From Arbacia lixula (lineage: Eukaryota; Echinodermata; Echinoidea; Arbacioida; Arbaciidae): DNA of 64,000 nucleotides. Below the pieces are notes generated by a model. The model ran no database searches. It was not told the origin of the DNA and saw only the letters and a program-made list of their open reading frames with translations. The stretch covers positions 17,546,027-17,610,026 of the forward strand of contig OZ022580.1 in the NCBI GenBank assembly GCA_963669155.1, written 5' to 3'. The position numbers and the translations under genes were made by a program. This document shows, in pieces, positions 1 to 64,000 of the stretch (the first letter of the stretch is position 1; the number at the start of each line of letters is the position of its first letter).

Positions 1-5
1 TGCAG

Positions 6-42
6 GGACACAATCACCCTAAGAAGTACATAGCTGCACAAG
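6..42 (+). CDS. PTP exon 1 of window (D1, KKYIAAQ)
   Basis: Acceptor AG at 4-5, donor GT at 43. Encodes [12 protein letters not shown] plus the first base of the next glycine codon (phase 1). This is the standard PTP 'YIAAQGP' substrate-loop region. It is too short to appear as an open reading frame of its own. Confidence 0.85.
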
Positions 43-3000
43 GTAGGATGCAAGAATATTTGAACCGATTACTAGACGATGATCGTATGCATGTAAAACT
101 GTACAACCTATTGGTGAACCAAACAGACTAGTATATAAGTCTAGTCTCCATATCAAAATATGAAAACTAGAAGATTTAAACCTGCAATTTCTGCTTGTCA
201 GGCAGAGACGTTCCTGATGCACGGGAAAGTCTAGCTGGATTGGAAACAACTACAAGAGAGTGTTTTAATTCTTAATTTCTCATATCTGAACCTCGTAACA
301 ATTTCCAATTCAATGTAACCTAGCGATATTTTGAGATATTTAAATATTTGATGATTGTATCATATACTTTGCTCATATTTTGTGTTTTGTTTTCTCTTTA
401 AAAGCCTTGATAAATATTTGTTTTACGATACGTAGGTCCTAACACGGCCTCTGTGAAGGACTTTTGGAGAATGGTGTGGGAGCATGACTGTGACATGATC
501 GTCATGTTGACTAACTTAATCGAGGGTGAGAAGGTGAGAGCAAACATTACTAGTCCGAGTGAGCTATACAACATGTGATGTTGGTGTGAGGGATAACCGT
601 TATATTCATGTTAAGTTATAACATTTAGAGGAAAGAAAGTGACCCTGTACTGTAATGTCATTTTCAGGTTAGAACAGTTACAAGCACGTTGATCAGTACA
701 GTTAATATTCACTAACGACATATTTTATGTGTTTTTTTTTTGTTATGAAACCATACAACTTTGGTCGTATAATGCTGATAAATATACGGGGCTGTTATGA
801 ACTCTACTGCAATTGCCTTAATGCTTTATATTTCATGAATCTCCGTGATACAGTTCTCGATCCTCTGCCCAAATGACAAGTTCTTCCACTGCGATTCAGG
901 CACGTGTTTAGTGTTTGATTTAAATCTTCAGTTATTTTGTTGGTTATTTTCTGATTTAAAGATTTTTTATGTGTCATTTTTCTAATGCCTGCAGACGAAA
1001 TGTGAGAAATACTGGCCCGAAAACAAGATGGTCTACGGGAAGATCACCGTCGCAATGACCAAAGAAGAGATTAACGTACACTACACAGTGCGCACGTTTG
1101 CCGTGCAGGTAACATTGAAGACACTCTAATCAGGCTACCTGAAACTCTTTCTCGTTCCATCTACATGCGCAAAAACAAAACTCAAGAGGAAAGTGAAATA
1201 TACTCATATATTTATTGACACTGTGAGATCAAGCAGAAGATAATCTATATACATGAAAGAAAATACAACATGTGATGAGCGAAATTTTAACGTTGTTTTC
1301 GCATAAATTCTGGGTAGTTCACACACATGATAGTAACTATGTAACTATCTTCTACTATTAATACCTGAACAACTACTTCATACCCTGCAAGGCCTCCTCC
1401 AACTAGAATGCATTTTTTCTATTAACTGCCACCGATACTACTTCTGCACGATGACTATTACAACTTGATCTTACTTAACTTTTCTAGCACATTGAAGAGA
1501 CTCGCGAGGTGGTGCAGTTCCACTACACGTCATGGCCAGACATGGGCGTGCCCCAGTACACCACACCGCTAATGAACTTCATCAGGACGACCAAGCAGCA
1601 CAAGGCAGACAGCCAGGGCTACACCATTGTGCACTGCAGGTACTGCATGTGTGAAAACATCTGAGGGAGATGAAGAGGGAATAATATTTGTAAATAACCC
1701 CTGCCCCCCCCCCCCACCCCCCCCCCCCCCCAAAAAAAAGGGACAAGGTAACACAACAAGCTTTGAAGCACATGCAACAACTTATTTTCTCAATTGAGAC
1801 AACCTTCAGTGAATTGCCGTGAGGCATATACCCCCTAATTCTGTAGTGAGTGTATTACTAGAAGCAAGTAGTCGGCCACAGTAGATACCCTGGACATGGG
1901 GAGTTGTATAACGACTAATAACTAGAGCATATTCAACTTGCACGGGGAAAGAAGGAGATGCAAAAATGTATCACTTTGCCGCAGTGCAATTTATGAGCAA
2001 TTTGGCCTAGAATTTTTCTCCTCGCCACTTCTTGTGTTTAGTTTTCGCCTCTTACGTGTCCTTTTTAAATTGCCCCTTTATTCATTGTCACGGTTTCGAT
2101 GTGTTCTCTTATCGCCCATGTAAAACTGTTTCTAAAATGTTTTATTCTCTCAGTGCTGGTGTTGGTCGTACGGGGACCTTCATAACTCTTGATTCAATGT
2201 TGGACCAGGCCAAAACAGAAGGTGTCATCGATGTCTTTAATTTTGTTAGCGCCATGAGGCAGAACAGAGTCAAGATGGTTCAGGTCTCTGTAAGTGATCC
2301 AACAATTTTCTTTTAAGATATATTGATTTTACCATTGCCCGACTGAGATTTCAAACAGAGGATATTTCTTCTGATATATCATATAAATTTACTCTATGTC
2401 ATGTATGTATTGAGATTAAACAACTGAAGAATGTTTGGTTTATGATTTTTATATGACATGTTATCAAGTTGTCTTTATAAATGCTACAATAGTTATTTCT
2501 AGCTACATGTTAAATAGAAATATAATACAATAGTCAGAATATTCTAATTTAACATGGCAGAATACATACTTAGGTCATCTTTTAATATTTTAGGACCAGT
2601 ACCTGTTCATCTTCAACGCCTTGCTTGAGACATTTACCTGTGGAGATACCAGCATAGATCAGGATGTGTACCTCCAGCGCTACCCGTCCTTGCTGACTCC
2701 TAGCCCAGACACGGGCTCCACAATCCTCCAGGAGCAGTTTGGGGTAAGATATTGGAACACTAATTACTAAAGAATATGTATTAAAATAAATACGTATCCA
2801 CATTAATTTGAAATCATATGTAAATGTGAAAACAAAATATAAAACATTGTCAAAGTGGTAAATCAGCAATAGTGAAACAAAGTTTCAAATTATTGAAAAT
2901 ATCCATCATTATATCCCTCATGAATATAATCATGACCTTGATTGGTTAAAAGCACTGCAGTTGACCAAAGACATGTTACTTCTTGTTTGGCCCATCATAT

Positions 3001-6000
3001 ACGGTCTCACTAAGGGATGTAAAACAAGTTATGTGTTTCTGATTCAGAAAGTGGTGTGTGTGTCTAGTCTAATAGTGTAGTTGGCTGTACATGGTGATTC
3101 CAAATTAACCCACTGTGTGACAGACAAGTAGCTGCTCTATGGAAAGTGTGTATTATACGTGCAGAAATTAATGGCGCACAAAGAGCTAAGAGAACAATTT
3201 AAACGGTATTATTGATATGTTTCCTGAAGAAGTATTTATCCATGTGAATATATTGAAATTTCCCCTCTTGCTAACACAATATCTTTGTAACGAGTCTTCT
3301 TTAACGTAAATCCACAACACTTTTCTTGAAATGTTCAAAGCACCTAGAGATGTTCACCATCATACCCAAGGGGACTGAACTGAGAGGGGCGAAGAGCCAG
3401 CTCAACAAGGACAGGAACAGATACCCGGACAAACTACCAAGTATGACCATAGCTCTTTGCTCTTGTTTTCGTTTGTATAACTTCCATATGTGACAGGCTA
3501 CCTCAAAATCACGTAGCAGACACTACATGTATGATAATGATCTGTGAGTGATGGGTAAATCTTATATCATGCAGGTTGTCTTTAGGTTGATGCTCTATAA
3601 AGTATGCCTAATCTGTTAAAAACCTTCATACACATTTGCCATGTTTGGGGGATAGTAACTTCTCGAATGTGTCATTGTGATAGAGGTGAGATTGTAGGTC
3701 GTAATGAAATCAAAAAGCAGTCTATGTGAAAAACAAGAAGCATGTATCATTACAGAGGCAGGAATTAGGCCCAGATTTGGCAGATCGTAAAGAACGAAAT
3801 AACATTAGAAATGTAATAGAACAAAGAGGAGATGAAGTAGGTAACAAGACAATAAGAAGTATACAAAAAATTGTCTTATGCGATGATTACGCGTTGTTTC
3901 CTACAGCTGACAAATCCAGGCCCTATCTGGTCACTGAAGTAGACGATGGAACCAACTACATCAACGCTTCCTTCTTGCCCGTAAGTAGAGGACATGACAG
4001 AATCTCTGAAACATTCTCTACTCATTTAATACATAATATACTTGTGATGGGAAATGTTTGTTAGTACCTTCCGTGTCATATACTAGCCCAGTGTTGAGTC
4101 GTAACAACAGACGCAATCAGCTAAATGAGTGGGCCATTGTGGAATATGAAAAAAAAAAAAGAGTTTCCAAAAAGTTGTTCATTTATGATGGTATTCCTCG
4201 AAACAGGCAAAAACATGGAATTTCATAGATTTTTATAAAATGGACAAATCAAATTGTGGGAAAATATAACAACGTGCGTTTGAATAATTTTTTTTTGCGA
4301 GCCTTTTTTACATGTCCGTTTGCATAAATATTACAGATAGGCGTCATCTATTCATCAAATGCATGGGTTTTGCAAGACATAAGTTTTTTTCTACACCATT
4401 TCTTCTACAATGTGCCCAGGGATACACGAAGAAGGACATGTTTATCGGTACACAGAGCCCTCTCCCCAATACGGTGGTGGATTTCTGGAGACTTGTCTTT
4501 GACTACAAGATCTGCACCGTCATCATGCTCAACGGCCAGCCTTTGGAGGACGAGGTATTGATACAAGAGTTATCAGGGCGACAAGTAACTTGCTTGCCAT
4601 AATAATAATACTGACAAAGACATTAAAGAAGATATCGTAAGTAAGACAATGACAATAGTAGCTGTGGTTCATTGATGATGGCCCCACTCTTCGCAGAATT
4701 TCGGAAAGAAAAATAATTTTGATTCAATCTAGACAACGAATCCTGGTGGAACGGGAGAAATGTCCAAGGAATTCTGCTAATTTCAGTTTACTGTTTAGAT
4801 GGCCTATTGGTTAAGCCAACCACAAACCGAAATATGATTCCTTCCCTCTACCATGATCATGACAGACACCTATAGATACGTTCAATTTTAGCGAGAGAGA
4901 AGGAGAGGAGGAGAGATAAAGGAATAAAAGAATAATATCCATGCTAGATCAAGCTAAGATCTAGACGGTAGGTATGGTAGAAAAGCAGCAGCAACAAACC
5001 AAGAAATGGTTTTATGACATCCACTGACAGCAGGCCTGAGCACACATATCGAAACTCACTTGAATAAACATGTCTTCATCAAGAAGAAAATCAACAACAT
5101 AGATTGTTTTCATTAATCTGATTTTTCTCCTTTAGAACATGGCTCAGTACTGGCCAGACGGCTCACAGAATGAGGTATGCTTCGGTCCTTTCACCATTTC
5201 ACTCATCAATGAGGAACACTACGACGAGCTCTCTACCAGGACCTTGGAAGTACGGAATACCACCTCAAAGGTAGTAATGGCGACTTAGATTATATACTTA
5301 GTTAAGGTCTATTATAGATCAATATTGACTCCTCTACAAATCATAGGCATGAGGGGATCTTAGGTCCGTACATGATTCCGAGGCGCTAGCAAATGATGGC
5401 ATGTTGTAAAGATCACCGCGGGCCTTAAGGTACAGCAATCCCTGAATGTCTGTGTTTGATATAATTTTAAAATTAGTTTATGGTCACAGGACTCAAAAAG
5501 TGCTTTTGTTGTAAGCTAATGAATAACCATATTACAAATATTGTTATATATATTACAAGCCTATAAACATGAGCATTTTTCCAAATTTCTAACCTTAACC
5601 CTAACCCTCTCACCCTCCACGTTGCTTACTGTATAGGCGTTGCGAAAGGCCACACATCGTGACGTCACAAGCACTGGTAGTTTGGCATTAATGTCATTTA
5701 ACTAACAAATCCTATAATGCAAGGAGATAGAAAATCAGTTTCATGTTTTAATCTGAACAATAAAAGTAAGTGAACAACAACGGATAACGGTTTAAAACAT
5801 GATAGCTTACATATAGATAATGTCATGAATTGATGTAATATATACATTTGTTATCATCTGCTGTAGTCTCGGGTCCAGACGGTGTACCAGTTGCAGCTCC
5901 ACACCTGGCCAATGACCTGCGAGATTTCGTCATCGGCGATCTCCATCATCGAGCTTCATCGTCGAGCCATGATCTGGAATAACACGAATGGCAAAGAGGC

Positions 6001-7086
6001 ACCCATCCTCGTACACTGCAAGTTAGTAGCAATATCAATCTTGTAATTGTCTACCCGTATGGTATGTCAGGGTACATGAGAGGTTAGATTCTTGTACTTC
6101 TGTGGTGTTGTGGTGGCACCACCGGGCCGCTTTTCTTCCAAATTAGAGTATTTTGACACCATTTAGGGCTTGGGATTTTTCAAATGTTATTGAAAAGAAA
6201 TTATCATCCGCATGTTATACATGATGTGTAAAATGTGAGCCTACCATAATTTTCTTCAAAATGTTATCCAGTTATTGAAACTCATTCCAATAACATTGAT
6301 ATATTGTGCACATGCCGCATTGTCAATCATAAGATCATATACAAGCGTGACATGGAAGATTAATATGTCTTCTTACTTCCACTCTTTATGTGTAATTCAT
6401 GAATTTTGGCTCAAGGCATACACACACCGTTTAGAGTTGCATGTTGTCTGGCACAGAAAGGGTTAACATCCGTATGGCTGTGATTTCCCCGCAGGGATGG
6501 GGAGGGGGCTACGGGTACGTTCTGTGCCCTCTCGTCTGTGATGGAGCGAGTGCACGTAGAGAAGCTGGTGGACGTCTTCCAAGCTTGCAAGAGACTCCGA
6601 GCCATCAGAGGAGGCACCGTTGCGTCTGTGGTGAGATATATATTTCAATTACTTCCTGGTTTACGTCCATTTACTTTTTGAATCTCCTACATAATCGTAC
6701 AGAATGCATCACGTAAATCATGCGTAAAACAATTGGTATGATTGTTTTTTGTGCTAATTAATGGTTTCTACATGTCATTTCCTTACCTTTTTGTATGTTT
6801 TTTACCCTTTGGATTTTTCTTATTCTATGAGCATGAAGAGTGCTTGAATAGGAATAGGTCATTATGGTCACTTATGAAATTTGAATACATGTATCTCAAC
6901 CGCAAGCCTTTATCCCGCCTTAGTCAAATTACGTGACCATGGTGACATGGCAATCTGTGTGCAATCACTGCGTCAAGCACTTATTTAACCATTACACACA
7001 TCTTTTTCTTGCAGGCCCAATACGAGTTAATCCACTCCGTTCTGAGGCTCTACCTGGATTCTTATGACATCTACGAGAATTACTAG
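6..7086 (+). CDS. Receptor-type protein tyrosine phosphatase, 3' part (D1 and D2), 13 exons
   Basis: Spliced gene whose exons encode two tandem PTP domains; the extracellular, membrane and N-terminal D1 parts lie upstream of the window. D1 runs over exons at 6-42, 436-533, 995-1108, 1488-1639, 2154-2289 and 2594-2743. It shows [17 protein letters not shown], the WPD loop (WPDMGVP), the P-loop [12 protein letters not shown] split across an intron, and the VQ..DQY Q-loop, so it should dephosphorylate phosphotyrosine. D2 runs over 3341-3440, 3907-3980, 4420-4554, 5136-5270, 5867-6021, 6495-6630 and 7015-7086. It has [18 protein letters not shown] and DFWRLV, but WPD has become WPM and the P-loop reads HCKDGEGATG, with alanine where the catalytic arginine belongs. 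D2 is thus probably a non-catalytic regulatory domain. D1 wording (EQY..IF, CGDTSI) resembles the R2B group (PTPRK/M/T/U); the exact orthologue is not assignable. Confidence 0.93.
436..533 (+). CDS. PTP exon 2 (D1, [11 protein letters not shown])
   Basis: Acceptor AG at 434-435, donor GTGAGA at 534. Encodes [15 protein letters not shown] and then [16 protein letters not shown], the conserved DFWRM..E / IVMLT core of PTP domains. Confidence 0.92.
995..1108 (+). CDS. PTP exon 3 (D1, KCEKYWP)
   Basis: Acceptor CAG ends at 994, donor GTAACA at 1109. Encodes [15 protein letters not shown] through VRTFAVQ, the conserved central strand region of the D1 domain. Confidence 0.92.
1488..1639 (+). CDS. 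PTP exon 4 (D1, WPD loop and HC)
   Basis: Acceptor TAG ends at 1487, donor GTACTG at 1640. Contains [15 protein letters not shown], with the general-acid aspartate in WPD, and ends at IVHC plus two bases of the serine codon. The catalytic cysteine is therefore the penultimate residue before the intron. Confidence 0.93.
1675..1739. repeat. Poly-C tract in PTP intron
   Basis: About 45 mostly-C bases followed by A8 inside the intron that splits the D1 P-loop. Short open frames read across it are artefacts of the homopolymer. Confidence 0.85.
2154..2289 (+). CDS. PTP exon 5 (D1, P-loop AGVGRTG)
   Basis: Acceptor CAG ends at 2153. Completes [12 protein letters not shown] with the invariant arginine, then LDSMLDQA and [11 protein letters not shown]. 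The donor GTAAGT at 2290 is preferred over an earlier GT at 2284 because it keeps family spacing to the next exon (VQ-x-x-DQY). Confidence 0.92.
2594..2743 (+). CDS. PTP exon 6 (D1 C-terminus, [10 protein letters not shown])
   Basis: Acceptor TAG ends at 2593, donor GTAAGA at 2744. Starts [12 protein letters not shown], the end of D1 with the Q-loop, followed by [12 protein letters not shown] and the D1-D2 linker. Confidence 0.9.
3341..3440 (+). CDS. PTP exon 7 (D1-D2 linker)
   Basis: Acceptor AAAG at 3337-3340, donor GTATGA at 3441. Encodes [20 protein letters not shown] and then [13 protein letters not shown], matching the NKxxNRxxxxLP start of D2. The acceptor choice is a little uncertain. 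Confidence 0.8.
3907..3980 (+). CDS. PTP exon 8 (D2, NYINASF)
   Basis: Acceptor ACAG ends at 3906, donor GTAAGT at 3981. Encodes [20 protein letters not shown] then SFLP, the conserved D2 entry segment. Confidence 0.88.
4420..4554 (+). CDS. PTP exon 9 (D2, [16 protein letters not shown])
   Basis: Acceptor CCCAG ends at 4419, donor GTATTG at 4555. Encodes [20 protein letters not shown] and [11 protein letters not shown], a typical RPTP D2 segment. Confidence 0.92.
5136..5270 (+). CDS. PTP exon 10 (D2, QYWPDG)
   Basis: Acceptor TTTAG ends at 5135, donor GTAGTA at 5271. Encodes [20 protein letters not shown] through LEVRNTTSK, matching the 'xxYWP' segment of D2. Confidence 0.92.
5867..6021 (+). 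CDS. PTP exon 11 (D2, degenerate WPD loop)
   Basis: Acceptor TGTAG ends at 5866, donor GTTAGT at 6022. Contains [12 protein letters not shown] where active domains have WPD, and ends at ILVHC plus AA of a lysine codon. Loss of the general acid supports a pseudophosphatase D2. Confidence 0.9.
6495..6630 (+). CDS. PTP exon 12 (D2, degenerate P-loop)
   Basis: Acceptor GCAG ends at 6494, donor GTGAGA at 6631. With the preceding bases it gives [18 protein letters not shown]. The position of the P-loop arginine is alanine. Continues with [18 protein letters not shown]. Confidence 0.9.
7015..7086 (+). CDS. PTP terminal exon with stop codon
   Basis: Acceptor TTGCAG ends at 7014. Encodes [20 protein letters not shown] then ENY and TAG at 7084-7086. 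QYEL(I/V)H..L is the usual end of the second PTP domain, so this is the natural C-terminus. Confidence 0.92.
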   Translation, partial: AQYELIHSVLRLYLDSYDIYENY

Positions 7087-7965
7087 GTGTAAACAAACAA
7101 TGTATTGCTTTGTAACTATGAATAATTTACAGTATGCTCTGATTTCTATCTCAGCTGTCAACAATCAAAGTTGAATGGGATAAGCTGACTTACCATCTGT
7201 TTACAGTGCTCATGTGATTTTCTAAACGAATGACCTAGTAAAGTGTACATGACTATTAACAACAGGTTATTAGACACAACCTAATTCTGAAGTGAAAAGG
7301 TCAGCATATTTTCTTCTCACGATTATATATTAAGATGATATTACCGATGTTCAATTACTTTGAGACCTAAGCAAGAATTTTTTTTTAATTCCTCTATGTG
7401 GCGCATCGGAATATCATTGAATTGAACAATCATAATACCAATACTACTAATACACAACTGAGATAATGAATGCTATCACAAAGCGCATCCAATTCGTTGT
7501 AAAGAGTACAAAATCGTGTTTACGTGATTCATGTTTTCGTGCTTCTAAAGAGAGACTAAATTAATTTATTTAAACTAGTAGTATTTTCCATGGAGTATCA
7601 TTCTGGTAGCAATCGTAATTGCATTTTATGTAATAGAGTGTGTAATAATGAATGGAAGTATTAGTAATATTAATGTGGCACTTAACGTACTCGAAGAAAA
7701 CACTGTCAATTCATGAAAGAAAACAGACCAGATGTTACATATACCTGAACAATGGGTACTTGGTGAAATTTCTGCGACAGTTACATTTTTCCTGATGATA
7801 TCTACTTGTAAAATATATTGTGCATGTTTAGAAATTGTCTACAGCTGGAATGTATTGTAGGCTTACGTTTTTCCCATGCCAGATATTGAACCCAGGATTA
7901 TAATTTCCATTACAGATCACTGTATATCAAAAGTTAATAAATCAATAAAATCTGGTTTATTCTTT
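7087..7965 (+). other. 3' UTR of the PTP gene with AATAAA signals
   Basis: AT-rich non-coding stretch after the stop codon. AATAAA hexamers lie at 7936-7941 and 7944-7949 and could set the polyadenylation site shortly after. No other coding exon was recognised before 11 kb. Confidence 0.55.
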
Positions 7966-8544
7966 TAATACAAACACTTAATTACGAGCTGGTTTCCTCT
8001 ATCCATTACTTGACAATAATATGATCATCATATTATGTAAATTTTACATCTAGGTATCAACTTGATCATGAATATCTCTTATGTTTGTTGTTCGATGTAC
8101 CCAGGACCCCTGGGAAGAAAAGTGACGGGGCTACACTGGTAAAAGAAGACGAAATAACTAAAAATTAATGATTAACTCTCCAGAGTCATCAAGTCAATCT
8201 TGACTGAAATGTTAAAATGTACACACCAGATAAAGAGCTCTGTAAGATGTATGTACTGATCCATCAATTTTATATTTTTTGGTTGAATATATCGTCTGCA
8301 CTCCTAGAACCTGTGAGAGCCTTTCAATTACTGTATAGCATATTTGCTATCACTTCCATTTGTATCTTACTCAGATCTTATCGACTTGAGCTCTTGCAAG
8401 AGACTGTTTTCATCGGCTATGTTATCGCTGTTACTCTACTGTAGATTAAAAAGTTGCGGACATCCGACTGTAGCTGTAGCTGTAGACTGTAATCAAAAGC
8501 GAGAATCATGTTCTACACTTATCATGCATGTGATTTTTCTATTG

Positions 8545-9240
8545 TATCCAGTTGCTTTGCCGATTGAAATCAATATTACAGTATCTTACTCCAGACTATA
8601 AGCTGCAACTCTTATGTAATATAAACAGATTGTGATACGTAATATTGTCTCAATTATATGAATATGCAGAGAACTATGTCACCTGCATAGTTGCTTTTCC
8701 GATTGAAATCAAGATTACAGTATTATACTTCAGCCTGCATACGTAATGTGCAATTTTTCGATATAGGGATTGCATTTTTTAATTTTGCATTTTGTGTCCT
8801 TTACATGAACACCATGAATACGCAGAGAGCCATGTCACCTGTATAGTTGCTTTTCTGATTGAAATCAAGATTTCAGCATTTTAATCCAGACTGCATACAA
8901 AATGTGCAAATCTTCTGTCAAATAAACAGATTGTAATGTGTAATAACCAAAATGGTTGCTTTTCCGATTGAAAACAAGATAACCGTTTTTTTCAGACTGC
9001 ATGACTTTTGCGTAATGTGCGACCCTTCTGTCAGTTATACCGATTGTAATAATTTTAATGTAATATTGTTTCAATAAAATTGAAATTACCTGCATAGTTG
9101 CTTTTCCCATTGGAACCATGATAGCATTATAATCAAGTTTATATGCGGAATGTGCAACTCCTCCGTCAAATACATGTATAAGCTTTGAAAGTCAATCTGC
9201 AATATTGTCTCAATGGTGTGGATATGTGAAAAACTATATC
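8545..9240. repeat. Diverged tandem repeat, about five units of 110-160 bp
   Basis: The phrase AGTTGCTTTTCCGATTGAAA recurs with changes near 8549, 8690, 8846, 8953 and 9095. Each copy is followed by similar text (TCAAGATTACAG, CAGACTGCATA, TAATGTGCAA, CAGATTGTAAT). Units are unequal because of indels. No coding potential is visible. Confidence 0.75.
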
Positions 9241-9510
9241 GAGATCAGGCCTATATGTAAAGCTTATTTCCCAACATACTCCAATCATACCCTAACCAAG
9301 GCGGGTGAACCCAGTGGATAGGGTAGAAATATCACCATTTAATGAGTGTGTTGTGAACATCGGATAAGTCATTCAAATTTACTCTTCATGTAGGTTATTC
9401 TACCAGTGCGAAGAAGGACAAATAAAGTAAATATAGTAAATCTCTTCATGGCGTATGGAGAAATGTTTGTGACGACATTTGTGGCACCAATTAATATATT
9501 CTGGAAGTGA

Positions 9511-9885
9511 TTAAAGGGCATATACTGTACTGGGAAGGCAAAAAGCCATCAAAATGTAATTCTTAGCAATATTCTTGCCAATGGTCTTAAATTCATTTAT
9601 TGTCTATTTTAGAAGCTTGCTGAAAGTTATTTGCCCTCAAATGATCTGCATTTGGAGTAATGAGTGATTAAATCACAAATCCTCAAAATGTTTGGCGCGA
9701 ACAATTTGAGGATTTAATCATTGATAATGAATTACTCCACATATGGATCATTTGAGGGCAAATAACTTTCAGCAAGCTTCGAAAATAGACAATACACGAA
9801 TTTAAGACCATTGGCAAGAAGATTGCTAACAATTACATTTCGAAGGCTTTTTTTTTGCCTTCCCAGTAGAGTATATGCCCTTTAA
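9511..9885. mobile_element. Foldback MITE with TTAA target duplication
   Basis: The element is almost entirely an inverted repeat. Both ends read AGGGCATATAC (inverted), flanked by TTAA at 9511-9514 and 9882-9885. The arms pair through GGGAAGGCAAAAAGCC, CTTGCCAATGGTCTTAAATT and CTTGCTGAAAGTTATTTGCC with an apex near 9700. The TTAA duplication suggests mobilisation by a piggyBac-like or Kolobok-like transposase. There is no coding capacity. Confidence 0.85.
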
Positions 9886-11101
9886 ATAATGTCTTCTTGC
9901 GCGTACGATAAAATGGCATTCCACGTAATGTCGATGAATGCCTGAATGTTTGTTTGTTTGTTTATTTATTTTCACTATGCATAATAAATAATCACATTGG
10001 CAAGAACAGCGTATTACATCAAAATAGAATACATAGTAGGAACAAAGCATAAACCTAAATGTTTGAAGCGCAGAGTCCCTAGAATAACATAGTAGGTAAT
10101 AAATTCGTTTCGTAAAACATGACTTCAAATAAAACATTCATGATTTCGTTTAATCGACAGAAATAAAAACAAATAAAATAAGAAAAAAAATGTTAATCGT
10201 GCCCTTATATCGTACTATACCTCCTTACCCTGTCATAAAAGGACAGAAACACTTAAGTGTACCTCAAAAGCTATTATGATGAATATTTGGAGAGGAGTAA
10301 TTCTTTGTGGCCAAGTAGACTTGATATCTAGTTGATCTAATAAGATTTAATACACATGTATCGGGTTTTTTCATCTTCTCGTCCAAATGAAGTCTACTCT
10401 CTTTGTCCTTTCCTGACCTGTTTTGTCTTCTGAAGGCACTTGTGAGCTTCTGCATGTGTATGTGTTCCCACATGCAGCCATAACGCACAAATGTATTTTA
10501 AAAGGCCAATTCGCTGTTCATCGGATTAGTATTGTATGGAACAAATGTGTTTTTAAGTCTAAGATTATCATTGGATATTACTATGTTGCACTAAATATAA
10601 AGTAAAAACTACTTGGATGCATGTTTTCTATTAAAGGACACAGTTTCCTATAGAACACCGTTTTTCTTGACTGATTCATTCCAATTAACGAGAAAAAATA
10701 TCAAGAGATCTGGAAAGTGACTGGAATCCTGTTAAGACATGTTAGACATGGTTCCGCGGTATCAGTGTCATTTTAGTGAATTACCTTAAAGTGTGGAAAG
10801 CTCTCATTTATCGAAATGTATTAACATCTGAACTCCTTTGCCATTGAATCGGCCATGTGCTATAACCATGATAACCTGTTATGAACTTTAATGCACGCTA
10901 GCTTGCATGCTGATATGAATTATTAAGACTATATTAGTAATCGTCAAATTACACATTCTGAAGAACATTACTCTCATGTATAACATGTGGAATGCTTGCA
11001 TATTCATGAAACATCAATATTTGAGATCTTGGTAGTATCGATTACACTGACTGATCACGTGTGAATTTCCTTTAAAATTATGTAATTGTGAAATATAACC
11101 A
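9886..11101. other. Intergenic, nothing recognised
   Basis: AT-rich sequence with only short open frames. No splice-bounded exon, RNA gene or transposon signature was recognised. Confidence 0.5.
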
Positions 11102-11521
11102 GAGTAATATTGAATTTTAGAAATTTAGTATTAACTCAACAGGATAACTATACGATTTTGCTTCCATAAGCGCGCAAAATAATGGATCTTGAGAACCTAG
11201 TAAGGAAAATGCTCAGAAATTCCTATCTGACCCCGTTTAGGCGATCGAGCATAGGAAGAAATTAACTCCAAGGTCAACCTTTATTTTTACCTAACCCTAT
11301 CCGTCATTTGTACAGAAATGAACTGTTTTACCCGCTAAAAATATGATTTATATATATCCTTAATTATAGCTTGTGGGAAAGAACAAAATAATGTTACTGG
11401 CCTGTATGGTGTGATGACCGCGAGTGGAGGCTAACCCTAAAGCGCCCTTCCACCTCGCATAGCAACAATATCATGTTGCGTAATCATATGCAAATCAACC
11501 TTCCCCCTCAAATTAAATAAC

Positions 11522-11739
11522 AATAGACCGTCGTTTAGTAGCGTATTCACGACTTTCCCCCTTACTGGGTAACAACCTGTTATTGCATTCACCTCTATCT
11601 AGTCATTCATATTCAATGGATGGAATGCACTTTGAATCTTATTAATTGTTGCTACACGGACAAACCTCAGTTGCCATTAGCAACGAATTGTTTGAACGAC
11701 GTGAATAAAATCTGCGTACATAACAAAAAATTGTCTACT
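11522..11739 (-). mobile_element. ~215-bp MITE (AATAGACC family), left arm copy 1
   Basis: Starts AATAGACCGTCGTTTAGTA and GTATTCACGAC, and ends with the inverse (GTGAATAAAATCTGCGTAC, TAACAAAAAATTGTCTA). The centre carries GGATGGAATGCACTTTGAAT and GTTGCTACACGGACAAACCT, shared with copies at 12,151-13,088 and 14,197-14,415. The mirror in the right arm is about 56,930-57,147. Confidence 0.65.
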
Positions 11740-12150
11740 CGCTTTCTATACAATGCTAAGAGAATTTCAAATTCCACAGACTGAGCGTGTTTTAAATCCC
11801 CGTACACCATACAGCATTGAGCGCTACGTGCTACAGCGGAGATTTCAGTGCGTTGCCTCTACTATTCACCTTTTTTGCTGCAGCATCCATCATCTTTCTT
11901 TTTTTATCGTTCCCAATTCATGACGTGCTACTATTAACTGTTCCCCGTTGTCAGTTTTTAATGGTACACGTCTGAATCGGCTGCGATTTTTGAAGAGGGA
12001 GGTGTATTTTGAGCGGATTTGTTTCAGTTTGATTTGAGGCGCAATAAACCCAATCGTGTTTGACTCTGTCGGAAACACTTTCTTCCCGTCTTGGTCCTGA
12101 TTGTGGGTATGTGAGGAATCAGGAAGGGGAAAGGAGAGAGAGTTATGTAA

Positions 12151-13088
12151 TTATACCATTTTCGTTATGTATGCAATTTTTATTCACGACGTTCAAACCC
12201 AAAGCTTGTCCGAGGTTTGTCCAGGGATGTGTTAGGAAGGAGGGACAACTCAAGCATAATGTATTCAAACATCTGTGTGGATACTAAAGCGTGCTAATGA
12301 ATGTCAAAAGCATTCCACAATCACTGCAATGCTTTGAAGTCCCATGCGTGGCACCGTCATTTTGCTGCCGTCAACTTGGAAAGCAATATCTTTAATTCCC
12401 TGTTTTGTTTCTCGAAGCTGTGTTTCTTATCACATTTTTTTGTAATTTTCAAGAAAGTTAAGGGCAACACCTCTAAAGATCCTGCAATCGTTTTTCTTCT
12501 AAATAATTGTTGAATGATGAACAAACGGAGATATAAAATAATATTCTTACTTAGGTAATTACCAAATTTCTTCACTTTCCGGAGATTTCCGGAAATGTTG
12601 GATTCAATCATTATTAAAATTCTATATTAAGCTGTTTATTTTCATTAACAGAGTTTGCGTGAATTTGCGTGCAGCTGAGATATTTTACTATAAAAAAACA
12701 GTTTATTTTTGTTCGCTGATATCTCTTTTCCTCACAAAAGTATTGATGCAATCCAACAGAAGTGGACAAGCGAAATAAGACTCTACATTTCTTTTGTTCT
12801 CTCTGAGAAACCGTTGCTAGGCAATCCTGTTCGTTATTGTTAAAACATATGAAAAGCACATGCTGAGACCACATTTTTTTTCGGCGGTGCCACGCATGGG
12901 CTCAAAGAAAGAATGTTGTTTCATATCCTTTCCTAACACATCCCTGGTTTGTCCGAGTAGCAACAACTAATAAGATTCAAAAGTGCACTCCACCCATTGA
13001 ATATGAATGGGCAAGTACAAGTCAATGTAATAACGCGTTGCTACCCAGTTAGGCGGTTAGTCGTGAATACATTTCGAAAACGTCTATT
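12151..13088 (+). mobile_element. AATAGACC-family MITE, copy 2, split by another MITE
   Basis: Left end ACCATTTTCGTTATGTATGC, then the family core (AAGCTTGTCCGAGGTTTGTC). It is interrupted at 12,222-12,946 by a different element and resumes with GTTTGTCCGAGTAGCAACAA, ending GTGAATACATTTCGAAAACG and TCTATT. The right arm has the uninterrupted version around 55,910-56,085. Confidence 0.65.
12222..12946 (+). mobile_element. 7-bp-TSD MITE (CAGGGATGTG family), left arm
   Basis: Ends are CAGGGATGTGTTAGGAAGG and its inverse CCTTTCCTAACACATCCCTG. They are flanked by the direct duplication GTTTGTC at 12,215-12,221 and 12,947-12,953. The right arm retains the empty site (near 56,040), so this insertion is younger than the arm duplication. 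A near-identical copy sits at 53,947-54,672. No transposase frame. CAGGG termini recall hAT elements, but the TSD reads as 7 bp rather than 8. Confidence 0.85.
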
Positions 13089-13454
13089 CTGCATATCTGG
13101 AAGAGCAGAAAGAGAAAGAGAGAAAGTGCTGATAGGGCTGTTCAGACAAAAACATGAATTCAGACAAAGAGAATACATGTTGAAGGATTGTTTGTGTGCA
13201 TCAATAAATGATTTCAAAAGCTCTTCCTGAATTAATCATGAGGTTATGGAGAAAGAAGGCGTGTTTGAAGAGACAGAGACAGACAGACACTTTCACTTGT
13301 ACACAGGTCATATAATGCAACTGTGATTGAACGTGATCTAACACAATTTACTGTGACAACATTTATATCAGGGTTTGTTTTACTATATCTCTCACTCTCC
13401 CTATACACCCGTGTATGTCTGTCTCTATCTCGTTCCCCAGGTAACCCCCCCATT

Positions 13455-13655
13455 CTCTCTCTCACACACACACTCTCTCTTTCTCTCTCTGTCTCTCTCC
13501 CTCTCTCTCCTCTGTCTATATGACCCGACTAATAATCCCGCCCGGATGTGCTCGTCGACGACAGGCTAACTAATGGGATTACTGTTACTTTTTCATTGAC
13601 ACGAATGCGAACCGGCAGCAGTACATTCGTTGAGGTAATTAATTATTTATTTATT

Positions 13656-13707
<52 letters not shown>

Positions 13708-13760
13708 TTTTTTGTTTTTGTTTTTTTTTTGGGGGGGGGACTTGCTTCCGAATAACCATT
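13455..13760. repeat. CT-rich microsatellite, conserved module and long poly-T
   Basis: (CT)n-rich tract to about 13,512, then the module TCTATATGACCCGACTAAT ... CTAATGGGATTACTGTTA ... CCGGCAGCAGTACATTCGTT, then an uninterrupted poly-T run of about 70 bases ending in nine G. The module recurs at 17,940-18,070, 49,195-49,300 and 55,340-55,495. Open frames reading poly-Phe or Ser/Leu here are artefacts. Confidence 0.8.
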
Positions 13761-14196
13761 GAGATTAAAGGGCACGTTTACCCATGAAACATGTCAATTC
13801 TATTTAAAAAAATCATTCATGATACTTAAACATGGCTCTAAAATGGCAGATTTTAGTTGAAACAGAACCAAACAAAGCCCGTCTTACTGTCCAGTTTGAG
13901 TCGCCAAATCGTACGCCGAGAAAACTTAAGGGCGCCGCCATGTTCCGCGCTACCCTTCAAAACTGGGACGTCACATACGAACAAATATAACCTCTACGCC
14001 CATTGGCTCCATTTTGTGCTCTCTTGTGCCGTTATATTAATAAACATATAAATATAAACTAAAAATTTCTAGAATATTACAACAAAAAAATTAAAACATA
14101 TTTTTATCATTCGTTAAAAACATATTTTTAGCCTCAAAATATTGAATTATCTTTTCTTTGTAACGACAATCCAACGACACATCGACAAATCGGAAG

Positions 14197-14415
14197 AATA
14201 GACCATTTTCGTTATGTATGCAGATTTTATTCACGTCGTTCAAATAATACGTTTCCAGTGGTAACTCAAAAGCTTTGCCCGAGGTTTGTTTGAGTAGCAA
14301 CAACTAATATATTCAAAGTGCGTTCCATCCATTGGAATTGAATCACGGCATACAGGTGGAAGTAATAAACGCGTCAGTTAGAAGGATAGTTGTGAATACA
14401 TTACTGTCGAAATAA
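14197..14415 (+). mobile_element. AATAGACC-family MITE, copy 3
   Basis: Begins AATAGACCATTTTCGTTATG and GCAGATTTTATTCACGTCG, passes through AAAGCTTTGCCCGAGGTTTG and ends at TTGTGAATACATTACTGTCG. The right-arm mirror is 54,690-54,840, where another MITE (53,947-54,672) has inserted into it. Confidence 0.6.
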
Positions 14416-14799
14416 AATGTAAGCCAAATTACAAAGGTTAACTGACTGGCAATGGAAGCCACATGTGTTTCTTTTGTAATAACACCACATGTCCGAGTTA
14501 ATTCGACTGAACTTCTAAAATCCCTTATACCATATGTTTAATAATACAGGTAACTTAGGCTCTGTGACGCACTGGATGCATCGCAATTTTAATTATTTTG
14601 TCTATCTTTTTCGCAGCTAGGAGCAGTGCCTAATTTGTTACCCGCGCTTTTTCGGTTTGCCTGATTTTGCACTAAAGGTATTATGTAATAGTTGTAATAG
14701 TAAGTGACGTGAGCACATATGGGAGAACATGAGTGGTGGATTTTGTTTTGGTATGTCGGAACAAGGGTCCGAGAGTACATGAGTTTGAGGGAGTGGTGT

Positions 14800-15035
14800 G
14801 AGAAGCTATTTTGTCGTGATTGACAAAAGGCCTGTTTTGTCACCCACGGGGAGGGGTCCTGAGTGCGGGAGAGAGTCGGGAAAGTCTGGGGACTTGCTGC
14901 ATGAAAGTGAGTATATCCGCCCCAACTCTAGCTGCCACTGTTTCTGCTATCATGAGCGGGAAGTGCAGACGGCCGTCGTGTGGACACAAATTCCTCCGGG
15001 AGGCAGGCAACAGGGTCTTGAATTCTTCAAAATAA
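14800..15035 (+). pseudogene. Exon-like segment inside the foldback element (unidentified)
   Basis: GC-richer than its surroundings and open in one frame: MRSYFVVIDKRPVLSPTGR, ESGKSGDLLHESEYIRPNSS, CHCFCYHEREVQTAVVWTQ, PPGGRQQGLEFFKIT. It then meets a consensus donor (GTAAGT at 15,032). The right-arm copy (52,740-52,976, - strand) keeps the frame over most of this length but has a stop after QMAVV. I do not recognise the protein. It could be a captured exon or a chance frame in conserved repeat sequence. Confidence 0.4.
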
Positions 15036-15775
15036 CTGTAAGTCTGAAACATGCCAGTTTGCGGGGCTTTCTAAAACTGTTTAATTCCTGTATAGGCAAG
15101 TCTTTCAGATTGAAGTTTGGCTTTCTAAAAATCAGTGCTTTCAACTAACGTGAACATTTTAAATGCAAACATTTTCTGACACGAAAATTACCATTTCAAA
15201 TTGAATGATTTCTTCTAGTTCGGAAACTGAACGTATGTATTTTTCAGCAAAAACTGAAATGTGATTAACTAGTAGTCAAATGTCATAAACGCCCTCTTTT
15301 GGTAAGTAACAAAAGTCGGCCATTTTATGTCAGCCATGTTGAATTTTGAGGAAGCCTGTATTGTTGGGTAATTCTCATTGATTGGTAGCATCGTGTATTT
15401 ACGGCATATATTCATATTGGGATGAAAATGAGAACTACGTTATCGTGGCTATGATATGTTTTGATAACCAATCTTTTATGCAACATGTGCATTTTGTTAA
15501 CAAGCGGTCATAAGTAATGGTTGCTGGTTAAATTGAAGTATTGTACATAGCAGAGGTATGAATCATTTTAGCACTGGACATTGTTGTGCTGGTAAATGGC
15601 TCTTGTGCCAATTGGAGATATCGAGGAGATATCCGGTTTTCTTTTTGCGAAGTCTATTTGGTAAAGCAAATGGTGCGATTATTGTCCTTTTAAGATGTCG
15701 TGTGCTTTACAAGATATAAAGTTAAAGCGTACGATTTTGGATATATATTTATGATGCGCTGTAACTATATTTCAG

Positions 15776-16012
15776 CCGTAATCAAGGGTTCAGCCATCAC
15801 GTGCCCTTGCACCCAGACCGAGCGGTGACTGTTCGGTTTCCTGGTCTCCCTCATCGACGTCGCCGAGCATTGAGGATCGCAACTGCAACCACCTCAGCTC
15901 GGGCATCGACGTCCTACCGTGTAACCTCGATAGCGGGTCTTTTGATGAACTCGCGCTTCAAAAATCAACGTTATCGCAATTGCGTCGTCAAGGCAACCAG
16001 GTTGTATTGACG
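15776..16012 (+). pseudogene. Second exon-like segment inside the foldback element (unidentified)
   Basis: Preceded by an acceptor-like TATTTCAG. Open frame with SPSIEDRNCNHLSSGID, then SFDELALQKSTLSQLRRQGN and QVVLTLH. The right-arm copy (51,788-52,000, - strand) keeps EDRNCNHLSSGID and ALQKSTLSRSRRQGNRVVLT with an in-frame deletion between them. That length difference is a multiple of three, which is mildly suggestive of coding. The family is unidentified. Confidence 0.35.
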
Positions 16013-17129
16013 CTGCACATTAAACTGAACAATATCAACCATATCCAGGTTTTTATATCATGAACCAAAGATAATTTGATACAAACCTATAATTTAATTC
16101 ATTACTTTTAACATATATATGACTAGCACCCAGAGTCAATAGGAAAATGATTGATACTTTATCCATCCTCATTCCTATTTAAAGATTATTGTATTGGAGG
16201 CAACATTTCACTGTTCAATTCAATTGATATGTGTATGTTATTGCGTTTCATTCTAATCTGATTATTTCATGCATCGTAATAAAAGTTTCATCTTGAAACT
16301 ACATAAACATTAGTTCCGATTTTTATTCTTCGTCTACTGGAATGAGGAACCCCACAATGTTGTGACAATTACGACAATGACTTATTCTCCCGCTGATTTT
16401 CTGAGCGCTAGACTTATCAATTAAACCAGAATTATGCTTTATATCTTCATACCTTACCACGATCTAATTTGGCCAAATTACATTTCTGGGAAAACTAAAA
16501 AAAAAAAATTACATTCGCAAATGTCGGATATATCGCAAATACAAATCTCTTTTAAGTGCGCTCAGAAATATAATTTGGCCGAATTAGATCGTAGTAAGGT
16601 AGGCCTACGGAGATATAGAGCAGAAGTTTGGTCTGAATGATATAAGTCTAGCACACAGAAAGTCAGCTGAAGAATTTTTCTGATTTGCTGTTAGATTGTC
16701 GCTACAATGGAAAGATAATTCGATATTTTGAAGCTAAAAATATATGTAATGTTTTAACGAGTGACAGAAATATTCTTTAAAATACGCTATTATTTTTTTA
16801 TAATAGCAGTCTAGCGATAAATGAAATTTGGAATTTACATTCATACGTTTATTAATATTACGACATGAGAGAGTGCAGATTGCAAACAATGGGTAGAGAA
16901 GTTTAATTTGTTCGTATGTGAAGTCACAATTTTGAATGGCAGCGCGGAAAATGTAAGACGGGCTTCGTCTGGTGTTGTCTCAACCAAGAGCTATCATTTT
17001 AGAGCCATTTTAAAGTATCTTACATGAAGTTTAACATAGAATTGACATGTTTAATGGTTAAACTTTCCCTTTGAGCAAGTACCGCTTTGGAATAAATGGA
17101 TTCATATTGATTTTAACTTATTGAAACAT

Positions 17130-17335
17130 CTGTTTGGATACTAAATCGTGCTAATGAATTTTCAAAGCATTTCACAATAACTACAGTGCGTTGATGTCCT
17201 TTGCACAGCACCGACATTTAGCTGCTGTCAACTTGGAAAGCAATATCTTTAATTCCCTATTTTGTCTCTCGAAGCTGTGTTTCTTATCACATTTTTATTT
17301 TGCAATTTTCAAGAAAATTAAGGGCAACACCAAAT
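17130..17335 (+). mobile_element. Old fragment of the CAGGGATGTG MITE family
   Basis: Matches the interior of the 12,222-12,946 element (GAAACATCTGTTTGGATACT, GCTAATGAATTTTCAAAGCA, GTCAACTTGGAAAGCAATAT) but has lost clear ends. It is present in both arms, so it predates the duplication. The right-arm counterpart is itself tandemly doubled (49,975-50,800). Confidence 0.7.
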
Positions 17336-17399
17336 CAAATATCATTATTCTATGCCACCACGAGATCCGTTGAATTCCAATCGCAAATGTTTTCATATC

Positions 17400-17575
17400 A
17401 CTCCATCTACCGCAGGGTCCATGTGCTCGTCTGTCTTCCTCGTCGTCCAACGTCTTCAATGTTGTGGGAGACCTGGACAGCTTCTCCCTCTTGGAACTCT
17501 AACACCAGTCATCTCCGACAACCTGGAACTGAAAACCGACAAGAGTTTTGTACTGCAACTGTGATTACAGGTGAT
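17400..17575 (+). pseudogene. Unidentified exon-like segment (DVFN..GDLDSF), left copy 1
   Basis: After an acceptor-like CTACCGCAG the frame reads LSSSSNVFNVVGDLDSF and, after a one-base shift, a segment matching SDNLELKTD. The same segment occurs at 18,495-18,670 and, inverted, at 48,560-48,750 and 49,745-49,890. I do not recognise the family. Frame shifts between copies indicate decay. Confidence 0.4.
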
Positions 17576-17724
17576 TTATTACACCTCATTGTGACGATAT
17601 TCGTATCAGACTTGTATATAATCTTGCGCAATATAAATCGCCTGAACATATCAACCAAGCTGTGCTTTATTGTAAGTACACTCGTATAATTATGTTTCCA
17701 TGATATCATTCGAATGAAACACGG

Positions 17725-18070
17725 CTCTCTCTCTCTCTCTCTCTCTCATTCCCTTCTCTTTCTCTCTCTTTTGTCATTCTCCTTTTCTTTATCTGTCTCC
17801 CATGTCTCCCATCTCCTTTTCGTTCTTTTCCCTATCTCTCTCTCTCTTATACACCTGTCTATATCTTTCTCTATGTCTCGTTCCCCATCTTCCCTCCCCC
17901 TTCTCTCTCTCTCTCTCTCTCTCTCTCCTTCTCTCGTTCTCTCTCTCCTCTGTCTATATGACCCAATTAATATTCCCGTGCTCGTCGCTGACAGGCTTGC
18001 TAATGGGATTACTGTTGTTTTTTCATTGAATTGAATGAAAACCGGCAGCAGTACATTCGTTGTGGTCATT
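17725..18070. repeat. CT-rich microsatellite plus conserved module, second left copy
   Basis: A long (CT)n-type tract from 17,725 to 17,955, then TCTATATGACCCAATTAAT ... CTAATGGGATTACTGTTG ... CCGGCAGCAGTACATTCGTT, the same module as at 13,510-13,640. The Ser/Leu-rich frames here are artefacts. Confidence 0.8.
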
Positions 18071-18494
18071 ATTCGGCCGCCCCCAAAACGAAACCGACTG
18101 ATATCAGTTAGCCGTAGAAATGCACCTGCGGAGAGGGAGGAGGGGTTGCAAAAACGTGCTGCCGAACAGCATTTGAGATCAAGCAAGTACCGCTTTGACA
18201 TAAATGGATTCAAAGTTATTCAACTTTTGATGAGACATTGCCATGACCTGTGCACCTGTGTCACACCGAAAAACATACCTGGTCTTTCAGCTCAAATACC
18301 ATATTATGCTATATACCTGCTCTTCGTTTTAATCTCATATAAAAGGTCTACATAGTCACTTTTTCCCTTATCTCACCGGGAAATGACAGTCTATTTGTCA
18401 GGGATAATGACGCCCGGCAGTGTCAAATATCATGCTATGCCACCACGAGATCCGTTCAGTTCCAATCGCAAGTGTTTTTATATCACTCCATCTA

Positions 18495-18670
18495 CCGCAG
18501 GGTCTACGTACTCGTCTGTCGTCCTCGTCGTCCGACGTCTTCAATATGGTGGGAGACCTGGACAGCTTCTTCCTTCTGGAACTTAACACCACGGTCAACT
18601 CCGACAACCTCGAGCTGTAAATCGCCGATGACCAGCTCCAAGACGAAAGCCTCTTCGAACTCGTACGTGT
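18495..18670 (+). pseudogene. Unidentified exon-like segment (DVFN..GDLDSF), left copy 2
   Basis: Frame LSSSSSDVFNMVGDLDSF then FLLELNTTVNSDNLEL, followed by a stop. The right-arm counterpart (48,560-48,750, - strand) extends further as SDNLELKTDDDQLQ. Downstream text runs into a LINE fragment, so the segment may have been joined to retrotransposon sequence. Confidence 0.4.
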
Positions 18671-18900
18671 AACAAAAGAGGGTGCAACCTTAAGTGGTAA
18701 TATATTTACTAACGCCTTTAATGATCCTGGTTCTTCAGGAATTCTTTTGTCTGACGCCAGCGATCACCTTCTGATTTTCCAAATAACGGAGAAATCTCTT
18801 ACAAAATTCGAAAATCGATCAAGTCCAAAACATTTCGACGTAAGGTAACTCCTACCGCTATCCAATCGTTTAATGACGTCTTTGTGAACGTGGGGCACAA

Positions 18901-19343
18901 TAAGCCAGTTCGTAATTACAATTTGCGCATGAGCAGATGAAGGTCATAGTGACCAAACCAGCTTGTTGGTTTTTAAATCACTGAGATAAGCATCATCATT
19001 AATAAGTTATTTTACAATATGCTTGTTATCCAATTTATAAAAGAACACCAAGGTGTTCAATCATGGGGTATTTGACAACAGGCCAAACGACAACAATTAG
19101 TTTACAATAAACAATGTAATAGAAGCTTTCCCAATTGTTCACAGACCGTAGCCTACTATTCTTGTCACCTGTTTTGAGATGGTTCCTTTATTAGAGGTTG
19201 AATACTGCAAATTGCTATGTCGGGTAAGCACATTACGTAACATCTCCTTTTGAAATGATATATTAATCAACTGCTTATCCTCATGAAAAAGGGAAAGGTC
19301 ATAGTGACCAAACTTGCTCCAGAGCTAACTACGAACTGGTGTA
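18901..19343. mobile_element. MITE (CCAGTTCGTA ends), left arm only
   Basis: Terminal inverted repeats CCAGTTCGTA (18,905) and TACGAACTGG (19,330-19,339). The right arm reads straight through the site (GGCACAATTTGTCG on the matching strand), showing insertion after the arms formed or loss from one. Internal AAGGTCATAGTGACCAAAC repeats inversely related sequence near both ends. Confidence 0.75.
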
Positions 19344-19561
19344 TTTGTCGAACTCTTTACACCAATCAATTTACATTTCTCAGATGTTATGCCTTTAACG
19401 CTTTCAATACTTCTTTTTCTCTTAAGCATGTCCCCAAACCAGAAGTAATTTAAATTATCAAAAGTTTTCGTAATGGTAAAAGTCCCGGATATGACAACAT
19501 ATCTGTTGATATTGTAAAGCAGTGTACATTACACACTTTATTCGCAGACCTTTGGCATACA

Positions 19562-21649
19562 TATCACTCACTCACTCGCTCATCCGTCGGCTGACGAAAC
19601 TCCTATGGTAGCTTTCCAAAGTCTCCTCTCTTGCATGCAGGCTTCTATCCCTGCTGTTGTAATGCCCATATCATATAATTGATTGGTGAATGTCTTAGCG
19701 GGTCGTCCAGGTAGTCGTTCACCATGTAATGGGTTCCAGTTAATAAATCACGAACAGGTTTCTCCACCCCTCTTTTGCAGTGTCCTGAAAACTGTAGTTG
19801 CCTCTTTCTGATAGATGTTATCTTGGAAGGTTACCATAGAGCTCTTTGTTACTCATGTGGGCCTTCCAACTTACATCAAGTGCTTTTCGCAGGATTCTGG
19901 TGTAACATCCATCCAGAGACTTGCCAGTTCTGTTAGTAATGGTCCATATTTCTGAACCATACAGAAGCACACTTTCAACAGTAGCCTGGAAGAGTTGTCT
20001 CTTAATATTCCATTGTAATTTTGAGCTCCAGATGTTGTTCAGCTTATTACATGCTCTCCATGCAATAGCTTTCCGGATCTTAATGTGGTTTTCTGTGTTT
20101 TGGTCCCAGGCTTCACGATATTTAAAGTCCTGAACTTTAAGAAATGTGCCGTCTTGTGTTTGGATATGAGTCTCATGTGATTGGTTGAATACCATGAATT
20201 GAGTTTTCTTTGCAATCCAACTTTCAATGCTGCTGTTTAAACTGCGTTCAGGAGTTCCTGAGTCTGGGATGTAGTATCCGAGATAAGTTCAATATCGTCG
20301 GCAAAGTCAAAGGTTATGATAGCTGGTAAGTTCTTATCCTTAATGCCTTCTAGAATTCTTCGTAAAACTAGGATTTGTTCTGTAGTAGATCGACCTTCTC
20401 TAAAGCCGCTTTGATTTGGTTTTAATTTTGTATCTAAATGGGGTCTCAATCTGTTCAGGATCATCCTGCTGTATGTCTTTGCTACGAGAGGGCTCAAGCT
20501 AATTCCTCTCTAACTGGATGTGTTGCTTAAATCCCCCGCTTTAGGCACTGGAACCAGATTCAGTAAGGACCATTGTTTAGGTGTTCTTCTGTTGAGAAGT
20601 GCATCGTTACAGAATTTGAGTATGTCATCAATCTCGCATCTTTTGATGACTTCTGGTGGGATATCATCCTCTCCACAACTTTTGCCTTCTTTTGTAGCCC
20701 TCTTCGCCTTATATTCTTTTATGTCAAAAGCATCAGTTCGGATTGGGAGCTCACTAAGGATTTATGGGATTTCCTCATCCTTCCTCTATGACATTGGAAG
20801 GGTTCCCCAAAAGTGTTTTAAAGTGGTCATACCAGCAGCCTATCCGCTCCTCTTTTGTGCTACCTTACAATCTACCAGCTCTTGCCTTTTTCCTTCCACT
20901 AACCTCATTGATTAATTTCCAAGCCGTTTGATGTTTCTGGTTCGTATTGGCTTCTTTAAATTCCTTCAGTTTCTGCTCCAGATATTCACCGTTTGCTTTA
21001 TCATATGCCTCATCCAACTTTTCTTTACACCTTTCAAATTCAATATGGTGTTTTCCTTTACATGTATCTTGTTTACTTCATTTAATACCTACCTGGCTTT
21101 TTCCACTCTTTCATCATAGCACAGTGCCCTACGTTGCTTCTTAGGGACTTTGGGCATCATTTTCTCGGCTGCTTCTTTTTTGCCTGAATTAAGTGCCTAT
21201 AATTTACTGTCTTATCGCAGATGTCATCATCTAGGGACAGCAGGGCATATTGTTTCCGATTTCAACAGTGTATCTTTCTTGTAGATCTGTGTCCAATTTT
21301 AGCTTATTCCAGTCATCCCTTATCTTCTGAACTTTATTAGTGTTAGCTCTAAGACTAAGCCTGATTTTTGCTGTAACTATCCTGTGGTCTGATCCAATGC
21401 TACATAATGAGTTACGTGCTTCTACATCTAGGATGCTGTTTTTTTTTTCAATTTTCCTCTGATGAGAATATAATCCAGTTCTTTATGTCCGCTTGGTAGT
21501 TCACATGTCCATAATTTTGTGGACTTTTTCTGGAAGGTAGTGTTTGAAATGTAGTTCATAGTGAAGTAGTGTGGTCGTGATAAGAATATGGTGCTTTATG
21601 AAGGCCTACTCTGGAGTTGAAATCACCGATAACAGGCAAGAAGTTGTGT
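19562..21649 (-). mobile_element. LINE A: 5'-truncated APE-type non-LTR retrotransposon nested in LINE C
   Basis: On the - strand it encodes the endonuclease end (GDFNSRVG near 21,610 and SIGSDHRIVTAKIRLSLR), a linker (PKVPKKQRRALCYDERV), RT start (LKPNQSGFREGRSTTEQ, ORF 20,237-20,497), and a C-terminal part with VESVLLYGSEIW (ORF 19,818-20,195). The core of RT is missing: ITFDFADDIELISD joins two conserved motifs directly. The element is flanked by GCATACA at 19,555-19,561 and 21,650-21,656, a 7-bp target duplication lying within the LINE C frame. C-terminal wording resembles RTE-like endonuclease-RT proteins. Confidence 0.75.
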
Positions 21650-22186
21650 GCATACAAACGCAATCTGTCAATACAAACTGGTGTATTCCCCTCCAAAATA
21701 AAAATCGCCAAACGTTGTACCCATATTCACGAAAGGCCTCACTTCAGATTGTAGCAAGACCCATTATAGACCCATTTCTATCCTTCCATTTTTTCCAAGG
21801 TACTCGGGAGAGTTCTTTGATATACAATCGTATCTACAATTTCTCGGTGTTTAATACGAATTGCCCTACCGCATTTGCTCTAATCAATCTTTACGATGAA
21901 ATTATGAATTATGTATATCTGAATAAGCATTCAATATCTATTTTTATGCATATATCAAAAGCATTTGATACCCTGTCGCATACAATACTTTAAGCAAAAT
22001 TGCGTTATGACGGGATTCGGGGCATACCACATCTTTGGTTTTAAAGCTATCAAACTGACAGAAAACAAAACACTGTTTATAACTCACATACTTCTAATTT
22101 GTTGTGTACCACAGGGTTCGATTCTTGGTTCTTTATTGTTGCTAATATACATCAATAATATTTTTAAGATTCACGATTCAAGATAA

Positions 22187-24970
22187 AATTTGTTTCCAAT
22201 ATAAAAATAGTATAATGTACAATATGGGTAATAACGGGAACAAAATCAATACATTTGAATTTTAGTTTTACAAAGTGCAATACATTATGTACACGATACA
22301 GTATTTTACAGCTTACTAGATTGGTAAATAGACTGAAATGAAACGCTCAATACACCATTTCGTAATTACACCATGGTCGGACAATGCACTGAATAAATAC
22401 TATTAGACTGCTGACTGAGATTGTTTCATGAAACTGTGTTAGATGGTGGATGTAAAGACATCTTAGAGTGTGCCCGGAACAACAATAGAATCAGATGCGC
22501 ATGGTGGAATGTTCTTTCACTACCTTCTCAGAGCTGAATAGCTCTTGCCATATTTGCATGATAATAGATTGAAATGTGGTCGACTATCTAATGAATTCCC
22601 ATTTTACTCTGTGAGTTTGGGAATTGACCTGAGGTCATTTACTAAAAACAATAATCTGCTCATGCGCAATTGCAATTACGAAATGGCTTGTGGCTTGACA
22701 AAATTATTCAGCCCGATATGGTAAATGGCATGAAATGGTTGGTTTGTTTTCTCTGTATAACACTATTAATACAAAACTATACATATGTATGAAAAATTAA
22801 TCTTACCCATGAATTACAATAACCTTAGGTTACGCCCCTCTGTTCCACCCCTTCCCTCTCTCCCAGCCTAGTTACAGGTCGTACTTTGATAACAGCGTTA
22901 GTATATCGGAATTAATATAATTCGAATAAAAGAAGACAGGAAATCAAACTTTGAAATCGTACACCTTTTTCAAACCAAGTATATATCAGAAGCAACTTCT
23001 GTTTTAGAACAGCTTTAAATGAAAATAATGAAGAGCACACTTTGGTCTCAGTTGACAGAGCGTACCATACGTCTAGACCGCTGTGCTTAATTGATTTATA
23101 TGGTAAAATGGTCTTTGGGTTACGTAAATGAAAATCGTTTCCAGTTCGGGTATTAAATTGGTGCAATTCGGAATTTCGTTTAAGCATTGGTGTGAAATAT
23201 GGAGGTAAGCGTCCATGCTGTAGTTTATACATGAATATTGTAGTCTCCAGAAATTTTATATCATTCGCTTTCAGTGGTTATGTCATTGAAATAGGGGATT
23301 TGGCTACCGAAGAGATAACTTTCGCAAAGAGATAACTTTTTCAGTTGAGATGTTCGTCTATCATGACTCCCCAAAACTTTTTACTGTACTTACGCTCTAT
23401 TTTGCGATTTCCAATCTCGATATTACATTCATCATGTTCATTATCAGCTATGACAGTTTTGGTCTTCTGAAAATTATGTGACTAGTCTTGGATAAGTTCA
23501 GAGATAATTATTGCTATGAAACTATTTTTTAAAGCTTGGATAATTCGTTATTTACATTACTGATAAGTTCATCGAAATCTTTGTGCGCATACAATATGTT
23601 TGTATCGTCAGTAAATATTATATATAGGACAACCCGGCAGAAGCATTTATGATGTCATTGATAAAAACAACAATAAAAAAACAGGGGACCAAGAATTGAC
23701 CCTTGGGTACACCACATTGTAATATTACAACTTCAGATTTCTCACAATCAATTTGAATAAATTGTTTCCCATCTGACAGATAATAGTACTCCATACCGTT
23801 CTAGTTTGTATAACAAAATACATCCTGTATGCGATTTATCGTGTAGCCATGTTTCACTAATACCTATAGCCGAGAATGGCTTTTGAAATGACATTAAAGT
23901 CAACGTTACGATTAAAGTTGCGTGCATTCAGGTGCAACAGACTAAACCCATAATTAAGCGTATTGATCTTAGTGTTTAGTTCGTCCGGTAAGTAGTAATA
24001 GCACTTTGTGGATGGGGTTAGACCAGTGTCTTCATTATCTATTGGTGTCTCTACAGTATCATTCATGGACAAAATAACAACTGTTAACATTTACAGCTTC
24101 AGAAAAGCACATCTATTCAGTGACAGCGGAATGAGTGCTTTAAAATGAGAAAAAAATGACATAAAATACAGAAAGGGTTGAACACAAAATACCAGTGTTA
24201 TGGAAGGATATAAAACAAACTTTCTTTCTTTGAACCCATGCATACCACCGCCGAAAAATTATGTGGTCTCAGCACGTGCTTTTCAGGTGTTTTAACAAAA
24301 ACGAACAGGATTGCGTAGCAAAAGAAGGGAAATAAAAAGAAACAGCGAATGAATTACACAAAAAAACTAATACAATTTCAAATGACAAAGATACAATATC
24401 AGGATTCGTTGCAACGCATTTGGTGAAATCATAGAAAGATCACAAATAGAGTCTAAACTACAGACTGAATCGTATGTGTGACCATTGTCATCGAAATACA
24501 TGCATACATTTGAAAGAGATTGTATATTAACATGGCATGAATATAATTTCCCTTTTACTTTGAGACGCATATAGACAAAGAAATCATACATGTTGTAATT
24601 TTGCTGTCTGGCGTCGTCTGCATACATGTACTTAATGCTCAGTATACCAGAGCAACCATCATCACAAAGCTATTTCTTTCATAAAAATGATTAAAGTTTA
24701 TAATTAAAATGATCATCCACTGATAATGATTACATGCAAGATATTGATTGATACTGCACATTCGGTATTGTTTGCTGTGTTTATAGTTTGGAAAGATCGT
24801 CTTCATTAAAAATCCTCTTCAGTTGTTCTTCCGTCGATTGTCGGTATAGCGGCGAAGAGGCGGCCGTCAATGGTCACTCGTCAGGAGCAGCTCAGCATTG
24901 TCGTGAGGTCCTCCTGGATGGAAATCCCGCTTCCTTTCAGCTTTTTTCTTATTCCTCATGAATTCGTTTT
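22187..24970 (-). mobile_element. LINE B block interrupting LINE C (left arm)
   Basis: On the - strand, 24,090-23,857 encodes an endonuclease start (LLHLNARNFNRNVDFNVIS). Around 23,850-23,240 follow GISETWLHDKSH-like and RT-like text, and 23,232-22,912 encodes the typical LINE C-terminal region (NTRTGNDFHLRNPKT, SGLDVWYALSTETKV). The endonuclease start is followed almost at once by RT text, so the middle of the element is deleted. The same deletion is seen in the right arm (43,200-45,420). Nearby 24,190-24,330 is an old fragment of the CAGGGATGTG MITE family. Confidence 0.65.
22351..22690. mobile_element. MITE (CCATTTCGTAATT ends), left arm only
   Basis: Ends CCATTTCGTAATT (22,355-22,367) and AATTACGAAATGG (22,674-22,686). 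The subterminal GCGCATGAGCAGA is shared with the MITE at 18,901-19,343, so the two belong to one family. The right arm has the uninterrupted junction near 45,535-45,550. Confidence 0.75.
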
Positions 24971-25870
24971 TTTCCTTGTAGGAGCACAGTTTATTTGACT
25001 ACGTTCATTTTGCAGACAACACTGCTTTAGTTGCCTCTGAGGAAAGCTTTGTCATTTTGATCAATAAAGTGCATGTTCATTTAACATGTTAAATGCATGT
25101 TCATAATTGGCTTTTGTGCAATAGATTAACTCTAAACATTGTAAAAACTCAATTTGTTGTTTTCAGACATAGGCCAAACCTAAATACGTGTTATAATGAT
25201 GCTCCCTTATACATCAACAACCTTCGAATTAAGCAATGTTCTGTGGTTACATATCTTGGAGTGCTTGTAACCTTCTTTACCCCTGTTCGACCGTTAAATA
25301 CGATGCAAGTTGCCTGTTTAATGCGCAGATACTTTTCAAACTCTCTACCTTCTTATCTCATGCAAATGTTTTCATTGAATGCTGAAATTCGTTAGTACAA
25401 TTCCCGTCAGTCTGTTAAATTCCACAAGTGGAAAGTTAATACAAATACTCTTTCCAAATCAGTCCGTTGCTGTCCAGTAACCTGAAATTCATTAGCAGCC
25501 CACATACAGAATGCTCAGTTTAGTAACTCTTTTAAAAATCAACGTACAGCACTCCTCCTCTCTAAGTACTCCTTACCTGGGGCAACATGGTATGAAATAA
25601 GTTAACAGCTTTATCTCCCGGTGGAACTATTTTGTTTATCTTCATGTTATTTTACACGGGTGTACCCAATGTATCAAGCCACTGAGGCTTTTACGGGTAA
25701 ACCCTTTTCTTCATTGTTTATACTTACATCCCTTCAATACTCATCTTGTGCCGATTTTTATCAATCGTCGCTATTGCCGATCAGTTACTATTCATTTATC
25801 TTTTCCTACGTTAATTCATATGTTGATGTAATACATGTTTCAATGCTATCATTATTCTTAATTATCCTAG

Positions 25871-28198
25871 ATTCGATGTGCTGGTGGTCAAGACGTGACC
25901 CATCGACATCACCTGGCCCGCCAACGCCAATAAGATCGCGCGGGAGATCCTGGATTACGTCACGGACGGCGACACATGACCTGCCCTGGTCCATGTCTTC
26001 TCCGTCAACAGCCACGTATGCGCCGAGATGCTCCCCCCCCCCCTACCATTTCAAAGGTGGGTGACACAATATCAAATGTCCCCCGCCCCACTATTTTCGG
26101 TCGTATACAGGCGCGTATTTTTTTTTTGGAGGGGGGGGGGGGGGGGGAGGTTGGTGTTTTACCCCTCTAGTTGTTATTTTTAATGTAATTTATATATTTG
26201 TTTGTTTTTATAGATCTATTAATAGTTCACGATGTTTTTTTTAGGGGGTGCTTCCCTCACATTTCCGTATCCTTTGCTCGCTTTTGTTAAAATTTGTTTA
26301 TTTCTATCAAATGTCTCCCCCCCCCCCCCTATTTTTGGCCGTGTTCAGGCACGTATTTTTAAAGTTGTGCAGAATCGGAAGAGAAATCATGGCTGCTCCC
26401 CCCCCCCCCCCCCTCCCCCCCGAAATCACTATTGAGACCACTTTTAGAGACGGGGCGGGATTAAAAAAATATATGGAAAAAACATCATCCCTACCACCCC
26501 CCCCCCCCCCCTCCCTTCCCCCCGCTCAGCGGTTACGTTTTTGAAGAAAAAACATGTCTCCCCCACTTTCAAGGAGCGATTTCCGCCCTTGCGTCCGTGC
26601 GATCGTTGTTCAGATCCTGGACTATTGTGTTTTCTTCAGGGATAGCCACGGGGGTATCTTCTCGCAGGCCTCCAACAACTCCTCCACCAGTTTGTCATCA
26701 AGAGGATTGCAGAGACCTACTTTTGGCTGACCAACAACAAATACACCATGGACAGCATCGTAAGGTGAGCTTGAAGGGTGAACTCTCTCGTGAACAATGG
26801 CGTGAAGATGTGTAGTACGCAAATGGGGTTGTCGGGGCCTGGTAATGTATGGGTTAACTCTCTCATTACCATTGACACGAAGATAAGTAGTAAGCCAATG
26901 GGGTTGTCAGGGCCTGGTAAACTTTAAGGTTTGTCTCATTGGTGGAGATGTTGCGGGGACATCACAGATAAGTTACTGAGAATAACCACGAGAATTTAAA
27001 AAAGTATTCAAACAATCAAACACATTTCAATTCACCATGACTCCTCGGAGACCGGTCTAGTCTTGCAGAGACTCGGTCTCCAATAAGTCATATATTTCTA
27101 ACATATTGGAGTATTATTAGGCATAAATAAGCAGTAACTTGAATCTTTGAGAATACTTCATAATAATTCATTAAAGATCCCCTGACATCAAAATATATGT
27201 TGACTTCTGCTGGTGTATAATGGTATGTATATTACAAAATCACTTACTGTGTAATGAAAAGATATTTCATATATTTTAAAATAATTTTTCTACATTTTTC
27301 CTCAGTACTGCTAAGCCCCGCCTCCAAAAAAATTCCTCCAGTTCAAGATTCCCACGGTGACATCATCAAAGGTAGAAATAAGCAGTACAATAGACACAAT
27401 TTATGCACATACCTAGCTATTGCAATGAATACCTCCACCTGCTCACAGGAATGACAAGAGCATCACATGTCTTTACACAATACCATCTAACAACCTTTCA
27501 AATGGGAATAATTCTTTTCTATGTCAAAAATTTGCAAAATGTGCCAAGGAAGAAGCAAGAAGTTTGCATTATATATCAAACATTTGATGCTATTATAAGC
27601 AATTGCAGGTATTCATTGCAATGAATAGCTATGTGCATAAATTCAGTTTAGGTCTACATTTGATGATGTCACCGTTGGAATCTTGAGGTGGATAAAATTT
27701 TAGGACGCGGGGCTTAGCAGTACTGAGGAGAAATGTAAAAAAAATATTTAAAAATATATGAAACATATTTTCATTCCACACTAAGTGATTTTGTAATATA
27801 TATATACTATTATACACCAGCAGAAGTCAACATATATTTTGATGTCAGTGGACCTTTAATATATGAAGGAAAGCGAGAATTCCATAAGAATGTCCAAAGA
27901 AACGGAGTTTATCAACGGCCCTACTGTTCTGCATTGTCCTTCAGGTGAATGAGATCCTCAGTGGTCGCCCGGTCAAGGTGCCCGCCCTGAACCTCTTCTC
28001 TCACGATGACCCGATCGCCACGGCCAAGGAATACGACGAGTTGGTCGAGCAGTGGCGCAAGCATCTGGAGAGTAGGAGAGCATCTACGACTTTATGGGCA
28101 AGCTGACACTGCAGAGCTGCCGCACGTTCCAGTTAGAGAAACCTGTCCTTCCATTGTCGGGGGGCCGCTACTGTAGGAAGCAGGCCGAATTAAAGTAG
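25871..28198 (+). pseudogene. TMEM53/DUF829-like gene, decayed, left arm
   Basis: Three exon-like blocks. 25,871-26,029 follows acceptor CTAG: FDVLVVKT-stop-PIDITWP..NKIAREILDYVTDGDT-stop-PALVHVFSV. 26,637-26,772 follows TTCTTCAG: GIATGVS, then after a frame shift LLHQFVIKRIAETYFWLTNN and KYTMDSI. 27,945-28,198 follows CTTCAG: VNEILSGRPVKVPALNLFSH, DDPIATAKEYDELVEQWRKH. The PALVHxFS nucleophile region and the late 'FS.DDPIAT' strand-acid motif fit the alpha/beta-hydrolase-like DUF829 (TMEM53) family. Two in-frame TGA codons and a shift make it a pseudogene. Part of the last exon is deleted relative to the right arm. Confidence 0.6.
26030..26520. repeat. Cluster of long poly-C/poly-G tracts in decayed repeat sequence
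   Basis: Runs of 10-20 C or G occur near 26,032, 26,128, 26,320, 26,400 and 26,495 within two related stretches (GTATACAGGCGCGTATTTTT and GTTCAGGCACGTATTTTTAA). The right-arm counterpart is 39,640-39,970. Open frames with poly-Pro here are artefacts. Confidence 0.75.
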
Positions 28199-28199
28199 A

Positions 28200-29249
28200 A
28201 TGGGTGAAGGAGATTGTCGAGAACTCGCGGAGCTCAACAAATGAACACTAGGCTAAATCTTCCTAAAGGAGTGGTCACTACAGACTGTAGGATAGACTTT
28301 GGCACGACTTAACGAAGGATGAGTGAGGGAGATCATTAATCCGCACAGCAAGCTTGACAAATGAACAAGAAATCTCTCCTACCAGAGATGCAATTATAGG
28401 ATGGACTTTTGCGAGACTTGACAAAATGGTAAGGGAGAGAGAGAGGGAGAGCCCGCTGAGCTAGCGCAACAAATCAACTCTAAATCTCCCCTAAAATAAA
28501 GGTCACGATGAATTAACGGATGGGCTTTGGCACGATTCGAAGAGAACGCGTAGAAGTAGCTCAACTAATCAACACTACATCTCTCCTTAAGGAAAGGTCA
28601 TTGAAGGGAGTACTTTCCCACAGAGGAATATCGGGGTAGCTCCACACATGTAATGTATAAATATCAGCGACACATCTCTCTTGATTAAGCTGCGATCTTT
28701 AGGATTGACTGGTCAGAAAAAACCGCCAATCGTTTACATGCCCAAACTCGCACATCATTATCGAACCAGCGGACTGCAGCTTTTTTGGGGTATTGAGCAT
28801 TAGTTTATAACTGATGCAGGGGAACAAAATGTATTTTGTCTCCACCAAATGGGCAGACAGTACAGACATGTTCACCGTAAGAGCGGATCATATTCAGATT
28901 TGCCTAGAACGAGTATTTACCTAACTTGTGACATATGACTCACGTCCTAGTTGTATGTGTTGTATCACACAAAGAAGAATGTTTCATTATCATGTATGTA
29001 TATTATGAAACTGATATGTGAGCCAAGCATCTAAACGTTCAGATTTTGTACGTCGTTTACTGTGAAAAGTTGACTTGAAAGAGTTTGGATTGATGAAAAA
29101 GAACCAGGGGCAAGGGGCATGAGAAGGATTATTAAATTGATAAGCATCCTGACTTACTGGTTTACCATGATATGCAATTGATACAAAGAGCTCAGTACAG
29201 AGAACTGTGTGGCACTCCATGAAGGCCTACGTCACACGACAAAGCACCC

Positions 29250-29294
<45 letters not shown>

Positions 29295-32013
29295 AAGAGA
29301 AAGAGAGGGAGATAGTTTATCAAGCAGGCGTCTCGTAAAAACGTGGTCATATTAATTATCAAGATTGGACAGACCACAAGGCAAATCATAGTCGTTGAAT
29401 TATTTCACGAAAACTTGGATTGCGTGCATGAATACTTTTGAACAAAGAATGATACCACCTCTCTTAACCCTAATACTACCGGGGTATTTCAAAGCATGTT
29501 GTTAAGGTTAAGGGGGGGGGGGGGATATGATGGCCATGGGCCGCCCGATTCCCTAAAACTTTTTTTTTTATAAGGGTCAAGAATTATGTATTCTACAATG
29601 TTGCATAGCTAAATTTACGAAAGTCCCTTTATTTTTTTAATTCAATAATGTATGCTAATTTATGCAAAAAATCACTAGATAAAGCCTCAGGAATATCAAG
29701 TTGTGGTACAAATGTTTTTCAAAAATCCCTCATCAAGTCCTGAAAAAAAAAGGATAGCTTGTAATTATTTCTCACCTATATTATTGTTTTTCGTCAAGCG
29801 TATTTTGCGATTTGGGTGTAAGTGTGGGTGTATACACTACTTGAAACATTTATACCTATTAGAAAAGTATTTACATGAAATGGGAAATCTCCTGCATGAT
29901 TTTGTCCATATGGTTATGCTCGGGCATATAGAAAAATAGCGAAATTTCAGTGACATGTGTTTGGTAAACGTAATCTGATATCAACACGGTAGGTCCGATC
30001 ATCATAAATTTGGTATCAAAATGTGCGGAACGGATAAAAAAAAACATATGAAATTTCGTTTGGAAATATTGAGGTGTTCGGAAGTACCGAAAAAAAAAAT
30101 TGATGGGGGGGGGGGGATAATGCACCCCCGTGAGTATTAGGATTAAAGGATTATGTGAAGCACGTTGAATTGTCAATACTGCACATAGTCGTTACATGAT
30201 GTATTAGTGTAAGAGGCCGGCGGCATGGATTATTCTTCGATACAAGTACCCGTCACACACACGCCAGTGTTACAAGTAATAGCATGTGAAGTGCACAGTA
30301 TTGATGCAAGAACACGACATGGAATTCATTCTCTATATTAGAAGCAGAATAATTGTGGTTGTATTCAATTGAGGAAAGCAATGCTTGAAAGAACGATTTC
30401 TCTCTCTCAAAATGATATTCTATTGCATGTGAATCTCCAACGATATAAGCTATCCATCATGTACATTGTATATATCTATGTATCCATGTTATCAGAATCA
30501 GTGTTGGCGTATGTAAAGTATGTAATTGGTGATTCAAATGGCTGAACTTCTTTGCATTTTAAAGTGTACAGCTCGGTTTTTCTTGATTTCCCCCAAGATG
30601 TTCCTTCACATATACATATATGCTTCTCTCTGCTTGTTGTCTGCGTCGGGTTTTGCAGAAACTCCTTGCGTCGGACGCAAGGACAACGCAAGGAAGGATC
30701 GTAGAAGTTGGAAAGCAAGCTGCCAACTTGCACGTAGGAGAACACGGACGGCCGGCTGTGACCATGGCATAAGGGATCCTAGTGTAAATGTACCAATCTT
30801 TTTAAGAATTGAATAAATAAGAATTTAATTAGCTATATTTCTAAGCGTTTAAATAAAGAAAGCATTATAAAAGAACATGTGTTTTTTGTTTTTAGTTCTT
30901 GAAATAAAAAATAAATATGTATGTTTGTCACAAATCCAACCTAATGTCATTTATAAATTTTATTTTGTAATGAATAAGAATTTTACTTTCTTACTCTGAT
31001 TTTAGTTGTATTTTTGTTGGGAGGGGGAGGGGGAGACTCAGCCAGAAAATATGTAAGAAAGCAACATGACCACCTTTTTTTTATATTCAGGAGAGTTTTT
31101 GTCGACAATTGCCAAGGTGTTGCATCACTGTTTGAATTGAGTTTTGACTAGGACAATTCTCTGATCCACAATATAGATATTTGAGTGTTTCCTTCATCAA
31201 AACACTGAGCATTTGCATGATTATACATAGATCAGTGTTATTATTACCGTATTGATATATGTCATGAATTTGAAAATGTTGATGCATTCAAGAATAAAAA
31301 ATATATTTGTGGGGAAAATAAGCAACCGTCTACGTCTGTTTATCTGAATATGAAGTACCGAAGTGTGACGCCATTTGAGCATCATTGTCAAGACGAATGG
31401 CTCTAAACAATACGAGCAGAACAAGCAGCGGTGATTACAACGGGGAATGCAATTGAGAATGCCAGACTCTAGCCTGATATACAATATCGGACAGGTAAAC
31501 CTCTCAGTGGAGTGAGTTTGTTTAGAGCCAATTTGTCTTCACAGCATGTTCATATGACGACACCACTTCGGTACTCTATAAGAAAGAATGCTTGCATCGG
31601 AAGAGAAAATAACAACGAAGCTGGCTTTAGAGAAAGAGAGGGGGGGGGTAAAGAGAGAGAGAGGAGGAGGAGGGAGAGAGGTGGAGAGAGATGAGGTTGG
31701 GAGAGAAAGACGGAGAGGAAAGCGAGCGCCATGGGAAAATAATAACATTTCAATGGCCAATTATCTCACAGCATATAACATGTCATATCATAGTTCATGT
31801 TACTACAAGATTGTATCAGATTTAGAGGGCTCTCGGGTCTCTTTCAGGATACATTTGGGCAACAACCCCCCATGTGATTCTTTCATAAATTGCACATGTC
31901 TTTATATCAAAAAGAAAATTACCCCAGTATTAGATAGACAATTGTTGACAATCTACAAGGATATATGTTTAATACTCTTTGAAAAGATAACTACATCAGC
32001 AGTCGGTCTGTTG
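28200..32013. other. Inner part of left arm, no gene recognised
   Basis: AT-rich sequence mirrored in 32,696-38,390. Contains G-runs (29,512; 30,107; 31,020) and GA-rich tracts (31,635-31,690). The small ORF near 30,526-30,816 and its mirror at 34,355-34,757 lie in a moderately conserved block (CTTGCGTCGGACGCAAGG hairpin at 30,664), but I see no recognisable protein. Confidence 0.5.
29240..29312. repeat. (GA)n microsatellite
   Basis: Alternating GA run of about 60 bases with small interruptions. The inverted counterpart is 37,275-37,322 in the right arm. Confidence 0.85.
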
Positions 32014-32077
32014 GTTCAGTTGGTAGAGCGTCAGACTGATAATCTGAAGGTCGTGAGTTCGATTCCTGCCTCAGATG
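32005..32077 (+). tRNA. tRNA-Ile(GAT)-like sequence at the palindrome apex (probably pseudo-tRNA or SINE head)
   Basis: The D-arm pairs (GTTC/GAGC) around AGTTGGTA. The anticodon stem is perfect (TCAGA/TCTGA) with loop CTGATAA, anticodon GAT. An A-box TGGTTCAGTTGG and B-box AGTTCGATTCC are both present. The T-stem is weak (GTGAG/CCTGC) and no acceptor stem can be formed. Nuclear eukaryotic isoleucine tRNAs normally carry AAT or TAT. It is more likely a tRNA-derived repeat or a bacterial/organellar-type tRNA relic than a working gene. The left arm ends inside its 5' end. Confidence 0.5.
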
Positions 32078-32120
32078 CCCTTTTGGTTTTTCTCTCTCTG
32101 ATTTGAAACTAACAGTCTAT

Positions 32121-32240
32121 ACGCTAAAATCACCAAGCAAAACCACCGACGTCTTATAGCCTAGTGGTAGGGTAAGCGCCGGGACTACCTCACACTCGTG
32201 CTAGCGAGCACGGGTTCGAAACCCGCTAACTCCAAGGTTG
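32121..32240 (+). mobile_element. tRNA-derived SINE head, copy 1
   Basis: A-box TAGCCTAGTGG at 32,157 and B-box GGGTTCGAAACCC at 32,212 with a long GC-rich hairpin between (CTCGTGCTAGCGAGCACGGG), resembling a tRNA with a long variable arm. Preceded by CGCTAAAATCACCAAGCAA, repeated at copy 2. Pol III promoter boxes look intact. Confidence 0.6.
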
Positions 32241-32558
32241 CAAAACCAAGGTTCAAGGATTGTCGGATGGCCCGGCAACGGCATTGGGATCGCCCTTGTT
32301 CCTCCCCTAAAGAGTTAGAGTCTATAGTTTTTATAGGCTACAGTTTTTAGGAGGTAGGAAGGGACACGCGATGGGCCGGTCGCCATACCAGAAGGGAACT
32401 AATGGTAGTCGGTAAGGGTTATGAGCTTAATTGCGGAAGCCCGAAGTCACGACACCTGAACTCCTGGCAATACCATCGCTTAACCTTTTATTTTTTTGTT
32501 GTTGAAATATTGACTTTAATTGCTGGTTTCCTTCTATCTCTGATGACAACAATCAATC

Positions 32559-32690
32559 AACGCTAAAATCACCAAGCAAGACCACCGACGTCTTATAGCC
32601 TAGTGGTAGGGGAAGCGCCGGGAGTACCTCATACTCGTGCTAGCGATCACGGGCTCGAAACCCTTCTAACTCCAAGGTTGAAAAACCAAG
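32559..32690 (+). mobile_element. tRNA-derived SINE head, copy 2
   Basis: Same leader (CGCTAAAATCACCAAGCAAG), A-box TAGCCTAGTGG near 32,597 and a slightly decayed B-box GGGCTCGAAACCC near 32,651. Followed by TAACTCCAAGGTTG as in copy 1, then directly by the start of the right arm. Confidence 0.6.
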
Positions 32691-32920
32691 AGAGACAACA
32701 GACCGATTGCTGATGTAGTTATCTTTTCAAAGAGTATTAAACATATATCCTTGTAGATTGTCAACAAGTTTCTATATAATACGGAGGTATTTTTCTTTTT
32801 GATATAAAGACATGTGCAATTTATGAAAGAATCACGAGAGGGGGGGGGGGTAATTGCCCAAATGTATCCTGAAAGTGACCTGAGAGCCCTCTAAATCTGA
32901 TACAATCTTGTAGTAACATG

Positions 32921-33425
32921 AATTCAATTCAATTCAAGGTTTATTAAAAATCATCTTCGCAGCCATGCAGCTGAATTGCGACAATTTAAAAACAAATATA
33001 GATACAACATATGAAATAAGACGAATATCCTCTGCAAGTATAAATATTTAAAAATTCTTATAAATGGCATGAACACTATAAAAGATAATTATACATTAAA
33101 CATATTATAAGTTTCTTTAAGATGCACTGTAAATTTACTGTACGACAATAAGATAATAACCGTAACCACTTTATGTCAGCATTACAACCTGTCAAAAACA
33201 TAAGTTAAGGATATATTGCAAAACTAATGCAAAGTACTGCGGTTTAGGTAAAAACAACATTTTCATCAGTAATATGAACCCCCCATAAATATTAGAAACA
33301 ATAGTAAATGTAATGAACGTCCCTAAAACGAATAATAAAATCGAAAATAAAATCGATGTACGGCAAAATTATCATAATTGCAGCTAAGTCACATCAGCAT
33401 TAAAAGTCATGAAAGTATTGTGATA
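32921..33425 (-). mobile_element. LINE 3' end with TTGAA-type tail, right arm only
   Basis: The insert begins on the + strand with ATTCAATTCAATTCAAGG, i.e. a (TTGAA)n-type 3' tail on the - strand as used by some CR1/L2-like LINEs, then TTTATTAAAAATCATCTTCG. It lacks a counterpart in the left arm, where CATGTTACTACAAG is continuous with the matching sequence near 31,800. No coding remains. Confidence 0.6.
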
Positions 33426-33559
33426 ACATCAGTAAGAGAGAGAGAGATATATGACATCTTATATGCTGTGAGATAATTGGCCATTGAAATGTTACTATTT
33501 TTCCATGACGCTCGCTTTTCTCTCCGTCTCTTTCTCCCAACCTCATCTCTCTCCACCTC

Positions 33560-33564
33560 TCTCG

Positions 33565-33595
<31 letters not shown>

Positions 33596-33601
33596 TTACC
33601 C

Positions 33602-33632
<31 letters not shown>

Positions 33633-33640
33633 CTCTTTCT
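33560..33640. repeat. (CT)n, poly-C and (AC)n run
   Basis: Adjacent CT dinucleotides, about 18 C and an AC dinucleotide tract. The mirror in the left arm (31,635-31,690) is only GA/GGA-rich, showing rapid microsatellite change between arms. Confidence 0.85.
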
Positions 33641-35514
33641 CTGAAGCCATCTTCGTCGTTCTCTTCTCTTCCGATGCAAACATTCTTTCATATAGAGTAC
33701 CGAAGTGTGTCGTCATATGAACATGTTATCAAGACAAATTTGCTCTAAACAAACTCACTCCACTGAGAGGTTTACCTGTCCGATATTGTATATCGGGCTA
33801 GTATTTGGCATTCTCAATTACATTCCCCGTTGTAATCACCGCTGCTTGTTCTGCCCGTATTGTTTAGAGCCATTTGTCTTGACAATGATGCTCAAATGGC
33901 GTCACACTTCGGTACTTTATATTCAGATAAACAGACGTAGACGGTTGCTTATTTTCCCCACAAATATATTTTTTTTTCTTGAATGCATCAACATTTTCAA
34001 ATTCATGACATATATCAATACGGTAATAATGACACTGATCCATGTATAATCATGCAAATGCTCATTGTTTTGATGAAGGAAACACTCAAATATCTATATT
34101 GTGGATCAGAGAATTGTCCTAGTCAAAACTCAATTCAAACAGTGATGCAACACCTTGGCAATTGTCGACAAAACCCCTCCTGAATATAAAAAAATGTCAT
34201 GTTGTTTTCTTACATATTATTTGCTGTCTGAGTCCCCCCCCCCCCCCCCCCACACACACACAGACAAAAAAAATACAACTAAAATCAGAGTAAGAAAGTA
34301 AAGTTCTTATGTATTCCATCCTTAAAAAGATTAGTACATATATACTCGGATCCCTTATGTCATGGTTACAACCGGCCGTCTGTGTTTTTCTACGTGCAGT
34401 TGGCAGCTTGCTTGCCAACTTCTACGATCCTTCTCTACGTCGTCCTTGCGTCCGACGCAAGGCGTTTCTGCGAAACCCGACGCAGACAACAAGCAGAGAG
34501 AAGCATATATGTATATGTGAAGGAACATCTCGGGGGAAATCAATAAAAACCGAGCTGTACACTTTAAAATGCAAAGAAGTTAAGCCATTTGAATCACCAA
34601 TTATATACTTTACATACGCCAACACTGATTCTGATAACATGGATACATAGATATATACAATGTACATGATGGATAGCTTATATCGTTTGAGATTCACATG
34701 CAATAGAATATCATTTTGAGAGAGAGAAATCGTTCTTTCAAGCATTGCTTTCCTCAATTAAATACAACCACAATTATTCTGCTTCTTATGGTGAATGAAT
34801 TCCATGTCGTGTTCTTGCATCAAGACTGTGCACTTCACATGCTATTACTTGTAACACTGGCGTGTGTGTGACGGGTACTTGTATCGAAGAATAATCCATG
34901 CCGCCGGCCTCTTACACTAATACATCATGTAACGACTTATGTGCAGTAATGAGAATTCAACGTGCTTTACATAATCCTTTAATCCTAATACTCACGGGGG
35001 TGCATTATTCTCCCCCCCCCCATCAATTTTTTGTCGGTACTTCCGAACACCTCAATATTTCAAAGCGAAATTTCATGATTTGTTTTCTCTGATCCTATCC
35101 GCACATTTTGATACCAAATTTATGATGATCGGACCTACCGTGTTGATATCAGATTACGTTTATCAAACACATGTCACTGAAATTGCGCTATTTTTCTATA
35201 TGCCTGAGCATAACCATATGGAAAAAATCATGCTGGAGATTTCCCTTTTATGTAAATACTTTTCTAATAGGTATAAGTGTTTCAAGTAGCGTAAATAATT
35301 AAAACACACACAAACCAACATACACCCACACTTACACCAAAATCGCAAAATGCGCTTGACGAAAAACAATGAAATAGGTGAGAAATAATTAGCACAAGCT
35401 ATCCTTTTTTTCAGGACTTGATGAGGGATTTTTGAAAGACATTTGTATCACAACTTGATATTCCTGATGCTTTATCTAGTGATTTTTTGCATAAATTGGC
35501 ATACATAATGGTCC

Positions 35515-37020
35515 ATTTTTTTTCCATATTCTTTATTTGATTTCATTCACATAATGAAATAAACAATTTCACTTTATAACAGAATTACAAATCCATAAAC
35601 GTAATAATTCTATTGATTCAATAAACACAATAAAGTATGATATACCACTTGTACAGTATATAAACACAATATATATGTGCCATATTCTACCTGAATATGC
35701 AACTTATAAATTATATTCCTATTAAATAGAATAATAATCATAATACTAATAGATATGTATAATAGTAATGATAATAAAGCAATTCCATAATACATAAGAA
35801 TGAAATCTTTTCTGATACCCCCCCCCCCCGAACATATAAATCCACCTCCACACAAAACATGTAAGTCCACCCCACCCCCCTACACACACACACATACACA
35901 CTCACATACATACTCACACACAAAAACACACGCACACACTCACAAACACACACACACCACTCTAACCTTGTGTGCTATTTCTTAAAAGGTAACATTCTCC
36001 CATTTTAACAGATGTAATCCTAACTTGTTTCTTTTTAAAGCAATTTCTTTTTCTTCATTCCGATATTCCGTTATCTTTTTAAATATTACCTCATGAGATG
36101 GAATTACACCCTCCGATCTAGATCGAAAAATAATGTATTTTAAGATAAAAATGACTGTATTGCAACATTTTATATTAAGATCTTTTCCCTTGATACCTAC
36201 ATGAATATCTATCCACTCTGCATTTTCAAAAACTATCGCTTCCAATCTTTCTATAACTTTTTGCCATAAAGGTTTGATATACACACAATCCCAGAATACA
36301 TGTTGATACGTTTCTACCTTAATGCCACAAAAGGAACACTGATTATTATCAACAAACCCGAACATAAAAAGGTTTTCTTTTGTATAGATAGCTCCATGCA
36401 GTAATTTATACTGAAATTCCCTGACTTTTGTTAGAAGTGTTGTACTTCGTGGTCTTAGAAAAATATCTGTAATCTCTTTCTTTGAAAATGTGAAATCATG
36501 AAGATTATCTTTAATTCGTAAAGTGTATAATTCTTGTAATTTTGTAACAAATACTTCATACAGCTTTCTGGATGGGAGATCTTTGAGTAACATTGTATTT
36601 TCAAAAATCTTCAATGAAATACTATATTCCTGTACATCAACTGAGTAGAAGTCATATACATTCCCTTTGTATTTCCCACTTGTTAAAATTGCATTACATA
36701 TTTCCAAAACTTTCAATATATTTTCAGCTCCTAATCCTAAATTTTGTAAATATGTAAGTGCTCTTATTTGATTTTTTTCAAGAATTTGATCAAATAAATG
36801 AATATCTTTCTCAAGTAAATCTCCATGAAAAATCATTTTACCTTTACACAAATACTCCTTATTGTTAAAAAAGATTGGATTAATCTTTCCTTCTTTAAAG
36901 TTCCTAATATAATCCATATCTTGCCATACCCTTAAAATGTCTAAATAAAACTGAGAAGTTTTTAGTTTCAATAATTTTGTATCATAATTGCACAGAAAGA
37001 TAAATCTTCCCCCCACTGAC
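35515..37020 (-). mobile_element. 5'-truncated L1/Tx1-like LINE, right arm only
   Basis: Contains an open frame on the - strand (37,085-35,982). From about residue 20 it reads as a LINE ORF2 C-terminal region: LTYLQNLGLGAENILKVLE, EFQYKLLHGAIYTKENLF, then NNQCSFCGIKVETYQHVFWD and CVYIKPLW, a Cys/His knuckle typical of L1-type ORF2 ends. The first ~17 residues are read from a CA/C microsatellite and are not part of the protein. About 340 codons without a stop suggest a recent insertion. The 3' UTR reaches about 35,515. The left arm shows the pre-insertion region near 29,520-29,660. Confidence 0.75.
35879..35960. repeat. (AC)n microsatellite in the LINE 3' UTR
   Basis: Imperfect CACA-rich tract. 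Open reading frames across it on both strands (Thr/His-rich and Cys/Val-rich) are artefacts. Confidence 0.85.
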
Positions 37021-37041
37021 CTTAAGGTCATGGCCATCATA

Positions 37042-37054
37042 ACCCCCCCCCCCC

Positions 37055-37085
<31 letters not shown>
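37042..37085. repeat. Poly-C plus (AC)n tract
   Basis: About 16 C followed by about 14 AC units at the upstream edge of the L1-like insertion. The left arm has G12 at the corresponding place (29,512). Confidence 0.85.
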
Positions 37086-37087
<2 letters not shown>

Positions 37088-38394
37088 TAACAACATGCTT
37101 TGAAATACCCCGGTAGTATTGGGGTTAAGAGAGGTGGTATCATTCTTTGTTTATTCATGCTCGCAATCCAAGTTTTCGTGAAATAATTCAACGACTATGA
37201 TTTGCCTTGTGGTCTGTCCAATCTTGATAATTAATATGAACACGTTTTCACGAGACGCCTGCTTGATATACTATCTCTCTCTCTCGCTTTCTCTCTCTCT
37301 CTATCTCTCTCTCTCTCTCTCTATGGGTGCTTTGTCGTGTGACGTAGGCGATCATGGAGTGCCACACAGTTCTCTGTACTGAGCTCTTTGTATCAATTGC
37401 ATATCATGGTAAACCAGTTAGTCAGGATGCTTATCAACTTAATAATCCTTCTTCCCATGCCCCATACCCCTGGTTCTTTTTCATCAATCCAAACACTTTC
37501 AAGTGAACTTTACACAGTATACGATGTACAAAATCTCAACGTTCAGATTCTTGGCTCACATATCAGTTTCATAATATACATACATGATAATGAAACATTC
37601 TTCTTTGTGTGACATAAAACATACATCTATGACGTGAGTCATATGTAACAAGTTAGGTAAATACTCGTTCTAGGCAAATCTGAATATGATCCGCTCTTAC
37701 GGTGAACATGTCTATACAGACTGTCCAATTGGTGGAGACAAAATACCTTTTGTTCCCCTTCATCAGTTATAAAATAATGCTCAATACCCCAAAGGAGCTG
37801 CAGTCCGCTGGTTCGATAATGATGTGCGAGTTTCGGCATGTAAACAAGTAAGATTTCTGACTAGTCAATCCTAAAGCTCGCAGCTTAATCACGAGAGATG
37901 TGTCGCTGATATTTATATATTACATGTGTGGAGTTACCCCGATGTTCCTCTGTGGGAAAGTCCTCCCTTCAATGACCTCTCCTTAAGGAGAGATGTTGCG
38001 TTGATTAGTTGAGCTACCTCTGCTCGTTCTCTTCAAATCGTGCCAAAGCCCATCCGTTAATTCATCGTGACCTTTATTTTAGGGGAGATTTAGAGTTGAT
38101 TTGTTGCGCTAGCTCAGCGGGCTCTCCCTCTCTTTCTCCCTTACCATTTTGTCAAGTCTCGTAAGAGTCCATCCTATAATGGCATCTCTAGGAGGAGATA
38201 TTTCTTGTTCCTTTGTCAAGCTGGCTGCGCGGATTAATTATCTCCCTCACTCATCCTCCGTTAAGTCGTGCAAAAGTCCATCCTACAGTCTGTAGTAACC
38301 ACTCCTTTAAGATTTAGCCTAGTGTTCATTTGTTGAGCTCCGCGAGTTCTCGACAATCTCCTTCACCCATTCTACTTTAATTCGGCCTGCTTTG

Positions 38395-40214
38395 GCGCTT
38401 CCTACAGTAGCGTCCCCGCCGACAATGGAAGGACATGTTTCTCTAACTGGAGCGTGCGGCAGCGCAGCAGTGTCAGCTTGCCCATAAAGCCGTAGATGCT
38501 CTCCTCCTACTCGTCACTGTGCTTCACTGCAACAATTGACGTCAAGGTTGCTCTCCAGATTCTTGCGCTACTGCTCGAGCAACTCGTCCTTTTTCTTGGC
38601 CGTGGCGATCATGTCATCGCGAGAGAAGAGGTTCAGGGCGGGCGCCTTGACCGGGCGTCCAGTGAAGATCTCATTCACCTGAAGGACAACGCAGAACAAT
38701 AGGACCGTTGATAAACTCCGTTTCTTTGGAGATTCTTATGGAATTCTCGCTTTCCTTTATACATTAATGAATCATTATGAAGTATTCTCAAAGATCCAAA
38801 TTACTGTTTATTTATGCCTTTTAATAAATAATATTCCAAAATATTAGAAATATACGGCTTATTGGAGACCGAGTCTCTGCGAGACTAGACGGGTCTCCGA
38901 AGAGTCATGTTGAATTGAAATGTGTTCGATTGTTTGAATACTTTTTTAAAGTCTAGTGGTTATTCTCAGTAACTTACATTTGGCAGCAAAATTATTCAAC
39001 CCCCCTCTCATTTTTGACATTTTGTCATAATGAATAATATTGCAGCAGCAGATTGCTACTAAACCATTAAGATAGTTAGCCGACAGCTAATTACTAAGGA
39101 ATCCCGGAGAAAAAAAATTACTGCATAGGTCATCTGAAATTGCAATTTGCGCCCAAAACGCATGTTGCAAAATTATTCAACCCCCTATTTTACACACAAG
39201 AAATTAATACACAAATAATGACAATTTAAAAGCCAGTGCATATATTCTGAGGTGAATGCTGATTTTATTTATCCTCCGCCTGAAACTGGAACCTTTATAT
39301 GCACAACTAACAAGTTGTAACATTATTCAACCCATATGGGTGTGTCTTTTAGTACTTTGTGCAGCATCCATTTGCTGCAATGACCTCCTGCAGACGAGAT
39401 GAATAGCCTCCCACAAGCTTCTCACAACGCTCCATGGGGGTGTTGGCCCATTCCTTTTGCGCAATGGTCTCAAGGTAATCGATGCATGTAGGTCTACGTG
39501 CTGCAACAGCTTTCTTCAGATCCCACAACAAATTTTCTTTTGGGTTTAGGTCTGGAGACTGTGATGGTCACTCAAGGTGCGCAAGAGGAATGGGATGATG
39601 TTTTTCCATATTTTTTTAAATCCCGCCCAGTCTCTAAAAGTGCTCTCAATTGGAGGGGGGGGGGGGGAAGCAGCCACGATTTCTTTTCCGGCTCTGCACA
39701 ACTTTAAAAATACGTGCCTGTATACGGCCAAAATTGGGGGAGTGGGCTTTTAATAGAAATAAAATTCTAACAAATTGAGCAAAGGATACGGAAATTCGAG
39801 GGAGCACCCCCCTACAAACCTCATTGTGTACTATTAATAGATCTACAACTAGAGGGATAAAAACCATAACCTCCCCCCCCCCCTCCAAAAAAAAAAGAAA
39901 AAATACGCGCCTGTACACGCCCGAAAATGGTGGGGCAAGGGGACATTCGATATTGTGGCACCCACCTTCGAAATGGTGGGGGCGGAAATTCCGCATAGGC
40001 CTCCTATTCCGCGGAAGTGGATTTCCCTCCCTCTGATGCATCCATCAGGTCGAGCATCTCGGCGTATACGTGGCTGCTGACGGAGAAGGCATGGACCAGG
40101 GCAGGTCATGTGTCGCCGTCCGTGACGTAATCCAGGATCTCCCACGAATTCTTATTGGCGTTGGTGGGCCAGGCGATGTCGATGGGTCACGTCTTGACCA
40201 CCAGCACATCGAAT
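38395..40214 (-). pseudogene. TMEM53/DUF829-like gene, decayed, right arm
   Basis: Inverse copy of the left-arm pseudogene. 40,214-40,027: FDVLVVKT-stop-PIDIAWP, EILDYVTDGDT-stop-PALVHA, FSVSSHVYAEMLDLMDAS, with both TGA codons at the same places as in the left arm. 38,678-38,395: VNEIFTGRPVKAPALNLFSR, DDMIATAKKKDELLEQ-stop, then after a shift KHSDE-stop-EESIYGFMGK and LTLLRCRTLQLEKHV. This copy keeps the 3' part that the left arm lost. The middle exon is gone, its place taken by a Tc1 fragment. DUF829/TMEM53 identity is inferred from PALVHAFS, FSRDD and the E-E-S-I-Y-x-F ending. Confidence 0.6.
38978..39570 (-). mobile_element. Tc1-like transposon fragment, right arm only
   Basis: The - strand frame 39,560-39,349 reads PSQSPDLNPKENLLWDLKK, then TIAQKEWANTPMERCEKLVG and GYSSRLQEVIAANGCCTKY, stop. 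This is the classical C-terminus of Tc1 transposases around the last catalytic acidic residue. The 3' flank repeats ATTATTCAACCC near 38,990, 39,170 and 39,325. The 5' two thirds of the transposase is absent. Confidence 0.8.
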
Positions 40215-40269
40215 CTAGAACAATTAAAATTAATGATAGCATTGATACATGTATTACATCAGCACATCA

Positions 40270-41450
40270 GCCAGGGAAAGGAAATTGGAGCGTTATTGCC
40301 AATTAAATAATGACATCAAAGCAAAAAACATTGAATCCCACCTAATATGTTTTGAGGTTGGAAGCAGGGGAGTGATCTCAAAAGAAAACAAACAGCAAAT
40401 TCAGAAGATCTTTCGATTCGTGGGTGAAAAATCATGCAAGGGTATTATAACAAAATTAAGTCAATTAGCACTAATCGGATCATATGTAATATTTAACTCA
40501 AGATCAGACCCTGCCTGGACAGACATGACATTACTGGATTAATATAATGTTCCCCACTTCTATTTTTTCCAGTTTTGGAATTGCAAATCCTTATTGCGAC
40601 AGTTCTGTCTACGTTGTACGCACATTTGATTCTCTGCAATGATGTATTAAAATTGTTAAGTATGAAACTACGTTTGTCAACTAATTCAACGAAGGGAACA
40701 CAACAGTGATAAACCATTTGTAATGATATGTTCAACATATATTGTAAATACTGTATGTACTATATTGGAAATAATCGGGAATTACACACTATACCCATGT
40801 CATAATCAACTACACAATTACTGTGTCCTTACTTAATAATTACAAACCCCGTGTTTGCCATGATTTATGATTGAAATTGCGACAATTTTGTTTACGTTGT
40901 ATTGTGAACTTACATTTGATTTTCTGTAATGGTTTGATTAAGTACTATTTAGTATATGAAATTATGTTTGTCAATTTATTTAGTGATTATATAGTCAGTT
41001 GAAAACAAAGGCAATAAACCACTTGGAATACTCGTCTAATATATGTTGTAAATATTAGAAATAAAGGTAATGTTTAATGCAATTAGGTCAACATATATAA
41101 GACATTATGCAATTTATCAGCACTTGTTATTGTTTACTACAATACCACTATTCCCCGATTTAAGAATAAACTTGCATTCGATGCAATTAGCTGATTAAGA
41201 ATTATAGAGTGTGAATTTATATTTCCAAAAATGTCTATATGCTCAATGTGAGACAAAAAGATATCACTCGTAAAATTGCCATAAATTTGAAAATAAAGTT
41301 GATGTTAAATTTGATTATGTTTATGAATATATACATTCAGGACTGTGTTCAATAACGAAGCTTTGTCATCATTCTGGTATGTTATATTCACAATAATCCC
41401 ATCTATATTCTGTACTCCAAAATAGTTTTACCTCGTATTATGTTTGTCAA
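40270..41450. repeat. AT-rich diverged repeat block, right arm only
   Basis: Absent between the matching left-arm positions (25,720-25,830). Contains two or three related ~290-bp units, seen by TTGCGACA(G/A)TT(C/T)TGT(C/T)TACG at about 40,596 and 40,877, each followed by ACATTTGATT(C/T)TCTG. Could be an insertion here or a deletion from the left arm. No coding seen. Confidence 0.55.
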
Positions 41451-42299
41451 GCGGCACAAGATGAGTATTGAAGAGATGTAAGTATAAACAATGAAGAAAG
41501 GGGTTTATCCGTAAAAGCGACAGTGGCTTGATACATTGGGTACACCCGTGTAAAATAACATGAAGATAAATAAAATAGTTCCACCGGGGAGCTAAAGCTG
41601 TTAATTTATTTCATTCCATGTTGCCCCAGGTAAGGAGTATTTAGAGAGGAGGAGTGGTGTACGTTGATTTTTAAAAGAGTTACTAAATTGAGCATTCTGC
41701 ATGTGGGCTGGTAATGAATTTCAGGGTACTAGACCTAAAAACGGACTGATTTGGAAAGAGTATTTGTATTAACTTTCCACTTGTGGAATTTAACAGAATG
41801 ACGGGAATTGTACTAATGAATTTCAGCATTCAATGAAAACATGTGCATGAGATAAGAAGGTAGAGAGTTTGAAAAGTATCTGCGCATTAAACAAGCAACT
41901 TGCATCGTATTTAACGGTCGAACAGGGGTAAAGAAGGTTACAAGCACTCCAAGATATGTAACCACAGAACATTGCTTAATTCTAAGGTTGTTGATGTATC
42001 AGGGAGCATCATTATAACACGTATTTAGGTTTGGCCTATGTCTGAAAACAACAAATTGAGTTTTTACAATGTTTAGAGTTAATCTATTGCACAAAAGCCA
42101 ATTATGAACATGCATTAAACATGTTATAACATTCACGTTATTGATCAAAATGACAAAGCTTTCCTCAGAGGCAACTAAAGCAGTGTTGTCTGCAAAATGA
42201 ACGTAGTCAAATAAACTATGCTCCTACAAGGAAAAAAAGAATTCATGAGGAATAAGAAAAGGTGAAAGGGAGCGGGATTTCCATCTAGGAGGACCTCAC

Positions 42300-42420
42300 G
42301 ACGACGACGACGCTGAGCTGCTCCTGACGACGAGTGACCACGACAAGGTGTCGGGTGCCTAGACCATTGACGGCCGCGTCTACGCCGCTTTACCGACAAT
42401 CGGCGGAAAAACAAGTGAAG
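42300..42420. repeat. (CGA)n-rich patch between LINE fragments
   Basis: CACGACGACGACGACGCTGA and following GC-rich text. The left-arm version (24,840-24,930) lacks the triplet expansion. No gene assigned. Confidence 0.5.
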
Positions 42421-43189
42421 AAGAGGGTTTTTAATGAAAACGATCTTTCCAGACTATATACAACATAGCAAACAATACCGACTGCTCACTATCAATCAAT
42501 ATCTTGCCTGTAATCATTATCAGTGGATGATCATTTTCATTATATGACTTTAATCATTTTAAATGAAAGATATAGCTTTGTGATGATGGTTGTTCTCATA
42601 TACTGAGCATTAAGTACATGTATGTAGACGACGCAAGACAGCAAAACAACAACATGTATGATTTCTTTGTCTATATGCGTCTCAAAGTAAAAGGGAAATT
42701 CTTTGATTGTCATGTCATGTTAATATACAATCTCTTTCAAATGTATGCATGTATTTCGATGACAATGGTCACGCATACGATTCAGTCTGTAGTTTTGACT
42801 CTATTTGTGATCTTTCTATGATTTCACCAAATGCATTGCAACGAATCCTGATATTGCATTTTTGTAATTTGAAATTGTATTAGTGTTTATAATTCATTCG
42901 CTGTTATTCATTTTGTTTTTATTTCCCTTATTTGCTAGGCAATCCTGTTCGTTATTGTTAAAACACCTGAAAAGCACGTGCTGAGACCACATAATTTTTC
43001 GGCGGTGGCACGCATCGGTTCAAAGAAAGAAAGTTGTTTCATATCTTTCCATAACACATCCCTGCCTATAGTAAGGACAGTGTAGTCTTCACTGGTATTT
43101 TGTGTTCAACCCTTCCTGTATTGTACGTCATGTTTTCTCTTATTTTAAAGCACTCATTCCGCTGTCACTGAATAGATGTGCTTTTCTGA

Positions 43190-45420
43190 AGCTGCAGTTG
43201 TTAACAGTTGTTACTTTGTCCATGAATGATACTGTAGAGACACCAATAGATAATTACACACTGGTTTAACCCCATCCACAAAGTGCTATTACTACTTACC
43301 GGACGAACTAAACACTAAGATCAATACGCTTAATTATGGGTTTAGTCTGTTCAGGGATGTGTTATGGAAGGATAGGAAGCAACTTTCTTTCTTTGAACCC
43401 ATGTGCCAAGCCGCTGAAAAGTTGTGGTGTTCTCAACATGTGCTTTTCAGGTGTTTGAACAATTATGAACATGATTGTGTGGCAACGGTTTCTCAGAGCG
43501 AACAAAAGAAATGTACAGTCTCATTTCGCTTGTCCCGTTCTGTTAGTGACATTAATACTTCCATGAGCACAACAGGTATCAGCAAACACAAATAAACAAG
43601 TTTTTCAAGTAAAATATCTCTGCTTCACGCAAACACACACAAACGCCGTTAATGATAACACACAGCTTAATGTATCATTTTGAGGGTGGTTGAATCTCCC
43701 AAATGCACAAGTTGTCGGAAAGTGAAGAAATTGGTCAATTTTGTAATTAATACAAATAGCTTATATGTCCGATTTTTAATGATTCCTCAATATTTTTCGA
43801 AACAAAGGCAGAGTATTAGGATCTGTCATTATCTGCCGTTAACTTCCTTATAGTTTGCAAACGAATTTGTCAAAAACAAAACGTCTACAGACAAATGGGA
43901 AATTAAAGAAATTTCTTTTCAAGTTGACATCAGCTAAATGTCGGCTCGGCACATGGAACATCAAAGCATTGTCATGATTATGGAATTCTTTTGACATTCA
44001 TGATCACGCTTTAGAACCCATACAGATGTTTGAATGTATTATGCTCGAGTTTCTACTCCTTCCTATAACACTTCCCTGGTCTGTTGCACCTGAATGCACG
44101 CAACTTAAATCGTAACTTTGACTTTAATGTCATTTCAAAAGCCATTCTCGGCTATAGGTATTAGTGAAACATGGCTACACGATAAATCGCATACAGTATG
44201 TATTTTGTTATACAAACTAGAACGGTATGGAATACTGAGTATACCGTTAAAATGGTTTCAAGATTATCTGTCAGATAGGAAACAATTTATTCAAATTGAT
44301 TGTGAGCAATCTGAAGTTGCAATATTACAACGTGGTGTACCCAAGGGTCAATTCTTGGTTCCCTGTTTGTTATTGTTTTTTTTTATCAATGACATCATAA
44401 ATGCTTCTGCTGAGTTGTCCTATATATAATATTTGCTGACGATACAAACATATTGTATGCGCAAAAAGATTTCGATGAACTTATCAGTAATGTAAATAAC
44501 GAATTATCCAAGCTTAAAAAATAGTGTGATTGCAATAAATTATCTCTGAAGTTATCCAAGACTAATCACATAATTTTCAGAAGACCAAGAACTGTCAGAA
44601 CTGATAATGAATGTAATATCGATATTGGAAATTGCAAAATAGAGGTAAGTACAGTACAAAGTTTTGGGGAGTCATGACGACGAACATCTCAACTGCAAAA
44701 GTTATCTCTTTGCGAAAGTTATCTCGTCGGTAGCCAAATCCATTGGGATAATATATAAACTCAAAGATTTTCTCCCTGAACAGGCTCTGATAATACTTTA
44801 TAATTCCTTATTTCTTTCACATATATCTTACTGTAATACTGCATGGGCAAAGAGCAACCAGAAGAATATGAGTCAATAATCCGTCTACAAACGAAAGCGG
44901 TACTATTATGGAGTGGTGTTCACTTTCTTGCTCACATGGCTCCCCTATTTCAAAGACATAACCTGCTGAAAGTGAATGATATAAATTTTCTGCAGACTAC
45001 AATATTCATGTATTAACTAGCATGGACTCTTACCTCCAAATTTCACATCAATGTTTAAACGAAATTCCGAATTGCACCAATTTAATACCCGAACTGTAAA
45101 CGATTTTCATTTACGTAACCCAAAGACCATTTACCATATAAATCAATTAAGCACAGCGGTCTAGAAGTATGGTACGCTCTGTCAACAGAGACCAAAGTGT
45201 GCTCTTCATTATTTTCATTTATAGCTGTTCTAAAAAAGAAATTGCTTCTCACATATACTTGCTTTTGATATGGGTGTACGATTTCAAAGTTTTATTTCCT
45301 GTCTTCTTTTATTCGAATTATATTAATTCAGATAAACGCTGTTATCAAAGTACGACCTGTAACAAGGCTGGGAGAGAGGGAAAGGGTGGAACAGAGGGGC
45401 GTGACCTAAGGTTATTGTAA
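43190..45420 (+). mobile_element. LINE B remnant, right-arm mirror, split by a MITE
   Basis: Endonuclease start at 43,190-43,345 and 44,086-44,200 (GISETWLHDKSH) joined directly to RT text at 44,200-44,880: YLSDRKQFIQIDCEQSEVA, LQRGVPKGQFLVP, FADDTNILYAQKDFDELIS, then HISYCNTAW. C-terminal region to about 45,420. The CAGGGATGTG MITE at 43,352-44,078 splits it. Internally deleted like its left-arm mirror, so the deletion predates the arms. Confidence 0.7.
43352..44078 (-). mobile_element. 7-bp-TSD MITE (CAGGGATGTG family), right arm only, inside LINE B
   Basis: Ends CAGGGATGTGTTATGGAAGG and (inverse) CCTATAACACTTCCCTG. Flanked by GTCTGTT at 43,345-43,351 and 44,079-44,085. The left arm preserves the empty site (GTGCAACAGACTAAACCC near 23,935). 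More diverged from the 12,222 and 53,947 copies than these are from each other. Confidence 0.85.
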
Positions 45421-46213
45421 TTCATTGGTAATATTAATTTGTTATAAATATGTATATTTTTGTATTAATTGTGTTATACATAGCAAACAAACCAACCATT
45501 TCATGCCATATACCATATCGGGCTGAATAATTTTGTCAAGCCATTGAGCGTTTCATTGCAGTCCATTTTCCAATCTAGTAAACTGTGAAATATTGTATCG
45601 TGTACATAATGTATTGCACTTTGTAAAACTAAACTTCAAATGTATTGATTTTGTTACCGTTATTACCCATATTGTACAATGTACTATTTTCATATTGGAA
45701 ATAAATTTTATCATGAATCGTGAATGTTAAAAATATTATTGATGTATATTAGCAACAATAAAGAGTTACAAACAATGCTTTGTTTTCTGTCAATTTGATA
45801 GCTTTGAAACCAAAGATGTGATATGCCCCGAATCCCGTAATAACGCAATTTTGCTTAAAGTATTGTATGCGACAGGGTATCAAATGCTTTTGATATATCC
45901 ATAAAAATAGCTATTGAATGCTCATTTAGATATACATAATTCATAATTTCATCGTAAAGATTGATTACAGCAAATTCGGTAGAGCAATTCGTATTACACA
46001 CCAAGAAATCGTAGATACGATTGTATATTAAACAACTCTCCCGAGTACCTTGGAAAAAATGGAAGGATAGAAATGGGTTTATAATTGCTACAATCTGAAG
46101 CGAAGCCTTTCGTGAATATGGGTATAACGTTTGGGGATTTTCATTTTGGAGGGGAACACACCAGTTTGTATTGACAGATTGCGTATGTATACAAACAACT
46201 TCTAGCCTGTTAT

Positions 46214-47700
46214 CGGTGATTTCAACTCCAGAGTAGGCCTTGATAAAGCACCATATTCTTATCATGACCTGACTTCTTGACTATGCACTACATTTCAAAC
46301 ACTACCTTTCAGAAAAAGTCCACAAAAAATATTAAACATGTGAATTACCCAGCGGACATAAAGAAAAACTGGATTATATTCTCATCAGAAGAAAATGGAA
46401 AAAACAGTATCCTAGATGTAGAAGCACGTAACTCATTCTCTAGCATTGGATCAGACCACAGGATAGTTACAGCAAAAATCAGGCTTAGTCTTAGAGCTAA
46501 CACTAATACAGTTCAGAAGAAGATAAGGGATGACTGGAATAAGCTAAAATTGTACACAGACCTACAAGAAAGATACACTTTTGAAATCAGGAACAATATG
46601 CCCTGCTGTCCCTAAATGATGACAGCTGCGATAACACAGTAAACTATGGGCACTTAATTCAGGCAAACATTGAAGCAGCCGAGAAAGTGATGCCCAAAGT
46701 CCCTAAGAAGCAACGTAGGGCACTGTGCTATGACGAAAGAGTGGACAAAGCCAGGCAGGTATTAAATGAAGTAGACAAGATACATGTAAAGGAAAACACC
46801 AGAGACACTCATATTGAATTTGAAAGATGTATAGAAAAGTTGGATGAGGCATATGATAAAGCAAACGGTGAATATCTGGAGCAGAAACTGAAGGAATTTG
46901 ACGAAGCCAATATGAACCAGAAACACCAAACGGCTTGGAAATTAATCAATGAGGTTAGTGGAAGGAAAAAGACAAGAGCTGGTAGATTGTAAGGTAGCAC
47001 AAAAGAGGAGCGGATAGGCTGCTAGTATGACCACTTTAAAAACACTTTTGGGGAACCCTTCCAAAACTCAATTCATGGCATTCAACCAATCACATGAGAC
47101 TCATATCCAAACACAAGACGGCACATTTCTTAAAGTCCAGGACTTTAAATATCTTGAAGCCTGGGTCCAAAACAGAAAACGACATTAAAATCCGGAAAGC
47201 CATGGCATGGCGAGCATGTAATAAGCTCAACAATATCTGGAGCTCAAAATTACCATGGAATATTAAGAGACAACCCTTCCAGGCTACTGTTGAAAGTGTG
47301 CTTCTGTATGGTTCAGAAATATGGATCATTATTAACAGAACTGGCAAGTCTCTAGGTGGATGTTACACCAGAATCCTGCGAAAAGCACTTGATGTAAGTT
47401 GGAAGGCCCACATGAGTAACAAAGAGCTCTTTAGTGACCTTCCAAGATAACATCAGAAAGAGGCGACTACAGTTTGCAGGACACTGCAAAAGAGGGGTGG
47501 AGAAACCTGTTCGTGATTTATTAACCTGGAACCCATTACATGGCAAACGACTACCTGGACGACCCGCTAAGACATTCATCAGTCGATTATGTGATACTGG
47601 CATTACAACAGCAGAGATGGAAGCCTGCATGGAAGAGAGGAGACTTTGGAGAGCTATCATAGGAGTTTCGTCAGCAGACGGATGAGCAAGTGAGTGAGTG
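46214..47700 (+). mobile_element. LINE A remnant, right-arm mirror
   Basis: + strand frames: GDFNSRVGLDKAPYSYHD (46,218), SIGSDHRIVTAKIRLSLR in 46,277-46,615, the linker in 46,687-46,992, C-terminal RT in 47,094-47,450 and RRLQFAGHCKRGVEKPVRD in 47,434-47,685. The whole RT catalytic region between WGTLP (47,055) and the CAATCACATGAGACTCAT junction (47,085) is deleted, a larger loss than in the left arm. The 3' tail is GAGTGAGTGATATGTATGCC. Confidence 0.75.
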
Positions 47701-48559
47701 ATATGTATGCCAAATGTCTGCGAATAAAGTGTGTAATGTACACTGCTTTACAATATTAACAGATATGTTGTCATATGTTGTCATAATTTAAATTACCTCT
47801 GGTTTGGGGACATGCTCAAGAGAAAAAGAAGTATTGAAAGCGTTAAAGGCATAACATCAGAGAAATGTAAATTGATTGGTGTAAAGAGTTCGACAAATTG
47901 TGCCCCACGGTCACAAAGACGTAATTAAACACATTAGCGATGCAGTATGGATTATGTATTTCAGTACCATTGTGAATGATTGGACCAGTTTGAGTTGAGG
48001 CATGTTTACCTAAAAGTTTATTTAGGAATTGCCAAGTCATTCTCAGATTATTTTGTAATTCATCAAACCTATCATGAAAATATAAGTGTATGGAGTTTAT
48101 TGCAATATTTTTAGTATTTAGTTTCGTTTTCCTCAGTGTATAAGAATGCATATGAAAAGCATGTTTTGATTTGTTTTGTTTTTATTGAGTTTAAAATGGC
48201 ATTATTTATCCATGGCTTTTGGACGGCGGATAGAACATACCACTTTTAAAGGCATATGCAAATCATATATAGATGAGAAACGTTTTACGAAATAATCATG
48301 CTTCATGTACGTGATTAGTTTCAAAGACATCGGACCAATCCATGTGGCTTAAATCCCGAAGAAACGATTGGATAGCCGAAGGAGTTACCTTACGTCGAAA
48401 TGTTTTGGACTTGATCGATTTTCGAATTTTCTAACAGATTTCTCTGTTATTTGGAAAATCAGAAGGTGGTCGCTGGCGTCAGATAAAAGAATTCCTGAAG
48501 AACCAGGATCATTAAAGGCGTTAGTAAATATATATATTACCACTCAAGGTTGCACCCTC

Positions 48560-48750
48560 TTTTGTCACACGGACGAGTTCGAAGAGTCTTTCGTTTGGAG
48601 CTGGTCATCGTCGGTTTTCAGCTCGAGGTTGTCGGAGGTGACCATGGTGTTGAGTTCCAGAAGGAAGAAGCTGTCCAGGTCCCCCACCATATTGAAGACG
48701 TCGGAGGACGAGGACGACAGACGAGCACGTGGACCCTGCGGTAGATGGAG
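48560..48750 (-). pseudogene. Unidentified exon-like segment (DVFN..GDLDSF), right copy 1
   Basis: After acceptor-like CTACCGCAG (- strand) the frame is LSSSSSDVFNMVGDLDSFFL, LELNTMVTSDNLELKTDDD, QLQTKDSSNSSV, stop. The best preserved of four copies. It is acidic and serine-rich, and I cannot assign a family. Confidence 0.4.
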
Positions 48751-49289
48751 TGATATGAAAACACTTGCGATTGGAACTGAACGGATCTCGTTGTGGCATA
48801 GCATGATATTTGACACTGCCGGGCGTCATTATCCCTGACAAATAGAGTGTCATTTCCCGGTGAGATAAGGGAAAAAGTGACTATATAGACCTTTTATATG
48901 AGATTGAAACGAAAAGCAGGTATATATCATAATATGGTATATGAGGTGAAGACCGGATATGTTTCTCGGTGTGACACAGGTGCTTGAGAGGGAGGGTGGG
49001 GGGAAGGGGGGAGAGAAGGTTTTAGGTCATGGCAATATCTCATCAAAAGTAAAATAACTTTGAATCTATTCATGTCAAGGCGGTACTTGCTTGATCTCAA
49101 ATGCTGTTCGACAGCAAGTTTGTGCAACCCCTCCTCCCTCTCCGCAAGTGCATTTCTACGGCTAACCGATATCAGTCGGTTTCGTTTTGGGGGCGGCCGA
49201 ATAATGACCACAACGAATGTACTGCTGCCGGTTTTCATTCATGTCAATGAAAAACTAACAGTAATCCCATTAGTAAGCCAATATTAATT

Positions 49290-49301
49290 GGGTCATAAAG
49301 A

Positions 49302-49358
<57 letters not shown>

Positions 49359-49580
49359 TAGAAAGAGAGTAGATAGAGAGAGAAGGGGGAAGGTAGATGG
49401 GGAACGAAAGATAGAGAAAGATATACACAGGTGCATAAGAGAGAGAGAGTTAGGGAGAAGAACGAAAGGGAGACGGGACACATGGGGGACAGATAAAGAA
49501 AAGGAGAATGACAAAAGAGTAAGAGAAAAAGAGAAGGGAATGAGAAAGAAAGAGAGAGAGAGAGAGAGAGAGCGAGCCGT
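49290..49580. repeat. (GA)n-rich microsatellite
   Basis: Long imperfect GA/GAA tract, mirror of the CT tract at 17,725-17,955. The Arg/Glu-rich and Ser/Leu-rich frames over it are artefacts. Confidence 0.85.
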
Positions 49581-49744
49581 GTTTCATTCGGGTGATGTCA
49601 TGGAAACATAATTATACGAGTGTACTTACAATACAGCACAGCTCGGTTGATATGTTCAGGCGATTTATATTGCGCAAGATTATATACAAATCCGATACAA
49701 ATATTGTCACAATAAAGTGTGTTACATCACGTGTAATCACAGAT

Positions 49745-49890
49745 GCATTACGTAACTCTTGTCGGTTTTCAGCTTCAGGTTATCGGAGATGACTGGTGTT
49801 AGAGTTCCAGGATGGAGAAGCTGTCCAGGTCTCCCACCAAATTGAAGACGTCGGACGACGAGGAAGACAGACGAGCACATGGACCCTGCG
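49745..49890 (-). pseudogene. Unidentified exon-like segment (DVFN..GDLDSF), right copy 2
   Basis: - strand frame LSSSSSDVFNLVGDLDSFSI, LEL, then a one-base shift into TPVISDNLKLKTDKSYV. Mirrors 17,400-17,575. Confidence 0.4.
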
Positions 49891-49974
49891 GTAGATGGAG
49901 TGATATGAAAACACTTGCGAGTGGAATTCAACGGATTTCGTGGTGGCATAGAATAATGATATTTGATTTGATGT

Positions 49975-50800
49975 TGCCCTTAATTTTCTTGCAAATTGCA
50001 AAATAAAAATGTGATAAGAAACACATGTTCGAGAGACAAAATAGGGACTTAAAGATATTGCTTTCGAAGTTGACAGCAGCTAAATGTCGGTGCTGTGCAA
50101 AGGATATCAAAGCACTGTAGAGATTGTGGAATGCTTTGAAAATTCATTAGCACGCTTTAGTATCCATACAGATGTTTCAATATGTTATGCTCGAGTTGTT
50201 TCTCCTTCCTAGCACATCTCTGGTCATATGATCTTTGAGCTGAGGGGGGGGGGGGAGGGGGGTAATGTATCGTCAAAAGTAAAATTAATATGAATCCATT
50301 TATTTCAAAGCGGTACTTGCTCAAAGGGAAAGTTTACCCATTAAACATGTCAATTCTATGTTCAACTTCTATGTTCAACTTCTTGAAAATTGAAAATAAA
50401 AATGTGATAAGAAACACAGCTTCGAGAGACAAAATAGGGAATTAAAGATATTGCTTTCGAAGTTGACAGCAGCTAAATGTCGGTGCTGTGCAAAGGACAT
50501 CAAAGCATTATAGTGATTGTGGAATGCTTTGAAAATTCATTAGCACGCTTTAGTATCCATACAGATGTTTCAATATGTTATGCTCGAGTTGTTTCTCCTT
50601 CCTAACACATCTCTGGTCATATGGTCTTTGAGCTGATTGAGGGGGGGGGGGGGGGTAATGTCTCGTCAAAAGTAAAAATTTATATGAATCCATTTATTTC
50701 AAAGCGGTACTTGCTCAAAGGGAAAGTTTACCCATTAAGCATGTCAATTCTATGTTAAACTTCATGTACGATACTTTAAAATGCCTCTATAATGATAGCT
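49975..50800. repeat. ~410-bp tandem duplication in the right arm
   Basis: Two successive copies of the same ~410 bp: each has GTGATAAGAAACACA, AGGGA(A/C)TTAAAGATATTGC, GACAGCAGCTAAATGTCGG, GCTCGAGTTGTTTCTCCTTC, a G-run (50,245 and 50,642) and AAAGCGGTACTTGCTCAAAG. The left arm has one copy (17,040-17,335). The G-run length differs between the copies. Confidence 0.85.
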
Positions 50801-51658
50801 TTTGGTTGAGACAATACCAGACGAAGCCCGTCTTACATTTTCCGCGCTGCCATTCAAAATTGTGACTTCACATACGAACAAATTAAACCTTTCTACCCAT
50901 TGTTCGCAATCTGCACTCTCTCATGCCGAACTGTTAATAAACGTATACATGTAAATTCCAAATTTCAGTTATTGCTAGACTGCTATTATAAGAAATAAAA
51001 GCGTATTTTGTAGAATATTTCTGTCACTCGTTAAAACATTACATATATTTTTAACTTCAAAATATCGAATTATCTTTCCTTTGCAACGACAATCTATAAA
51101 CAGCAAATCAGAAGAATTCTCCAGCTGATTTTCTGTGTGCTAGACTTATCATCCAGACCAAACTTCTGCTCTATATCTCCGTATGCCTACCTTACTACCA
51201 TTTAATTCGGCCAAATTATATTTCTGAGCGCACTCAAAAGAGATTTGTATTTGCGATATCTCCGAAATTTGCGAGTGTAAATGTTTTTTTTTTTTAGTTT
51301 TCTCAGAAATGTAATTTGGCCAAATTAGATCGTGGTAAGGTATAAAGATATAGAGCATAATTCTGGTTTAAATGATAAGTCTTGCGCTCAGAAAATCAGC
51401 GGGAGAATAAGTCATTGTCGTAATTGTCACAACATTGTGGGATACTTCATTCCAGTAGACGAAGAATAAAAATCGGAACTAATGCTTATGTAGATTCAAG
51501 ATGAAACTTTAATTACAATGCATGAAATAATCAGATTAAAATGAAACGCAATAACATACACATATCAATTGAATTGAACAGTGAAATGTTGCCTCCAATA
51601 CAATAATGTTTAAATATGAATGAGGATGGATAAACAATCATTGACTCTGTTTACTAGT

Positions 51659-51659
51659 C

Positions 51660-51689
<30 letters not shown>
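51659..51689. repeat. (TA)n microsatellite
   Basis: About 15 TA units in the foldback interior. The left arm has only ATATATATG at 16,111, so the tract has expanded or contracted since the arms formed. Confidence 0.85.
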
Positions 51690-51692
<3 letters not shown>

Positions 51693-53227
51693 GTAATGAA
51701 TTAGATTATAGGTTTACATCAAATTATCTTTGGTTCATGGTATCAAAACCTGGCAATGGCCAGTTTATAATGCTCAGTTCAGTGTGCAGCGTCAATACAA
51801 CCCGGTTGCCTTGACGACGCGATCGCGATAACGTTGATTTTTGAAGCGCGAATTCATCGATGCCCGAGCTGAGGTGGTTGCAGTTGCGATCCTCGATGCT
51901 CGGCGACGTCGATGAGGGAGACCAGGAAACCGAACAGTCACCGCCCGGTCTGGGTGCAAGGGCACGTGATGGCTGACCCCTTGATTACGACTGAAATATA
52001 GTTACAGCGCATCATAAATATATATCCAACCCAAGTATAACTTGTACGCTTTAACTTTATATCTTGTAAAGCACACGACATCTTAAGAGGACAATAATCA
52101 CACCATTTGGTTTACCAAATAGACTTCGCAAAAAGAAAACCACCGGATATCTCCTCGATATCTTCAATTGGCACAAGAGCCATTTACTAGCATAATAATG
52201 TCCAGTGCGAGAATGATTCATACCTCTGCTATGTACAATACTTCCATTTAACCAGCAGCCATTACTTATGAACGACCACTTGTTAACAAAATGCATAAGT
52301 TGCACAAAACATTGATCAAAACATATCAAAGCCACGCTAAAGTAGTTCTTATTTTCATTCCAATATAAATATATGCCGTAATTACACGGTGCTACCAATC
52401 GATGACAATTACCCAACAATATAGGCTTCCTTAAAAGTCAACATGGCTGACATAAAATTTTTGTTACTTGCCAAAAGAGGGCGTTTATGACATTTGACTA
52501 CTCATTAAACATATTTCAGTTTTTGCTGAAAAATACATACGTTCAGTTTCCAAACTAGAAGAAATCATTCAATTTGAAATGGTAATTTTCGTGTAAGAAA
52601 ATGTTTGCATTTATTATGTTCACTTTAGCTGAAAGCACTGATTTTTAGAAAACCAAACTTCAATCTGAAAGACTTGCCTATACAGAAATCAAGCAGTTTT
52701 AGAAAACCCCCGCAAACTGGCATGTTTTAGACTTACAGTTATTTTGAAGAATTGAAGACCCTGTTGCCTTCCTCCCGGAGGATTTTGTGTTCACACGACA
52801 GCCATCTGCACTTCCCGCTCATGACAGCAGAAACAGTGGCAGCTAGAGTTGGGGCGGATACACTCACTCTCATGCAGCAAGTCCCCAGACTTTCCCGACT
52901 CTCTCCCGCACACAGGACTCCTCCCCGTGGGTGACAAAACAGGTCTTTTGTCAATCACGACAAAATAGCTTCTCACACCACTCCCTCAAACTCATACTCT
53001 CGGACCCTTGTTCCATCATACCAAAACAAAATGAACCACTCATGTTCTCCCATATGTGCTCACGTCACTTACTATTACATAATACCCTTAGTGCAAAATC
53101 AGGCAAACCAAAAAAGCGCTGGTAACAAATTAGGCACGGCTCCTAGCTGCGAAAATGATACTGATAGACAAAAGAATAACAAGTGCAATGCATCCAGTGC
53201 GCCACAGAGCCTAGGTTACATGTATTA

Positions 53228-53755
53228 TTAAAAACAGCCCTCCCTTTTTTAGATCACCACAAAACCATCGAAACATTGCAAAAAACATATAGAGAAGTGT
53301 TAGCAAGCTGTACATTCATAATTTGAAACTGATACGTAGTGTAAAATTCAAATAATGCACTTTATCAACGTCTGATTAATAGTCTTTACCTCAGGCTTTT
53401 AGCAGTTTGTGTTGAAATATCTGCTTTATAAGTTAATCGTTATCAAATTATAAAACGCATTATGAACAAAAATTGTTCTATAGAAGGAACCATCTCCAAA
53501 GTTTGTTAATTACATATAAAATTAGGATTTCACACATGCATAATAACCACATAGATACTGTAACAAAGACTAATACTGTTTTCGTAGTACGAAAAAAAGT
53601 CGGTTTGAAATTTAACGGCTAAAATTTTTTACATACACAGAAAGCCTCAACATACTATATTCTAAGAAATGGTCTTGAATCACACTTTCTTGAATTTACG
53701 ATCGTGATAGACGGTTTCAAATTTTAAGCTTGCAAAAGGGACGGACAATCTTTAA
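53228..53755 (-). mobile_element. TTAA MITE, right arm only
   Basis: TTAA at 53,228-53,231 and 53,752-53,755. The left arm has a single TTAA at the empty site (ATGTTTAATAATACAGG near 14,535). Near-identical in layout to 62,869-63,370: subterminal TCCGTCCCTTTTGCAAGCTT, TCGTAGTACGAAAAAAAGTC palindrome, ATGCATAATAACCACATAGA. Likely moved by a TTAA-specific transposase. No coding. Confidence 0.85.
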
Positions 53756-53946
53756 GCAAATGGTATAAGGGCTTTTAGAAGATAAGTTGAATTAACTTGG
53801 CCATGTGGTGTTTAAAGCTATGACAAAAGAAACACATTACTGAGCAACGTGGCTTCCATTGCCAGTCAGTTAACCTTTGTAATTTGGCTTATATTTTATT
53901 TTGACCGTAATGTATTCACGACTAACTGACGGTTTATTACTTCCAC

Positions 53947-54672
53947 CAGGGATGTGTTAGGAAGGAGGGACAACTCAACCATAATATATTCAAACATCTG
54001 TATGGATACTAAAGCGTGCTAATGAATGTCAAAAGCATTCCACAATCACTGCAATGCTTTGAAGTCCCATGCGCAGCACCGTCATTTTGCTATCGTCAAC
54101 TTGGAAAGCAGTATCTTTAATTGCCTGTTTTGTTTCTCGAAGCTGTGTTTCTTATCACATTTTTTTGTAATTTTCAAGAAAGTTAAGGGGCAACACCTCT
54201 AAAGATCCTGTATTCGTTTTTCTTCTAAATAATTGTTGAATGATGCACAAACGGAGATATAAGATAATATTCTTACTTACATAATCAACAAATTTCTTCA
54301 CTTTCCGGAGATTTCCGGAAATGTCGGATTCAATCATTATCAAAATCATATATTAAGCTGCTTATTTTCATTAACAGAGTTTGCGTGAATTTGCGTGCAA
54401 ATGAGATATTTTACTTTAAAAAACTGTTTATTTTTGTTCGCTGATATCTCTTTTCCTCACAAAAGTATTGATGCAATCCAACAGAAGTGGACAAGCGAAA
54501 TAAGACTCTACATTTCTTTTGTTCTCTCTGAGAAACCGTTGCTAGGCAATCGTGTTCGTTATTGTTAAAACACGTGAAAAGCACATGCTGAGACCACGCA
54601 AATTTTTCGGCGGTGCCACGCATGGGCTCAAAGAAAGAATGTTGTTTCATATCCTTTCCTAACACATCCCTG
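53947..54672 (+). mobile_element. 7-bp-TSD MITE (CAGGGATGTG family), right arm only
   Basis: Ends CAGGGATGTGTTAGGAAGG and CCTTTCCTAACACATCCCTG, flanked by CTTCCAC at 53,940-53,946 and 54,673-54,679. The left arm retains the empty site (ATACAGGTGGAAGTAAT near 14,350). Very close in sequence and length to 12,222-12,946 but at a different site, so the family was active after the arms arose. Confidence 0.88.
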
Positions 54673-55289
54673 CTTCCACCTGTATTTCGTGATAATGGAT
54701 GGAATGCACTTTGAATCTGTTAGTTGTTGCTACTCGGACAAACCTCGGACAAGCTTTTGGGTTACCATTGGTAACGTATTATTTGAACGACGTGAATAAA
54801 ATATGCATACATAACGAAATGGTCTATTCTTCCGATTTGTCGATTTGTCGTTAGATTGTTACAAAAAAACGATAATTCAATATTTTGAGACTAAAAGAAA
54901 ATATGTTTTTAGCAAATGATAAAAATATGTTGTTTTTTTTTTCTTGTAATAATCTCTAAATTTTTAATTTATATTTATATGTTTATCAATACTACGGCAC
55001 AAGAGAGTACAGAATGGAACCAATAGGCGTAGAGGTTATATTTGTTCGTATGTGACGTCACAGTTTTGAATGGCAGCGCGGAACATGGCGGGGCCCGTAA
55101 GTTTTCTTGGCGTACGCTTTGGCGACTGGAACTGGAAAGTAAGACGGGCTTCGTCTGGTTTTGTTTCAACCAAAATCTGCCATTTTAGAGCCATGTTTAA
55201 GTATCATGAATGAATTTTTAAATAGAATTGACATGTTTCATGGGTAAACTTGCTGTTTCATCTCAATGGCTATTCGACAGCAAGTTTTC

Positions 55290-55560
55290 CCCCTCCCCCC
55301 ACCCCCCCCCCCCCCCCACCCCCCAAATATCCGTCGGTTTCGTTTTGGGGGAGCCCGACTAATTACCTCAACGAATGTGCTGCTGCCGGTTCTCATTCGT
55401 GTCAATGAAAAAGTAACAGTAATCCCATTAGCCAGCCTGTCAGCGACGAGCACATCCGGAAGGGAATATTAATCGGGTCATATAGACAGAGGAGAGAGAG
55501 ACAGAGAGACAGAGAGAGAGATAGAGAGAGAGAAGGGGGGGGGGGTAGCTGGGAAACGAG
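55290..55560. repeat. Poly-C tract, conserved module and GA-rich microsatellite
   Basis: C-rich run at 55,290-55,324, then the inverse of the module at 13,510-13,640 (AACGAATGTGCTGCTGCCGG, CAGTAATCCCATTAG) and a GA-rich run at 55,488-55,545. The left arm has poly-T plus G9 in place of the C-rich run. Confidence 0.8.
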
Positions 55561-56209
55561 ATAGAGACAGACATGCACAGATGTATAGGGAGAGTGAGAG
55601 AGATAGGAAAAAATGATATAAATATTGTCACAGTAAAATTGTGTTAGATCACGTTTAATCACAGTTGCATTACATGACTTGTGTACAAGTGAAAGTGTCT
55701 GTCTGTCTCTGTCTCTGTAAACACGCCTTCTTTCTCCCTAACCTCATGATTAATTCAGGGGATCTTGAAATCATTTATTAATGCACACAAACAATCCTTC
55801 AACATGTATTCTCTTTGTCTGAATTCATGTTTTTGTGTCTGAACAACGGCCCTATCAGCACTTTCTCTCTTCCTCTTTCTGTTCTTCCAGATACGCAGAA
55901 TAGACTTTTCGAAATTTATTCACGACTAACCGCCTAACTGGGTAGCAACGCGTTATTACAATGAATTGTACTTGGCCATTCGTATTCAATGGGTGGAGTG
56001 CACTTTTGAATCTTATTAGTTGTTGCTACTCGGACAAACCTCGGACAAGCTTTGGGGGTTGAAAGAAAATGGTATAATTACATAACTCTCCCTTTCCCCC
56101 TTCCTGAGTCCTCACATACCCACGGCTATTTCACCTCTCCTTTTTCTTCTGGGGCATCGTCCTTTTAACTCTCGTTTGTTCATTGTAGTTCCCCCTCTCT
56201 CTTTCGACA

Positions 56210-56465
56210 TACATCTCCAAACGCACGCACACACACTCACTCATACATGTCGGTCGTCTCCCCCCCACCCCCCCCCCCCCCCATCCTGTCACACGCACAC
56301 ACATACACACACACACACAGATACACATCCCTTTTGGGCGCTCTCTCTCTCTCTCTTTCTCTCTTCTGGCTTTATTTCTTCTTCTTTTTCTTTATTTTCT
56401 TTCTCACATTCAATCCTAAACTCTTCCAGATCGACCACAACCCCCCCCCCCCCCCTCCGCACTCA
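56210..56465. repeat. Composite (AC)n, poly-C, (CT)n region
   Basis: CA repeats, two C runs (56,262 and 56,443) and CT repeats lying between the matching arm sequences at 56,125 and 56,660. The left arm lacks most of this. The open frames are artefacts. Confidence 0.85.
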
Positions 56466-56929
56466 CACATACGCCGAGCTATACACACATCCCAATCACT
56501 GCAGTGCATAGTGATACGAACTTGTGATATAGAATGTAAAAGATAGCTATCATGTTACAACTTAAAAAGAAGGCAAATTCTCACAATTTTTTCTAAGCAT
56601 GCTTACCATGTGCCCATAGAGAGTGGCCGTACCCTTGTAGTACAAATCGTACACAATCAAGACCAAAACTGGAAGAAAGTGTTTCCGACGGAGTCAAACA
56701 AGAATTTATTGCGCCTCAAATCGAACTGAAACAAATCCGCTCAAAATACACCTCCCTCTTCAAAAATCGCAGCCGATTCAGACGTGTTCCGCGCAATACG
56801 AAAAGTAGACGCAACGCACTGAAATCTCCGCTGTAGCACGTAGCGCTCAATGCTGTATGATGTACGGGGATTTCAAACACGCACAGTCTGTGGAATGTGA
56901 AATTCTCTTAGCATTGTATAGAAAGCGAA

Positions 56930-57147
56930 TAGACCATTTTTGTTATGTACTCAGATTTCATTCACGGCGTTCAAACAAGTCGTTACTAATGGCAACTGAG
57001 ATTTGTCCGTATAGCAACAATTAAAAAGATTTTTGTAAAGTGCATTCCATCCATTGAATATGAATGACTGGATAGAGGTGAATACAATAACACGTTGTTA
57101 CCCAGTAAGGGGGAAAGTCGTGAATACATTACGAAACGGTCTATTGT
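56930..57147 (+). mobile_element. AATAGACC-family MITE, cleanest copy
   Basis: AATAGACCATTTTTGTTATG at one end and CATTACGAAACGGTCTATT at the other, i.e. inverted ends of about 20 bp, with TTCACGGCGTTCAAACAAG and GTCGTGAATA inside them. Mirrors 11,522-11,739. Confidence 0.7.
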
Positions 57148-57778
57148 TATTTCATTTCAGGGGGAATGTTGATTTGCATATGATTACGCAACGCGTTATT
57201 GTTGCTATGCTAGGTGGAAGGGCGCTTTAGGGTTAGCCTAGGGTTAGCGGTCATCACACCATACAGGCCAGTAACATATTTTGTTCTTTCCCACGAGCCT
57301 TCTATAATTACGGATATTTATAAACCCATATTTTTAGCGGGTAAAACAGTTCATTTCTGTACAAATGACGGATAGCGTTAGGTAAAAATATAGGTTGACC
57401 TTGGAGTTAATTTCTTCCTTTGCTCGATCGCCTCAACGGGGTCAGATAGGAATTTCTCAGCATTTTCCTTACTAGGTTCTCAAGGTCCATTATTTTGCGC
57501 GCTTATGTAACCAAAATCGTATAGTTATCCAGTTGAGTGATAACTCAATTTCTGAAATTCAATATTACTTAATATTCATGAGCAGCAGCTGCTCTCAACC
57601 ACATAAACAATATGATGCATGCGCGATTGCGTCACGTTCACCTGGATTTCATAATAGGACATACGCATTCCTATGCATGCGTACATATCAGCGTTCGCTG
57701 CTGAACTTTTAATTTTGTCACTAAGTGTTTGTTATGTAGTTAAAAAGGACGAGCGAATACGAAATTTGATACTTGTTG

Positions 57779-58459
57779 AGATGGAAATACTAGCTTGGGC
57801 GCGGCTGGCCACTTTTTTCATGTTGCTTGTCTGAAAGGAAAATATCTGAAAGTAACGTTTCATGCAATTTTTTTAAGCAGGTATGAAGCGGAACATTGCG
57901 AAATTGAGACTTTTATAATGCAACTTGATATTACGTTTAGAGCCTTTTTGCCATATTGTAACACTATTCCTCGATTGAACCTTTACTGATGCATCGTAGG
58001 TATTACATGTCACAACTGCGCAAGCATATGGGATGAGGATATTTCCCCAAATTCTTCTGCGCATCCGATTTTGTTTATACGTCAAATTCAGGCAAAACTC
58101 CAGAATATCGGCCGCATTGAACATCGAGATCAAAGAGAAAATCTTTGTGAAGCATTCTTTTGTGACTAGAAGGAGAGTACAATGAATCTGCATTAATTAA
58201 TTAAACATATGCTTGCGCAGTTGTGACATGTAATACCTACGATGCATCTATGAAGATTCAATCGAGGAATATTGTTACAATATGGCAAAAAAAGCTCTAG
58301 ACGAGATATCAAGTTGCAGTACAAAAATTTCAATTTCACAATATTCCACATGATGTTACATTACAAGATTGCATGAAACGTTACTAACACATATTTTCCT
58401 TTCAGACAGGTAACATGAAAAACGTGCCCAGGTGCCCCGAAGCTAGTATTTTCATCTCA
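57779..58459. mobile_element. Foldback repeat just outside the palindrome
   Basis: 57,779-58,030 and 58,206-58,459 are inverse copies: ATACTAGCTT, TTTTTCATGTTGC/ACCTGTCTGAAAGGAAAATA, CATGCAAT, CGATTGAACCTT, GATGCATCGTAGGTATTACA and GTCACAACTGCGCAAGCATA. A ~175-bp unpaired middle separates them. Could be a foldback MITE; a target duplication could not be fixed. Confidence 0.7.
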
Positions 58460-58619
58460 AAAAGGATCAAACTTCGTGTTTGCTTGTTCCCATTAACTAT
58501 ACAACAAGTTCTTAGTGACAGCATTAATAGTTCAGCAATATAAGTTGAAATGTACAAATCAGTAGAGTAGACAGGTTCGTACACCTGAGGGGATGACTGG
58601 GCTGCCAACGCTAGAGAAG

Positions 58620-58720
58620 AAGCGAAGCGACCGAGCCGGGAGGGCGGGGGGGGGGGGGTGTCCCCCCTCCCACGTCCCCCTCCCACGGGAGTGTCCCTCC
58701 TCCCACGGTAGGAAGCTTTT
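58620..58720. repeat. G/C-run-rich hairpin-prone repeat
   Basis: GAAGCGACCGAGCCGGGAGG, then a G13 run directly followed by TGTCCCCCCTCCCACG and two more CCCTCCCACGG units. Low-complexity; no gene assigned. Confidence 0.6.
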
Positions 58721-58792
58721 GCAATTTCGAACTTGGAATCATGAAATCTGATGCATACTTAATGAGGTAAATAACACACATAAGCGTGCACG

Positions 58793-58808
58793 CACACACA
58801 CAAATAAT

Positions 58809-58871
<63 letters not shown>
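58793..58871. repeat. (AC)n microsatellite
   Basis: About 38 CA units with few interruptions. Cys/Val-rich frames on the other strand are artefacts. Confidence 0.92.
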
Positions 58872-58873
<2 letters not shown>

Positions 58874-59019
58874 TTTCGACAAGATCTACATACCGTGCCA
58901 TACGAGTACAGAATGGACTGACACATATTAATTTTGCAGGGAGGGTTCATAATAGATCCAGGGGTAGTCTAGGTACCATTTGGCTTGAAACAGAATTTTC
59001 TGCGGTTTAGTTTCTAGTA

Positions 59020-59231
59020 CGGGAATGGAAGAAGTTGCAGGGGGTGATTGGGGCTATCCCAGTCGTCAAATCCGGCATCAGTTTCATCATCATCTTTCGC
59101 CTCAGATGCTCCATCGCCCTCAACGGCACTTTCTTCAGGTTGAACTTCCGAAAGAACAGGCTATCTTCGACATCATCCGATTTTGATGTGGATGGCTGTT
59201 CTTCATTATGTTCTTCTTTCTCATAGTGCTG
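59020..59231 (-). CDS. Possible acidic exon, unidentified (may be a broken gene)
   Basis: On the - strand an acceptor-like TTTTTCCAG precedes CACTATGAG at 59,231. One frame gives HYEKEEHNEEQPSTSKSDD and VEDS. After a frame change a second, equally acidic stretch follows: VLSEVQPEESAVEGDGASEA, KDDDETDAGFDDWDSPNHP. Both parts look like one acidic, disordered protein region, which suggests a frame shift (pseudogene or sequence error). The uninterrupted frame becomes basic and less likely. No family was recognised and no partner exon found. Confidence 0.35.
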
Positions 59232-59447
59232 GAAAAAGAAGTGATCTTTGATGTTTTCAACTTCTTATTATGAGCCATCCTAGAATCCGAAAATTAATTC
59301 ACGCTGTGAATTATGTAAAGGACACACTCACATATATTTTCCCCTTAAAAGATAAGGAAGACAAGGCATCCTGCTTAGCGGACTCACCACTTGTTTTTGT
59401 TTTCTAAATACAACCAAACAGTAGTAGCCCCCCCCCCCCCCCCCCCC

Positions 59448-60136
59448 TCAAGCAAAATAGCATAATTTTTTAAAGAAGCGGTTTGGGGCAAAATAATTTG
59501 CAGGATTGTTCCTTAACTTGTTGACTTTAACTTTGACATTAATCTAATTAGTAATGCATGAGTCGGCAAATTTTACAGGCAAAAATATAACTTTTGAAAA
59601 GTCACAACGGCAATTGTTTATGCCGTTTTAACAGTACATTTTAGCTTTTTTGTGCGATTTTTAAACTGTATTCACTCAACCATGGCACGGAAATGACTTC
59701 TAATGTTTACATAACAGGTCATGTTAAATTTTTGTCAAAATATCCAGTTGTATTTTTTCACAAAAATGTATAGGGTTTTTAAAACTTTCAAACTCAAGAG
59801 GGATGAGTATTTTTAAACGGTGCTCACTCAACCAGAGCAATGGGTTTAAATGTCGGGATAGGTGTAGGTGCATCGAGAGATGGATGATAAACAATGAAAG
59901 GGCATTAGGTATGCACCCGAAATGGAATTCATCAAAAATTCATATGACAGAAACCCAAAATTGCCCTTATGACTTTTGAAAAGTTACATGTTTGCCTCTT
60001 AAATTTGCCCACTCACGCATGGCTTATTGGATTAATGTGATTTTCACACAGCAGTTAGTCAATAAGGTGAGAAACAATCCTGCTAAATTATTTTGCCCAA
60101 AACCTCTTTAAGGAAGTTATGCTATTTTGCTTAGTG
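59448..60136. mobile_element. Foldback element with ~190-bp inverted ends
   Basis: 59,448-59,640 and 59,955-60,136 are inverse copies: AGCAAAATAGCATAA, TTTGGGGCAAAATAATTT, GCAGGATTGTT, TAATGCATGAGT/CACGCATGG, ACTTTTGAAAAGT. The middle holds ~310 bp with two similar short stretches (GTGCTCACTCAACCAGAGCA; GTATTCACTCAACCATGGCA). Adjacent to a C19 run at 59,429. No coding. Confidence 0.7.
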
Positions 60137-60234
60137 AGGACAAACCACAAGAGAACCACAAAATACTTTTCTTTTTTTTACCCTCTGAATTGGCTTTCAC
60201 AGTGTGAATGCGGTTAATACTAATAAGAGCAATT

Positions 60235-60345
60235 ACAATAATGATGAGGATTATTATCATCATCATCATAATTATTATTATCAATATTATAGTTGTTAGT
60301 AGTCATTATTATTATAATCGTATTATCATCATTATGACTTATTAA
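60235..60345. repeat. (ATT/ATC)n trinucleotide repeat
   Basis: Imperfect ATTATTATCATCATC-type tract. Confidence 0.85.
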
Positions 60346-60469
60346 GAAAATGAATATCATTCCCCAAACCTGGGGGAAGATTAAACATGCCTAGTACATC
60401 CTAGTCCAGCAACATAGCTCGATATTTTGACGTAATTGTTCACTTCTGTGTAAAAACACCAAAATTGGG

Positions 60470-61135
60470 GCTCAGTGACATCCATATCACAGTGATTCAA
60501 GGAAGAAAAGGGCGAATTACACAATGTGGAAGCTATACTCTACCTTTAAAATATCCTGTCACTCAACACATTAGTTATTTTGCATACTTACTCAATCAAT
60601 ATCCTTCCATCTTGACAACCTCTAAACTCCATTAATCTTTGCTGCAACTTCTTTAAAAGTAGCCCCTTTTCCGTGACATCACAGTAATTCAACGTAGAAA
60701 AACGCCAATTACGTATTCTCAAGCTAAGCCCGAGCATAAAAATTAAATCCTGTCCGGCAATAAATTATCTATTTTGCATAATTACTCATTCATGATCCTT
60801 CCATGGGGACAATTCATTCATATTCGCCGCATTTTCTGTAAAAGTCGCCCCTTTTTCGTGACATCCATATCACAGTAATTCAAGGTAGAAAAGGACGAAT
60901 TACACAAAGTTGAAGCTATATTCTTACATAAATAAAGATTCTGTCCCTCAAAACATTATTTTTTTGCATACTTACTCGTTTAATATCCTTCCATCTTGAC
61001 AACCTCGAAACTCCATTCATCTTTGCTGGAACTTCTTTGAAAGTCGCCCCTTTTCCGTGACATCAACATCACAGTAATTCAAGGTAGAAAAACGCCAATT
61101 ATATATTGTCAAGCTAAACCCGACATGAAAATTAT
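60470..61135. repeat. Tandem repeat, ~195-bp unit, about 3.4 copies
   Basis: CATATCACAGTAATTCAAGG and variants begin at about 60,482, 60,678, 60,864 and 61,062 (spacing near 190-200). Each unit also has TTTGCATACTTACTC, TCCTTCCATCTTGACAACCT and AAAGTCGCCCCTTTTCCGTG. Confidence 0.85.
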
Positions 61136-61140
61136 CCAGA

Positions 61141-61201
61141 CCTGTTCCATAGCTGGGATGAGTGGCACGGTGCCAAGAACCTTGGGAAGAAGGTGGCCAA
61201 G
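61141..61201 (+). CDS. Short exon-like fragment, WHGAKNLGKK motif
   Basis: Acceptor-like TTATCCAG, then LFHSWDEWHGAKNLGKKVAK and a good donor GTGAGA at 61,202. The W-H-x-x-K-N-x-x-K-K pattern resembles a region of large uncharacterised, transposon-related proteins of marine invertebrates in which 'D.WH..KN..KK' is conserved. This comparison is from memory and only 20 residues long. It directly abuts the tandem repeat, so a transposed fragment is as likely as a host exon. Confidence 0.4.
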
Positions 61202-61204
61202 GTG

Positions 61205-62865
61205 AGAACCTCCTTAAATATCGATAATGTTGTCATTTATCCTCTTGAAGTTGTTTAAAAGTACAATGGAAAATGAACATGTTTTGTCTTAATTACTATG
61301 ACATAGACGCCCTCTCCGAATTGATAATTATATAAAATGTGAGCTCCAGTTGGAAAGCTCATTGATATTGGCTATTAAACATGTTAAAAGTTCATAAACT
61401 GCAATTGAGATGACATGTTTCAAATCGTGTTCGTGGAATGTGTTACTTTTATTCGGTGGTCTGTCGTGCAGCGACAGATCATCTTCTAATTTCGTTAAAA
61501 TGTTGTTTCTTTATTATTTAGTTTTATTCCATGCCCCCCACTTTGTGGAAGCTATATCTCAACAATGCACATGTCATGTTTTATCGTATTTTGACCATGT
61601 CATACATGTCATGACATGATCGTGACGTCATTTACCAGCGATTTCATGAAAATCTAATAAGTGATATATCTCTAGAACTGATTGTCTATAGCTAATGAAA
61701 ATTGACATGCATGAAATTAATGATAAAGCGATCAATCTGAATAAATAAGAACTCGCGCGTACACATACGTTAGTGCAATAATGCGCGCGCAAAATTTAAA
61801 AATGCTCCAAATGCACTCAAAATTGTTTTGCATACGTTTCAGACCATTTCAAGTTTTTCAAAAATTTCTGCGCGTTCGCGCGTTTTTCCGTGCGCAACGT
61901 GAACGGAACGTCAAAATTCCGTTCTCTTTCTTTTTTCATGTTGCTGACACTACATAAATTACTTCCTGCAATTTTGAGCCATTTTCATAAAATAACAAGG
62001 TCGTGCGGGTGCGTCAAAGTTGAAAGTCTGCGCGTGCGTCAATACGTTTTTGTGTACAAATATTGTAAACAACATGACTACCTCTTCAGAATGGCGGGTG
62101 ACTCCCAATTTCTTTTTAATATTCTGAAATAGTATGAAATGTAGATGTGATTTTATGTGTCATTTTACTGTTATGTACATCGTGACGTCATCATATTGCC
62201 ATATGAATCGAAAAAATTAATTTTCACGTATGACGTCATGATTTTTTGTACTCGTTTTTGCGTATCTCAGTAATCCTTCATCCACTCTCTCCCAAATTTC
62301 AGTATGTTGTGCCTAAGACATTGATATATGGTAGGGTTTCCTTTATAATTCATTTTCACACGTCTTCAAGGTGTAAATTGATTACAGGCATTGACGTTTT
62401 AAATGAATGGGAAGATGGGTGGATGAATTGGCCATACAGACCACCTTATACTTGTCCACAAGTTTGTCTCGTTTAGTATTGTTTTTATTCCCAGGGATGT
62501 GCGTCATTGAAATAAGGGCGTTCAGTATGCCCAATGTAATCGGGAAAACCTAGTTCTCGGGGGGTTTGGGAAAAGGGTTGGGGGGGGGGGGGAGGGTGGA
62601 ATGGGAAAATATCAATTGTATAAATCAAGTATTTACGACCATCATAGCTTAGGTGTTCGTGAATACAATTAGGTAATAAATCAATGAAATGAAATTATTA
62701 TTTTTTTTATTTATCTACTTACTTATCTATTAACTTCATCATTATTTATTGTATATCATTCATTTGTCTTTTATTAGCAGGGGGCTGGGAGGAGGGGAGG
62801 AAATGTATAAATGCACATACACACCTTGATGACGAGCTGGCAACCAAAATGTATCCGCAAACTCT
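61205..62865. other. Intergenic, nothing recognised
   Basis: AT-rich with several GTGACGTCA-like and GCGCG patches (61,750-62,050) and a G14 run at 62,580. Frames up to 80 codons lack splice context or recognisable motifs. Confidence 0.5.
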
Positions 62866-62868
62866 ACT

Positions 62869-63370
62869 TTAAAGACTGTCCATCCCTTTTGCAAGCTTAA
62901 AATTTGAAATCGTCTATCACGATCGTAAATTGAAGAAAGTGTGATTCAAGACCATTTGTAAGAATATAGCATGTTGAAGCTTTCTGTATATGTAAAAATT
63001 TCAGCCGTTAAATTTCAAACCGACTTTTTTCGTACTACGAAAAAGTATTTGTTACAGTATTTGTTACAGTATTTGTTACAGTATCTATGTGGTTATTATG
63101 CATGTGTGAAATCCTAATTTTATGAGTAATTACCAAACTTTGGAGATGATTCCTTCTATAGAACAATTTATTTTCATAATGCGTTTTATAATTTAATGAA
63201 CAGATTAATCAATAAAGGAGATATTTCAACACAAACTGCAAAGGGCTTGAGGTAAAGACTATTAATCAGACGTTGTTTACGTGCATTATTTGAATTTTAC
63301 ACCTTGTATATGTTTTGCCAAAGTTTCGATGGTTTTGTGGTGATCTGAAAAAGGGACGGGCTGTCTTTAA
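62869..63370 (+). mobile_element. TTAA MITE outside the palindrome
   Basis: TTAA at 62,869-62,872 and 63,367-63,370. Ends AGACTGTCCATCCCTTTTGC and AAAAGGGACGGGCTGTCT are inverted repeats. Same family as 53,228-53,755 in opposite orientation. It carries a local triplication of ACAGTATTTGTT (63,044-63,080) that the other copy lacks. Confidence 0.85.
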
Positions 63371-64000
63371 CGGATCAGACCTTTTTTTTTCAAAAGAACA
63401 AGTTAGAGTTTCGGCATTTAAAAGAGAAAAACAAATATGAACAAATGATTGCAAGTTTTTTAAAGAAATGTGTTTTTTCATAACCTTCCTAAAAGCTCTC
63501 AATACTATGAAGGATTATAAAATAATGTTTGTGTCTTAGAGGTACATTCTAGCAAAAAAAAATATCTACGGAAGGAGCATCATTTAAAAAAGGAACAATA
63601 TGTTCCAACATTCTTTCAATGAACTGTTATTCTGAAAGTCAAAACAAACTACATGGGCAAAGAATGTGCACCACGATTGGCAGAATTTAGGTTTTATCCT
63701 ATTAAACTAAACTAACACTGTCTTATTCATAAATGAACACATATTCCTTAATCACATTCTATTTTGTGTCTTTTCTTGGGATATAAGTAATATTAGCAAA
63801 CAAAGCAATTATGAAAACAACACAACTCATTTTGTTGGTACGCAATCAAAATGTAGAACTACGGGTTGAAATAACAGTAGAAGAGGAATTTCACATAATA
63901 GTCGTCATGCGCGCACGTGCTGACTGTTGTATGTACTTTATATCTGCGCTTCTGATTGGCTAAAGTATCGCCGCCTGACAGGCTGCAACCAGAGTCAAAA
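63371..64000. other. AT-rich terminal stretch, nothing recognised
   Basis: No exon, RNA gene or repeat could be supported. The last ~100 bases are GC-richer (GCGCGCACGTGC at 63,909). Confidence 0.5.

Follow-up and report, generated by a model that had tools for sequence, protein, structure and literature searches.

A large imperfect palindrome in Arbacia lixula looks like one of several giant palindromes of a dispersed repeat

Giant palindromes have mostly been studied singly, on sex chromosomes or as disease rearrangements. Foldback and long-TIR transposons are dispersed and symmetrical, with one end always facing inward, as in the palindromes described here, and we know of none with arms nearly as long as these. 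The mammalian sex-chromosome palindromes described in PMC6790999 and PMC8981503 maintain arm identity above 99% through gene conversion and are often gene-bearing. Human fold-back inverted duplications, in the cases described in PMC3907307, have spacers of 766-70,466 bp that are contiguous with one arm, with a short overlap or filler at the junction. The palindromes of Adineta vaga and Folsomia candida are described as blocks of homologous genes and have in part been doubted as assembly errors (PMC5916493, PMC7953838).

We analyzed a window of 64,000 nucleotides from Arbacia lixula (C5:17,546,027-17,610,026) and searched the 607-Mb genome with parts of it. Using self-BLAST, we observed an inverted colinear chain pairing 11,103-32,024 (plus strand) with 57,569-32,685 (minus strand) in 22 blocks and 16,789 aligned sites, which is far beyond chance because the longest direct-strand self-match in the same search measures only 731 bp. 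Read by eye, homology stops near 32,014 / 32,697 (apex) and at 11,103 / 57,569 (outer ends), giving arms of ~20.9 kb (A) and ~24.9 kb (B) around a 682-bp spacer. The original prediction of a ~46-kb imperfect palindrome with 21- and 25-kb arms is borne out, its ends lying within about one base of ours.

11103..32014, plus strand: arm A, a copy of the dispersed repeat with its outer end left and inner end right (self-BLAST chain, ends by eye)
32015..32696, plus strand: single-copy spacer contiguous with arm A, containing the rest of a tRNA-like unit, a conserved island and a partial second island (sequence reading; C27 junction)
32697..57569, minus strand: arm B, an inverted copy of the same repeat block, truncated at the inner end relative to A (self-BLAST chain, ends by eye)

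The arms differ by substitutions and by many insertions, as had been proposed: 6.26% of the aligned sites are substituted (550 transitions, 501 transversions; K80 0.065), and each arm carries private insertions. When the arms were aligned to follow divergence along their length, as the same prediction suggested, it proved near-even, with no conversion tracts in the window. K80 falls within 0.05-0.08 in 17 of the 22 blocks, the others reaching 0 (a 25-site block), 0.046, 0.083, 0.099 and 0.129. The longest substitution-free run between the arms is 123 sites, against a mean of 114 after shuffling, and because the two match, no recent homogenization is visible in the window. Of the earlier description of the structure as "old or not gene-converted", the age is supported for the window, judging by the K80 spread and the clean run; the lack of conversion should not be carried over to the repeat family, because arm ends or inner arms of other palindromes pair by locus. 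Like the sex-chromosome palindromes described in PMC6790999 and PMC8981503, the window has large inverted repeats and a small spacer; unlike them, its arms are 6.3% apart and well below 99% identity, and they contain a dead gene fragment and transposon debris.

No function is indicated for the arms, whose content includes the following features.

25866..26021, plus strand (arm B counterpart ~40064-40219, minus strand): DUF829 (TMEM53-like) exon remnant that scores 19.6 bits, under the family threshold of 25; both arms have the same two in-frame TGA codons
27945..28073, plus strand: another exon-like part of the DUF829 remnant, identified by eye, with an open frame in A and a TAG in B
20345..20548, minus strand: reverse-transcriptase (LINE) fragment within 20208-20793 of A, a segment absent from B
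12222..12946, no strand: private insertion in A, a 725-bp MITE-like element with ends CAGGG...CCCTG, a 7-8 bp target duplication and an empty site in B
53947..54672, no strand: member of the same family inserted only in B, with target duplication CTTCCACC and an empty site in A
43352..44078, no strand: private insertion in B, a relative of that family diverged by 24-25%, with a 7-bp target duplication
27175..27855, no strand: private foldback insertion in A, absent from B, with TTAA at both sides, which we take to be piggyBac-like
35510..37083, minus strand: segment found only in B, carrying a LINE fragment whose zf-RVT domain lies at ~36264-36437

The mirrored order of landmarks claimed originally holds for the DUF829 remnant, the LINE pieces and the CT tracts. 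For the foldback elements it is only partly right: one pair (16,384-16,675 / 51,116-51,408) is mirrored, and those at 12,222, 27,175, 43,352 and 53,947 each occur in a single arm. A database search with a LINE protein matched 15 unnamed proteins, the best at 99% identity over 71%.

Strong conservation in arm A is confined to a 350-bp Pol III-like island at the apex, which is far better conserved than the remainder of the repeat.

32006..32079, plus strand: tRNA-Ile(GAT)-like sequence across the boundary of arm A and spacer, of which arm B has only about the first 9 bases
32121..32470, plus strand: conserved island, with a tRNA-like start followed by a T-run
32557..32690, plus strand: partial second copy of the island start, in the same orientation, adjoining arm B

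Against the Rfam tRNA model the island start scored 22.3 bits, under the cut-off of 29, and Rfam offered no known RNA for the island beyond this weak match. Its fold is not exceptional (z -1.8). An inner-end 40-mer from the island occurs exactly 307 times genome-wide. By eye, the spacer meets arm B with ~6 filler bases and without clear microhomology. This apex junction is found again on a second contig (C27:158232-159137, 96% identity). Motifs recognized by eye at the centers of the C13, C8 and C1 palindromes are presumably gag, zinc-knuckle and protease remnants; Pfam gag and protease models matched neither C13 nor the C8 center, the latter scanned in its plus-strand frames. Together with the tRNA-like unit, the Pol III-like island, and polyadenylation and primer-binding-like motifs, these remnants in some copies suggest that the inner end of the repeat may be retroelement-like. 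We also considered an LTR start at 31,794, a position to which the C3 junction and one of B's private insertions had pointed, and rejected it, as C8L, C3L and A are continuous there.

The arms belong to a dispersed repeat block of ~20 kb with long colinear relatives on C3, C5 and C8; colinear relatives were located at C5:14.05 Mb, C8:28.10 Mb, C3:2.73 Mb, C27 and C5:17.48 Mb. Neither this genome-wide repetition nor the existence of other palindromes was part of the single-window reading. C8 carries a full-length palindrome (arms 28102496-28122996 / 28148897-28126258), and on C3 head-to-head arms meet near 2734.66 kb with a 3-bp overlap by eye. Inverted arm ends occur on C13 (98.4% over 567 bp) and on C1 (97.8% over 810 bp), both selected because their islands face each other. 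The same repeat end lies at the apex in all five head-to-head pairs (window, C8, C3, C13 and C1). Two of the three loci not picked for palindromy are palindromes; C5b showed none in the 30 kb read. The window palindrome thus looks like one of several giant palindromes of this repeat, a family for which a limited literature search (MetaSINEs, palindromes, inverted duplications, high diversity) found no description.

The spacers measure 0.68 kb in the window, 2.1 kb in C13, 3.3 kb in C8 and 3.6 kb in C1, those of C8 and C1 containing a later LINE insertion. Junction points vary between loci, and beyond the window and C3 they are obscured by later insertions. The C1 and C8 centers are colinear, with spacers 3.6% apart over 3,162 sites, and this common center suggests that a palindrome was copied whole between chromosomes. 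Segmental duplication would equally give a common center, as would movement as a palindrome. A common center for C13 and C8 was rejected: their left sides match, and their right junctions lie tens of bases apart.

To relate the arms, we built trees from four independent loci out of hundreds, so that closer relatives of either arm may exist. In the inner third, B joins the A group with support of 100, and C8L+C8R and C3L+C3R likewise (100 each). In the middle third A pairs with B (96) and the C8 arms again pair by locus, whereas the outer third places A with C5b instead of B (93). The arm-end tree pairs the C1 arms and the C13 arms by locus (100 each) and the C8 arms with 87; outside the island, C8L-C8R divergence (2.6%) is hardly below that of C1L-C8L (2.7%). 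The window's left flank bears on the order of events.

2137..6645, plus strand: left flank, with exons of a gene for a receptor-type tyrosine phosphatase

Phosphatase exons also accompany the relatives of arm A at C5:17.47 Mb and on C27, the latter 3.3% diverged from A. The piece C27:1-863, which lies on the far side of the C27 apex, is 4.7% from B (666 sites) and 6.1% from A (818 sites); its being nearer B than A suggests that the palindrome predates the duplication of the phosphatase region.

On balance, we lean towards a real, old inverted duplication of the dispersed repeat, begun at the inner end, later copied with the phosphatase gene and then eroded. The duplication would start at the retroelement-like inner end by fold-back or template switch, with a short stretch of single-copy DNA left over as a spacer running on from one arm (arm A in the window). 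The palindrome would have formed before the later duplication that carried the neighboring phosphatase gene along, and the arms would thereafter have diverged by ~6% and gained private insertions and deletions. As in fold-back inverted duplications, the spacer continues from one arm in the window, C8, C13 and C1. The inverted copies, the short single-copy spacer, the 3-bp overlap on C3 and the filler in the window, both read by eye, resemble the human cases in PMC3907307. The cases described there, however, are large patient rearrangements, mostly with terminal deletions, and the present ones are interstitial repeat arms of ~20 kb that occur several times within one genome.

A serious but less probable rival is that two copies of the repeat inserted independently, side by side in opposite orientation, and were later partly homogenized near the apex. 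The repeat has many copies; the A-B distance of 6.3% equals that between unrelated loci (A-C5b 6.3%; A-C8 6.4-6.8%), and in the genome search 24 other places outscored arm B against a 1-kb piece of arm A. Both this ranking and the grouping of A with C5b in the outer third favor two insertions. Our preferred origin has against it these two points, the weak contrast between the C8 arms, the small number of loci in the trees, the differing junction points, the lack of clear microhomology at the window junction, the selection of C13 and C1 by their facing islands, the non-palindromic C5b and the rarity of tight facing island pairs: one within 5 kb among the first 100 of the 307 islands listed and one in a 15-copy subtype, counts that miss palindromes whose second arm has lost its island (as in the window and C3). 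Two insertions do not account readily for the grouping of A with B in the inner and middle thirds, nor for the four other places, two of which were selected on this ground, where copies stand head to head and again have this end inward. Among the first 100 listed islands, moreover, the 14 closest neighbors comprise 7 facing, 7 tandem and 0 back-to-back pairs. That arm B is a simple copy of A was rejected, since A is equally close to arms at unrelated loci.

It is also conceivable, though improbable, that this is a giant mobile element whose normal form is palindromic, with two 10-20-kb inverted arms around a small gag/protease-bearing center and a Pol III-transcribed island. It would be copied in palindromic form, exchange would keep its arm ends alike, and single arms would be halves of dead copies. 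Unlike foldback and long-TIR transposons, these arms yielded no transposase in the reading frames scanned, and the window palindrome has no target duplication at its outer ends (11,103 / 57,569), other copies carrying more outer sequence than arm A.

Still less probable is that ordinary intergenic DNA underwent a single local segmental duplication in inverted orientation, with no relation to the other palindromes; the near-even divergence without conversion tracts and the spacer contiguous with arm A agree with it, but the arms are a dispersed repeat and the other palindromes share the same apex end.

Finally, a head-to-head misjoin of two haplotypes, the alternative raised originally, is very unlikely: two divergent haplotypes would give colinear arms of this kind, diverged and with many indels, and, according to PMC5916493 and PMC7953838, Adineta vaga assembly palindromes were not found in A. 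ricciae and scaffolding errors can create palindromes, but the flanks (1-11,102 and 57,570-64,000) show no homology to each other in blastn or tblastx searches and so do not continue as haplotypes would, neither the apex nor the rest of the window contains N, the spacer has no inverted self-homology longer than 10-12 bases, the apex junction recurs on C27, and the per-window variance of differences is below what two alleles would show, barring recombination at least ~10x mutation. A read or library foldback artifact would yield near-identical arms, and the 6.3% divergence speaks against it. Like the Adineta vaga and Folsomia candida palindromes described in PMC5916493 and PMC7953838, the window has inverted colinear blocks on one scaffold of an invertebrate assembly; unlike them, its arms are a dispersed repeat and its junction is present on another contig too. 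The case cautions against taking every imperfect palindrome of an assembly for a misjoin.

A genome with a number of palindromes made from a single repeat, in varied states of decay and some with a common center, would show formation at a preferred point, interchromosomal copying, arm exchange and erosion. The conserved Pol III-like island at the apex allows testing whether such a gene, or its possible fork barrier, starts inverted duplication.

The right flank is not found on arm A's side and matches sequence beside the C8 palindrome, with an interruption by a tandem repeat near 60.3-60.9 kb.

58698..62428, plus strand: right flank, matching the corresponding flank of the C8 palindrome (83-88%)

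Self-comparison of the window resolved 22 inverted blocks in colinear order (11,103–32,024 versus 57,569–32,685), confirming the original prediction of an imperfect palindrome; by eye, homology is limited at ~32,014 and 32,697 at the apex, where the inner ends of the arms lie, and at 11,103 and 57,569 outside. Over 16,789 aligned sites, the left half (arm A, forward) and the inverted right half (arm B, reverse) differ by 6.26% substitutions (550 transitions and 501 transversions; K80 0.065), with K80 of 0.05–0.08 in 17 of the 22 blocks and no apex-to-end trend in divergence (Spearman −0.24, p 0.18). The longest run without a substitution spans 123 aligned sites versus a shuffled mean of 114; thus, no recent conversion tract is visible between the arms, in agreement with the prediction that the structure is old or not gene-converted.

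The arms also differ by many segments, at least 89 bases being present in one arm at 19 of the 21 gaps between blocks. Insertion is clear at some gaps, where the opposite arm has the empty site; deletion is the probable cause at others, as for the 586 bp of a LINE absent from arm B. The insertions include the following, for which hAT-like and piggyBac-like would be candidate labels.

12,222 (arm A) and 53,947 (arm B), 725-bp element with ends CAGGG...CCCTG, flanked by 7–8-bp target duplications, other arm empty
43,352 (arm B), diverged relative of the 725-bp element, with a 7-bp target duplication
27,175 (arm A), foldback element between TTAA sites

The DUF829 (TMEM53-like) remnant scores below the Pfam cut-off, and its two in-frame TGA codons are identical in both arms, indicating that it was already defunct when the arms parted. 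At the place of a possible further exon of this remnant, retained in arm A, arm B has a transposase fragment (38,977–39,591), presumably Tc1/mariner-like as judged by eye. Arm B also contains a ~400-bp tandem duplication (49,986–50,782) whose copies are 5.6% apart, near the arm-to-arm divergence.

Haplotypes joined head to head, the alternative named in the original prediction, most likely do not explain the palindrome, since its flanks are unrelated and the spacer between the arms lacks inverted self-homology longer than 10–12 bases. No common sequence was detected between the flanks (1–11,102 and 57,570–64,000) by blastn or tblastx; exons of a receptor-type phosphatase lie in the left one, ending with that at 6,496–6,645, and four of them, searched by tblastn, had E 0.28 as their best match in the right one. 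The per-window variance of arm differences slightly exceeds the Poisson value (1.3 in 100-site windows, 2.2 in 1000-site windows), and for two alleles under a standard coalescent with recombination equal to mutation it is expected to be 4–9 times the mean. Among the recombination/mutation ratios tried, only 10 and 30 approach the observed variance; hybrid or asexual haplotypes are compatible with this test.

Queried against the 607-Mb genome (590 contigs, numbered C; the window is C5:17,546,027–17,610,026), a 1-kb piece of arm A gave 41 matches at 86–100%, the best 40 of 339 candidates being scored; among the matches listed, arm B ranks 26th, being outscored at 24 other places in addition to the piece itself. 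At C5:14.05 Mb, C8:28.10 Mb and C3:2.73 Mb the arm has colinear relatives (the one on C3 without 16.4–24.7 kb); further relatives, at C5:17.47 Mb and on C27, come with the phosphatase exons. The phosphatase region (1–10,863) recurs on C5, ~75 kb upstream, and on C27, each time adjoining the same repeat arm. An inner-end 40-mer has 307 exact copies (149 forward, 158 reverse; control 0), of which 100 places, covering C1–C7, were listed. Within C1–C7, a conserved island found near the apex (32,121–32,470) lies downstream, on the same strand and within 40 kb, for all but one (arm B) of 15 arm pieces compared, at 6.6–9.1 kb in 10 of the 14; counting C5:17485683, a copy that ends at an assembly gap without an island, the figure is 14 of 16. 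This places arm piece and island in a single dispersed block, whose copies are generally shorter than those of the window.

Scanned in 150-base windows (277 in all), arm A is by far most conserved at the island, whose first window has 6 differences where 64 are expected; elsewhere the observed/expected ratio falls no lower than 0.47. It has a tRNA-like start with a T-run behind, and identity is 98–100% in the best 40 full-length matches of 712 candidates; it may be conserved as a selected RNA gene or be a SINE homogenised by conversion. Copies on C5, C8 and C13 continue into AATAAA and a primer-binding-like motif. We take sequences in the C8, C13 and C1 centres to be gag, zinc-knuckle and protease remnants, which Pfam left unnamed in the two centres scanned, C13 and C8.

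Facing copies of the repeat occur at further loci.

C8:28102496–28122996 and 28148897–28126258, arms of a full palindrome
C3, facing arms meeting without a spacer, with a 3-bp overlap (by eye)
C13:8.85 Mb, facing arm ends, 98.4% identity (3.5 kb read)
C1:32.71 Mb, facing arm ends, 97.8% identity (5.2 kb read)

The C13 and C1 loci were selected for two facing islands. C8, C3 and C5:14.05 Mb were selected regardless of palindromy, as the best matches of the 1-kb piece outside the copies adjoining phosphatase exons, and two of these three (C8 and C3) are palindromes; C5:14.05 Mb has a single arm in the 30 kb read. At C5:17.48 Mb the copy breaks off at a 200-bp gap in the assembly, beyond which lies a short inverted piece. 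In every palindrome (window, C8, C3, C13 and C1) it is the same end of the repeat that is turned to the apex.

On arm A coordinates, arm A diverges by 6.3% from arm B, 6.3% from the C5:14.05 Mb arm, 6.4–6.8% from C8, 7.8–8.5% from C3, and 3.3% from both C27 and C5:17.48 Mb. The two C8 arms differ by 3.7% (3.6% with the full right arm; 5.1% over the inner third) and the two C3 arms by 7.7%. In the whole-arm tree, arms pair by locus with full support, as do those of the window, C8 and C3 in the inner third (26.0–31.8 kb; each 100). In the middle third A and B again group together (96), C3 being unresolved; in the outer third A groups with the C5:14.05 Mb arm (93), B lying outside. The C8 arms are sisters in all thirds. 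C27 carries the window's apex junction at 96%, and a fragment at its opposite end is closer to B than to A; this contig may represent the other haplotype or one more duplicate.

We lean slightly towards a fold-back or template-switch origin at the inner end of the repeat. A break or stalled fork at this retroelement-like end would have led to fold-back or template switching and to inverse copying of the block, leaving a spacer. The spacer of the window, which runs on from arm A, is 682 bp long, compared with 766–70,466 bp at 21 sequenced human fold-back junctions, of which 13 have 2–8 bp microhomology, 3 repeat homology and 5 insertions (PMC3907307).

Two separate insertions of the dispersed repeat in opposite orientation are a less probable source, although the mixed trees by thirds mean that either these or exchange between copies may have contributed. 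Among the first 100 listed island copies, covering part of the genome, the 14 closest neighbour pairs comprise 7 facing, 7 tandem and 0 back to back; those within 40 kb number 4 (3 facing, 1 tandem), the others being 77–186 kb apart.

The C1 and C8 palindromes have one centre in common, differing by 3.6% over 3,162 spacer sites, and divergence between arm ends is 0.9% and 1.4% within loci versus 2.4–3.5% between loci; a palindrome was thus copied in its entirety. Exchange between its arms after copying is suggested by these sequence comparisons; without the island the contrast is weaker (C1 1.7%, C8 2.6%, between loci 2.7–4.9%), and support for pairing the C8 arms is 87. It is improbable that the palindrome is the normal form of a giant mobile element copied as such.

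Large palindromes are already known, as are fold-back duplications and segmental copying. The literature searched, which covered few subscription papers, gave no description of a family of dispersed giant palindromes from one repeat among the entries listed. Elsewhere, four same-orientation copies of an island subtype, 65–71 kb apart (C14:8318219–8521746), are likely a tandem array of a large unit. In the right flank of the window lies a fragment of a partly tandem, high-copy repeat (61,608–62,392), with 2914 first-look candidates, the best 40 being scored, and neighbouring matches on C7, C12, C32 and C35.
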